Shown: piece by piece, positions 1 through 64,000 of the stretch
Layout: each line of letters starts with the position of its first letter
Numbering within the stretch: the stretch's first letter is position 1
The notes under the pieces: model-generated
The model's input: the letters and a program-made list of their open reading frames with translations, nothing else
The model's database searches: none
What the model was told of the DNA's origin: nothing
Program-made: the position numbers and the translations under genes
DNA from: Apiospora phragmitis
Taxonomy: Eukaryota; Ascomycota; Sordariomycetes; Amphisphaeriales; Apiosporaceae
Length of the DNA stretch: 64,000 bases
Direction: 5' to 3'
NCBI GenBank assembly: GCA_038363925.1
Contig: JAQQWL010000009.1
Location: 372,001-436,000, forward strand

Positions 1-802
1 CGGTACTTGACGGAGGGCGGGCCCTGGACTTTACCCCTGGGCAGGAACCAGACGTTACTGTGCTGCTGGACGGCGACGTCGGCCCACCAGTACCACGGGC
101 TGACGCCGATCTGCTCGCTGATGTCGTAGAGGCCGAAGATGGCGCCGCGGGGGTCGCTGCCGGCGATGACCACGGCTTTTGGGCAGCCGGGACGGGATCC
201 TCGACGACTTTCGACACGAAGGACTCCCATTTGCCCTTGATCTCCGAAACGTCTAGCTTGCTGCTGGAGACGAGATCGTCGATGACCTTGGAGTGGCCGA
301 GTGTGCCGACGATGATGACCGTGTCCTTGGCCGAGGGGTCTGTGTAGTTGGGGCCGTAGAAGTATTCCGTGTTGTTCACCGAGTACTACGAAGAATGAAT
401 TGTCACAAGGTTAGTTATGCTGTTGCTGACTAGGTACCAATGTATGATCCAACCGCAGCTGTTGTTGTTGTTGTCAGGGTCACTCACAACTGTGTAGTTG
501 GTGGTGATGGGTCGGTACTCGTATGCAAGCGGTTGCGCGCCGATCTCCCCATTGCTCAAACTGAAGTTGTTCCCCGTGACGCGATCGAAGTCTTTGGCCA
601 AGTCGCCGGCGGCGCGGACAACGCCCCAGTACTCATTATCCGACACCAGAATCTGGGGCTGGGCGATGGGTCCCCCGGCAAGCTGGAAACCGCCGGGGAC
701 TTCTTGGAAGCTGATCACAGGCGCTTGGCCTAGGCCAGACACCAGCGACACCGCTGTCGCTGCTATGAGCGACAGGACTGCTCTGGTCAGTTGAACGCGC
801 AT
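1..802 (-). CDS. GH115 xylan alpha-1,2-glucuronidase, 5' part (runs off left edge; one apparent frameshift)
   Basis: Secreted enzyme expected to remove (4-O-methyl-)glucuronic acid side chains from xylan. The start at 802 gives a signal peptide (MRVQLTRAVLSLIAATAVSLVSG), followed by the family's opening strand pattern around ILVSDNEYWGVVRAAGDL. Exon 1 is 488-802; a GTGAGT donor at 487 and TAG acceptor at 386 give a 102-nt phase-0 intron; exon 2 runs 385 to the edge and reads NNTEYFYGPNYTD, then VIIVGTLGHSKVIDDL, then GSDPRGAIFGLYDISEQIG and SPWYWWADV, all typical of GH115. Between VEDPVPAA and VVIAGSDPRG (about 173-184) the frame slips by one base; one extra C in the GCCC run would restore it. 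The gene is therefore either a pseudogene or, more likely, affected by a base-calling error. It belongs functionally with the GH10 xylanase 11 kb away. The family call is from memory of GH115 motifs. Confidence 0.85.
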
Positions 803-3800
803 AGCGGCAGCGGTAGTCTAGTTATCGTTCGGTATCAACTAGGTAGGCGTCTTAAGCCAACCAGCTCACGGAGTCGTCAGTGTCAATGGTGACTTGGCTA
901 GAGACTGCAGGGTATACATCGTGGATGCCTCCATGGTGTAGCATCATGGCCTATTTATGCATGCACTCATCGCGGGAGAGTTGACCGCGGTGAAGGGGAT
1001 CGTAACATCATCCTGCATGGAGAGGGTCACGCGGAGAGACCGCAGAGCTGCCAAGGGTGTATGTGCCTGAATTGATCCTTGGCCGCTCCCATGCAGAGGC
1101 TTTTCTGGTAACGGCCGCTGGTTCGCGGGTTTTCTCAAGATGGACGAGCCGTGTAGGTGGATGGATTATGGAAGTCCAGGACATGCCATGTTCCTTGTTT
1201 CCCCCGCACAACTCATGACTGGCGGCCTAAACCCCGCGTGGTTACAGGGTTGTTCGGCTTGTTTACCGACTTGACCGAAAGAACGAAAAAAAGCAAAAGC
1301 CGAACTTCCTGTGACGTATTTTTCCCTGCGATTCTTTGCTGGTTATTTTGAAGTCCACAATCTTTCTCGAGTGCCCTTGACTATTCACCCATTCAACTCA
1401 CTGTATACGGAAGACGAATGGTCCAGTTTCAATCAGTCGACCTCGTTTCTGAAGACGTTGGAAGTTTGAGGGTACATCTTCTCCAACTGCCAAACAGGGG
1501 GCTGGGTTGGGGTACAACGGGCCTGCGGAGAATGTTGCATTTAGCCTGAGATCGGGACGGACGTATCCCATCGTTCGGCTCCATTCACGTACTGCCATGT
1601 TCGCGCGTTACCATTCCATGCCATGCTTCAATGACTCAAGGCATCGTCAAGCAGCTGCAATTACGTAATGTATTACCTTCTAACTTGTATACATTGTGAA
1701 TTGTCACGTTCCATTTCCACGTTCCACAATCCACAGGCCAGCAGCTCCCGCAGGTTGCCCCGTAGAGTTACGGTCCTAGCAGCGGTGTCAAATGTAGTAG
1801 CGCCCTGAGCAACAATGGTTTGGGTAACAGTGTCCCGAACAGTAGTGCCCTGTGAAGCAGTGCCCTGTGCAGCAGTGGTCTGAATAGCAGTGGTCTGACG
1901 GGTGTTGGTAAGTGACTCGGGGATTATTCCGTCCTATTCCAGCCGTTATTCCTCGTTATCCCAGGGTCTTAGAGGGTATAGATTTACCGTTTATTCGAGG
2001 AGCTGTCTTTATTCTCTTTTGAACATCCCATTTATCCCAAAAAGAGTAATATTAACGCCGAGAGTTGGTAGATGCGGCCCCGGTCTGGGTGCAGTTTAGG
2101 AGGGCGGTCGAGCATGGACGTTGTTGTGCCAGGACGCCCGCGCCGAATTGCTGACCGGCGAGCACGTATCCCGTCGCTGCCGTCATTGCCCACGGCGCAG
2201 TGGCCCTGAGCCCGCACAGGGCCCCCGGCGTCCCTGACCTTGCGCGCGCGAAGTGTATCCCGTCTCCAGATCAAGCAGCCTCGCCCATCGTGAGTAACGT
2301 GCTCGGGGCGTAGCTGGCTGGCCAGGCCGGACCGAGGGCCCGCTTGTCCAGGCCCAGGCTATGGAACCGAGGTTGACCGTCCTGCTATAGCGATGGGACG
2401 AGACGTGGTTGGTGTAGGGCAGCGGAGAGTAATAGGGAATAGAGTAAACGTGGGACATCTTTGTGACATCCACCACTGCCCCAATGGTGGGAATATCGAC
2501 TTGTCCTCGGCTGGGCTTCCGTTATTGGCATGATATTCGCCATCCACGACTACTTAAGTCTTGTGTCGCTGCTGGCGCGCAGTGGAGAAATCCGACATCT
2601 CGTTTTGGTTCTTGAACTAGTTTTGGTACTGTACCGTCACCAATGTTAGCAAGTATTAGTCTCAGGTGAAAGAGTGGTGAATTACTTACGGGTTGCCAGT
2701 CCCTATATCCGTAGTCTTCACTTAACGCTCTATTCTGGCGTAGGCAACGTACTTGTGGTAAGCGAAGTGAAATCCCCAGCGCCGTGAATAACTTGAGTGA
2801 GGTTGATATGCACGCCGGCGGAGTAACGGTAGCGGTTCTTAAGTGGATATCCGCGGTCCGGCAGTGGGGATATTGGTAGGCATTCCTACTTGGTAAGATT
2901 ATACATATGTTTCTCATATACGACATCAGCCTTGTTTCCTGTAGGCTAGATTGTTTACCCGTCATTGTGCCAGTCCTGATGGATCGCCGGACTCTTCATC
3001 GAATACAAGCTCGTTGGTCTATGCTAGAGTGCCTTTCAGCAAACCCCCTGCGTGCTCATAGCGTGAAGATGAAGGTCCTACATCATCACCTCATTGACAT
3101 TGCTCTCGAGTCGGGATAGCAACCTCTTCGGATTGAGTTGCCAATGAGGATTTACTGCTGCAGCAAACTCAGAAAACACAGACTGTTGTCTGGAGATCCT
3201 ACATATGCTGTTGGTGGAGATAGGCCGCCTTGCGGCTTTCCGATATATGTAAGTAGTCCAGGCCTGACTGTAATCTGCGAGGCTCCATTTCCCGGGACAT
3301 GGAGACAATGATCTCGATAACACGAACTGGCCAACCTCTGGCAGCGTGCCGGACCCTGCATCGTGACAAACGAGTGGTTCGTGTGTGAGAGCCAATCTCC
3401 CAAGGGGCGGAAGGGCATATTACGATCCGATAATGCTCACATTTGCAATAACCATTATCTGATTGAAACTTTCTTATGGTTCGGCACGACTCGTCTAAAT
3501 AATGCCCGCGTAGAGGGAGTGAGTCCGATGGGTTGGCCAAAGTAGGTAATCGAGCTCATACTAGAGATTTTATATACATTCCCTACGCCGGATAAACACC
3601 CCTGGGATAATTCCCTTGCCGTAATTAGACATAATCTCCTTAACTTAGAGATATTAGTCAGGGTGGATCAGGTGGCACTTGGCGATTGGATGCCTTTACC
3701 CCGGGTCGCACGTCGCGCCTATTTGATCGAGGCTTTACAGGGAATCTTCTGTCGGTAGCGAATTTTGCTGGATGATGTGCATGGATAATAAGTCTCTCCG

Positions 3801-5239
3801 GCGCACCGGTAAGTTAACGAAGAGTCGTACATGACATGATGAGAAAGAACGACTTGGTCTTGGCGGAGTTGATTTGACGCCTTCCGCTGGCCACCAGGCA
3901 AAATCTTTAGGGGGTTTCATAGACCACCAGGGAATCCACAAGTTTCCTTGATTGGTCGTCAATGTTTTATACTAAACCAATAAAGACACGACCACCACTG
4001 CATATGTTGATATTTATTTCGACGATACAAGCACATCACATGGTCTCGTTTCGATCGGCCCAAGCCAGATCAGATGTTGGATTGGATGCAGCGGTGAATG
4101 TGTGCCATCCATCGAACACCCCCGCCTGAAACTCGATTCGTGTTCAACACATGCATGATGTCTGTCAACTCCACGATAGATACAGTCCGACTCCGACGCA
4201 AAGGTAGATGATCTGCGATGGCAGTGCCGGGCTTCTGGTTACTGACTCAGCTTGTCAGGTCACGCGGCTGGGCAGCTGCATGACGACCGTTCAATCAGAA
4301 TTAGCCGTTGGCCAGTTGCGAACCGGATTGGTCGGATTGTAGGCCATGATATGTGTAACAACCTATGCATCTGAACACCGTGCGTCTCCTTGACACTCTG
4401 ACCGAGTTCCACGAAGGTGCGTGTTCCTAATCGGGGGCCCGTTTTATAATACGGGCCGGACCGACTAAGTGGTAGAACTTTGTTCAGGGGTCGCGAGCGT
4501 CCCGGGACTTCCGCGGCCAATCACAGCCAAAGGAAGGCGACAGTGGAGGCGGCACCCCCTGCCCAAGCCTCACCGTTGAGGTGAATGACACTCGAGCACC
4601 GATGGTCCGTGAGATTGCAAGTGACGAATCGCCCACGGGTTCTTCATGCCAAGCCGACCCAAGTCCCGCCCAGCACCTCGTGAACCCTCGCGCATTCGTG
4701 CCTTCATCGTGGATATCTGGCGTTTGACCCAAGCCATCGACCATGGCACGGCAGAACCAAAGATTCGGGGGGCGTGGAGACCAATCGGAGCATTGAGAAT
4801 GGGAATGGATTTTTTTTAACACACATCAATCATGTGTCACGGCGGCGCAGCGAGCTGGCGAGAGCCGGGTGCCTGGCAGGTCTGGGGTTGCATTGCACGT
4901 TACGGTCAAAGCCAAAAAGTTGGGCCTCCTGTCCAACTGCGACTTAACGCCTTTGTCTTATAACCTGCCGATCTCTCCGGTGTATTGCTACCCAACTATC
5001 TAGCCGTTTAATCGAGTTGCCTCTTCCCGACGACGAAATTTCGTCTGATCTTTTTTCTTTCCCCTGGTTTGGTTTCTAATCCATCAGTCACTCGCTTACA
5101 TCACTCACGCTCGTTAACCATCCGACAAAAGACGGGAAAACTTCCTTTTTCCTCAGGCCGCACTCCGCGACCGACCTCCAGTGCCTGCCTGCCAGATCCT
5201 GACCGCTCCACCGTCCGGCATTGGTCTTGATGTAGTCAA
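803..5239. other. Long intergenic region without a supportable gene
   Basis: Only short open frames without recognisable domains or convincing exon structure. It contains a weak run of AGCAGTGCCCTGTG-like degenerate repeats (about 1,780-1,905) and one copy of a dispersed repeat (1,938-2,055, listed separately). Composition is mixed, with moderately AT-rich patches at 3,550-3,660. A diverged or non-coding region next to decayed mobile DNA is the simplest reading. Confidence 0.5.
1938..2055 (+). repeat. Dispersed repeat, copy A (inverted relative to 9,270-9,385)
   Basis: The segment with ACCGTTTATTCGAGGAG matches the reverse complement of 9,270-9,385 along its whole length, including CCGTTTATTCGAGGAG and GAGTAATA. 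Many differences are C/T transitions, as RIP would leave. A short third match (GGAATAAACGGTG) is at 11,117-11,129. It resembles a decayed non-autonomous element; the class is unknown. Confidence 0.6.
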
Positions 5240-6585
5240 ATGGCGATAGATGCAGCGCGGGCAGCCGAAACCCACCTACCACGCATCCTGGGCGTCACGG
5301 CAGCATTTCATGTTTCCGCCCCTCATACTCGTCGCCTGCCGGATCTACACAAGGGCCTGTCTGGTCAAGTCGTTCGGAAAGGATGACGCCCTCATCATTG
5401 CGGCAGCCGTGAGTACCTGTGCTATTTTCTTTATAATTATTCTCGCTTCTGAATCAGATAAGCTGACCAAGGCCGGTGATTTGTATCAGCTATGCGTATT
5501 GGGTGGAGGAATGATCATACTGATCGTCGAGGGCTATTATGGGCTAGGACGGCATAACGACACGCTTTCGAACGAAGACGAGAAAATGTACACCTTGCTC
5601 TCCTGGATGCAAACCCTCTTCGTCTCGTCGATCGGCATGGCCGCCATCAAGGTCTCGGTGGGGTGTTCGCTGCTGAGACTGAGCACCAACCGCCGTTTCT
5701 GCCAGCTCTTGTACGGACTGATTGGTAAGTGGGCAACGACGACGACATCCAAAAAAGCCGTGGACTATGGCAACTGTGTGCTAACAGTCACTCTGCTCAG
5801 GCTTTACGGTTTTGTACTGCGTCCTCGGCTTCCTCAGCGTCTTCCTGTACTGCCACCCGGTCGAGGGCCTCTGGGACGACGAGGTCAACGCCACCTGCTA
5901 CCCGGAGTGGGTGTACATCCGCTTAGGCTTCTTCAACACGGCCTGCAACATGTTCACCGACATCTGCTTCGCGACGGCCCCGCTGCCGCTGATCTGGTCG
6001 CTGAAGCTGGACCGCCGCGTCCAGCTCTATTTGGTCATCATCTTCAGTTTGGGGTACTTGGCGGTGGCCATGGCCGTCGCTAAAGCGGTCTGCCAGGCCG
6101 TCGTCTGGCGCGACGCCGACCGCACCTTCGACCACTGGATTCAGTTCTTCGGCTTCCTCGAGGCCAACGTCTCGCTCATGGCCGCGAGCGTGCCGGCGCT
6201 GAAGCCGCTGCTGGGCAAGTGGTTCAGCCTGCCCAACGAGAGCTGCTGCCGCTCGCCGGCGCCCGACATCACGGCGCCGGGAGGGGGGAGGAGGAACCCG
6301 CCCACCAGCTTCGATATCGAGGCCGAGCTCGGCTTGCGTGGTGTCAATACCAACGCCGGCAGTGGCGGTAAAGGCTGCGACGGTTCGGAGAGGCAGTTTG
6401 GCCACGGCCCGCATGACATCATCAGCAATAGCGATGAGAGCGGCATGGATTCAGCGCTCCATTCCCCGAGTGAATACGTCGATCAGATGTACGGCAGCCA
6501 GGAGCTGATACTGTCGGATATCCATTCCAAGAGGGACTCAATCATCATCATGAAGACCACGGAGGTCACTGTTTCACGAAATTAA
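5240..6585 (+). CDS. Rhodopsin-domain (fungal PTH11/SAT4-like) 7-TM integral membrane protein
   Basis: Multi-pass membrane protein of the large fungal rhodopsin-domain family found near GPCR-like PTH11 proteins; ligand and role are unknown. Exons: 5240-5408, intron 5409-5489 (GTGAGT..CAG, branch GCTGAC), 5490-5724, intron 5725-5800 (GTAAGT..CAG, branch GCTAAC), 5801-6585. The start ATG at 5240 gives MAIDAARAAETHLPRILGV, a typical N-terminus. The hallmark VACRIYTRACLVKSFGKDD lies in the first loop; GLGRH, then CHPVEGLWDD and CFATAPLPLIWSLKL in later loops; a polar tail with Asp/Ser-rich stretches ends the protein. Around 5,308 the frame must slip by one base (between GVTAAF and MFPPLILVA), so the gene is either mutated or miscalled there. 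A shorter start at 5310 (MFPPLIL) would avoid the slip but lose the first conserved residues. Confidence 0.8.
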
Positions 6586-7299
6586 AAGACACTGAATGTA
6601 TCAGGGACAAACGGCATAATAGGCACTGGAACGGGGGGTTGGTCGGTTAATTTTAAGCGAGTCGTTGGCATTGGATTCCGGATCGGGCATGGGGCATTCA
6701 ACGTCAAATTGGTGCCACAAAAGGAGTTTGGGTCGTCATTGGCTGAGCGGGAGTCGTTTTTTTTTTGTGCACGGTGGCAGGCCTTTTGCCTGGATGTATC
6801 GAGGATCGCGTGACGAGTTGCTCCGGGCGGGACGCATGGGATACTAGAAATAAGCATCTAGATGTCTATATCCCCCCAGTATGACACTGGCCCTCATGGA
6901 TAGCCGAGTATAGGGGCTCATCAGGGCGGGCGAATCTTGACACATAGTTACACATTAAAGAGAGAAAGCGCTGTCCAGGGTCCTTAAAATGGCAAGGGCG
7001 GGAGCCCATTTTCTGGTGGCATAAAAGTGAAGCAATTGATTGGATGGTGTTTACTCTTGGTTAAGCGCTGGCTGATGGGAGGGCTGTGACAGCCGGCTGA
7101 ACAGAAGGCAGACTCTCAATTCACTTTTTCGGTCTAGACTGCCAGCATTCTTGATACGTATGCCTATCAACGGTGCGCGCGTTTTGATTTTTAAAAGTAT
7201 TATATTATATTTCCACCGTTTCGTCCACTTCCACTTCCTCCACTTCCGGCGTTCACTATTATCATCGACGTCGTCGGACGAGACGAGAGGAAAAGATGC
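6586..7299. other. Intergenic, no gene seen
   Basis: Short frames only; includes a T-run at 6,757-6,766. Nothing recognisable. Confidence 0.4.
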
Positions 7300-7500
7300 G
7301 ACGACGACGAAGGTGGTAGCGGATGTCGAAGGTGGTGGCGGACGTCAAAAGTGATAGTGGACGTCGAGAGTGGTGGACATCGAAAGTAGTGGTGGACGTC
7401 GAAAGTGGTAGACGTTGAAAATAGTGGTGGACGCCGGAGGTGAAAGTGGCTGTACGTCGGAAAAGCCGTACGTTGAGATGGTGAAATGGCCGCACGTCGA
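7300..7500. repeat. Degenerate minisatellite, GTGGTGGACGTCGAAA-type unit
   Basis: About ten imperfect copies of a roughly 16-21-nt unit built on GTGGTGGACGTCGAAA in tandem. Both strands are open over stretches only because the unit is near a multiple of three. It lies upstream of the small secreted protein gene at 7,881. Confidence 0.7.
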
Positions 7501-7880
7501 AATAGAGGTAGGTACGGCGAGGGGGGTGTTCGAAAGGGGTGTGAAATGCATTTTGGTGTGAATGTATCAAGAAAAAAGGCGAGACAGTCCGCCCTCTATT
7601 CAGCCGTCGGTGTGCGCAGCGGAATTATATATTATGATTCGCCGCCTCCGTGATACAGAGTCTTGCATGTGTCTTACGACTTTTCTATTTCTATTTCTAA
7701 TATTATCTAGTGAGGCAGTGCTCAGAAACAGACAAATTACTAGGACTCCATAATATAAGAGCCTCGAGTCTCTCTAAAGCATTACTCAGTTCTTACTCGA
7801 ACCATCATTACCTAGACATTATAGAAAATCTCGACTTTCTCCAACTATCAGTCACCCCAGTCATCTCACAGACATTCACA

Positions 7881-8247
7881 ATGAAAGCCTTCTACATCCT
7901 GAGTCTGGCTGTGTCTGCAGCCATTGTGGCCCCCAGCAACTCACCCAATGGTAAGGACAAGATGCGCGAGTGACTTGTCAAAGTCTGCTGGAGATGCTAA
8001 CCGCACATTCAGGGTTGGATCCTCGGGCTTGCTGCACAGTCAAGATTTGTGACGGATTCAAGCTCGGTGGAAAGTGTTATACTGGCTGTTATCCCAAGAT
8101 TGACGAGGTCATCTTGGACCCGGTAAGTCTCATGGCTCCCATGCCCAACTGATCAGGAGGCGAGGTCTGACCGGGAATGAACAGTACTGGCAAGACAATG
8201 CAGGGTCCTGGAAGGTAACTGGCGACTGTGGCTGCTACCCAGAATAA
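7881..8247 (+). CDS. Small secreted cysteine-rich protein (effector-like), about 80 aa
   Basis: Three exons with clean splice sites: 7881-7950, intron 7951-8012 (GTAAGG..CAG, branch GCTAAC), 8013-8122, intron 8123-8184 (GTAAGT..CAG, CTGAC branch), 8185-8247. The spliced product begins MKAFYILSLAVSAAIVAPS, a signal peptide, and then has seven cysteines in about 55 residues (ACC, KIC, GKC, TGC, GDC, GC), closing with SWKVTGDCGCYPE. Phases match at both junctions (1, then 0) and the two introns have equal length (62 nt), which supports a real gene. Size, secretion signal and cysteine content fit fungal small secreted proteins; no named family recognised. The seventh cysteine is odd in number, so either dimerisation or one free thiol is implied. 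Confidence 0.75.
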
Positions 8248-8508
8248 AAGATGGCTCGGGGGCCGGGAGTTATTGTAAGGTTGAGAAAAACGGCAACCTG
8301 GGTGTGTGTGTGAACAATATGGCGTCATTCCACTGCGAGTTTTAACCCTGAAGCTATCCTGCTATGCAAGACTTAGATCGATCGTTGTTTCATGGAAGTA
8401 TGCGGGCTTTAAGTAAGAGGGGGGGGGGGGCGCGAGCCTTTTTAGCTTTGATCCTCATAAGTAAATCTCTAATATCTAGTTAGGTATAGTCTACCATATA
8501 TCCTCTTA

Positions 8509-8703
8509 TCGACCTACGCCGACCTTTGGGAGTCGCAGTACAAGGCCAGCTGGGTTCTGGTCGACATCTGCATGTCCCTGGCCATGCTGGGGATGGAGCT
8601 TGCGAGTATCGCGCTCCAGGCCAACGTGATGGATGCATACCCGGACCACGTGAGCAGCGTGCTACCAGCTATTCAGTTGTTACCTACGTTGTATATGGAC
8701 TGA
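8509..8703 (+). pseudogene. Unidentified gene remnant (one open exon)
   Basis: A 65-codon frame reads STYADLWESQYKASWVLVD and then a hydrophobic segment ICMSLAMLGMELASIALQAN, with coding-like codon use, but it has no start of its own and stops at 8,701. Just upstream is a G10 run (about 8,421-8,430) and AT-rich DNA. It looks like the surviving piece of a membrane-associated protein gene; no family recognised. Confidence 0.3.
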
Positions 8704-8969
8704 TCCTGTCATCACACCACCTCATCAACAAATCTAAATTTCCTAGTCTCCCGCAAGAACTCCCCGACCTCCATCGCCGCGCCATCCATCATCCCATACA
8801 CGAAGCACTCACCTATCATCTCCCAGCTGCCGCTGTTCTTATCGTTGTTGTCGTTGCTGTCACTACCACCACCATCACCATCAAGTTCGATCGAACCGAA
8901 GCAGCGCGTAGCTAATCTCCAAACCACCACTATCATCATCACCATAAAACCATGATATGATGGCTATAG

Positions 8970-9290
8970 ATGATGGCACAACGATACACGGACACCATGG
9001 CTGGCTGCTCCCGCCCGCGGTCCGCAGACATTCGCCCGGGCACGGTGGGCTACGTCGACAACGGCCGCTGCCACCGGATCGCCGACCTGGCCAACGCCGA
9101 CGAGCTCCGTCAGAAGGGGGGCTCGGGCGCCTTCGTCCTGCCCGTGGCCGACTCGGGGCCTCCCGTCCATGCCTTCGCCGGAGGACGGCAGGCAGCAGCA
9201 GCACGTACGCGGTGCCCGAGCTCGTCAGGGGCCAGGGCCCGCGACGGGTTGCTCCACGCCTGGCCGTTAGTATTACTCGTCTTGGAATAA
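8970..9290 (+). pseudogene. Remnant with the fungal RPGxVGYxDxxGxxxRI-type motif
   Basis: The frame from 8,970 contains ADIRPGTVGYVDNGRCHRI followed by DLANADELRQKGGSGAFV, GC-rich and with coding bias. This motif opens a class of uncharacterised fungal proteins (DVRPGDVGYIDxxGxWxRI). After roughly 60 residues the similarity to a plausible protein is lost and the frame ends in low-complexity sequence just before the dispersed repeat at 9,270. Likely a truncated gene; function unknown. Confidence 0.35.
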
Positions 9291-9385
9291 ACGAGATGTC
9301 TTAGAAGGGAATAAAGGCAACTCCTCGAATAAACGGTGAATATATATCTGAGATACTGGAATAATAGCTGGAATAACGAGGAGCT
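9270..9385 (-). repeat. Dispersed repeat, copy B
   Basis: Reverse complement of the repeat at 1,938-2,055 (shared cores CCGTTTATTCGAGGAG and GAGTAATA). It abuts the end of the truncated frame at 8,970-9,290. Confidence 0.6.
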
Positions 9386-9658
9386 GGATGGTTGAGCCTT
9401 GAGGGTTGGCTGCTCCTCAGCGATCTCGGAGCACTAGCCAGCTATCCCATTAACCACCAGCCTGCTATCCCATCACTAAAGTGCGACCCCGCCACGGGAA
9501 GCGATGCCATGTGAAACGCACCCACAGAGATCTTATATTAGTACTTGAGTATGAAAGGATGTCCGCATCCCGAGACCATCTATTGATCAGCCATGATGAT
9601 GACTTTTCTGGAAAGGAAGAAACCTGACTTCTCCTCCTAAGTCCAATGAATGATGCGC

Positions 9659-10766
9659 TCAAGACTTGGCCAGCTCAGGGCTATCCCCGAAGCACTTGCT
9701 CATCATCGCGGGCGGGTAGCGCGCCCCCTTGGAGCCGCCGACGCTCTCGATGGCCTGCCAGATCTTCTTCTCCTCGTCCGGGCTCAGCTGCACCTTGACC
9801 GCCTCCGCGTTCTCCTCCAGGTACTTGACCCGCTTGGTTCCCGGGATGGGGATGAAGTCTGCGCGTCACCCACTCGTTAGTGAGCGATTCCAAAAGAAGA
9901 GGCGGGGTCATCAATTTCGAAAACTTACCTTCCCCTTGCGCCAGTACCCACGCCAGCGACAGCTGCCCCGGCGTGCACCCCTTCCCCCTCGCGATCCCCG
10001 CCAACGTCTCGACCAGCCCAAGGTTGTCCCCGAAGTGCTCCTCCGAGAAGCGCGGGTGTTTGAACCGCGAATCGCTCTCCTCGAGGTCCACCCGGCTCCG
10101 GATCGCGCCCGTTAGGAACCCCCGGCCTAGCGGCGAGTACGCGACGATCTTGACGCCGAGCTCGCGGGCCGTCTTCAGGAATTGCGTCTGCTCGCTCTCG
10201 ATCTCGAGCGCGAAGGGCGAGTACTCCATCTGCGCCACGGCGATGGGGTGCACGGCGCAGGCGCGCCGCAGCGTGCGGGCCGAGCACTCGCTCAGGCCGA
10301 GGTGGCGGATCTTGCCCTCGGCCTTGAGCTCGGCCATGGCTTTCACCGTCTCCTCGATCGGCGTGTCCGGGTCGACGCGGTGCTGGTAGTACAGATCGAC
10401 GCGGTCGGTCCCCAGACGCTCCAGCGAGTCCTTGATGGCCTGCTTGACGTACGCGGCGTCCCCGCGGACCTGCATCTGGCCATCGACAAACAGATTGGCG
10501 AACTTGGTCGCCAGGAAGATCTCGTCGCGGCGACCCGTCTCGGCGAACCATTTGCCGAGGAGCTGCTCGTTGGTGAAGGGGCCGTAGATGTCCGACGTGT
10601 CCCAGAAGGTGATGCCCAGGTCCGCCGCGCGCGTCAGCACTTTCAGCGACTCGGCCTCGTCGTAGCCGCCATTGGACGTGTAGCCGAAGGACATGCCCAT
10701 GCAGCCGAGGCCGAGGGCGGAGACGGAGTCGTTGCCGATCTTGCGCTGGGGGAACTTGGCCGCCAT
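9659..10766 (-). CDS. Aldo-keto reductase (YakC-like, NADP-dependent)
   Basis: Cytosolic reductase of aldehydes/ketones with NADPH; 345 aa after splicing. Exon 1 is 9929-10766, exon 2 is 9659-9858; the intron 9859-9928 has GTAAGT donor, CAG acceptor and a CTAAC branch site, joining in phase 1 to give LAQGEDFIPIPGTK, the family's cofactor-binding loop. Visible motifs: LGLGCMGMSFGY at the N-terminus, the catalytic Asp and Tyr in FWDTSDIYGPFTNE, the Lys in FLATKFAN, the His in DLYYQHRVDPDTP and the GLSECS strand. The C-terminus ends SKCFGDSPELAKS. All AKR tetrad residues are present and the frame is clean, so it is probably functional. Physiological substrate unknown. Confidence 0.93.
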
Positions 10767-11375
10767 TTCGTTGCAGTCTGTTATTATCTCAGATTTGTCG
10801 TCTATAGGGGGAAACGGTGCGAGTCAATTGAAATGGGAGCGAAATTAAGGGTGCTATGTAATCAAATTGATTGATACGAAGACATGGTCAAAAATGCTTT
10901 CGCGAAGGGCTGCTGTTGATATTTCAATTACACCCGTAATTACGATGACTCGATGAGTGAGGGGTTGCGACAATAGCTGCATATCGCCACCTTAAAGCCG
11001 ACGGGATTTATGGCGGCAGGTGGAGAATAACCCCATACACCCCGGATGGCGTCACAAATCTACTAACAAATCATCATGTCTTTAGAAAATACACATTGGA
11101 TGAGGTAAGCTTAGACTGGAATAAACGGTGTAGCTGTACGATTCGCGTTTTCACAGTTCGGACATCGGACTTAGTAGCCTTTCAACTCCGAAAGTCGCCA
11201 GTACGCATACGTCGTAGACAGGCTTGACAGGTCGTCATGGTTAGCAAATGGGAATTATTACCACAATTATAGTATATAACGCTAATCGACATCGGCAGTT
11301 CTCTCTCTCTCTCTCTCTGTCCCATTAGTTCATCATAGCATTAGGCCGAGAGACTGTTCATGCGACGAGGCCTCT
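10767..11375. other. Intergenic region with a CT microsatellite
   Basis: Holds the upstream region of the aldo-keto reductase, a short match to the dispersed repeat (11,117-11,129) and a (CT)n run at 11,300-11,318. No gene seen. Confidence 0.5.
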
Positions 11376-12614
11376 CTATTTGGAGAGCAGCTCAACGACG
11401 GCCTTGTAGGCGGGCTTCTCCTGGTACTGGTGGTCGAACAGAAGGGGGTTGTCGTTGGGCAGCCAAGAGTTCTGGGTGAGTCGGATATGTTAGCATTCTC
11501 TTTCAATCGCAGCAGCAGTGTTTGTTGGAAAGACAAGGGAGGGTAGGGTAAAACTTACGGCATCGCTCACACCCCAGGTGGTAATACCGACACACATCTC
11601 AATGGCCAAGCAGGCCTCGAAGACCTTAACGTACTCGTCGACGGGCGCGTTCAGGATGTCCAGCTCGGTGATGGCGAGCTCGGTGACACCCGACTTGGAC
11701 AGCAGCTCCATGCCAGCCTGCATCTCAGCAGCGCTAGGGTTGCTACCACCCAGATGACCCTGCAGGCCGATGCCGTCGATGGGAATGCCGGCGGCGAGCC
11801 ACTTCTTGACGTAGTTGTTGAGGCCGGTGACCTTGGTGCCCGAGGCGGACTCCAAGTGGTACTCGTTGATGTAGAGCTTGGCCTCCGGGTCAGCGGCGCG
11901 GGCCGCCTCGAAGGCGATGCGGACGAAGTCCTCGCCGAGGACCTGGGTGAAGACCATGTCGCGGAGCGTGCCGTCCTCGTTGAAGATCTCGTTAACGACG
12001 TCCCAGGCCTTGACCTGGCCCTTGTAGCGGCCGACGACCTTGCTGATGTGGTTCTGGATCACCTTGGTGAGCTCGTCCTTGTCGGTGATGGACTGGACCC
12101 ACTGCGGCAGCTGCTGGTACCACAGCAGCGTGTGGCCGCGGACGATCTTGTCGTGCTCCTGGGCGTACTTGACCAGGGCGTCGGAGCCGGTGAAGCTGAA
12201 CTGGCCCTGGCGGGGCTCGATGGCGTCCCACTTCATCGAGTTCTCGGGCGTGAGCTCGCCAAAGTCAGACTCGACCAGCTTCTCGAGCTGGCTGATGGAC
12301 AGCGAGCCCGAGTCGGCCGAGGTGCCGAAGTACTGCTTGCCCTTGGCCTTGAACAGGGCGTCGATGCCGGACCCCGCGGGGGCCTTGGAGGGGGTGGCCG
12401 ACGGCGCCGCCGACGTGGCGGCCGTCGTCGTCGCGGGGACGTCGGAGGGGGTGGGAACGGCGGTGGCGCTGGCAGAGGCAGAGGCAGAGGCAGAGACCGA
12501 AGCCGAAGCCGGGGCGGACGGGACGACGGCCGTCGAGCTGCTGGGGCGGTGCTTGCAAGGGCTGGCCATGGCGCCCAAGGGGGCAAGAAGGTAAGCGATC
12601 GTGGAAGCCTTCAT
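11376..12614 (-). CDS. GH10 endo-1,4-beta-xylanase, secreted
   Basis: Hydrolyses internal beta-1,4 bonds of xylan outside the cell. Exon 1 is 11559-12614, exon 2 is 11376-11471; the 87-nt phase-0 intron (GTAAGT..CAG) joins GVSDA to [13 protein letters not shown], the normal GH10 end. Signal peptide [18 protein letters not shown], then a low-complexity Ser/Ala/Thr/Pro linker (residues about 25-80) that sits where some GH10 proteins carry a binding module, but no CBM1 is visible. The catalytic domain has [13 protein letters not shown], the acid/base Glu in [13 protein letters not shown], the nucleophile Glu in AITELDI, and GITTWGVSD. Total 383 aa, normal for the family; frame intact. Confidence 0.95.
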
Positions 12615-12878
12615 GTTGACTGAATGGTTTCCGTGGCGGATCGTGTGGGTTTTAAGAAGAAGTGGCGGTTAGTAGTAAGTAACAAGAGATTACTACTGGT
12701 CAGTGAGTGAATGGATGAAGATCCGGTAGCGAAAGACGATATAGTGAGTGTAAAGATCGAGTTTAACGATAGTAAGTCGTTCAAGATGAACCGACAGAAT
12801 TGGGCTGGCCGCGACGAAGAGAAAGAGGCTAGAGAGTGAGATAGGTTCTCTCCTTATTGACGCCGGCCGATTGCAACC

Positions 12879-12887
12879 ATATATAAA
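12879..12887 (-). promoter_or_regulatory. Possible TATA element of the GH10 gene
   Basis: TTTATATAT on the minus strand about 270 nt upstream of the xylanase ATG, in an otherwise GC-mixed region. Position is plausible; no experimental support. Confidence 0.3.
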
Positions 12888-15463
12888 CCAAGCCAACACC
12901 ACCAACCAACCAACCAACTGCTATCTGGCGGCTCTCAGACTGCGACCCCAAAACCCATAAGCAGCAGTAATGGTGGGCCAAACGGCCACGAGCTGCCCCC
13001 ATTGGGGTGCCCAGAGAAGGCATTGCAGGCATTGCAAGCATTTGGAGAAGGGTCATCCTTGCAATATATCCGAATGAGCCGCATGCCGTCTCGATCCACA
13101 CCACCCAGAACACCACCGAACAGACCCCCTTGCGGACTGGGGGCCTATTCTAGGAAAGGCTCCCTCTCGTCGAGATTCGCTCTCCACGCGGGTACGAACA
13201 ATGGAATTGCAGACATTATTTATTGAAAGAGCAATTGCCGGAGCACTGCAGAGTAAGGATCCGACTTTAATCAGTATCCAAATGAAGAAATGGTATATAG
13301 GTAGCTGTCAGCTGATGGCGGAGATTCGTGATCCGCTCGGTCAGGTAGAACAGACAGAAATTCATCTGATTGCGTAGCGCGACTACTTGTTAGTGACCAA
13401 CGATCGGCTCATTACAGAGTCGTTAGCAACTTCGCGAGCTTGGAAAACATCCTGCTCATTCAAGTTTACGATCCCGTCGCGTCGAGCCGCCATCAACCAA
13501 GTTGACATGTTTCAGGCGGAAGGGGCAGAGACGGAGGAAGAATCGCTGCGCCTCGGTCTTTCGACGTATGGGAGGTGCTGATGGTGGTGTGTTGGAGGAA
13601 TGTTTGCCCTTGCAACGTCTCGGTTAAGAGGGACGAGGTCGCAGTGGTGGTGGACCTGGGTGGTGGTGATGCACACCCACTCTGTCCACCCTGTCGCGGG
13701 CAATAGAAAAACATCGAAGATCATTGGCGCGCTAACGGGCAATCCACCCGCTCTTTCAGGGGGAACCAAACTAGCAACGGCCAATGGGACGATTTGACAG
13801 GCTGACAGGCGGATCCTCCAGCAGGTCCCTGAAGCCCACTGTAACCACACGGACAGCGCGCACTAACAAAAACCGGGTGCATTGACGGGCATTCGTGTTG
13901 TGCCTGGCATGAGTAGCGCTGCATGACCAAACTGGTGGCTCTGATGTAAATCCAAGCAGGAAACGCCGACGACGACAACAGGTAAGAGTCATGCTCATGC
14001 TACATTCCCCTGGGTCTCTATATATAATAGCTATAAATACTTGGACCAGCGGAGCGCGATTGCGTATGCCTTAGAAATTTGTCCTGTTGGCCAGATTTCG
14101 GCTGGTTCCGTCCACACTGCACCGTCCGTGGGTTTGCACATGAATGATGAACAGGCAGACCGCAGCACCGGTACACGTAACTGCTTTCATGCATGATCGG
14201 CCATCAGATGGGATGAACGCTTTCGAAATATATGAACATTCAACTATCTCCTTTCCATCGACTGACTCGATTTCTCTGTTTCTTGTTTTACGTCGCAGGC
14301 AAGCACACTGCTGCTTAACCTAAGATTTTTCCTCAGGGATTATCCGAGAGGAGGTGGAGCACCAACATCTTCCCCCAACGCCTGCCCCTGACCTCCAACC
14401 CTGATCAGATCAGCGTCGATATTTTAGGCACTTTCTTAAATTGTGTATCCCCGAGTCGCTTACCTCATTGATATGTTCCTGTCCCTCTTTAGGACCTGGT
14501 TGTCACGCCATGTAGAATTGCATCCCGAGTACTTTGTGGTTTCCGGATGCTGCCAAGCTTAAGTCTGTCAATATTCTTAAATGAAATTACTCCTTTTTTC
14601 CTCACTAACAAACTCAAGCTCTCGTGTCGAGTGGTAACAACGTTGCATAAAGAGCCATGCACCCCGTGTAATGGCCTAGATCCTGGATATATACCGAGCC
14701 TTAATATTTGGACACTGAAACTGATAAGTCGCTAACTGTAATATGTGGGTAAGGGTGAGATTTGACTCTGGCACGACTCTCGGCTGTGGAAGGTGTTGAT
14801 TTCCAGGGCTTGCTAACACTCGCTTGCGTCACAACATCTTTTGCTCGAGCCTTTCTTGAGTATTTAGTTTTCGCCTCCGGTAGTTGAGTGTGGAATAACA
14901 CAGACAGTTAGAACGGGTAGCTCAGAAGCTAGTTACGTGCTCGTAGGGGGGGGGCGAGGCGAGAGCCCACCCTATGCGCTTCAATTCAGGCTACAAGTTG
15001 ATTACACATCACCCGTTTTGGGGACAGGAACTAATAGTCACTGCAAGGTCTTTGAGAAAGGCTGCGCTGCCTTTCCGTCCAGTGCTGCTCAGGGTATTAG
15101 TTACACCCGCTTTTGTATGGTCTGATAAAGAAAGCTATTCTGGCCCCTTTTTTGGAAATCCTCTGGCTAGCACGTGAGAATTTGTTTGGAGGTGTTCTAC
15201 AGCACCATCAATCAAGTTATGGTATCACTGGGTAGCTGAAGGTATTATATTCATCTACTTCAGACTCTTGTTCCCCGGTTCGTACAACCTACTTGCGCTT
15301 ACAAATGCCTTCCCGACCCCCCTTCATGTACAATACTGTCTAGGGCCATTAAGGGCAATATGGGCACTAGGATAACTCAGTACCTAGTCTCATCGTCTTC
15401 TGGCTAAACGGCTCACACATATCGTATGCGAGGAAGACGCCGGCACCCAATCTATCGCATAGC
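12888..15463. other. Intergenic region, no supportable gene
   Basis: Short frames without domains or splice-supported continuation. A G-run is at about 14,946-14,953. Base composition falls gradually toward the RIP block. Confidence 0.4.
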
Positions 15464-15727
15464 TCAAGGGACGCTGGCCTGCTCCTTTTCCTTGCCCAAC
15501 AGTTCAAGGTACTGACCGGCAACATCAGCAGCCATCTCGTCCCAAGTCTTAAACTTGAATCCGAAGTCCAGTTCGGTCTGGTGAGCGTCTCAATCAACGG
15601 GAATAGTCTCCTGAGTGCCCTGGGTAAACGTGCCATTCTCGACAGCGTTGGGAAAGTGCTCCTTGACGATATCCCAGACCTCGTTGAAAACATGAACCGT
15701 TTGGTATTGGCGGCTGCTGAATCGCAT
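15464..15727 (-). pseudogene. C-terminal fragment of an NAD(P)-binding (epimerase/SDR-like) oxidoreductase gene
   Basis: Reading from 15,727 the frame gives MRFSSRQYQTVHVFNEVWD, IVKEHFPNAVENGTFTQG, TQETIPVD, then a TGA at 15,590-15,592, and on in the same frame DAHQTELDFGFKFKTWDEMA and VAGQYLELLGKEKE to a stop at 15,464. The segment resembles the C-terminus of fungal NAD(P)-binding epimerase/SDR-type proteins, where a Trp (TGG) would sit at the TGA. A single G-to-A change of that kind is what RIP produces, and the RIP block starts 360 bp away. The N-terminal nucleotide-binding part is missing. The family assignment is tentative. Confidence 0.5.
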
Positions 15728-16120
15728 GGGGGGGCATCTATGTATTCGTCAAGATGACATTTGTTGACCGTCATTGATCAGAAGCCGGCCAGCAACCTAG
15801 GTACCTCAGCTTCAATTAGGAAGTAAGGAGGTGAATTGAATGATAAGCTTTCGTCACGTGCCATAAGAGAACGCAACCCCTTAGCATCTTTGCTTCCGGC
15901 ACCCGCGAGCCGACCTAACTTAGCTACTCTCATCAAGGCACGAAACTCCTTAAATCGCGACTTCTCTTGGCCGCTCTTGCCTGTTTTTCCTTATTTAGTA
16001 GTTACTAGTCGACGATACTAATCAATCGGTTGTACTTGCCATGGCCGCTGAACGGCCGACCGTGGTTATGTTCCGGGGCCAGTGTTACCTTTTAACCAAC
16101 CATTCCAACTAATATTTTAA

Positions 16121-16157
16121 CTAACCAACCAACACCCTTATATTAATCAACTAACCA
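16121..16157 (+). repeat. Island left-border repeat (matches 49,712-49,740)
   Basis: CTAACCAACCAACACCCTTA followed by ATCAAC here aligns, same orientation, with CTAACCAACTAACGCCCTTT and ATCAAC at the right border. Differences are mostly C/T or G/A. It may be the end of an older element that hosted the later insertions. Confidence 0.4.
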
Positions 16158-16302
16158 CGACTTATTAAAAAGTATTATAAATTAACTAAACGATTTAAGT
16201 AGTTATTAACCGGTTAATATAATTAATTTACGATTAATATTAAGCTAAAATATCTTTAATTTCTAATATATTTTAAAGCCTTTAATTAATATATTTTATA
16301 AT

Positions 16303-16432
16303 TATTACGATCGGCGAGTTAATCCCTCACGGGGGTAGTACTTAAGGCGTAAAATTAAATAAAAATAATCGTCTAGTTATTTCCGAAGCTTTTACTTTAT
16401 AGCGCAGTGGTTAGTTTAAACATATTATAATA
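16303..16432 (+). mobile_element. Solo LTR of a TRIM-like miniature element
   Basis: 130-bp unit beginning TATTACGATCGGCG (RIPed TG start) and ending ATTATAATA (RIPed CA end), flanked on both sides by ATAAT (16,298-16,302 and 16,433-16,437), a 5-bp target-site duplication. It matches the terminal repeats at 16,893, 17,249, 21,127 and 21,458, including the internal block GCGCAGTGGTTAG. Confidence 0.8.
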
Positions 16433-16490
16433 ATAATGTTTTTTAATATTTTATTTAAAATTAGTAAAAGTTAAAAAACTAGTTTAAATA

Positions 16491-16614
16491 TTATAATTTA
16501 ATATAAATAAGTTAAAAAATACTTTTAAGATAAAATATTATTTTTAATAGTATTATAATTTAATATAAATAAGTTAAAAAATACTTTTAAGATAAAACAT
16601 TATTTTTAATAGTA
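16491..16614. repeat. 62-bp tandem duplication
   Basis: Two adjacent, almost identical 62-bp copies containing TAAATAAGTTAAAAAATACT in AT-rich DNA; the single clear difference is a T/C transition. Near-identity in a RIP region implies the duplication happened after most of the local mutation. Confidence 0.8.
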
Positions 16615-16689
16615 TTTTAAGTAATAAATAAAGCGTTTTTTATTTCGTTTTTATTACCTTTTTTAATTAATTATTTTAATAAATTTATT

Positions 16690-17859
16690 ATTAACGCCGC
16701 TATTATAATACGAGAGAGTATTTAAACGTGCGATAAAAGTCCGCTTTTATTAATATAATATATAATAGCTAAGTTCGTAACGTAATAATAAAGGGGTTAG
16801 CGAGTAAAGGTATTTATATAATAAATTCGTTAAAGCTGTTTATTTTATTAATAAATTAAGATTAATACTTAAATTAATTATTAAAGTAAAGATATTACGG
16901 CCGACGGTTATTTCTCGTACGAGGTAACGCTTATAGTATAGAATTAAATAAAAATAACTTGTTTAATTATTTCCGAAGTTTTTAACTTTATAGCGTAATA
17001 ATTAATCTATACGTACTATAATATAATAGTTAAATAAACCTGCTAAATAAGAGACGTAGGTTCGATTCTTATATTTGCCGGACAGGGGCTCTCTCTAGCT
17101 ACCTAGGTAAGATCGCTAGTAAGCGGGTAGGGCCTTATACGTCCCTTATATAAAAGCCTTAGGGTTTCTCTATACTTAGCTTAAATTATATACGCCTAAG
17201 ACTTGTCACCCTAGGGCATAAGGGTATACTTTTAAAGAGTAGGTATAGTATTACGGCCGACGGTTGTTTTTCCCGTGCGGGGTAACGCTTATAATATAGA
17301 ATTAGACAGAAATAACCTGTCTAGTTATTTTCGAAGCTTTTAGCTTTATAGCGTAGTAGTTAGTCCACACGTACTATGATAAAAGAGTATTTATATAAAA
17401 TACGTAAAGAATTATATATCGTTATATATTTAATCTCTCCTTCTTTAATAGTGGTTCTATTCACTATTACTTAGTAGTAATCGTATAAGCATTATTAAGC
17501 TTAATTAATTATAATCAGTATTACTTGTCTAAGCAGCGCTGAGCTGCTCAAGGCTTCCCTTCTAAGCTGCGTCTCGTATCTTATCGTCACGTGACCAAGG
17601 TCGGTCGTCTCAGTCTGGCCTGTCTGTCCGGGTCTGTCTGTCTAGATCTGCCTGTACAGATCTGTCTGTCTAGATCTGTTTGTCCGTCACTTGCTTGTCT
17701 TGGGTCTCTTTTTAATGACTGTCGTTATGCCCTCGATAGGTAGATCCGTCATCGCTGGTGGGTCGTAAGCGCTGATGCTGGGTTTCGTACATGCCTCGGG
17801 TCATCGTAGGGCCGTGCCGTAAGTGGGCCTTGATAGCATGGTTAAGTTAAGTCGTAATA
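16690..17859 (-). mobile_element. Reversed LTR of the chromovirus family, split by a TRIM-like element
   Basis: Reverse complement of a chromovirus LTR: GAGAGAGTATTTAAACGTGC at 16,712 matches the LTR U5-side segment and the right end reads GTCGTAATA. The TRIM-like element 16,893-17,381 sits in the middle. The section 17,540-17,850 is GC-normal and has a tandem block of AGATCTGTCTGTCT-type units (17,620-17,695). The 5' edge (about 16,690) is not precise and I could not find a target-site duplication. Confidence 0.65.
16893..17381 (+). mobile_element. TRIM-like miniature LTR retroelement, complete, 489 bp
   Basis: Terminal direct repeats 16,893-17,023 and 17,249-17,381 (131 and 133 bp), starting TATTACGGCCGACGG and ending ACTATAATA/ACTATGATA, which before RIP would be TG...CA. 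Flanks are AAAGA at 16,888-16,892 and AAAGA at 17,382-17,386, a 5-bp TSD. The 225-bp internal part encodes nothing, has a tRNA T-arm-like block GGTTCGATTCT at 17,059 and a purine-rich run (AAAGAGTAGG) before the 3' repeat, resembling a polypurine tract. Size, LTR layout and absence of coding fit terminal-repeat retrotransposons in miniature. Confidence 0.8.
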
Positions 17860-18160
17860 TTATAAACTTAATCTATAATAATCGCGATAATATAATAATA
17901 ATATATAAGATTTATAATTCTTTTAATAAACTATACTTTTAGCGCCTTTTAATTAAATAAATTATAAATGAGTTTATTTTTTTTATGTTATTAATTTTAA
18001 TTAATTTCGTATTATTTATTATTATTTAAACTTTAAAGTTAAAGTTTAATAAATAGTTTTAAAACGTATAACGATTTAATTATACGTTATTAATAAGTTT
18101 AATTAATATTATTAACGCGTTATTAAAGTGTTATAATACGCCTTTAATTAAATATATTTT
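17860..18160. other. AT-rich RIPed spacer
   Basis: AT-rich sequence between the reversed LTR and the next element; no recognisable feature remains. Confidence 0.4.
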
Positions 18161-18761
18161 TATTATAACTTAGCTTAACTACACGACTTAAACCTACTTT
18201 CGACACGGCTTTATAATATATTAAAATATATATAAATTTTAAATAAGCTAGCTTTATTTAATTAACGCTTATAACCTACTAATAATAACGGACCTACCCG
18301 TCGAGGATATAATAACGGTTATTAAAAAAAAGATATTAGATTAATCAACGACGATAATACTAACCAGCTAGTATAAACTAAATAGCTAAGTTTAAATAAC
18401 TAAAATAATACGGCTAGAAATAAATCATTAATTTAAGTTACGTAATGTTTAAAGATTTAAAAGAGATCTATAGATTTAAAACGAGGAAGGATTTAAAGAA
18501 TTTAAATAAATTCGATAAATCTTTAAATTAATAAAAAAGAAAAGAGATATATAATAATGAATATTCCTTATCTATTTCATATAAACACTTTTTATTTTAA
18601 TAATTAATTTAAATATTAATTTAAATATTAATTTAATTTATTAATAAAGAAAATAGTTTTAATAATTTTATTATATTAATGTTTTCGCTCGATTATTTTT
18701 ATTATTATACGTTTAAATATTTTTTATTAAGTTTTTCTTAAAATTAAATAATATCTACAAT
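18161..18761 (+). repeat. 5' LTR of chromovirus copy 1
   Basis: Starts TATTATAACTTAGC (RIPed TGTTACRACC-type start) and ends CTACAATA; the downstream TTCTAATTACTTTTATTCTT matches the sequence following other 5' LTRs of the family. Confidence 0.7.
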
Positions 18762-19830
18762 ATTCTAATTACTTTTATTCTTATAAGTTATTATTTAAAC
18801 CTTTAAATAATAGCTTTATAAGAACTATATTTATATTTAAACTTAATTACTTTATTTAATAAAAAAAGACCTTTATTACTACCCTCGGCGCCTTTAACGA
18901 GACACCGCTATAAAAGTTAATAATAATAATAATAATAACGGCTTTATTTAATAAAAGCTAGCTAAATATATTAAATACTTCGAATAAAAGAACGTTAATT
19001 ATTAATACTACAACGTTAAATTTTAAAAAGAGCGTAACGAGCTCTTAATGAAATAAATACCCGAATAAATATTTTATAATAATAATAAGTTATACGAAGA
19101 AGTACGCCTTTTTCGTATCGCTATTAATATTATTTAAACCCCTATTATACTTAAAAAGGGATAAAAATTAATACGTTAATACCTTTCGACGAGACGAGCG
19201 AGAATTTTCGAAAATTCTTTATTTAAATTAAAACCTATGAACGGTTTTATAAAAAAATATTTTAAAACGTTACGTAGTAAGTCGTCCACGCCGCTTCGTT
19301 TTTTTAAGCGCTCGCTTAGTTTAAACTTTACTTAAACGAACTTATAAAAAACGACTAATAAATGAAGCTATATCGAGTAAAAGTATAACGGATTTTCGAA
19401 AGTTATAACGGCTTTAAGGACGCCTTTAAATCGCTTTTTTAAAACCTTAATAAAAAACGATAAGTAGAGCGAGAACTTAGAACTTTTAAATAAAATAAAA
19501 ATTAGTCGCTTTTTATACCTTTAAATTTTAACGTATTATAGCCTATTTAAACTATATAAAAATTACGAAAATTATAATATATTATTAAGAGTTAAAAAAG
19601 AAGTTAAAAACGAGTTTAGCCGGTTTAATACCCTTAGTCTTTTCATATATATAAAGCTTATTATTAAAATAAATACGCGCTTATATAAACGCCGCCGCGA
19701 AAAGTAAAATAATTTATAATAATAAAATAATCGAGTTAAAATTAATACGAAACGCTTATATTAATATAATAAAACATAGCTTAGAGATATTATTATATAT
19801 AATAAAAACATAAAATCCGTACTGCTATAA

Positions 19831-20058
19831 ACTGCGGTCGGCACTCGCAGGATTGGCCCCTTATTAGGCTGCTTGCACGCGGCCTTCTTTCTAGGGGGAA
19901 AACATCGTAGGAGTGACGAAACGAACGTCTAAGTGCATATTAAAGAGTATATGTTTATTATTAATCTATCGTACATCGAAACGAATCGCGAAACTAATAT
20001 TATAACCCTCTATGTCACATAATTAACTGTCCGTGACTTAGGCCGCGATTTCTTAGCC
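19831..20058. mobile_element. Small insertion, about 228 bp, flanked by 9-bp direct repeat
   Basis: CTGCTATAA occurs at 19,822-19,830 and again at 20,059-20,067, and the gag-like sequence is continuous when the intervening block plus one repeat is removed (compare 27,240-27,275). The block still has many CpA/TpG sites (ACTGCGGTCGGCACTCGCAG), so it escaped most RIP. No terminal inverted repeats were found. The element type is undetermined; the repeat could also be a shorter TSD extended by chance. Confidence 0.55.
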
Positions 20059-21126
20059 CTGCTATAATAATTATTATAGCGGACTTATAAACTTTAATAT
20101 TATTAAATATAATATATATAATAAAAAAAACATTACTTAGTATAATTATTAAAAATAAAAGTATTATGCGTGAAAATATTAATCTTTAAAAAACGATGAA
20201 TTAATATTACTCGAGTGAGGGCACCTTTATAATAGCTATTAAAAGAAGTAACGCTACGACTAGTTATAATAGCTTATTTTAAATAGCTTATTATAATAAT
20301 AAGTATACCGCGTACTTAGCGGATAAAAAAAACAAGATAATTCTTTAAAACTTTTAAAATTAAAAGAGGCTATAACCGAAACATTATAATAATATATAAA
20401 AAACTTACCTCGATATATAACGATTTTAACGATTAATTAATAAAAATAACTTATTAACTATAAACAATTAATAAATATATTAGTAAATAAGCTTATAAAC
20501 GAAATTATTAAGCTTTAAAACTTAAAAGTTAATAAATAAATAATTATCTCGAATATTTTTTATTTAAATTTAAAACGTTTATATTAAATACTTATTATAA
20601 TAAGGTTCGATTAAACTTAAAAAAATTAAGCCGTAAGCGATAGCTTTTATATCTCACTTATAAATAACGTATATTTTACTCTATTATAAATATTATATAT
20701 ATACGATATTTATATAGAATACTTTATATAAAAACTCGAGAATAAATAATTTTTTAACGTATTAATAAATAATTTATTTCGTATCTATACTTTAATTATA
20801 TAATTAAAACTTTTTAAACGTTTATATTAAATAAATAGCGAACGTACTTATTAAAATACGAAAATTTACGGTAGTTATAATAATATTACTTAAAAGAATA
20901 AAACTAAAAAAAGTATTTTAAAAATTAATACTTCGAACACATTTAAATAAATAGCGAGCTTATAAACGTTTTAAAAAAAGTATTTAATACTTTTAAAACG
21001 TATAAATATATACTTAATAAAAAACCCTTATTATAACTAAAACCCGTAAAATAGCCTCAAGCCTTAACGAATTTAATAAACCTTTAAGCTACTTAACGAA
21101 CTAGAATATTAAATACTAAGGCTAGT

Positions 21127-21585
21127 TATTACGATCGGCGGGTTAGTCCCCGCGGGGGTAGCACTTAAGGCGTAGAATTAGATAAAAATAACCGTTTAGT
21201 TATTTTTAAAATTTTTATTTATAACGTAATAATTAATTTATTAAATCAGAAATATAAATTCGATTTTTATACTTATTAAATAAGAGCTCTTTTTAATTAT
21301 TTAAATAAAATCGCTAATAAATAAGCAAGGCTTTATACGGATTAATTTTTTATATAAAAGTTTTAAAGTTTTTTTATACCGAGCTTAAATAAATCATACG
21401 GTTATTAAAAGTTTATCGACTTAGGTATAAAGGTATACCCTTAGAGAAAAGGTATAATATTACGATTAACGGGTTACCCCCTACGGGGTAGTACTTAAGG
21501 CGTAAAATTAGATAGAAATAACCGTTTAGTTATTTCCGAAGCTTTTATTTTATAACGTAGTGGTTAGTTTAAACGCACTGTAATA
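21127..21585 (+). mobile_element. TRIM-like element, second long copy (459 bp), no TSD
   Basis: Terminal repeats at 21,127-21,240 (3' end eroded) and 21,458-21,585 match those at 16,893 and 17,249. The internal section again has the TTCGATT T-arm-like block (21,263-21,269) and a purine stretch AGAGAAAAGG just before the 3' repeat. The left flank CTAGT and right flank AACTT do not match, and about 2.2 kb of pol is missing from the host element at this point. Confidence 0.7.
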
Positions 21586-23029
21586 AACTTAACATTATTA
21601 CGATATATTCGAGCTACGTATAAAGTATAATTTTACGAAAAATAGACTTAAAAGTTTCGAAGAGCGAATAATAGCCTCGACTTTATTAACTAAGTATAAG
21701 ACTACTTATATAAAAAAGACAGCCTCTTTTATTATTATAATAAGATTAATATCTTTAAAAAATATTAAAACGAATTTATTAAAAACTTCTATAAATACCT
21801 CGCGTATAAGTATTAAAAAGTATTAAAAACTTAAAAATAAATTATTAAATAATTTAATTATAAGAACTTAAAATTAATCGTAACTAAAATGATTAACGAA
21901 TGTAAATTTTATAATAAAATTAAGGCCGTTAAAATAAACTTTATAAAAAATTATAATTAATTCTATCGTTAAATAAAATATAGAAAATAATCGTACTTAA
22001 CTTTATTATTATGCTACCTTTATTTAAAAAACCTTTAATTAAAATTAATTACGATAATATTTTAATAATTACGGATAAACTTATAAAATATACTTATTTC
22101 TTATTATATAAGGAATTAATAATGTTAGCGACTTAAGTTACACGTTTCTTCGTATTATTATTAATTAACACGGGCTATTAAAAACGATTATCTTCCACCG
22201 AGATAAACTATTTACCGCTAAGGTTTAAAAGTTATTTATAGCTTACTACCTTTAAATAAACGAATAAATTAAACGAATAACTTAAACATTAAAATAATAC
22301 CTACGCTATTATATTAAGTATAAATAAAATAATTAAATCTTATTATTATTTATAGCGTAGTTCGCTTATAATAATACGAATAATAAAGCTACGCGTATTT
22401 TACTATATTAAACGAACTACGAATATAATTTAACAAATATTAAAAAACCTTTAAGAATAATTTAAATCTTATCGTAATTATATAAATTAAAAAATTAAAA
22501 GAATTATAAATAATATTATAATAAAACCTTATGGTTTTTAAGAAATAAATAAAGAAATACGCCGATTAAGTAAAGTTAAAAGGATTAACCTTTAAAAAAA
22601 GGAAAAAAAGTTTACTTTTTACGGCGAAATATTAAAGCTAAATAACTAAATAATAAACTATTTAAAATTATAAAAATTATTTTAAAAACTAATTACTAAT
22701 TATTATTATTTAAAATAATACGAAGTTATTTTATATTCTATCTTTTACTATTTATATTAACGGTTAAAAAAAAACCTCGATTAGTATATAATTAAAAGTT
22801 AACATAAATTAATACGAGTATAAAATTAAAAGGATTATTAATAAACGAAAAATAAAACAAAGCTTTTAATACTTCCTTTAGTAAAAAAAAGTACTTATTA
22901 AAAAATATCGCTAAAAAAAACTCTAAACGTTTAAAGAAGAATAAGCTCGAACTTAATTAATAAAAACAGTTTTAATAAAACGTTAAAATAGACCTCGTTT
23001 TTATTAAAAAAGAAGTCTAACGAAAGAAT

Positions 23030-23940
23030 AAAAGTAGCCCTCGAAGCCGGCTTACTCCGCCGCCTCTTAACGAGCCTCCTCCTCCGCCTCACGCTCGACA
23101 CGCTTTAATTCTTTTACCGAAGAGATCTCGCGCCGAATTATATTTATTATTTTATTAATCTATAGTTTCTTTTATGTTTAAACTAAATAAACATTCGTAA
23201 TAACTCGCTTATAATAAACGCTATCTAGGTTTTAAAAGAAACCTAAACGTACTAGGGTTTATATTAATAATACGAGAGAGTATTTAAACGTGCGATAAAA
23301 GTAACGCTTCTATCGATATAATATATAATAGCCGGGTCGTAATTTAATAATAAGGGGTTAGGCGAAAATATTTACATAATAGGGCCGTTAAGGCTATTTA
23401 CTTTATTAATAAGTTAAGATTAATATTTAAATTAATTATTAAAATAAAGAGTGTTTATATAAAATATATAAGAAATATCCGTTATTATATATTTAATCCT
23501 TTTTTTATTAATCGCGTTCGCTTAGTAATCTTTATTAATTATAATTAAGCTATTTAATATTATCTTATTAAGCTATGTTTAATTTTATTATTACGTAACT
23601 TACTTTTTAGCTGTTTATATAATTTTGTTTATACTTATTTATTTATAGCTAAATAGTCTTATTATACTATTATCGTAATATTAGTTATCGTGGTGTTATG
23701 GCGGTATAATAAAGCTTATTATTATAGGTAGGTTTATTAATACTAACCGGTGGGGTAAGTCCTAGTACTAGTTCTCGTAAACGCCTTAAGGTATAGTATA
23801 TCCGTGCCGAAGGTGGGTCTAGCCGCATAATTAGGTCAGGTCGTAATATCGCTTTAACTCTTTTTTTGCCGCGTTTAAATCCTTTTTTAATTTTAAATAA
23901 TTATCCCTTATAACTTTTAATTAAATAATAGAGAAACCCT
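23030..23940 (-). pseudogene. Antisense coiled-coil ORF remnant in copy 1 (split by solo LTR)
   Basis: On the minus strand, 23,940-23,854 reads KDLNAAKKELK and 23,204-23,030 continues with IRREISSVKELKRVEREAEE, the same protein as in the inner copy (37,340-37,590). The solo LTR at 23,210-23,848 separates the two halves. The ORF lies between pol and the 3' LTR, on the strand opposite to gag-pol. Confidence 0.55.
23210..23848 (-). mobile_element. Reversed solo LTR in copy 1, TSD TCGCT
   Basis: 639-bp LTR in reverse, from TATAATAAACGCTATC to GTCGTAATA, flanked by TCGCT at 23,205-23,209 and 23,849-23,853. Host sequence is continuous across it when compared with 37,510-37,545. Confidence 0.85.
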
Positions 23941-24630
23941 ATACTTTATATCGCGATTAATTATATTTAATATATAAGTTATAAAGAAAAAAGTTTAATA
24001 ACGAGATTTTATAAGTTTTAAAACCTCGGAACTTGTAATAAAAATAAAAGAACATAATAATCGATTATTAAAAAATTAAGCTTAAAATAATATTACGACG
24101 CGTAATTTTTATATACGGCGTTTTTTAATACGATTTATTATAATAAATATATATTATAATAAAAATAAAAAAGAGGGAATTTATTAATAAATAGATAATA
24201 AAATATAATATTTATAATAATTAACTACTTTAAAAATAAAATAAATAAAAGGGGGGGAAATAATATTATAGATTAGCTTAATTATATAATTTAAACCTAC
24301 TTATAACACGGCTTTATAATACCTCGAAATATATACGAGACTTAATATAAGCTAGCTTTACTTAGTTAATAATTATAACTTATTAATAATAACGAAACTA
24401 CCCGCTAGGGATATAATAACGGTTATTAAAGGAAAGATATAAGACTAACTAACAACGACAGTACTAGGCGGATAATACGAATTAAATAGCTAGGTTTATA
24501 TAATTAAAACGGCACGGCTAGGAATAAATAATTAACTTAAGTTACGTAATAAATTTAAAAATTCAATAGAGATTTATAAATCTAAGATAAAGAAGGGTTT
24601 AAAGAATTTAAATAGATTTAATAAATCTTT

Positions 24631-25619
24631 TTACTTAACTTTTTTTATTATTATTTTATAGATTAAAAGTATTATTTTGTTTATTAATAAAAGAATTAAC
24701 GTAAGTAAAAGCTTATTAATAAGCTTTATATAACTATAATCACGATTATTTAAGCGATTATATTAAAGATTTATTTCGATTTATTTAAAAGGTTAATTTA
24801 GTTTATAAAAAATAATTAAACGCGATAATTAAAAATGTATTATATAATTAATCGAGCGGTTTAATTATATTAATATATTAAAATAACACGTATTAAATAC
24901 TTTTATAAATAAATTAATTTATTCTCTTTAGAATCTCGACAAGTTTAAAAAACTTTAAAGATTACTTTATTTAATTAAAAAGTAACGATTAAATAGAATA
25001 ATAATTAAATAGTTTTAAAAAATATAATAATATATATTATTATTTATTAAGCTTTAAATTTATATCTTAAAAATTAAGATATTATAGAAAAGATTTAATT
25101 AATTACTTTAATTTAGTAGAACACGATATTAAAATTAATGCCGTTTAATCGAAAATTAATAACTATTATAATAACTTTAATTTAATATTTATATATTTTA
25201 TTTTATTTTTTATTAAAAGTCTTTTAAACCTTTTTAATTAACGAATGTTAATTAAGTTTATAATACGAAAATATTAATTAAAAGTGTATAAAAAGTTTAA
25301 TAAAAATATTTAAATAAATTAAACCTTAAGCTAATAACGTTAATAGTTTTTAATTATTTTTATATATAAATAATTTCACTTTCTTTTTTTAATAATAACG
25401 CGATTAAGTAAGCGATTAATCCTTTAATAAAGAGTACGAGAATAAATATATTTAATAATATTAACGCGGTATTAAGCTTAACGATATTTATATAATTAAT
25501 TCGATCGAATATTAAAACAACCGTTACGATTAATACTTTAAACTATTATAAATAGCCCTTGATTTTTTCTCGATTTAATTAATATTTATTAAATACGTGA
25601 GATTATCCTCGTTAACGAG
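24631..25619. other. RIPed AT-rich sequence of unknown origin
   Basis: Extremely AT-rich DNA between truncated copy 1 and the outer nested element. It ends with ACGAG, the left half of the outer element's TSD, so it was once continuous with 49,432 onward. No protein motif recognised in either strand. Confidence 0.5.
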
Positions 25620-26202
25620 TGTTACGACCCGACCTAACCATACGGCTAAGAACCTTACTTACCGGTACGGAATTATAATACCCCGACTAGGCTACGATAT
25701 TATAGCTATAAACCGTACCGCTAGCTATACTAATATAAGCCTAGATTTTCCTTAATAACGAGCAATGGCGATAGCTATTAGATCACGTGACGTAACGAAC
25801 GATTAGGGGAGATCACTAAGTATTATAAAGTATAATTAAGGGAGATTATTAAGCATCGTAAAGCATGATTAGGGGAGATCGTTAAGTAATAACGATTAGT
25901 GAAGGAGAGATTAGATATATAAAAATGAACGATTCTTTATATATTTTATATAGATACTCTTTATTTTAATAATTAATTTAAATATTAATTTAATTTATTA
26001 ATAAAGTAAATAGTTTTAACGACTTTATTATAAATACCTTTAATTTTATATACTTTAGTTACCTTTATTTTTGCGGCTATTATATATTATATTTATAAAA
26101 GTGGATTTTTATTATATATTTAAATACTCTTTTATATTATTAAATATAAACCCTAGTACGTTCTACTAGGTTTTTTTTAAAACTTAAATAGCGTTCGTTA
26201 TA
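25620..26202 (+). repeat. 5' LTR of outer element
   Basis: 583 bp, TGTTACGACCCGACC start (barely RIPed at the first bases) to GCGTTCGTTATA end. A variable region at 25,800-25,915 holds about three copies of a GATTAGGGGAGATC-type unit. Confidence 0.9.
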
Positions 26203-26269
26203 TTTTAATTATTTTTATTCTTACGAGTTATTACTTAAAGGTTTAAGTAATAATATTTATAGGAACTAT

Positions 26270-27751
26270 GTTTACGCCTGGACCTAATAATACCCCTCGC
26301 TATAAGAAGGCCTTTGCTACCGCCGCTAATACCTTTTACCGAGATCTTACTATAGAGGTAGATAGCGACGATAACGACGACGGCCTTACCCGATAGGCGT
26401 TAGCTAAACGAATTAAAGAATTTAAGCAAGAGAGCGCTAATTATTAATACTATTACGCTAAGTTCGAAAAGGAACGTAACGAACTCTTAACTAAAAATAC
26501 TTTAAGATAAATACTAGATATTAATAAGCTACGTAAAAAAGTACGCCTCCTTCGTACCGCCGCCAATATTATTTAAACCTTTATTACTTTTAAAAGAGGT
26601 ATAAAAATTAATACCTTAATAGCTTTCGATAGGATAAGTAGGAATTTCCGCGGATTTCTTATTTAAGTTAAAGCTTATTAACGGTTTTACGAAGAAATAT
26701 TTTAAAATACTACCTAATAAGTTATCCACGCCGCCTCGTTTTTTAAAAGCAAGGTACTCGCCTAGTTTAAACCTTACTTAAACGAATTAATAAAAAATAA
26801 TTAGTAAGTTAAACTATACCGCGTAAAGGTATAACGAATTTTTAAAAGTTACGATAGCTTCGAACAAGCTTTTAAATTACTTTTTTTAAGACCTTAACGA
26901 GAAGCGACAAATAGAAAGAGAATTAGAAACTTTTAAATAAAAAAGATTAGCCGTTTTTTATACCGTTAAATTCCGACGTATTATAACTCGATTAAATTAT
27001 ACCGAAGCTATAAAGATTATAATATATTATCGAGGGTTAAAAGAAGATATTAAGGACGAACTTAGCCGGCTTAATACCCCCGATAATTTCCTTTCGTATA
27101 TAGAACTTATTATTAAGATTAATACTTGTATATATAAACGACGCCGCGAGAAACAAGGCGGATAATAACGATAGACTAGTCGAGTCTAAACTAATATAAG
27201 ACGACCACGTTACTATAATAGCATGTTATTAAAGAATAGTACGGCGTATAACTATTATAGTAAATTTATAAACCTCGACGCTACTAAATACGATAAGTAT
27301 AATAAGAAATAGAGCGTTATTTATTATAATTATTAAAAATAGGGACACTTCGCCCGAAATTATCGATCTTTAAAGAAGGATTTTTAAAAAGTCCCAGATA
27401 GGCGATAAATTAATATTACTAGTAGTTGACTAACCCTTATAACTATTAAGGGAAGTAGCGCTAATAATATATTAAACGTACCTTACGGTAGCCTATTTTA
27501 AATAGTTTACTATAATAATAGTTACTACGATTATTTAATAAATAAAGAAAGGAAGAGATAGTTTTTTTAAAAACTTTAAATAGTAAAGTATTACGTATAC
27601 CTTTACGATAATATAATAATAACTTAATTATAATAAAGAAAGTAATAAAGATAATAACGGAAATAAAAACCTAAAAAACCGCCTAGTCCGTAATAAGCGA
27701 CGATTAAACGACCTTAGACGGCTTATTAGGCTACTTACGCTAGAACTCGCT
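26270..27751 (+). pseudogene. RIPed gag of outer element with mutated zinc knuckle
   Basis: From the ATG at 26,270 region the frame reads FTPGPNNTPRYKKAFATAAN and continues with acidic and helical sequence broken by stops at Trp/Gln codons. At 27,315-27,371 the frame gives YYNY, two stops and GHFARNYR, clearly a CCHC zinc knuckle (CxxC-GHFARxC pattern) whose cysteine codons were changed to tyrosine codons by G-to-A mutation. It is interrupted at 27,752 by the middle element. Confidence 0.8.
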
Positions 27752-28377
27752 TATTACGACCCGACTTAATCATACGGCTAAGAACCCTACTTACCGGCAC
27801 GGAACTATAATACCACGGCTAGGCTATAATACTATAGCTATAAATTATACCGCTAATTATATTAATATAAATTTAAACTTATTTTAACGACGAATAACGA
27901 TATTACTACCTCGCCCGGCGATAAAACGAATACGCCTAAAGGCGACGGCGATAATTACCGGATTACGTGACTTAATAAACGCTTAGGTGAGATTATTAAG
28001 CAGCGTAGAGTATAATTAAGAGGGATTATTAAGTAATATAAAGTATAATTAAGAAAGATTATTAAGTAATAACGATTAATAAAGGAAGGATTAAATATAT
28101 AATTATAAACGTTTTCTATATATTTTATATAAATACTTTTTATTTTAATAATTAATTTAAGTATTAATCTTAACTTATTAATAAGGTATATTACCTTAAC
28201 GATTTTATTATAAATACTTTTAAGTTCTATATTTAATTACGATTAAATTACGGTTATTATTTATTATATTAATAAGCGACCACTTATTACACGTTTAAAT
28301 ACTTTTTCGTATTATTAACATAAACCCCCGTATATTCTACTAAGGTTTTTATTAAACCCTTAATAGCGTTCGTTATA
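27752..28377 (+). repeat. 5' LTR of middle element
   Basis: 626 bp, TATTACGACCCGAC start to GCGTTCGTTATA end. Its variable region (GCCCGGCGATAAAACG, 27,898-28,075) matches only the LTR at 43,695. Confidence 0.9.
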
Positions 28378-28439
28378 TTTTAATTACTCTTATTTTTACG
28401 AGTTATTACTTAAACCTTCGAGTAATAATTTTATAAGAA

Positions 28440-30270
28440 ATATATCTACTTTAAGAAGTAACGCTCCTCGCCACGGCAAAGATATTACTCGACCTACCTT
28501 TAATATAAAGGTCGAGGATAATAATAACGAAAACGTCCTTATTAACTTAAACGAGCTGGTTAAATAGTTTAAGCGACTTTAATAAGCGAACGTTAATTAT
28601 TAATACTATTATACTAAGCTCGAGAAGGAGCGCGACGCGTTCCGGGTTTAAACAGCCTTTAAATAAACGATAGACAATATTAACGAGCTTCGCAAGAAGG
28701 TTCAACTCTTACGAACTACTATTAATATTATTAAAACCCCTGTCGTACTTAAAGAAGGGGTTAAGATTAACGTACTAATATTATTCGATAAGACGAGCGG
28801 GAACTTTCGAAGATTCCTCGTTTAAGTTAAAGCCTATTAACGATTTTACGAGGGAACGTTTAAAAACCTAACTTAAAAAGTTATTTATACGGCCTCTTTT
28901 TTTAAAGGAAAGGCTTTTTTATAGTTTAAACCTTATTTAAACGAACTTATAAAACGTAATTAATAAGTTAAATTATACCGCGTCGAAACTTAGTAAATTT
29001 TTAATAATTACGATAATTTCGAGGACATTTTTAAATTACTTTTCTAAGATTTTAACGAAAAACGATAAGCCAAAAAGGAACTCGAGTATTTTAAGTAAAA
29101 GGGATTTATAATAATATATACCGTAAAGTTCCGACGTATTATAACTCGTTTAAATTATATCGAAACTATTAAAATTATAATATATTATCGAGGGCTTAAA
29201 AAGGAGGTTAAGGACAAGCTTAATCGATTAAACGCCCCGATTACCTTTTTCGCGTATATAGAACTTGCTATTAAGATCGATACGCGTTTATACGAACGAC
29301 GCCGCGAGAAGTAAGGCGGATAACCCCGGTAAAGCGAACAAACTAAGGTTAATACAAGACGATTATATAAATAGGTTAATACTTAAACTAAAATAATTAT
29401 TATATATAAATATTATAATAAATTTATAAACTTTAATATTATTAAATATAATAAGAACGATAAAAAATAGAATATTATTTATTATAATTATTAAAAAAAG
29501 GAATATTACGTTAAAAAATACCGAAAGTTAAGGAAAATATTTTAATGTGTTTTAAAAGGACGATAAGTTAACGTTACTAAGAATAAAGCCACCTTTGTGA
29601 GGGCTATTAAAAGAAGTAGTGTTAGCGATACGTTAAACGTGCTTTACGGCAGCTTATTTTAAATAGCTTATTATGATAACGGATATAATATATACTTAAC
29701 GGATAAGGAAGGTACCGGATAGTTTTTAAAGGCTTTAAAGGGTAAAAAGAAACTACGACCGGGCTTTCGTAGTAATTAGCTAAGAACTTACGTTCGCGTA
29801 TACCTTAAAGGCTAACGATTTTAATAACGACAAAGAAACGGTTAAATAAGGATAGTAAACCGGCGACTCTTAACGGTTAATCGAGATACTTATAAACGAG
29901 CTTATAAACGAAATTATTAAGTTAAAGGATTTGAGAGTTAACGAATAGCTAGTTATTTTAAGTATTCCTTACCTCGATTTAAAGTATATATATTAAGTAT
30001 TTATTACGGCTAGGTTTATTTAAAAAGTTATTAATAATTACGCTATAAGTAATAACCTCCGTATTATTTTTATAAGCGAAGTATATTTTATTTTTTTATA
30101 AATCTTATACGTATATAATGCTTATATAGAATACTTCGCGGAGAAACTCGAGAACGAATAGATTTTTTAATAGATCGGTAAACGAGTTATTATACGACTA
30201 TACCCGGACTACGTAATCGGGAAGGTTAAAACGACGATCCCGGACGGACGTCGAGTATATTTATTAGTAT
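28440..30270 (+). pseudogene. RIPed gag of middle element
   Basis: Translates in pieces similar to the outer gag (for example AARRREKQGG-like basic run near 29,300 and the Lys/Tyr-rich stretch that replaces the zinc knuckle near 29,460-29,525), with many stops. Interrupted at 30,276. Confidence 0.6.
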
Positions 30271-30275
30271 AAAAA

Positions 30276-30893
30276 TATTACGACCTAGCCTAATCATGCG
30301 GCTTAGACCTATAATTCACCGGTATAGAACTACTATACCCCGATTAGGCTATAATATTATCGATATTTATAAAACCGTTAGCTATATTAATATAAACTTA
30401 CTTATATTTCGTAATTAACCGCCGCTTAATACGATACCGCCCCCGAATAGTTATAAGACGGATAAATATCCCTGTAAAAAAAAGCTAAAAGCGGAGGTCA
30501 CGTAACGGATTTAGGGATCTAGGACAGATCCTAAGATCTCGCGCCGGATTTAGAAGATCGGGGCAGATTTACGAGATTTAAAAAAATTAGTAAAAAAGGG
30601 ATTAAATATATAATTACGGACGTTTTCTATATATTTTATATAAATATATTTTATTTTAATAATTAATTTAAATATTAATTTAATTTATTAATAAAATATA
30701 TTATTTTAACGATTTTATTAAAATATTTTTTAATATATTTTAATTATTTTTTTTATTTTTATAATTATTATATATTATATTAATAAAAGCGGACTTTTAT
30801 TATATATTTAAATATTTTTTCGTATTATTAAATATAAACCTTTCGGTACGTTTTATTAAGTTTTTATTTAAACTTTTAATAACGTTTGTTATA
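30276..30893 (+). repeat. 5' LTR of inner element
   Basis: 618 bp, starts TATTACGACCTAGCC and ends ACGTTTGTTATA; the variable region at 30,495-30,575 is shared with 37,944-38,560. Confidence 0.9.
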
Positions 30894-31883
30894 TTTTAAT
30901 TACTCTTATTTTTATAAATTACTACCTAAACCCTTAAGCAATAGTACTTATAGGAACCATATCTACACCTGGACCTAATAACACCCCTCGCTACGGGAAG
31001 GCTTTTATTCCTATCGTAAATACCCCTTAGCGAAACCCCGCTATAAAGGTATATAGCGATAATAATAACGACGGCCTTACCTAATAAGCGTTAATTAAAC
31101 GAATTAAAAAATTTAAGTAAAAAAGCGCTAATTATTAATATTATTACGCTAAGCTCGAAAAAGAACGTAACACCTTTTTATACGGGAAAACCTAAAATAA
31201 ATACCCGATATCGATAAGCTACGCGAAGAAGTACGACTCTTCCGTACCGCCGCTAATATTATTTAAACCCTTATCGCCTTAAAAAAAGGGATAAAGATTA
31301 ATTTATTTACGCTATTCGACGGGACGAGCGGGAATTTCCGAAGATTCCTCGTTTAAATTAAAGCTTATTAATAGTTTTATAAAGGAATATTCTAAAACCT
31401 TACTTAGCGAGTCGTTTACGCCGCCTCGTTTTTTAAAAATAAAATACTCGCTTAATTAAACCTTACCTCAACGAACTCGTAAAAAAGGATTAGTAAATCG
31501 AACTATACCGCACGGAGGTATAACGTATTTTTAAAAGTTACGATAGCTTCGAGGACGCCCTTAAGTCACTTTTTTAAAACCCCAACGAAAAACGATAAGT
31601 AAAAAGAGAGCTTAAAACTCTTAAGTAAAAAGGATTAGCCGCCTTTTATACCGCCGAGTTCCGATATATTATAGCTCGATTAAATTATACCGAAACTATT
31701 AAAATTATAATATATTATTAAGGATTAAAAAAGGATATTAAAGATAAACTTAGCCGGCTTAATATTTTTAATAACTTCTTTTCGTATATAGAGCTTATAA
31801 TTAAGATCGATATTTATATATATAAACGACGCCGCGAAAAATAAAGCGAATAGTAATAATAAATTAATTAAATCTAAACTAAT

Positions 31884-32511
31884 TGTAACGAACGGCTATC
31901 GGGGTCCAAAAGAAACCTCGTAGACGTGCCTGGGGTTTATGTTGGCTAAGACGAGAAAGTACTTGAACGTGCAGACGAGTGCGTCCGTCTGATACAATGG
32001 GCAATATCCTCAACTGATCGTAGAACTTGATGGAAGGTGCAATAGGTTCGTCAAGGCAATGTGCCTCACCAATGTGTTAGATTGATGCTTAGATTGATCG
32101 CTGAAGTAGAGAGTGTCTATATGAAGTACATAGGAAAGGTTCATCGTTATATATCCAATTTCTCCTTCCGCGATCCGTGGGCTCACTTCCTGCCTACCGG
32201 TCGATCACGCTTTGCTCTGGGTGATCCTCGACCGGATCACGTCTGTTGGTCCCCTGCGATCACCCTTGGGTCCCGGTGATCAGTCACGTGATGCGTTCGT
32301 CGTGATCTGTCAATGCGGTCGTATGTGTCCATCCTTCCTTGGTTGTAGTTGGGTGTGGTAGAAGGTGCTTGAGTTGGTTGTTGCTCGTAATACCGATCGT
32401 GGTGAGTTTTGCACGATTGCTTGGCTCGGTCGAGCAGGTACGCGCGCGGGGCATTGTGATGCCGTTCCGTAGAAGTGGGTCTGGGCCGCATGATTAGGCT
32501 AGGTCGTAACA
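31884..32511 (-). mobile_element. Un-RIPed reversed solo LTR, TSD CTAAT
   Basis: 628 bp in reverse orientation from TGTAACGAACGGCTATC to TAGGTCGTAACA, flanked by CTAAT at 31,879-31,883 and 32,512-32,516. Composition is normal, with many CpA/TpG, against a fully RIPed host. The two open frames inside it (32,061-32,279 and 32,237-32,512) are just a consequence of normal composition; LTRs of this family encode no protein. This is the youngest identifiable event in the island and shows the unmutated family LTR. Confidence 0.93.
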
Positions 32512-33879
32512 CTAATATAGAACGATTACATTATTATTATAATATATAGCTTAAAAATATTACCGCGTATAATTATTATAGTAAACCTATAAATCTCGAC
32601 GATATTAAATACGATAAAAACGATAAAAAATAAAGTATTACTCACTATAATTATTAAAAAAAAAGTATTACTTTCGAAAATACCGAGCCCCGAAAAAAGA
32701 TTATCGGAAAGTCCTTAAAGGATAAAATATTAACGCTATACGAAGCGAAGACACCCCTATACTAATTATTAAAGAAAGTAACGTTATTATTAATTACGGT
32801 AGCCTATCCTAAATAACTTATTACGACAATAAGTACACCTCTTACTTAGCAAATAAAGAAAAAACGGAATAGTTCCTTAAAGCCCCAAGAAGTAAAGGTA
32901 ACTATAACCGAAGCCTTATAATAATAAGCCGAGAGCGCGCCCCTATATATAATAAAGGAAACGATTTTACCGAAAATATTACGAGCTAATTAAAATAATC
33001 GACGGGCTACGAACGCCTAGTCGGTATATTAATAAACGAGCTTATAAAAGAAATTACCGAATTTAAAGATTTTAAAAATAATGAATAGCTAGTTATTTTA
33101 AGTATCCCCTGCCTAGATTTAAAATACCTGCGCTAAATACTTATTACAGTAAGATTCGATTAAGGAATCCGCGGTAATTACGTAATAAATAATAACCCCC
33201 GAATCTCTTTTATAAGCGAAGTATATTTTACGCTTTTATAAATTTTATACCTACACGACGCTTATATAAAATATTTCGCGAAGAAATTTAAAAACGAATA
33301 ATTTTTTTAACGAATAAATGAACAAGTTATTATAAACCCATACCTTAATTATATAATCGGGAAAATTAAAACATCGATTTTTAATAAATAACACGCGTAC
33401 TTATTAATATAAAAAGACTTAAAATAGCTACGAAAATATTACGTAGAAGGACGGGACTAGAAGGAGTATTCCGAGGACTAATACCTCGAATACGCCTAGG
33501 AAAAATCGCGAGCCTATAAACGTTTAAAGAAAAATACTTTATACTTTTAGAACATATAGGCGTATACTCGATAAAAGGATCTTTTTATTATAATTAAGAA
33601 ATTATATAGTGCCTATAAACTTTAATAAACCTAATAAACTTTTAAATTACCCGGAAAACCCGAATCTTAAGTATTAAGGATAATATTATATACGGGGAGG
33701 GGTATAAAAACACCTTTACCGATATATTAAAAAACTCTTTATAAAAAAAGAAAGGAACGATAATAAAGATAAAACGGTCGATCGTAGAGACTTTATTACT
33801 TACTTAAAAAGATATCGGTTAAGAAATAAATACCGCCGAATATAAAAAGATAATACTAAGCGGACTAAAAAAAGTCCTT

Positions 33880-36800
33880 ATATTAAATAATGGATAAATA
33901 AAATATTTATAAGTATATTATTTTAATAATAAACGTAAAAAGAGTTTATATTAAAGCGTTACTCGATAATAAAGCGTAAGGAAATTATATTTTATTACGA
34001 ATCGTTAACCGCCTAAAACTTAAATAATAAGAGAAAAACGCCCTATATTAATTCAAAACCGTCGATAAAGGATTTATAACTTATAATAATAAAGAAGTAT
34101 GGAAGGAAGTCGCGAACCTTCTGGTCGATATCGAAGAATATTATAAACGAATTACGTATAATATTAAGGATGTCGCAAAATACGATATAATTTTAAAAAT
34201 ACCCTAATTACGGGTAAATAATTTTAAAATTAATTAAAGAATAGGTTAATTTTAATAAAATATATTAAAAAGAGGTTTAATTAATAAATAACGGTTTAAA
34301 AAACAACCTTTTAATAAACTTAAAATATTTAAAATATATATTATTATTAAAGAATTTAAGTTAAACGTTATAACGATTATATTAAAAAAGTATCGGTAAT
34401 TCGAAGCTTTTTTTAATAAAAAACTAAAAATAGGCTTACCGCTTTATATATAATAAAATTACGAAATACTCTTTAAAATTACGAAATACCCTTTAAAACA
34501 TAGGAAAGAACCCTTATTTATATTTATATATAAACTTAATTAAGAGCACGAATAAGCCTTAAAGGATATATTACGAAAAACCCTCGAAAAAGGAGTTATA
34601 CGACCATCCATATCGCTAGCAGGCTTCCCCATCCTCTTCGTTCTAAAAAAAAGCAAGGACGGGAAACCTAAGTAGCGTATATATATCGATTACCGAAAGC
34701 TTAACGAAATTACTATTAAGAACCGATACCCCTTACTTTTAATTAGCGACCTACGGAATAAATTATTACACGTTAAAATCTTTATAGCGCTTAACCTCCT
34801 TAATATATATAACCTAATCTGTATGAAGGAAAAAAAAAATAAAAAACCGCGTTTTAAACGAAATATAAATATTTTAAGTATTAAACTATGCCGTTTAAAT
34901 TAATTAACACGCTAATTAGCTTTTAATTAATAATTAATTATATTTTATACGAATACCTCGATAAGTTCGTTATAGTATACCTCGATAATACCTTTATTTA
35001 TTCCGAAAATAAAGAATAATATAGAAAGTACGTAAAGTTAATACTTTAAAAACTATAAAACGCTAATCTATTAATAAACCTAAAAAAGAGCGAGTTTTAT
35101 TAACGAATAGTTACGTTTATAAAATACGTAATATCCCCCGAAAAAATATAAATAAAGTAATTAAAAATCGTAATAGTTAAGGAGTAGCCTACGCCTATAA
35201 ACGTTACGGAAATTAAATCCTTTTTAAAACTAATTAATTATTATTAGATCTTCGTCCCCGGATTTAATAGGTTAGTAATACCTTTTACGAACTTAATAAA
35301 AAAAGACGAACTATTTAGATAAACGGAAGCGGAAAAAACCGCCTTTTAAATAATAAAAGAGCGAATCCTTAGCGAACTAATACTTTACGTAGCAGATCTA
35401 GCCAGACCTTTTAAGGTTGAACCGACGTATCGAGCTATACGATTAAAGGGTAACTAAGCTAACGGGATAATAACGGAAAGTCGTACCTTATCGTATTTTT
35501 TTCGAAAAAACTAAATAAACCCGAGCTTAATTACTAAATTTACGATAAAGAATTAATAGCTATTATTAAGGTATTCGAAAAATAGAAACATTATTTTAAC
35601 GGAATAATAAAGCTAATAAAGATTTATACTAATTATAAAAATCTTACGACGTTTATTACTATAAAAGAATTAAATAAACGATAAGTACGATAGTTTAAAT
35701 TTCTTTTAAAATTTAACTTCGTTATTATCTATTAAAAAGGTAGCGAAAACGGTCGCGCCAACGTATTAAGTAAACGACCCGACTATTAAAAAAGAAATCT
35801 TATTTAAAACTAGAACTATTTTTAAATAGGATTAAAACGGTAACCTTATATTATTACGGTAATTAAACGCTATAAATCACGTTTAATATAATAATAAATA
35901 AATTACTAAGTTTAAATAATTAAATAAAACCCTCAATTTTATTAATTACGCCAAGGATTACCTCGAAAACCGTAATAGTCTCATCTTTTATCGAAATAAA
36001 ATCTATATCTTTAAGCAATACCGGGAAAACTTTATTAAGGACTTCCATAAACACCCCGCGCATAGATACCAAAGAGTATTCAAGACCTAAAAACGAATTA
36101 CTAGGCAATTCGATTATAAAAACCTCAAGCTAACCGTAGCCAAGGTTATTAATAAATACGACCTATATAATAAAGCTAAGTCCGCACGACACCGACCGTA
36201 TAAAGAACTCCAGCCCATACCGCCACTAAATAGGGGCATAAAAAACGATCGTACTTAACTTCGTCGTTAAGCTATCCCTATTAACGGAACTATTAACTAA
36301 GGTCGAATATAATAATATATTAATAATTACGAACAAGTTTACGAAATATATTTACTTCTTATTATATAAAGAGTTTAACGATATTAACGACTTTATATAT
36401 ATATTCCTTAAAACTATCGTTAATTAATACGGGTTACTAGAAACGATTATTTTTAACCGAAATAAGCTATTTATCGCTAAGTTTTAAAAATCGCTTATAA
36501 TATAATTAGGCGTAAAACATAAGCTATTTATAACCTATTACTTATAAACGAATAAATAAACCGAATAAATAAACTAAACCTTAAAATAATACCTATAATA
36601 TTATATTAATTATAAATAAAATAACTAAGTAATATTATTACTTATAGCGTAATTCGCGTATAATAGCGTAAATAACGAAACTACACGTATTTTATTATTT
36701 CGAATAAATTACGGGTACGACCTAGAGATTACTAAACAACCCCTAAAAAGAGAGCTAGCACTAATCGCAACTATATAAATCGGAAAATTAAAAAAACTTT

Positions 36801-37210
36801 AAACTACTCCTATAATAAGACCTTACTTTCCTTTAAGAACGGATAAAAAAGTACGCTAATAAAACTAAATTAAAAGGATTAACCTTTAAAGAGGGAGAAA
36901 AAGTTTATTTTTATAACGAAATATTAAAACTAAACGACCTAGTATAAAATTATAAAAATTATTTTAAAAACTAATTATTAATTATCGCTATTTAAAATAA
37001 TACGGATATACCTTATATTTTATGTATTATTACTCGAAATAGCATTAAAAAAAGTACTTATTAATATATAACTAGAAGTCGAAACAGATTAATACGAATA
37101 TAAAATCGAGAAAATTATTAATAAACGAAAAAAAAATAAAACTTTTAATACCTCGTTTAATAAAAAGGATACTTATTAAAAAATAATACCTAAAAATTTA
37201 AAAAATATCT
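33880..37210 (+). pseudogene. RIPed pol of inner element: protease, RT, RNase H, integrase, chromodomain
   Basis: In order: protease region (ALLD, then GNYILLRIV, about 33,955-34,010) with its DSGA site altered; RT (about 34,560-35,100) with LEKGVIRPSISLAGFP, then IDYRKLNEITIKNRYPL, and the catalytic YLDD changed to YLDN in FVIVYLDNTFIYSEN; RNase H (about 35,480-35,790) with YDKELIAIIKVFEK and YTNYKNLTTFITIKELN; integrase (about 35,930-36,800); and a C-terminal EYKIEKIINKRKK at 37,095-37,135, matching a chromodomain start. Stops fall at Trp/Gln codons. The chromodomain defines the chromovirus branch of Ty3/Gypsy. Confidence 0.88.
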
Positions 37211-37339
37211 AAAAAACGTTATTAAAAAGCTTTAAAAGTTTAAAAACTAACCCTAAACTCGGCTAATAATAACGGCTTTAATAGAACGTTAAAGTACACC
37301 TTGTCCTAATTAAAAAAAAAGCTTAATAATAACGTAGGA

Positions 37340-37590
37340 GTGACTTTAGGCGACGGTTCGGCCGCCGCCTTACGACGAGCCTCTCCTCCTCGGCCTCCTT
37401 ATATTCGATACGCTTTAGCTCTTCTATACTCGAAATACCGCGACGAATTGTACGCATCGTCTTTTTAAACTAAAGCTTTTTTTACTTCCGAAGCAGCCGG
37501 ACCTTTGCGGTAGCCCGCTTTAATTCCTCCTTCGCCGCGTTTAAATTACTTTTTAAGCGAGCATAATTATCGCTAATAACCCGTAATTAA
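37340..37590 (-). pseudogene. Antisense coiled-coil ORF remnant, inner element
   Basis: The minus strand reads YARLKSNLNAAKEELKRATA, then KVRLLRK, MRTIRRGISSIEELKRIE, then KEAEEERLVVRRRPNRR. This is a small helical protein with the LRKQ and RRG.SS.EEL motifs seen in short uncharacterised fungal proteins that accompany transposons. It lies between the end of pol and the 3' LTR, opposite to gag-pol. Few stops remain on this strand compared with pol. Confidence 0.65.
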
Positions 37591-37943
37591 GTAATAAAAA
37601 AGCCTTATATATCGTACCTCGATTAATTATATTTAATATATAATTTATAACGAGAGAAATTAAGCGAAAAAACTTTATAATTCGGAAAGCTACGGAACTC
37701 GTAATAAAAATAAAAAGGTATAATAATAAACCGTTAAAAAATAAGGCTTAAAACTTTATTATAACGATTAATTTTTATATATTTAAAAGTATAACGTTTT
37801 TTAATACGACTAAATATTATAATAAATAAATATTATAATAAAAATAAAAAGAAAGGAATTTATTAAAAACTTAAAAAAATAAAGAAATAAAAGTATTTAT
37901 AAGACTTAACGCTTTGAAAATAAAATAATTAAAAAAAGGATAA

Positions 37944-38560
37944 TATTATAACCTAGCCGAATTATACGGCTTAAACTTATAATTCACCGGTACGGAACTA
38001 CTATACCCCGATCAGGTTATAATATTACCGATATTTATAAAACCGCTAATTATATTAATATAAACTTACTTATATTTCGCGACTAACCGCCGCTTAATAC
38101 GATACCGCCCCGGACGGCTATAGGACGGATAAACATCCTCGTAAAGAAAAGCTAAGGGCGGAGGTCACGTAACGGATTTAGGGATCTAGGACAGATCCTA
38201 AGATCCCGCGCCGGATTTGAAGGATCGGGGCAGATTTACGAGATTTAAAAGAATTATTAAAAAAGGGATTAAATATATAACTATAAATATTATTTATATA
38301 TTTTATATAAATATTCTTTATTTTAATAATTAATTTAAATATTAATTTAATTTATTAATAAAATATATTATTTTAATAATTTTATTAAAAATACTTTTTA
38401 ATATATTTTAATTACTTTTTTATTTTTACAGCTATTATATATTATATTAATAAAAGCGGACTTTTATTATATATTTAAATACTTTCTCGTATTATTAAAT
38501 ATAAACCCTTCGGTATGTTTTACTAGGTTTTTATTTAAACCCCTAATAGCGTTCGTTATA
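37944..38560 (+). repeat. 3' LTR of inner element
   Basis: 617 bp, TATTATAACCTAGCC to GCGTTCGTTATA, followed by AAAAA. Confidence 0.9.
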
Positions 38561-39918
38561 AAAAAGATTTATAGTAACTACGATAATATTACTTAAAAAG
38601 ACGGGATTAAAAGGATACCTCGAAAATCGATACTTTAAGTACGCTTAAAAAAAATCGCGGGCTTATAAACGCTTAAAATAAAGTGCTTAATACTTTTAAA
38701 ATATATAAGCTTATATTTAATAAAGGAACCTTTTTAGCCCGGTTAAAAGTATTAATAAAGCCCGATAAACTTAATAAACCTTTAAATCCCCGGACGAACT
38801 AGAATCCTAGGTATTAAGGCTAGTATTATATACGGGAAAAAGATTTGATACACCTCCCCTAGTATATTAAAAAGCGCCTTATAAGGAAAGAAGGAGATAA
38901 TAACGATAGGAGGATCGATCGTAAGAATTTATTACTTACGTAAAACTATACCGGTCGGGAAATAAATACCGCTAATTATAAAGGGATAATATTAAGCGAG
39001 ATTAAAACGGTCTTTATATAAACTTTAAATAATTAAAGCCTTTATAAGTATATTATATTAATAATAAACATAAAAAGAGTTTATATTAAAGCGTTATTTA
39101 ATAACGGAACGTAGAAAAACTATATATTATTACGAATTATTAATAAGCTTTAATTAAATTAAACGGAAAAAAATGCCTTATACCGACTTAAGACCGTTAA
39201 TAAAGGACTTATAATTTACGATAATAAAGAAGTACGGAAAGAAGTCGCGAACTTTCTAATTAATATTAAAAAACGTTATAAATAAATTACGTATAATATT
39301 ACGGATGTCGCAAGATACGATATAATTTTAAGGATATTTTAGTTATAGGTAAATAATTTTAAAATTAATTAAAAAATAGGTTAACTTTAATAAAATATAT
39401 TAAAAAGAGGTTTAATTAATAAATAACGGTTTAAAAAAGGCTTTTTAATAAACTTAAAGTACTTAAAGTATATATTATTATTAAAGAGCCTAAACCGAGC
39501 GTTATAACGACTGTATTAAAAGAGTACCGGCAGTTTATGAACCTTTTTAATAAGAAACTAAAAACAGGTTTACCGTTTTATATATGGTGAAATTACGAAA
39601 TACCCTTTAAAAAAGGGAAAAAACCACCCTTTATACCTATATATAAGCTTAACTAAAAATACGAAGTAATATTAAAAGAGTATATTACGGAAAACTTCGA
39701 AAAAGGAGTTATACGACTATTTATATTACTAGCCGGATTCTTTATTTTTTTTTATTTTAAAAAAAAGTAAAAACGGGAAGCTTAAATAATATATATATAT
39801 CGATTATAAAAAGCTTAACGAAATTATTATTAAGAACCGATACCTTTTATTTTTAATTAACGACTTATAAAATAAATTATTACACGTTAAAATCTTTATA
39901 ATACTCGATCTTCTTAAC

Positions 39919-40556
39919 TATTACGACCTAGCCTAATTATACGGCCTAGACCCACAAATCGTCGGCACGGAACTACGATGCCCCGACCAGGCTACGATAC
40001 TACCAGCGTCGACCGAACCGCCAGCTACACCAACATGAACTCACCCATACTCCGCGATCGACCGCCCAGTACGACGCCACCTCGGCAAGACCATGGGACG
40101 AACGAAGCGCCCACGAAGGCCAAGGACGAACGTCACGGGACCGCGGCGTCCCGAGTGAGCCCGCTGGAATGGATCACCGTGATCCAAGGAAGGGATCACC
40201 GTGATCCAACCACGGGATCACCGTGAGCCAACAGGTGATCCAAGGAGATCAGTAAAGGAGGGATTGGATATATAACTACGAACGTTTCCTATATATTTCA
40301 TATAAACACTTTTTACTTTAGTAATTAATCTAAATATTAATTTAACTTATTAGTGAGGCATATTACCTTAACGATCTATTACGAATAACTTCATCTTCTA
40401 CACCTTACGTTATATTTATTCCTACGGCTATTGCATATTATATCGATAGAAGCGGACTTCTATCGCATGTTCAGATACTCTCTCGTATTGCTAAACATAA
40501 ACCCTTCGGTACGTCTTACCAGGTTTCTATTTGGACCCCTGATAGCGTTCGTTACA
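39919..40556 (+). mobile_element. Partly RIPed solo LTR inserted in RT of the middle element, TSD TTAAC
   Basis: 638 bp from TATTACGACCTAGCC to GCGTTCGTTACA, flanked by TTAAC at 39,914-39,918 and 40,557-40,561. RT coding is continuous across it (LDLLN | VYNLIRIKKGKE). The first half has normal composition, the second is RIPed. At 40,172-40,237 it has GGATCACCGTGATCC twice and a third partial copy, a palindrome repeated in tandem. The frame at 39,978-40,226 is not a gene. Confidence 0.92.
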
Positions 40557-42989
40557 TTAACGTATATAACTTAATCCGTATTAAAAAAGGAAAGGAATTA
40601 AAAACCGCGTTTCGAACTAAGTATAAATATTTTAAATATTAAGCTATACCGTTTAGTTTAATTAATATACTAGTTAACTTTTAATTTATAATTAAATACG
40701 TATTACGAGAATACCTCAATAAGTTTATTATAGTATACCTTAATAATATCCTTATTTATTCCGAAAACGAAGAATAGTATAAAGAGTATATAAAACTAAT
40801 ACTTTAGAAATTATAAGATATTAATTTATTAATTAACTTAGAAAAAAGCGAATTTTATTAAACTTAAGTCACCTTTATAAGATACGTTATATTCCGGGAA
40901 AAATCCGGATAAAATCCTTTAAAGTAATAATAATTAAGGAGTAATTAACGCCTATAAGCGCTATAAAAGTCAGATCCTTTTTAAGATTAATTAACTATTA
41001 TTAAATTTTTATCCTTAAATTTAATAAAATAGCGACACTTTTAACGAACCTAATTAAAAAAACACCTTATTTATATAGATTAATAAAAAAAGAAAATCTT
41101 TTTAAGTTATAAAAAAGCGGATCGTTAATAAACTAATACTTTATATAGCGAATCTCGTAAAACCTTTCGAAATTAAAACCGACGTATTAAACTATACGAT
41201 CAGAGGTTAACTAAGCTAGTAAAATAATAATAAAAAACTATACCCCGTCGTATTTTTTTTAAAAAAATTAAATAAACTAGAACTTAATTATTAAATATAC
41301 GATAAAGAATTAATAGCTATTATTAAAACCTTCGAAAAATAGAAATATTATTTTAATAAAACGAAAAAATTAATAAAGGTTTATATTAATTATAAGAACT
41401 TAACTACGTTTATTATTATAAAAAAATTAAATAAGTAATAAATATAATAGTTTAAGTTCTTATTAAAATTTAATTTCGTTATTATTTATTATAAAAATAG
41501 CGATAACGGAAAAGCCGACGCTTTTAATTAACGATTAAATTATTAAGAAGAAATCTTATTAAAGACCTAGACTATCCTTAGGCATAATAACGATAATAAC
41601 CTCGCACTATTACGACACTTATACGTAACTAACCACGTTTAGCACGACGACAAATGGGTTGCACGCTTTAAGGAATGCTACGAACAGATGAACATAGCCA
41701 CCTTACGACCGCCGTACGGAGTATCGAGAAACGGGTTAGTGTATTACTAAAGCAAGATCCTCATTCCCGAGTAACATTAACGGGAATTCGTCCAGGAATT
41801 TCACTTATACCTCGCACATAGATACCAAAGAGTATTTAAAACGTAGAAACGAATTACACGGTTATTTAATTACGAAAGTTTAAAGGACTAAGTTATAAAG
41901 GTTATTAGCGAATACAACCTTTATAATAAGGCTAAAACCGCACGATACCGACCGTACAGGAAATTACAACCTATACTACTATTAAATAAAACCTAGAAAA
42001 TAATTATATTAAACTTTATTATTAAATTACCCCTATTAAAAGAATTATTAATTAAGGTCGAATACGACAGCATGTTAATAATTACGAATAAGCTTATAAA
42101 GTATACCTGCTTCTTATCGTATAAAGAATTTAACGATATTAACGACCTTACGTATATATTTCTCCCGAACTATCGTTAACTAGTACGGATTACTAGAAAT
42201 AATTATTTTTAACCGAGATAAGCTATTTACCGCTAAGTTTTAAAAATTACTTATAATATAACTAGGCGTGAAATATAAGTTATCTACGGCTTATTACTTA
42301 TAAACGAATAAATAAACCGAATAAATAAATTAAACCTTAAAATAATACTTATAATACTACGTTAATTACGAATACAATAACTAAGTAAAGTTATTATTTA
42401 TAGCGTAATTTATATATAACAACGTAAATAACGAAACTACGCGTATTTTATTATTTCGAATAAATTACGGGTACGACCCGGAAATTACTAGATAACCCTT
42501 AAAAAAAAAGCTAGTACTAATCGCGACCATATAAGTCGAGAAATTTAAAAAACTTTAAACTACTTTATAATAAGACCTTACTTTTCTTTAAGAACGAATA
42601 AAGAAATACGCCGATAAAACTAGATTAAAAAAACTAACCTTTAAAAAAGAAGAAAAAGTTTACCTCTTATAACGTAATATTAAAACTAAACGACCTAGCG
42701 ATAAACTAGATTTTAAAAAGATCGGACTATTTAAAATCATAAAAATTATTTTAAAACTAATTATCGATTATTACTACTTAAAATAATATAAATATACCCT
42801 ATATTTTATATTTTATTACTTAAACTAACCCTCGAAAACATAAAAATCGATATATAATTAATAATCGAAACAGATTAGCACGAGTATAAAATCGAAAAGA
42901 TTATTAATAAACGAAAAAAAGGACGAGGCTTTTAATACCTCGTTTAATAAAAAAAGTACCTATTAAAGAATAATACCTAAGAACTTAAG

Positions 42990-43690
42990 AAATACCTAAC
43001 GAATACTATTAAAAAACTACGGACGTTTAAATAATAACCTCCGAAATCGGCTTAAAAGAAAAATCGGTCGCGTTTAAATTAATAAAACCGAAGCTTCTTT
43101 AAGTTTAAACGGCTATAACGGCCTTAAACTCGCAACGTTCTTATTTTTCTAATTCGTTTAAAAAACGTAAACTACGTTATATTAATTTAACGCCTTAAGT
43201 ACGAACTATTTCTTTTTATTTATAAAAACGAATAAAATAAGCGACGGCTTTATTAATTTAGCGCTAAAGCTTTAAAAAATAGGCCTCCGCGGCGGACTCT
43301 TCTCGAAACAAGCGGTTATACTCGTTCTAAACACGCCGTAAAAAAAATAATAAAGTCCTAGTACCGTTATATATATAACCGGCGCGAATATATTCTTTAT
43401 ACTTATTAACACCTTTTATTATTATATAAAACTACCTTGTTATAAAATAGCGGCTATAAAATATAACTTTGAAGCTAAACTTAGAAAAAGCCTCGACAAA
43501 ATCTATATAATAAACGGTAAAAAAACGATTAAACTTAGCTCGAGATTTTTTAATACGACTATTTATAATAAACATATATTATAAATAAAAACGATAAAGA
43601 AAGAAAAACTTACTACCAAGCTATAATAATAGGCGGTTAAGATATTTATACGGTTTTACGCTTTAAAAATAAAATAATTAAAAAAAAAGG
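42990..43690 (-). pseudogene. Antisense ORF region, middle element
   Basis: Same location relative to pol and 3' LTR as the antisense ORF of the other copies. Around 43,265-43,325 the minus strand matches the outer element's SREESAAEARFLEL segment, with extra stops. Confidence 0.45.
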
Positions 43691-43694
43691 ATAG

Positions 43695-44290
43695 TATTAC
43701 GACCCGACTTAATTATACGGCTAAGAACCCTACTTACCGGCACGGAACTATAATACCCCGGCTAGGCTATAATATTATAGCTATAGACCGTAGCGCTAAT
43801 TATATTAATATAAATTTAAACCTACCTTAACGACGAATAACGACACTACCACTTCGCCCGGCGATAATTACCGGATCACGTGACCTAACGAACGTTTAAG
43901 TAAGATCACTAAGCAGCATAGAGTATAATTAAGAGGGATTATTAAATAGCGTAAAGTATAACTAAGAAAGATTATTAAATAATAACGATTAATAAAAAAG
44001 GGATTAAATATATAACTACGAACGTTTTTTATATATTTTATATAAATACTCTTTACTTTAATAATTAATTTAAGTATTAATTTTAACTTATTAATAAAGC
44101 ATATTACCTTAACGACTTTATTATAAATACCTTTAAATTCTATACTTAATTACGATTAAATCACGGTTATTATTTATTATATTAATAGGCGACCACCTAT
44201 TACACGTCTAAATACTCTCTCGTATTATTAATATAAACCCCCGTACATTTTACCAAGGTTTCTATTAGACCCCTGATAGCGTTCGTTACA
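43695..44290 (+). repeat. 3' LTR of middle element
   Basis: 596 bp, TATTACGACCCGAC to GCGTTCGTTACA; variable region as in 27,752-28,377. Followed by TCGCT. Confidence 0.9.
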
Positions 44291-44295
44291 TCGCT

Positions 44296-47200
44296 ATTAA
44301 AATAGCGAAGCCTCGAAACCTAGATATTAACGGATAGCTAGCGATCTTAAGAGTTATATTTCCCGAATTACGAAAACTATGATAAGTACTTATTATATAT
44401 AGATTCGAATAAAGAGTAAAAAAAAATTACGTTATTAGCGACGACCTTAGAATTTCGCTAATATACGATAACTATTTACTACTCGCTTAGATTAATTATA
44501 TTCATAATAGTTATATCGAGTACTTAGTAAAAAAGCTCGGGGAGGGATAGTTTTTTAAAAGAATTAATAAGTACTTAATTAAGTAATTATATTTCGACCA
44601 CTTTATTAAGAAAGTTAAAACGATTATACTTAACCCCCGACGAGCTTACTTATTAATTAAAAAGACCCTATAATAGTTCCGGGAATATTACTTAAAAGGG
44701 TAAGATTAGAGGGACTATATTAACGATAAGTAATTACAGCACGTTTAAAAGAAGTTATAAACTTATTAAACGTTTAAAAAAAAACGTATAATACTTTTAA
44801 AATACTTAAAACTTTTAAATTAAAAGACCTGCTATAATAATAAGATCCTAAACACCGCTATTACCGTACGACCACGAAACACTATACGTATAAATCCGCC
44901 GCTATTAATAAATAGCCGACGAACGAAACTTACTATAATAATTAAGAAACGACTTCCGCCGGTTATAAAAAGGCGACACCCGACGGGACACGATAGATCC
45001 CTATACTTTATTACGGATAATTAGGATATTTACGATTATATTGTATTAATAATTAAAATAAAAAGAATTACTATCCGAGCGCTACTAGATAGCGGAGCGT
45101 AAGGTAATTATATTTTATTACGAATCGTTAATAGCCTAGCCTTGGAATAGTAAGAGAAGGACGCCCTATACCGATTTAAAACTATCGATAAAGAACTTAT
45201 AACGTATAACGGTAAAAATATACGAAAAAAAGTCGCGAACTTTTTAATTAATATCTAAAAACGTTATAAACGAATTACGTATAATATTACGAACGTCGTA
45301 AGATATGATATAATTTTAAAAATACCTTAGTTACGGGTAAATAATTTTAAAATTAATTAAAGAATAAGTTAACTTTAATAAGATATATTAAAAGAGGTTA
45401 AATTAATAGGTAACGGTTTAAAAAGCGACCCTTTAATAAATTTAAAGTCTTTAAAGTATACGTTATTATTAAAAAGCTTAAGTTAAAGGTTACGATAACC
45501 GTATTAAAAAAGTATCGGCAGTTCGAAGCCCTTTTTAATAAGAAGCTAAAAAACGAGTTACCGCTTTATATACGATAGGATCACGAGATAACGCTAAAAG
45601 AAGGAAAAAAGCCTCTTTTTATATCGATTTATAAATTAAACCAGGAGTATAAAGAAGCTTTAAAAAACTATGTTACGGAGAACCTTAAGAAAGGAGTTAT
45701 ATAACCATCCACGTCGCTAGTAGGTTTTCCTATACTTTTTCGTCCTAAAGAAAAGTAAGGACGGGAAACCTAAGTAGCGTATATATATCGATTATTAAAA
45801 GCTTAACGAAATTATTATTAAAAACCGGTACCCCTTACCCTTAATTAGCGATTTATAAAATAAGCTATTATACGCTAAAATCTTTATAATACTTAACCTC
45901 TTTAATATATATAACCTAATCCGTATTAAAGAAGGAAAGGAATAAAAAACCGCGTTTGAACTAAATACGAGTATTTCAGTATTAAGCTATACTATTTAAC
46001 TTAATTAATATATTAACTAACTTTTAAATAATAATTAACTACGTCTTATAAGAATACCTCGATAAGTTTATTATAATATACCTCGATAATATCTTAATTT
46101 ACTCCGGAATAACGAGTAGTATCGAAAATACGTAAAATTAATGCTTTAAAAACTATAGGACGCTAACCTATTAATTAATTTAAAGAAAAGCGAATTTTAT
46201 TAACGATCCGTTATATTTATAAGATACGTAATATCTTTTAAAAAAATCCGGATAGAACCTTTTAAAATTTTAATAATTAAAGAATAGCTTACGCTTATAA
46301 GCGTTATAAACCTTTTAAAGCTATTTAAGGTCAAGACCGACGTATTAAACTATATAATCGAAAGGTAATTAAATTAACGAAAAGATAATAAAAAATCGCA
46401 CTCTATTATATTCTTTTCTAAAAAACTAAATAAACTAGAACTTAATTATTAAATCTATAATAAATAATTAATAACTATTATTAAAATATATAAAAAATAG
46501 AGGTATTATTTTAACGGAATAGTAAAATTAATAAAGGTTTATACCGATTATAAGAACCTTATAATGTTTATTATTATTAAAGAGTTAAATAAATAAGAAA
46601 TACGATGGTCTAAATTCTTATCGAGATTTAACCTTACTATTATTTACCGTAAAAAAAGTAAGAACAGCCGCGTTAACGTATTAAACCGATAACCGGATCA
46701 TTAAGAAGAAGTTCTACCCGAAATACGAACTATCTTAACCTATAACTAAGATAATAACCTTACGCCGTTACGATAACTAAATACTACGAACTCTATATAA
46801 TATAATAACGATTAGATCTCTAAGTTCTAATAATTAAATTAAACCCCGGACCTTATTAATTACGCTAAGGATTACCTAGAGAAACGAGGAAACCTGGTCT
46901 TCTATCGAAACAAGATTTATATCCTTAAAGAATACCGAAGAGATCTCGTTAAAGAATTTCACGAACACCTTATATACGGCTATTAAAAAGTATTTAAGAC
47001 TTAAAAACGAATTACTAAATAATTCGATTACGAGAACCTTAAGTTAATTATAATTAAGGTAATTAATAAGTATAACCTTTATAATAAAGCTAAGGCCGTT
47101 AAATATCGACCTTATAAGGAATTATAACTAATCTTACTATTAAATAAAACATAGAAAATAATCGCGCTTAACTTTATAATTAAACTACTTTTATTAGAGT

Positions 47201-48130
47201 AACTATTAATTAAAATTAATTACGATAATATCTTAATAATTACGGATAAATTCATAAAGTATACCTACTTTTTACTATATAAAGAATTTAGCGATACTAG
47301 CGATTTAGCTTATACCTTCCTCTATACTATTATTAATTAATATAGATTATTAAAAACGATTATCTCTAATCGAAATAAGCTATTTACGGCTAAGATTTAA
47401 AGGTTACTTATAATATAACTCGGTATTAAGTATAAATTATTTATAATTTACCACCTTTGAATAAATAAATAAACCGAAAAAATAAACTAAACTTTAAAGT
47501 AATACCTACGTTATTATATTAATTACGAATAAAATAACTAGGTATAATTATTATTTATAATATAATTTACTTATAATAGTATAAATAACGAAACTATACG
47601 TATATTACTATTTCGGACAAATTACGAGTATAACTTAGAAATTATTAAAACACCTTTAAAGGGAGAGTTAATACTTATCGCGATTAGATAAGTTCAAAAA
47701 TTAAAAGAATTCTAAATAATATTATAATAAAACCTTACTTTTTTTTAATAACGAATAAAGAAACACGCCGACTAGACCAGGTTAAAAGGATTAACCTTAA
47801 GAGAAGGAAAAAAAATCTACCTCTTACGGCGAAATATTAAAACTAAACGACCGAGCGAAAAATTAGACTTTAAAAAGATCGGACTATTTAAAATCGTAAG
47901 AATTATTTTAAAAACTAATTATTAATTATTACTATTAAAATAATACGGATATACCTTATATTTTATATTTTATTACTTAAACCAGCGGCCGAAGAAACCT
48001 TAATTAATACGCGGCTAAAAGTTAAAACGAATTAGCACGAGTATAAAGTCGACGAGATTATCGATAAAAGAAAAAAAAAGCCGAGGCTTTTAATAGTTCG
48101 TCTAATAAAAAAGGTACCTATTAAAAAATA
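44296..48130 (+). pseudogene. RIPed gag end and pol of outer element
   Basis: Continues the outer gag after the middle insertion. Recognisable blocks include ALLDSGA-like protease (about 45,080-45,120), RT with IDY.KLNEIIIKNRYPLPL (45,790-45,845) and YLDNI.IY (46,075-46,105), RNase H (46,430-46,700), integrase (46,850-47,640). Stops are frequent. A short deletion near 46,310 removes the segment joining RT to RNase H (FVPGF region present at 35,255). Confidence 0.75.
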
Positions 48131-48199
48131 ATACCTAAGAACTTAAAAAACACTTAGCGAACGTTATTAAAAAACTACGGACGTTTAAATAACAACTTT

Positions 48200-48840
48200 A
48201 GGAATCGGTTCGAAAGAAAAGTCGGTCGCGTTTTAATTAATAATATTAAAGCCTCCTTAGGCTTAAACGGCTATAACGGCCTTAAACTCTCGACGCTCCT
48301 GCTCTTTTAACTCGTTTAAAGAATATAAGCTACGTTATACTAATTTAACGCCCTAAGTACGAGCTATTTCTTTTTATTTAAAAATAAATAAAACGAGCGA
48401 CGGCCTCGTTAATCTAGCGCTAAAGCTCTAGAAAGCGAGCCTCCGCGGCGGACTCTTCTCGAGATAAACAGTCGTGCTCGTCTTATATACGCCGTAAAGA
48501 AAATAACGGGACCCTAATACCATTATACGCGTAACTAATGCGAATACACTCTTTATATTTATTAACGTTTTCTATTATTATATAAAGCTACCTTTTTACG
48601 AAATAACGACTATAAAGCATAACTTTAAAACCGAACTTAAAAAAAGCCTCGATAAAATCCGTATAACGAACGATAAAAGAACGATTAAGCTTAGTTCGAG
48701 ATTTCTCAACGCGACTATTTATAATAAATATTTATTATAATAAAAGTAATAAAGAAAAGAAGAAAACTTATTACGTATACGAAATAGGCGGCTAGGATAC
48801 TTATACGGTTTTACGCTTTAAAGATAAAGTAATTAAAAAA
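48200..48840 (-). pseudogene. Antisense ORF region, outer element
   Basis: The minus strand at about 48,475-48,370 reads LSREESAAEARFLEL, then INEAVARFI after stops at presumed Gln codons. It is the least damaged stretch of this antisense frame in the outer copy and matches 43,265-43,325. Confidence 0.5.
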
Positions 48841-48849
48841 AGAGGATAG

Positions 48850-49431
48850 TGTTATAACCCGACTTAACTATACGGCTAAGAACTTTACTTACCGGTATAG
48901 AACTATAATCCCCGACTAGGCTACAATACTATAACTATAAACCGCACCGTTAGCTATACTAATATAAGCCTAGACTTTTCTTAACGACGAGCATTAGCGA
49001 TAGCTACTAGATCACGTGACGTAACGAACGATTAGGGGAGATTACTAAGTATTATAAAGTATAATTAAAAGAGATTATTAAGTATTATAAAATATAATTA
49101 AAAGAGATCGCTAAGTAATAATAATTAATAATAGAGAGATTAAATATATAAAAATAAACGATTCCTTATATATTTTTTATAAATACTTTTTACTTTAATA
49201 ATTAATTTAAGTATTAATTTAATTTATTAATAAAGTAAATAATTTTAACGACTTTATTATAAATACCTTTAAGTCTACGCACTTTAATTACCTTTATTTC
49301 TACGGCTATTATATATTATATCGGTAAAAGTGGACTTTTATCGCACGTTTAAATACTCTCTTATATTATTAAATATAAACTTTAGTACGTTTTACTAGGT
49401 TTCTTTTAAAACTTAGATAACGTTCGTTATA
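48850..49431 (+). repeat. 3' LTR of outer element
   Basis: 582 bp, TGTTATAACCCGAC to ACGTTCGTTATA, followed by ACGAG. Confidence 0.9.
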
Positions 49432-49711
49432 ACGAGCTAGTTATAAATTAACTCTCGTTTTAAGCTTAATATTATAATTATAAATATATTAATACCGTTA
49501 AAGTTTTAATATAAAATTAAAATTATTAACGATATTAATTCGATATTTTTCGATTATTAAAAATATTTAATCAATAATAATTAAAAGATTTTATAATAAG
49601 TGAGGTTAAAAAAAGGCTACTAGTTAATTACGATTAAGCGATTTAAATTAATATTATATATAATCGGTTTAAAACACTAAAAAACATCACGAGATACGAA
49701 CTAACCAACCA
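49432..49711. other. RIPed spacer right of the nest
   Basis: AT-rich DNA that was continuous with 24,631-25,619 before the outer insertion. No recognisable coding. Confidence 0.4.
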
Positions 49712-49818
49712 CTAACCAACTAACGCCCTTTTGATCAACCGTTTTGCCAACTAACCAGCGCAGAATCGGCTGCAGGGGTAGTAATAACCAGCCAGCGGTA
49801 CGCTGGTTAGTTTGTTGG
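49712..49818. repeat. Island right-border repeat with an inverted pair
   Basis: 49,712-49,740 matches the left border (16,121-16,157) in the same orientation. Next to it CTAACCAGCG at 49,751-49,760 is inverted at 49,801-49,810 (CGCTGGTTAG), with flanking CCAA/TTGG also matching with a small gap; a CCAGCG-GTA-CGCTGG palindrome is at 49,792-49,806. Normal composition resumes here. It looks like the terminus of a mobile element abutting the hydrolase pseudogene. Confidence 0.45.
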
Positions 49819-49825
49819 TTGAACG

Positions 49826-50648
49826 GCAACACTGCCGGGGCCTGGACAGCACCGGCCGCATATCACAAGCTGCTCAGTATCTTAGAAGCTAAAGGTTTCA
49901 CCGTCCACGCCCCGGCTCTGCCCATAAACAACGGCCACCGACCGCCCGACTCCTCTTTCGACGACGACGTGCAAGCTGTACGCCGGATTGTACAGCGATT
50001 GGTCGACGATGGCCAGGAGGTCCTCATGTTATGCACTCGTACGGAGGCGTCGTAGGCACGACGGCTCTCCTGGGCCTGACCCGAAAGGATCGCGAGGCAG
50101 AGGGCCTACCGGGTGGTGTGGTTCAGCTGCTCTACGCTGCCACCTTCATGCTCGCTCTCAACCAGAACATCCAAACTGTCGTGCGGGCGGTCAGCCTCCC
50201 AGGCCGGGACGGGCTGGTTTGGTTCGCCGACGACGGCACATGGTTTTTTACCGACTTTGTCTTGTTTCTTTACCAAGACCTGGCCCCGGACGACCAAGAG
50301 CAGTTGCACGGGCTGGAATGGGGCAACACGGCCATCTTGACGGGGAACACGACCTACGAGGCGTGGAAAGACGTGCCGACACTCTATGTCCGCACGACGG
50401 AGGATCGGTGGCTGCCTCCCGCGTTTCAAGACTTCTGCGTCAAGAATGCAGTCGATGCCGGGGTCGCTATACGTACGGTGGCGCTTCGTTCCGGCCACTC
50501 GCCGTATGTAAATTTTGCGACGGAGTTGACTGAGATGGCTGTTCAGGATTCGCGATCCGGTGTAATAGGTTGTGGACTGTGCCCGGGGAAGCGAACTATG
50601 TGCGTCATGATGCCGCCTCCACTGCTAGCCAGGAACAAAAGAAAGTGA
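49826..50648 (+). pseudogene. Alpha/beta-hydrolase, 5'-truncated and frameshifted
   Basis: Similarity to a fungal alpha/beta hydrolase begins at WTAPAAYHKLLSILEAKGF (about 49,842) and continues FTVHAPALPINNGH, then DDDVQAVRRIVQRLVDDGQE. At about 50,025-50,032 the frame slips by one base and goes on with MHSYGGVVGTTALLGLTRKD, the nucleophile elbow (GHSYGG-type, Ser in HSYGG), and RTTEDRWLPPAFQDFC and RSGHSPYVNFA, which holds the catalytic His. The first strand and oxyanion segment are missing: sequence upstream of 49,830 is the border repeat. The frame ends at 50,648. The truncation is real; the frameshift may be a sequencing error. Substrate unknown. Confidence 0.8.
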
Positions 50649-51090
50649 TCCTGTTTCCAAAAAGATCAATCCCCGTAAGGATAGTGGAGCGCGACCCATC
50701 AGTATCGCTCGTCGATAGTCGATCCGCCAATTGTCCGCTTTACACGATGTTGAGGTTAGCGTAGCAAAGTAGGTACGTGCCAAGGACTGCCTAGCTACCC
50801 CTTGCAGGGGTACTCCAGATAAAGCTGAGCTGAAAGTTGTCGGTCTCAAGGCTCATAGTCAGCTGAGACTCACACTGGCTCACCAGGGGGGAGTTTGTCC
50901 GGCTTCCTTCTAGATCGTGATAACCCTGGGCCGAAAGACTGACGCCTTCTAGGAAATGCACCAGACTAATATTACTAACAAAGAAGTCACTACATATACC
51001 TGGGAGTCTAACATGTAGTTAACTCGCCTTTCTTTTGGTTTGCGGTCCCCGGCGGTTTTGAATATAGCTTACCCAAGTCATTCTTTCATT
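50649..51090. other. Intergenic, no gene seen
   Basis: No recognisable feature. Confidence 0.4.
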
Positions 51091-51270
51091 ATGTACAAGA
51101 CCCTCGCTCTCATTCTTTTCTTGCTGTTGGGAGGCGTCCAGGCCAAGCCCTGCCTAACATGCACTACCGACTCGTGTTATCTGGTGGCTCTCCAGACCGG
51201 TCTCGACGCCGCGCTGTATTATGGTGCCCTACGGAAAGAAGGGATAGCCTATCACCTAAGCAAAACATGA
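51091..51270 (+). CDS. Possible small secreted protein (59 aa)
   Basis: ATG at 51,091 gives MYKTLALILFLLLGGVQA, a good signal peptide with an AxA-like end, then KPCLTCTTDSCYLVALQTGL with three cysteines and a stop at 51,268. A further upstream in-frame start at 51,040 would bury the signal peptide. The mature part is only about 41 residues and its end (YGALRKEGIAYHLSKT) looks like it may have run past a lost splice site. Could be a truncated remnant of a longer secreted protein. Confidence 0.4.
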   Translation: MYKTLALILFLLLGGVQAKPCLTCTTDSCYLVALQTGLDAALYYGALRKEGIAYHLSKT

Positions 51271-51647
51271 AAGAGAACTCTTCTTCTAGACCGCGACCAG
51301 GCAGAAGGACATACTAAAAGAGTGGCAGGCGACAGTTGCCTGGGGGAAAGAGAAAAAGAGAAATAAGAGAAAAGAGAAATAAGAGTAAAAGAAAAACCCA
51401 GCACGAGCAGAATGACACTGCTATGGACCAAACCAGTTTCCAACACCAAGAGAGATAAAAGACTCTGCCCGAGGAACGATTGACAAATGGAAACCCATTC
51501 TCCAACTCCATCACCAGGAAGTTGAACTCAGCAAGTAATAAACTCCCTTCACGGCCCGCCCAGAACCGATTCCCCTCGCTATCGGTTTACCAGTTTCGAA
51601 AGTAAATATCTGTACTTGTCTTAATGGTTGAGTCCATGTCTCTCACT
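51271..51647. other. Intergenic, purine-rich stretch
   Basis: Contains a purine-rich run of AAGAGAAATAAGAG units at 51,345-51,395. No gene. Confidence 0.4.
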
Positions 51648-53793
51648 TCAAGCACTTTGCCTCGTCTCTCTCGACGCCAACGTGTACATGGGCTTTTTCC
51701 CTTTATCCTCAGGGTAGCCATGATATTCGTAGTCCTCAGGGGGTTCGTCGTCTCGAACTGGGCGTTGCTTTTTGAACCTGACAAAGGTGACCTTGTATAC
51801 GAGATTCATGTTGAAAAACGTAAAATGGTTGCCTAGATACTGCCAATCGTCATCCTCTTTATATGTACGCGTCTGGCGTTCTTTCGCCTTCTTACTCGGC
51901 TCCGGGAAGTCATGGCGGTATTCCGGACGCGGCTCCCACCAGTTTCGACCTTCAGGAGAGTTACGCCACTCTTTGGATGTGGGACTGGTAAGATACAGTC
52001 GTGTAACATCATCCTCATCAAGCCAAGCTTGACCACCCCATGATCTGAGCCATTCCCACCCATCAGGCTCACTGAGAAAGACATGGCCATCGTTAGGTTC
52101 ACGCAGGAATCTCCAGGCCTGTTCACTGTTCAGCCAATCGTACCCGTCCGTGGACCGTAGCCAGGCGCGCCCGGTGGCAGTCTGAAGCCATTGGCCTGAG
52201 TAAAGAGAGCGGTTAACACTATATGTTGTTACAGGTGGCCAGTCCCTATACGTTCCTGCGGCCTTGGGTCTTAACCAGTTTTGCCCGTACTCTGTCTTGG
52301 GGCCCACCGCAGAAAACTCGTCGAGTTCCTCCTCGCTAGAATCGCTGTCAGTAGACACATTCGGGGCTGTTCGGCTTAGAGATCTTTGTCGTTCAGCCAG
52401 GATCCTTTTGCGCTTCTCATCGAGGGCCTCTTGAATATACCCAATCGCTTTTCTTTCGTCCTCATTGGCGATGCTCTGACTCTCAAAGGTCCTCATATGG
52501 ATTGATCTCTTCAACTTGGGTCAGGGGAAGAGTTGAATTCCCCGAGTCACGCAGCTCCCCCGGTCTCGGGAAGGATCCCAGAAAGGATGATAGGGTCCCA
52601 CTAGTATTTTGCATTCTTCCAGATCAGAGTCGCCTTTCGACAAGTACCTGAACAGATTTGCGACAACCGCTGAGTCAGTAACTGCGTTCCCTGATTCGTT
52701 TGTAACTTGATGTTTTCTGATTAGTGCCCTTAGACGCTCGTACACCTCCATGAGCGGGAAGAGAGCACTGTAGATACGGTGCTCCCACCTGCGCTTTGCA
52801 CCATTGTCTGCCGAGTCCGAGTTCGACGAATTTAGCCATTTGTCGTTTCGCGTATCTAGAAGCCCCTCGAAATAGAAAAGTGGTACATCCGGCCTCAGAG
52901 GGAGCGAATAGTGAATCCTTTTTCTCCCTCTCTCTCTTCGATCCAAAGTGAAACCTCGAACACGGGCAGCTCGATATTGGCTTTCTCGAATGCTTTCTGC
53001 CATTCAGTTACCTCCTGTGCTGGAATATTGTACTTCTTGAACTTCTCGAGATCCGCGTCGGACCCTTCCAGGAAGGCCCTGGCGGACTCGGGGTCGCCAG
53101 TCGGGAGGCGGAGGACGGTCAGGACGGCCCGTGCAGCAATCCTGAATCGCGTGTATACAAGGCTCGACTGGGCAACATGTGGCTTCAACGCTTCATACAA
53201 GGAGGAACAGGCCTGGTGGGGCGCGAAGATCCGGTCCAGGTTGGGACATTGTATCCGACCCTTGGTTTCTGGAGAGATGGGCGGTTCGTAGCGGAGGTGG
53301 ACGAACTCGGGTGTTTTCACCACTTTCTGGAAGATGCTCAACATCGTCTCCGGGGCAAGCTTCTTGAAGTCACCAGGTGTTTTCTTCCGTGACTTGGTTG
53401 CCTCCGATTTAGCAGGGGGACTTCTCCTCGCCGCGGGTTTGGACCTCTTCAGCCTCCTCAGACTCGGAAGGTACTGCTGGCTCGTCGAACACGCCACGGG
53501 ATTCCGCCTCGTCGCTGACTTCCTTCACCACTTGCACAACTTCCGCTTCCGATGGGGCCTCTTCTTGGCCGCCTTCTCCCCGGGCTTCCTCGTCGCCTTC
53601 CTCGACCCCCTCCGGGCTCTCCGCTTGGCGGGCCGCAGGGCGTCCGGCACGTTTTTTGGGCTTGACTCGCTCGAGTACAGCGGCGAAGAACCTTTTCAGC
53701 TTCTTGGCTCCTTTGACGACCGTAGCTGGGCTGCTGGAGCTGTTCGGGGCCCGAGGCCGCCCCAAGCGCCGACCCAGATGCGGCGGGTTCCAT
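51648..53793 (-). pseudogene. Uncharacterised protein with C-terminal tandem Trp repeats (several apparent frameshifts)
   Basis: Coding sequence is clear but distributed over three frames. From an ATG at 53,793: MEPAASGSALGAASG; then basic and acidic sequence (AAVLERVKPKKRAGRPAARQ, EEGDEEARGEGGQEEAPSEA); then PPAKSEATKSRKKTPGDFKK and LAPETMLSIFQKVV, weakly F-box-like; then a helical region (ALFPLMEVYERLRALIRKHQ). After a stop at 52,521 the frame continues FESQSIANEDERKAIGYIQE and about ten tandem 9-11-residue repeats (WLQTATG, AWLRSTDG, YDWLNSEQ, HVFLSEPDG, WEWLRSWGG, QAWLDEDD, KEWRNSPEG), ending in a charged tail. At least two of the breaks (about 53,420 and 52,900) would be mended by one extra C in a C run, so it may be an intact gene in reality, or two genes. 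Function unknown. Confidence 0.6.
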
Positions 53794-55899
53794 GATGTCT
53801 GTAGGTAGGGAAATACAGTATGAACGGGATTTATCCAGGAGTAGAATGGGCTGTTCTGGATTGAGTGCTGTGAAAGTTCACTGCTGGCAACATCATGGCG
53901 GCTTGGCCGGCCTTGATATAGGCCTTCAAGTCACATAGTGGATAGCAAGAGAAAGGGGCATGGCATGGCTGAAGCGAATAACCAACGGCGAATAATTACC
54001 ACCAACTGTTTTACTCTTGAATGCTCCTCAGAAACATAGTTTGTCGATTGAGGAATGATATCTGTAATCCCAGCGTCCATATTCAAATGCTGCGGAAACA
54101 GTGCCACACTGGACAAACTACCCTTCTCTCTTTGTGGTTATTGCCGATCGACTTTCAGCACCGTAGGACGGAACATCCCTTTCAGTGTTTGCTTGTTGCC
54201 ACCCCCTCCCCCCCCCACTCTCCCCGAGGAGGCCGAACGCGGCTGATTTCGACCCGGGAAGACAGGCTACCGTGCAGGACCTGTGGTACAAGGTCTCCCT
54301 TGGCTACTTCCGGGGAAAACGCTCAAGAACGACTATGGGCAAACACCTCGAAGACCGCACCACCCCTGATTTGGTGATACGGTTGGTATCGGGCAAGTCA
54401 GTGTTTGGTGTATCATTCCCCAAGCGTGAGCATTTCTCGAACTCGCACCGTTTGCAGTGTGAGGCCAGAGAGCCTCGTCCCAGTAAGTTGGATATTGACA
54501 GTCATCTACGAGATGTCATTCACTAAGCTCACCGGGGACTTTAGTCAAGTGGAGTACGTCCGTGTTGGATCCCACGTGTAGACTGTAAGTAGAGCTTCCT
54601 CGAGCCCATCTTCCCTCCATGCTCATTAGTAAATAAGTACATATATCCAGCTCCAGCTTGGATGACGAGGTCTAGAAGCTGATACAATGGGTATAAGACA
54701 ATTCTCAGTGCCAAGAGATTGTATCCCGGCTTACATAACTGGGAGGTCCAGTTTTAGCATCTTGGCCACGACTACAGAACTGCTCCAGGGATAATGAGCT
54801 CGAAACTTCAAACAGTACCTCGTAGTACAGGGAAAGAGATTGAAGTCTGGACTCGAGTTGGGGCGTTCGCTGATAAGCAGCGTCATTATCGATGGTCGTT
54901 GTTAGTGTGTAGACGCGGACATAACAGGTGTTGGTTGCGATGCTGCCTAATGCATGGACCAATCAATAGGAAAGTCGTAATTCTCTCTACTGTTTGGAGA
55001 GTGCCGAACCAGGTAATTTCTAGAGAAACCCACCTCATCTTTGCTCTTCAATCGAGTACGCGCGACTTGCAGAGCCAAGTCCCCTTTTATCGGGCTGTTC
55101 TTGAGGCGGATCTCTGTGCATACTTTTCAAGTGGGCACTTTGGCGCGGAGCGGAGCTGGAGAAGATGTGAGATTCGCGAGTATGTGCACTACATGCAGCC
55201 ACCCTTAAAAAGTAATGCACCATCGTCACTTCGGTGTAGTTGTGGTACATAGCAAAACAGACGGACTTCAATCTCAATTCTCCAACACTTTCAATGAACA
55301 CCTTCGGAGACATCTTTTGGATTTTGTCTCATCTCTTCCCATGCTTGCCATGCCACTGGAAATGGAGCCGATGGCTGTGACGTTTAGGCGCCAAGGCCTC
55401 CCTAAGGGGACGCTAGAACAGCTGGCAAGGCTACGAATCAACGGGCGTTCGTTGGAAGCTGTGTCTGGCTGTGTCTTGTTTTGATGCCGCCCCACCACAC
55501 CCCCACTATCCTCCTTTTGCCAGGGCTAGTTTGGCTTCCGGTTGCTGTGGTAAAGGCGCTAAAGCCGGAAACAGCACGAAAAGCACGCCGTGCCAATAGC
55601 ACAAAAAGCGAGCTGAGGGTCCCCCAAGTGACCCCGTCTTCATCGTGAAATGACGACGAACTGCAACCACCAGAGTCTCTGTTCCTTACATACATCATCG
55701 TACTGGCATTACAGCTTTTTCTTACCTTCTTCTACTTTCCTTGACGAAACGATTTTGACGACCATCACCCACCAACCGTCGATACCCCTCCAACCCGAGT
55801 CGCTAAATACCAAAGTAGAATCACAACAATAACAGCATCACCACCATCCCTCCTGTCGGCCCATCTTAACAAATTGATGTTACGCGAACCCCAACCAAC
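53794..55899. other. Intergenic region upstream of the kinesin gene
   Basis: Short frames only; the longest (54,185-54,526, 54,794-55,252) have no recognisable domain. A C-rich run is at 54,199-54,220. The last about 250 bp before 55,900 are pyrimidine-rich, as is common for fungal promoters. Confidence 0.45.
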
Positions 55900-58800
55900 A
55901 TGCCAATTCCGGACCCGGGGGCCTCATCTATCACAGTCGCTGGTGAGTACTTGCCTAACAGCAATCCTTCGGACCCAACCAAGGTGCCAGAGGGCGTAAA
56001 CATGGGATTGACTCGCAACCAGTACGAGTGCGACCCTTCACAATAAGGGAAGCCGCACAACTACACCGAAGTGACAATGGCACAGTATTTCTTGGAGATG
56101 GCTCCTTAGCGGGCGTCCCCACACCCAAGCTCAAGCAGAGCGGCATCAGATCGGTCATCAAGGTCGTCGATGACAGGTGTCTGTGAGTACTGCCCACATC
56201 CCGAGAAAGAGTGACAAGACTGACGACGTTGGTCCACCAGAGTATTCGACCCTCCCGAAGATAACCCCGTCCAGAAGTTCTTGAGATCCGTCGTCCCCAA
56301 TGGCAAAAAGGTCAAAGACCAAGTATTCGCCTTCGACCGCGTCTTCGACGACAACACCACCCAGAACGAGGTCTACGAAGGCACAACCAAGAACCTGCTG
56401 GACAGCGTCCTCGACGGCTACAATGCCACCGTTTTCGCATACGGCGCCACCGGTTGCGGCAAAACGCACACCATCACCGGCACGGCCCAGATGCCTGGCA
56501 TCATCTTTCTCACCATGCAGGAACTGTTTGAGAAGATCGGCGAGAGGAGCGACGAGAAGCACACCGAGATAACCTTGTCCTACCTGGAAATTTACAACGA
56601 GACGATCCGAGACTTGCTGGTCCCCGGTGGCAGCAAAACAGGCTTGATGCTGAGGGAGGACGCCAACGCCGGCGTCACCGTCTCCGGCCTCACAAGTCAC
56701 CATCCAAAGGACGTCCAAGAGGTCATGGATATGATCGTGCAGGGAAACGAATGGCGCACGGTTTCCCCACAGAGGCCAACGCCACTTCGTCCAGATCACA
56801 CGCCGTCCTCCAAATCAACGTGGCTCAAAAGGATCGAAACGCCGCCGTGAACGAGCCCCACACCATGGCCACGCTCAGCATCATCGATCTGGCCGGAAGC
56901 GAACGAGCCAGTGCGACCAAGAACCGCGGCGAGCGCCTGATGGAGGGTGCCAACATCAACAAATCCCTCCTGGCCCTCGGCAGCTGCATCAATGCCCTCT
57001 GTGATCCCCGCAAGAAGAACCACGTCCCCTACCGAAACAGCAAGCTCACGCGACTGCTCAAGTTCTCTCTGGGAGGCAACTGCAAGACGGTCATGATTGT
57101 GTGCATCAGCCCCTCGAGCATACATTTCGACGAGACCCAAAACACCCTACGCTATGCCAACCGCGCCAAGAACATCCAGACCAAGGTGACGAGGAACGTC
57201 TTTAACGTCAACCGTCACGTCAAGGACTTCCTGGTCAAGATCGACGAGCAAATGGCCCTGATTAACGACCTCAGGGCTCAGCAAAAGGACAACGAGAAGA
57301 TCTTCTTCGCCAAGTTCCAGAAGCAGCTCGAGAAAAGGGATGTGTCGGCCCGAGAGGGCATCCAGCGAATCCGCCTCGCCTACGAAAATTCGGCTCCCAA
57401 GAGACAAGATAAGGTCAACCACCTGAAGAAGCTCCGATGCATCGAGAGGAGGATTGGCCTCCTGTCCTCCTGGATAGCCGCCTTCGATACTGTCTGCGAC
57501 ACCAAGGAGGATGAGGACTGCATGCCCAACAACCTCGCGGCGATGCGCAAGACGGCGCAAGGGATCCTGCTCGAGCTCGAGAACAGCCGGCACCACCTGC
57601 ACCAGAAGCTGGAGAAGACGAATTGGGAGCGTGCTATTGACACGGCCCTCCAACATAGCATAACCCAGCTCCCCACAAACAATGGCGCCGCGGATACTGG
57701 CGAAGTTTCGAGATTGCAGCGCGAGGCCGAGCTCCTCAAGTCCAACTTCGCGCGTGACTCGTACCGCGAAGTGTTGGAGCAGGACAAAGCAGGAGACGCC
57801 GGTATGATGCAGGTTCTGCTCACGGCACAGTTCGAAATCATGGCCTCGCTATCCGAGACCATGCACATGGATGAACAGGAGGCTATCACCCACGCCAAGA
57901 CCATCATCAACCGTTTGCTAGACACTGGATTCTCCGCTGCTTCCCATATCGTGAAGCCCGAGGGCGGCAAGATGCCGGTCGAGAGGTTTTCTCCATCTAA
58001 GCGTGGAACCCCGAAGCGCAAGAAGGCGGCCAACATTCTGCCAGACATGGCAACCCTATTCCTATCCCAGCTTTGTCGGCACCCGTCGAGGAGCAGGGGT
58101 CTCCAGTAAGGAGGTCACCGCGGCGGCGCAAGGCCGTCAACCCTGGAAAAGGAGTTTCCTTCACTCCCGTGAAGAAAAAGCCGGCGCAACGCGGGGTGCG
58201 ATGGCGAGACGATGATGGCGAATCCGGCACCTTGGCCGACTTCGAGAAGACGCCTAAGAAGTTCGAAGTCAGCCCGGAGATGCCTCCGCCCGAGAAGAGT
58301 ATTCCTCCTCCCGTGGCTTCGGCGTATCTGGAGAATCTGTCTAACGAGGACAGCGATGACGACTCGAGTCCTTCTCTGCTCGGGCCCGAGATCTCTTCCA
58401 TTCCCGCCGCGAAGCCTAACCGGTTCCAGGCGGGCTTCTTGTCGAAGGGGCGGACCTCGAGTATCGGCACGGCGGGTGGCTCACCCGTAGCTCCCAAGAT
58501 GTCCCTGAGCTTGGCGCCTTCGGAGGACGGCCGGGCCAGTCCGCTTCGGGATCTCTCAAACTGCTAACATCATTTCGCCCCCGAACAACCGTCGCACCTC
58601 GGTCTCGCCTAAGCCGTCCTTCCTGCCGACACCCTCGTTCGTTACCAGCTCCCCCTCGAGCTCGAACAACGAGAACCGGCCGCCCTCAACTTCGAACCCA
58701 ACTCGGACTCGGAGACGAGCCTGATCGACACGAGCAAGCTCCGCTCGGCCCTGCACGCCACCAAGCGCCGCGACCGTCTTTTATTGGTGGGGCGTCGGGC

Positions 58801-59225
58801 GCGCGGCGCGTGTCCTCGATTGGCTCTTTGTCAGGGTTCGGTTCGCCTCCAGCAAGCCGACGAGCGCCTACACCGGCCCGCTGGCGTCGGCCACGAACGG
58901 CATCAGCCGGCTGCGCCGCGGCAGCGCCGAGCGGCGTAGGAGTCCGCCCATTACGTGCTCGCCGCAAGACATGAGCCAGGGCAGTAGGGATAGGGCCTTT
59001 ACGCCCGGCCAGGCGCGGCGGATGGGGTTCAGCAGCAGCCTCCGGGGTGGTGGTGGCGGCAGCAGTCCCGCGAGCAGCGAGAAGTCGACCGCCGGGGGCC
59101 GAGGCAGCAAGGAGCGGGAGGCGGCCGGCCTCAGCAATGCCCGGAACAGCCGTAGGATCACTATTGGTGGCTCTTCGATGCTGGCGGGCGGGGCGCGCAA
59201 GGATTGGGGGTTGGTTTGGCGGTGA
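55900..59225 (+). CDS. Kinesin-8 (Kip3/Klp5-6-type) motor protein
   Basis: Plus-end-directed microtubule motor and depolymerase controlling spindle and cytoplasmic microtubule length. Exon 1 is 55,900-55,942 ([14 protein letters not shown]), intron 55,943-56,022, exon 2 is 56,023-56,182, intron 56,183-56,240, exon 3 from 56,241. Visible: [14 protein letters not shown], the kinesin-8 segment [14 protein letters not shown]-loop [15 protein letters not shown], switch [10 protein letters not shown], switch [33 protein letters not shown] and the neck-linker region [17 protein letters not shown]; a coiled coil follows, and a Ser/Pro/Arg-rich tail ending [10 protein letters not shown]. The frame breaks at about 56,764, 58,052, 58,560, 58,690, 58,785 and 58,855; five of these need only one extra base, mostly a C in a C run. 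A conserved motor with such scattered slips suggests sequence error. The stop is at 59,223. Confidence 0.9.
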
Positions 59226-60125
59226 CGGGGAGGGGGATGTTAATGGCTGAAACGTTTGGGTGTTTTTGGTCTTTTCGGTGTGCATTCTTGAAAGTGTCTA
59301 TTCTTTCGACCTGCACAGATTGAATCGATGGATGGAATGGTCTGTCTTTTCCCCTTCCTCACTCAAGGTTAGAGAGAAATGGTTGGTTGGTGTTGGAACT
59401 TGCATGGAGTTGCCGGCTTTTCTATACTTTGTTCTTTGTCCGTTCCCCCAGGCAGGGCCCTCTCACGTGCTTCTCCGCCGTGGGCAGGAGCAATATCGCA
59501 GATACTGCTGATTGTCGTCGTCGTCGACGACTTAATTGGCGTTGTTGTGCGGATGCCACGTCCATCGTGGTTTGTTTTCTTTTTTGTACTACTACTCCCT
59601 GTACACACAAATATTCTCACGCTTGAGGTCTGTCTTTTGCTCACCCGCCCGCCACTGCGCGGTTGGGTTGGGGCTTGGCGAAGATGAAAAAGGCTTTTCA
59701 CGTTTCGTACGATAATGGCATATGATATATTGCTCGCTTTTGGAAATGTTTGTCTATTTGGTGTGTGTGCTCGTATTATTTCGCGGTGGTTTGTGTGATT
59801 GTTGTTCGTATGTTGTGCGTGTATTACTGTTCTCGTCAGCTCAACTCACTTGTACTTGCAAAAGGCGACTGCGATTCGGGGGACGGAACAGACGATGAAC
59901 GAAAACCAGGTAAACATTGTACATGATGATGATTGGCCCATCCATCCTACCGAAACGCCATGTATGTGGCTCCTCCTAACTGATGATGAGCGTAAATGAT
60001 GCATGGTAGACTTTCCTGGCCTTGGGAATGTTTCTTCGACATCGTATTTTTACAATAACAACATGCGACGACTGATACCCACTCTCTGTACTATCATCAC
60101 ATCTCCATCAATTCATCATTTCACA
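59226..60125. other. Intergenic region between convergent genes
   Basis: 3' flanks of the kinesin and Rtc1/WDR24 genes. A short GTCGTC/GACGAC palindrome lies at 59,515-59,531. No gene seen. Confidence 0.5.
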
Positions 60126-63100
60126 TCAGCATCCCATCCTCCCTTCTACCTCCCACGCCCATCCTCCGTAACCCCTCCAAACTTGACACTCTTCCTCCCT
60201 CTCGCGATCCGTACGGTCCGACTTGGGAGCGGTATTGTTGGCACCAGACCCAGACCCAGCCCCATGCGCCGTCGCGGGCGCCGACTCAGCATTGTTGTGG
60301 CTGTTGCTGATGCTGTTGGCACTGGTATTGCTGAAAGCCGACGCGAGATGACTGCTCATGCGCCCGGGACTGGAACTGAGCACGCTCATGATGCCGCCGC
60401 CCGTCGATCGGTTGCCGTTTTGATAGCCTGATGATAACCGGTCCGGTTCGTTTTCTCTCCGCTCCCCCCACTTCCTGTTCCTCCCGTTCCTCCCGGCCAA
60501 TGCCCGCGAGCGCTAGCGCCTCCCGCACGCCCTCGACAGCGCGGCTCTGCGACACCTCGACGATATCACTGCGCACCCCGCCAACGACAGCAGGCGCCGA
60601 TCCGGCATACGGCTCAAACGCGACCGCGCCCGCCGCCGCCGTGCTATGCCGCCGCGACGACGCCGTAGACGAGGCCACGGTGCCAGCAAGTTCCCTCCGC
60701 TACTGGTACTAGCTTGCTGCTGCTGATGCCTCTGGTGGAGCGCCGCCGAGGAAGCCGAAGCCGCCAACGGGGTACCCGCGCGCGTCTGTTCCTGACGGCG
60801 CGGCCGAGCTCCTCGGCCTTGGCCATGCTCGTCTCGTTGCGCCACTTGCCGGGCAGGCAGGCGTGGCCGCAGCCGTCGAGGGGCAGCAGCCGTCGCTGTA
60901 GGTTTCGGGCACGGCCGAGTCGTGCGACTGCAGCAGGGACATGAAGTTAGGAGGAGGGTTATTATTATGGCCACCATCACGACCACCGGGTGTAGACGCG
61001 CCGCTAATGGTACCTGCGCGCTGCCTGATAGGTGTTGCCGTGGTTGGGCGGCGGCGTTGCAGGAGGAGCTGGTGTCGTCACGGGCGCGTGCCAGCCCTGG
61101 ATACAGGTAGCGTGCCCCCCGTGCGCGCACCCGGGACAGTACCACCAAGTCGCTAGCACGGCATCGTCACCCCCTCCGCCCCAGCCGCCGAGCGCGCCAG
61201 CGCCTCCGCCATCGGGACCGGCGTCATTGCCGCCGCCGTAGCGTCGCGGTGCCCGCAGATGGCGCAGGGTGCCATGGTCGCGCGGCAACGCTCGCACTTC
61301 CAGACAGCATTCGCCGCCGCCGTCTCAGAGCGGTCGATCTCGCGCGGCTTGTGGCACTGCGAGCACGTGAAGCCGACGTTGACGCGCTGCTGCGCGCGGT
61401 TGAAGATGGCCGTGTAGTTGTCGCCCCACACGTCGACGCCATTCGGCCAGTCGCGCACGCAGAGGTTGCGCAGCAGCGCGGCCTCGACGAAGAGGCGCTG
61501 GTCATGAGGCGGCTGTGGTGGTGCGACAGCACGGCCGCGGCCTGGCCCGGGTCGATGACGTCGTCGGGGACGAGGGGCTTTAACAACAACACCATCGCGG
61601 ACGCGTGGAGCGCCGAGTGCTGCGCCTCGAACGCGAGTGCCCGCGCGAGCAGCTTGTACGGGTCGAGCGGGGGTAAGACTGTACGAGTCTTGGCGTTGGC
61701 AGCGTCGGCGAGCAGGGGGAAGGGGAAGTCGGGGTCGTCCGGCCATGGCATGAAGTCCGTCTCGATGACGGTTTTGGAGGTTTGCTCTTCCGGCCTGCCG
61801 AGCGCAACGCGTTCGTTAGACGTCTTGCGGGGGGACATGGATCGCATGACTTCCAATCTCGGAGCGGGATGCTCGATTGGGTGCTGCGATGCCTCGTGGG
61901 TTATCTGAGGAGAGTAGTCGCTCTCAAGGCTATCCGCCGTCGTCTGGGAGATCATGAAGATCTCGCCGAGGTCACTCGAGTCCTGCCGGACAGGTGCACG
62001 GGGAAGTGAATGCTTCTTTTGATCCGGGGAAGCCTCCAGTTGCCGGCCTCGTATGCGGCTTTCATACTCCTCTTCGGGCGTGGAACGAGAACCAGAACCA
62101 GAACCAGAACCACTCTTTGATTCCGGGTGCCCTGTTGAAGCTGGCGGCGGGATAGGTGGATAAGACGAATTTGACACACTTGCCTCGTGGCTTGTATCTG
62201 ACATGAGAAGAGTATGGGCAAAAACTCTCGTCGGAATCCTGGCGGCCCACCGTCATGCGTTGCCTACTATTTGAAGTTTTCGGCGGCATATTCCAGCAAT
62301 AATGGCTTTCTCTTCCTGGGCATATCTATGGCTTTCGGCAGCACGTCCACAGCCTCCATATCGTAGAAATCATAGCCTTCGGTGCTGGAAATCTGACTGT
62401 CATGCGAGACTTCTGATAACGGTGCGGAATCAAGGCGTTTCCGCCCACCCGCCTGCGCTCGGCATATGCCGAGTTAATCAGGTTGGAGTTCAGGTTCGGA
62501 GGAAGAGTAAAGCTCCCTACCTCCTGAACTGGCGTCAGCATTTGGCCAGATGACCGGAACTGATGTGGGTCTTCCGGAGCGCCTTCATCAGCCGGTCGAG
62601 CTAGCGGTGTAGCGGCATTCGATTCACTATCAATCTCCTCGGTTAAGAGATATTTCTTTAGTGTCTGTCGGCTTTCCACTGAGGAGACCGACGGCGCTCT
62701 TCTCGGTGAGGACTCGCTGCTGACTTTTAGTTGCGGCAGGGACCCATACTTGGGTAGGTTGGCTTTCGAGTCTGACTTCTCAAGGAGACCATTCGGCTTT
62801 GAGTTCTTACGTCGTGTCGTTCGCATCTCCAGATGGTATTCAGACCTCCGGGTGAGCAGCAAGTCCACTGCGTATGCCAATATCCTCCATGTTTGGGCAA
62901 GTCGAAACTGGCTAACTGTCTCGGCTGCTCGAGCATAGTGATCCATAATACCTGCGGACCCTTTCATTGAGAGGCCGTTTGTTGTCTTCATCCAAGGGAG
63001 ACCCTTTTCCAGGGCTTCGAGGTAATGAGACGCGAGATACTGATATATGGCTGTTTTCGAAGCTACCGGGACGTGCCCAATCGCCATGATTTGTTGAGGT

Positions 63101-64000
63101 TTGAAGGTTCCTGTCAAGTTGATAGCCTGCTCTAGTGAGATGATGGGCTCTTCCGTACCAGTGCCAGAAGGAGGGGTGGTACTGTAAGGCTGTGTGGAGC
63201 GTACGTGAGGCCTCCGTCTTCTGCCGCCACGCTTTCGAGGGCCGAGAAAACTGCCGACCACGTCGTCTTCCGAGTCGCTTCGGCTTACTCAGCATCTGAC
63301 CAGAAGGGCTGGAACTAAAGAGGAGGTGACTTCGGGTACAGCCGTTGTTGGACGCGGTCTCGGGGGATGTGCTCTTTCTTCAAGCATCATGACTACATCA
63401 CCAGATGGAGAAAAGTCGACACTCGAGAGAGGTTGCCTATCCATGACCTTGGGAGCGAACGCAACGTCGCACTGAGAGAAGAGCCCATCTAGACCGGCAG
63501 TCCAGAGGAGGTCTTGATCATGCCAGAGCAGGGCGCTCGGAGAAATGTCGAACCGGTCAATTTCCTTGTACGGCATCGTGGGACGGCCAAGGTCCCAGAT
63601 ATGCACACCGGAAATGCCATACTTTTTGCCGTGGCCACTGTCTCCGTATGATACCGCAACCTGGGCCGCTCGCTTTCCCTGTGCCGTAGCAGACCATAGC
63701 GGCGGTCGCCACGAGAACAACACTGACAGGCGCTGGTGCTGAAATCGTCCATCTTGGCTTCTGCTTCCTTTCGCGGTGGTAGATATATCCCAAAAGTGGC
63801 ATTTTCTGTCGAAGCCGCCGCTGATCAGGTGGTTTCCGTCAGGGTGCCACGAGATAGATGATGTCCCCCGCGGCGATGCATGGGCATTAATCTTCAAAAG
63901 CGGCGCATTGGCTTTCTTGACATCCCATTTCAAGATGGCTCCCGAGTCCGTGGCGCATGCAAAGATGAAGCCGTCCTTAGGGCACCATTTGATATCCCGA
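60126..64000 (-). CDS. Rtc1/WDR24-like SEA (GATOR2) complex subunit, runs off right edge
   Basis: WD40 protein with a C-terminal RING-type zinc finger, part of the vacuolar SEACAT/GATOR2 complex that activates TORC1 signalling. WD40 part (64,000-63,300): DIKWCPKDGFIFACATDSGA, then SISWHPDGNHLISGGFDRKC, VAVSYGDSGHGKKYGISGVH and LGRPTMPYKEIDRFDISPSA. Middle: DDVVGSFLGPRKRGGRRRRP-like linker, EEPIISLEQAINLTGTFKPQ helices, Ser-rich disordered region (QDSDESF). C-terminal: FVEAALLRNLCVRDWPNGVD, then FTCSQCHKPREI, CERCRATMAPCAICGH, WYCPGCAHGGHATCIQGWH and GCGHACLPGKWRNETSMAKA. The frame slips near 63,290, 62,320, 61,500, 61,130, 60,875 and 60,450; several need one extra C in a C run. The end at 60,126 (EVEGRMGC) is the best fit but uncertain. 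N-terminus lies beyond the window. Confidence 0.88.

What the first reader, a model, noticed from the sequence alone, without database searches (positions are those of the whole stretch)
25620..49431. Three-level nested chromovirus retrotransposons with intact target-site duplications
Three Ty3/Gypsy chromoviruses sit inside each other like Russian dolls: outer 25,620-49,431 (TSD ACGAG), middle 27,752-44,290 inserted in its gag (TSD TCGCT), inner 30,276-38,560 inserted in the middle one (TSD AAAAA). Each TSD is read on both sides, each LTR pair shares its own variable region, and excising each insertion rejoins the host coding motif. The nesting gives a strict relative age, so the same window records RIP on insertions of known order.
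Basis: seen in the sequence. Interest (0 to 1): 0.85.

Follow-up and report, generated by a model that had tools for sequence, protein, structure and literature searches.

The report
Nested fungal retrotransposons with mutation-spared insertions
A 34-kb patch of a fungal chromosome is a stack of mobile elements inserted one inside another and then riddled with the fungus's own defence mutations; the three-level nest is real but ordinary for fungi, and its most telling part, missed at first, is a single leftover element end that sits nearly untouched inside the mutated stack.

Summary
The host is Apiospora phragmitis.

The outer element sits in a dispersed repeat, and two solo LTRs lie inside the stack: A (31,884-32,511, TSD CTAAT) in the inner element, B (39,919-40,556, TSD TTAAC) in the middle one. 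That gives five layers. An older element and two more solo LTRs lie upstream.

The hope that the nest records RIP by age fails: the three elements are equally RIP-saturated, and LTR transversions (5, 2, 4) do not rank them.

Solo A is essentially un-RIPed. Its sisters, the LTR pair of a C4 element, differ by 129 and 163 changes from C/G in A to T/A, 0 and 1 in reverse, and 2 transversions each, over 628 bp. Of 17 LTRs found by an un-RIPed R or U5 motif, none belonged to a full-length element. Solo LTRs escaping RIP is already published for Podospora (PMC10787394); solo A favours LTR-LTR recombination before RIP over later gene conversion.

New member of a known kind; modest interest.

The parts
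49432..49840 (.). host dispersed repeat, right part; left of the outer element 24,688-25,614, and further pieces at 17,860-18,159 and 16,595-16,694 (the last two matched in L030 only); outermost layer
   Evidence: uninterrupted paralogues L028, L029, L030 across the outer insertion; upstream pieces in L030
25615..25619 (.). TSD of outer element, ACGAG (second copy 49,432-49,436)
25620..49431 (+). outer LTR retroelement (own sequence about 7.27 kb): LTRs 25,620-26,202 and 48,850-49,431; internal 26,203-27,751 and 44,291-48,849
   Evidence: LTR pair, TSD, three empty-site paralogues
27752..44290 (+). middle LTR retroelement (own about 7.6 kb) inserted in outer, TSD TCGCT 27,747-27,751 / 44,291-44,295; LTRs 27,752-28,377 and 43,695-44,290
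30276..38560 (+). inner LTR retroelement (own about 7.65 kb) inserted in middle, TSD AAAAA 30,271-30,275 / 38,561-38,565; LTRs 30,276-30,893 and 37,944-38,560
31884..32511 (-). solo LTR A, essentially un-RIPed (GC 0.51), inserted in the inner element; TSD CTAAT 31,879-31,883 / 32,512-32,516
39919..40556 (+). solo LTR B, inserted in the middle element; U3 un-RIPed, R-U5 partly RIPed; TSD TTAAC 39,914-39,918 / 40,557-40,561
37125..37277 (+). chromodomain remnant of inner element (corresponding: middle about 42,882-43,034; outer about 48,040-48,192), tryptophan positions now stops
   Evidence: DNA alignment to genomic copies that match PF00385, and translation with stops shown
34676..34900 (+). 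reverse-transcriptase fragment of inner element (open piece, 75 aa)
   Evidence: matches Ty3 RT 4ol8 (E 1.1e-4) and 7q5b (E 4.9e-4); no Pfam hit at E<=0.1
26941..27162 (+). capsid-like fragment of outer element (corresponding middle fragment 29,099-29,311)
   Evidence: PF19259 Ty3_capsid E 0.0012 and 0.0021, below the curated cut-off
18160..24630 (+). older degenerate element E0 with 5' LTR from about 18,160 and truncated 3' LTR from about 24,263
   Evidence: no TSD established
23210..23848 (-). solo LTR D (RIPed) inside E0, TSD TCGCT 23,205-23,209 / 23,849-23,853 (read by eye from the printed strings)
16695..17866 (-). solo LTR C, truncated at its U5 end and split by SINE-like repeats; U3 un-RIPed, R-U5 RIPed; no TSD established

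Best explanation
Successive insertions of one high-copy Ty3/Gypsy chromovirus superfamily into a pre-existing repeat of Apiospora phragmitis, each new copy landing in an earlier one, then C:G>T:A hypermutation of the full-length copies by repeat-induced point mutation (RIP). Order shown by nesting: host repeat, outer, middle, then inner and solo B (their mutual order unknown), then solo A in inner. Solo A began as a complete element whose two LTRs recombined, leaving one 628-bp LTR. It lost its internal region before RIP reached it, and the remnant was too short, or its partners already too diverged, to be recognised. Shown: anatomy, order, RIP status, near-restriction of un-RIPed R-U5 and internal sequence to solo or deleted copies, one-way differences from sister LTRs of longer elements. 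Inferred: recombination before RIP, short length as the cause of immunity, chromodomain guidance of self-nesting.
For: Nesting, TSDs and empty sites. Chromodomain, RT and capsid remnants. RIP: CpA+TpG 11.6-15.0 per kb against 128-133 in the flanks. Family size: a degenerate R-region motif has 749 hits, with 1 in the reversed control; its un-RIPed form has 14. Of those 14, 11 have exact TSDs hard against the LTR, one (L091) a TSD with one mismatch, one (L082) none, and one (L085) is followed by about 0.5 kb of un-RIPed gag-side sequence and an LTR tail, its ends TSD-like with one C/T difference. An independent U5 motif was un-RIPed in 5 of 98: solo B, two already in the set (L082, L084), and two new ones (L094, L095) with exact TSDs and no internal sequence next to them; L094 is partly RIPed elsewhere. 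Control: of the first 30 of the 749 LTRs in contig order, none un-RIPed, 24 have element-internal sequence on the expected side, against 1 of 14 un-RIPed ones (Fisher p = 6e-6). Sister test: A versus the two C4 LTRs, 628 sites, no indels, 129 and 163 changes from C/G in A to T/A in the sister, 0 and 1 the other way, 2 transversions each; CpA hit at 81% and 95%, CpG at 7% and 16%. One C4 LTR abuts the 3' internal end; the other has one 86-bp match to gag-side sequence about 1.1 kb downstream, near the expected distance.
Against: RIPed LTRs without adjacent internal sequence exist too (6 of 30 controls), and solo D is RIPed, so being solo does not guarantee escape, or some solos form after RIP. 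U3 often survives in complete elements: 4 of 24 control LTRs with internal sequence keep U3 CpA+TpG above 70 per kb, and three 5' LTRs of the B subfamily (L024-L026) keep 64-76 per kb while their R-U5 has none; so the solo/complete contrast holds for R-U5 and internal sequence, not strictly for U3. Solos B and C likewise have intact U3 with RIPed or half-RIPed R-U5. Solo A could have arrived after its partners were already mutated, which needs no length limit. The motif counts miss clean LTRs: L020 is clean in both halves and lacks adjacent internal sequence but was not in either motif set (its TSD was not examined). RIP machinery was tested only as four loci matching PF00145 with no stop in the match; which one is the RIP enzyme was not tested.
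Confidence: 0.85

Rival explanations
1. Solo LTRs form mainly from RIPed elements and later regain GC by gene conversion from un-RIPed copies (the second option left open in PMC10787394).
For: That paper names it for Podospora and cites LTR gene conversion in yeast. Several un-RIPed LTRs here have an un-RIPed U3 relative at 84-86% identity (L083-L090, L087-L089, L089-C, and L081-L088 over 134 bp), so it is not excluded for those.
Against: Solo A has no un-RIPed U3 partner of 100 bp or more among the other 15 U3 regions compared; apart from itself, the matches over its whole length were the RIPed C4 LTRs at 78% and 72% and a 66% match on C1 (40 of 89 candidates scored). Its differences from the C4 LTRs run almost purely one way. 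Solo B's clean relative L020 differs from it by 10 transversions in 318 sites, so it is not its source. Mosaic structure was not tested.
Confidence: 0.08
2. RIP has recently stopped in this lineage, so the youngest insertions of every kind are clean, and solo A is simply recent.
For: Solo A is the top layer of the nest and clean.
Against: Recent full-length copies should then be clean too. None of the 17 LTRs with an un-RIPed R or U5 motif belongs to a full-length element. Of the RT matches listed all but 8 carry in-frame stops; those 8 were not typed, and 150 of 264 candidates were scored. The C4 sister, near-identical to A but for RIP-type changes, was heavily hit.
Confidence: 0.1
3. The nest is an assembly artefact of collapsed repeats.
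For: High-copy, AT-rich repeats are a classic place for misassembly; no reads were available.
Against: Five exact TSDs at five junction pairs and contiguous empty sites in paralogues; each LTR pair has its own U3; contig of 3.5 Mb.
Confidence: 0.03

Closest known systems
crapaud LTR retrotransposon of Podospora anserina (Westerberg et al. 2024, PMC10787394; outline and sections 3, 8, 11, 12 read)
   Same: LTR family with subfamilies that differ in U3 and share R-U5; RIP hits LTRs of full copies but mostly not solo or fragment LTRs; solo LTRs attributed to LTR-LTR recombination.
   Different: Different fungus; LTRs of about 0.57-0.73 kb rather than about 0.4 kb; here no un-RIPed full copy was found in the searches made, solos lie in a layered nest, and sister pairs give one-way counts.
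AT-rich Gypsy islands of Aspergillus flavus (PMC9910759; passages read)
   Same: RIP-like mutated Gypsy elements and solo LTRs making AT-rich islands.
   Different: The passages read say Gypsy LTRs gave results similar to the elements, that is RIP-like; they give no nest order.
Fungal Ty3/Gypsy chromoviruses such as MAGGY (recalled, not compared)
   Same: Chromodomain at the end of pol; tendency to insert in heterochromatin (recalled).
   Different: Clade placement was not tested; the coding regions here are broken by many stops.

Membership tests
Ty3/Gypsy LTR retrotransposon | paired direct LTRs with TG..CA-type ends and short TSD | tested here: met
   LTR pairs of 582-626 bp, 5-bp TSDs; some ends read TA, as expected from C:G>T:A change
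Ty3/Gypsy LTR retrotransposon | Ty3-type capsid and reverse transcriptase | tested here: met
   RT piece of the inner element matches Ty3 RT chains at E 1e-4 to 5e-4; capsid pieces of outer and middle match PF19259 at E 0.001-0.002, below the curated cut-off
Ty3/Gypsy LTR retrotransposon | integrase downstream of RT | tested here: inconclusive
   integrase-like pieces at 36,242-36,424 and 41,997-42,176 named by eye; no Pfam hit, no PF00665 hit in the window
chromovirus | chromodomain at the C-terminal end of pol, before the 3' LTR | tested here: met
   all three elements align at DNA level to genomic copies whose chromodomains pass the PF00385 cut-off; translation shows the remnants, stops included
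RIP-affected DNA | C:G>T:A transitions with CpA preference and raised TpA/ApT | tested here: met
   TA/AT 1.40-1.52, (CA+TG)/(AC+GT) 0.12-0.16 in element internal regions; CpA 81-95% hit in the C4 sister LTRs
solo LTR from LTR-LTR recombination | single complete LTR flanked directly by a TSD, no internal sequence | tested here: met
   A and B, D (by eye); of the 15 other LTRs with an un-RIPed motif, 12 have exact TSDs and 1 a one-mismatch TSD; C has no established TSD
RIP as a sexual-cycle process in this species | mutation in crosses, dependent on a RID-type methyltransferase | not testable with these tools
   only four PF00145 loci seen

The most novel reading that the evidence does not exclude
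In this fungus, loss of the internal region by LTR-LTR recombination is effectively the only way R-U5 and internal sequence of this family survive RIP: each clean LTR is the early-collapsed sister of a copy that stayed complete and was destroyed, so clean-solo/RIPed-sister pairs act as natural matched controls that give RIP's context spectrum and the competition between recombination and RIP, in a nest of known order. (Odds lowered from 0.5 to 0.4 after one search showed half-spared U3 in complete elements.)
Probability: 0.4. Interest if true: 0.45.

Novelty: new member of a known kind. Interest (0 to 1): 0.3.

Why it matters
Nested RIPed retrotransposons are routine in ascomycetes. The gain is that a solo LTR with near-identical RIPed sister LTRs lets one read RIP's context preference and direction without inferring an ancestor, and bears on a question left open for Podospora: whether clean solo LTRs escaped RIP or were later repaired by gene conversion. 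Solo A favours escape.

Tried and rejected
Dating the three elements by LTR transversions: counts too small to rank them. RIP level as a clock: the three are alike. One large transposon with terminal inverted repeats around the whole block: best inverted match 38 bp at 79%, rejected. tRNA or Rfam identity for the SINE-like repeats: none found. Pfam domains on open pieces of RT and integrase: none. Un-RIPed full-length copy at C5 (L085): it proved to be a deleted copy. Two un-RIPed U5 hits as possible counter-examples: both are LTRs with TSDs and no internal sequence beside them.

Papers: PMC10787394 outline and sections 3, 8, 11, 12; passages only of PMC9910759, PMC5445492, PMC3562529, PMC3599309, PMC4352252, PMC9970103; all others seen only in search listings (one search listed none).
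Full report
Check of the observation. The 5-bp direct repeats ACGAG, TCGCT and AAAAA flank the three elements exactly; at local base composition such a match has a chance of 0.24-0.7% each. In a tree of nine LTRs the pairs group as predicted (UFBoot 97, 97, 100), and they still do when bases are recoded as purine/pyrimidine, which ignores RIP-type changes, with weaker support (82, 66, 98; the middle pair has aLRT 95).

Empty sites. The outer element lies in a dispersed repeat. Three paralogues elsewhere in the genome (L028, L029, L030) match the left flank up to 25,610-25,612 and, within about 10 bp, go on into sequence matching the right flank from 49,432-49,440. The inner element interrupts the middle one at a point that is continuous in the inner element's own body (midL up to 30,238 and midR from 38,561 meet at inner 33,378/33,411). 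For the middle element in the outer one, no single alignment crosses the breakpoint; the distances on the two sides (164 + 368 bases) add up to the distance in the middle element's body (529), so the sites are contiguous by arithmetic. The solo LTR sites are likewise continuous in the other elements. Flanks were compared apart, not joined.

What was missed. Solo LTR A (31,884-32,511, reverse, TSD CTAAT) sits in the inner element, and solo LTR B (39,919-40,556, forward, TSD TTAAC) in the middle one. Upstream are an older degenerate element (18,160-24,630) holding a RIPed solo LTR D (23,210-23,848, TSD TCGCT, read by eye) and a truncated solo LTR C split by SINE-like repeats. Parts of the host repeat flank these as well, but only in L030, which has 358 and about 400 bases of its own between the matches, so empty sites are not shown for C and the older element. 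The layers are host repeat, outer, middle, inner, solo A; solo B lies beside the inner element inside the middle one.

Host. A flanking aldo-keto reductase is 100% identical, over 73% of the query, to one of Apiospora phragmitis on a contig of 3,519,214 bases, the length of the window's own contig. The genome is 52.67 Mb in 19 contigs.

Identity of the elements. All three align to genomic copies carrying chromodomains above the Pfam cut-off, and remnants of that domain can be read in each, with tryptophan positions turned to stops. A reverse-transcriptase piece matches Ty3 and capsid pieces match Ty3_capsid below cut-off. Integrase was recognised by eye only; Pfam gave nothing for those pieces, nor for the RT piece. 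By eye, the catalytic YxDD motif of reverse transcriptase (recalled) is altered in all three.

RIP. Element internal regions hold 11.6 (outer), 15.0 (middle) and 14.2 (inner) CpA+TpG per kb against 128-133 in the flanking genic DNA. Transversions between LTR partners are 5/582, 2/596 and 4/616; the intervals overlap. Neither measure recovers the order that the nesting proves.

Solo LTRs and RIP. Solo A has 140 CpA+TpG per kb, like the flanks. B has 112 in U3 and 60 in R-U5; C has 113 and 10; D has 31 and 10.5. A degenerate R-region motif occurs 749 times in the genome, its un-RIPed form 14 times, including A. All 14 were read with flanks: 11 exact TSDs, one TSD with a mismatch (L091), one without TSD (L082), and one with internal sequence (L085), which turned out to be an LTR, about 0.5 kb of un-RIPed gag-side sequence and an LTR tail, then RIPed DNA. 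In a second, U5-based pair of motifs 5 of 98 were un-RIPed: L082 and L084 already read, solo B, and two new ones (L094, L095), both without internal sequence beside them and with TSDs readable in the output (CCTTT and TAACG); L094 is partly RIPed outside the motif. That makes 17 LTRs with an un-RIPed R or U5 motif. The motifs are not exhaustive: L020, clean in both halves and without adjacent internal sequence, was in neither set.

Control. I classified the first 30 of the 749 in contig order, none of which has the un-RIPed motif: 24 have internal sequence on the expected side and 6 do not, against 1 and 13 in the un-RIPed set (Fisher p = 6e-6). An earlier, looser run of the same 30 gave 23 and 7. 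The control is one contig and 30 of 735, and the internal test rests on similarity to the window's elements.

Results against a simple solo/complete rule. U3 is spared more than R-U5 generally: 4 of 24 control LTRs with internal sequence, and 1 of 6 without, keep U3 above 70 CpA+TpG per kb; 5' LTRs L024-L026 of the B subfamily keep 64-76 per kb in U3 with none in R-U5. So survival in complete elements is partial in U3, while clean R-U5 was seen only in solo or deleted copies. Solo D and six control LTRs are RIPed without adjacent internal sequence.

Sisters. Solo A aligns without an indel to two LTRs on C4, 6.9 kb apart on one strand. One abuts 3' internal sequence; the other has one 86-bp match to gag-side sequence about 1.1 kb downstream. 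Against one, 129 of 131 differences are C or G in A and T or A in the other, with 2 transversions and none in reverse; against the other, 163 of 166, with 1 reverse and 2 transversions. With A as reference, CpA is hit at 81% and 95%, CpT at 45% and 61%, CpC at 29% and 32%, CpG at 7% and 16%. Solo B's U3 stands in the same relation to two 5' LTRs on C2 (L022, L023): 46 and 49 one-way changes, 2 reverse each, no transversions over 320 sites. Of the other 13 un-RIPed LTRs, near sisters appeared for two: L083 with an LTR on C1 held in overlapping loci L064/L065 (69 one-way, 4 reverse, 1 transversion) and L090 with one in L073/L074 (73, 0, 1), both LTRs being followed by internal sequence. The rest had none as close, but only held loci could be compared. 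L082, without TSD, is nearest to the inner element's own LTRs (62 one-way, 6 reverse, 4 transversions).

Interpretation. The one-way differences show that solo A carries almost no RIP damage relative to its sisters, and no clean donor for its U3 was found among the un-RIPed LTRs held or the scored genome candidates. As no full-length copy with clean R-U5 was found, the simplest account is that some new insertions collapse to a solo LTR before RIP, and the 0.6-0.7-kb remnant is not, or is poorly, recognised. For other solos, pairs of clean U3s at 84-86% identity exist, so gene conversion is not excluded there. PMC9970103 (introduction passage) reports reduced RIP below about 500 bp and almost none below about 200 bp in Neurospora; PMC10787394 section 3 gives about 400 bp with targets down to 150 bp. 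The LTRs here are somewhat longer.

Prior work. Westerberg et al. [quoted passage not shown] So the effect is known; the present case adds a second fungus, a nest of known order and sister-pair counts. Searches combining solo LTR with RIP terms returned 1, 8, 1 and 8 papers; I read passages of some and do not claim that nothing else exists.

Verdict. Observation confirmed and extended; interpretation partly supported; ordinary biology with one useful internal control.

Noticed in passing
16,297-16,421; 16,886-17,030; 17,243-17,388; 21,123-21,223; 21,453-21,574: Five copies of a short repeat; one carries a tRNA-like box (GCGCAGTGGTTAG, motif recalled), so probably a SINE; two of them split solo LTR C. 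No tRNA or Rfam call.
   Followed up: partly
23,205-23,209 and 27,747-27,751: Solo D and the middle element share the same TSD, TCGCT, preceded by AAC in both; could be chance or a target preference.
   Followed up: no
19,815-20,035: A GC-richer stretch inside the older element that by eye does not look RIPed; identity unknown.
   Followed up: no
16,695-17,866 and 39,919-40,556; also L024-L026: U3 is spared while R-U5, shared by the whole superfamily, is RIPed, in solos B and C and in some complete elements: a possible read-out of the copy number or homology length needed for RIP.
   Followed up: partly
L093:1-800 (G000:C5:2,228,400-2,232,400): Un-RIPed LTR with about 0.5 kb of gag-side sequence and an LTR tail beside RIPed DNA: an internally deleted copy that escaped.
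   Followed up: partly
L020 (G000:C13:2,746,377-2,749,688), LTR from about 1,499: A further clean LTR of the B subfamily without adjacent internal sequence, missed by both motif searches.
   Followed up: partly
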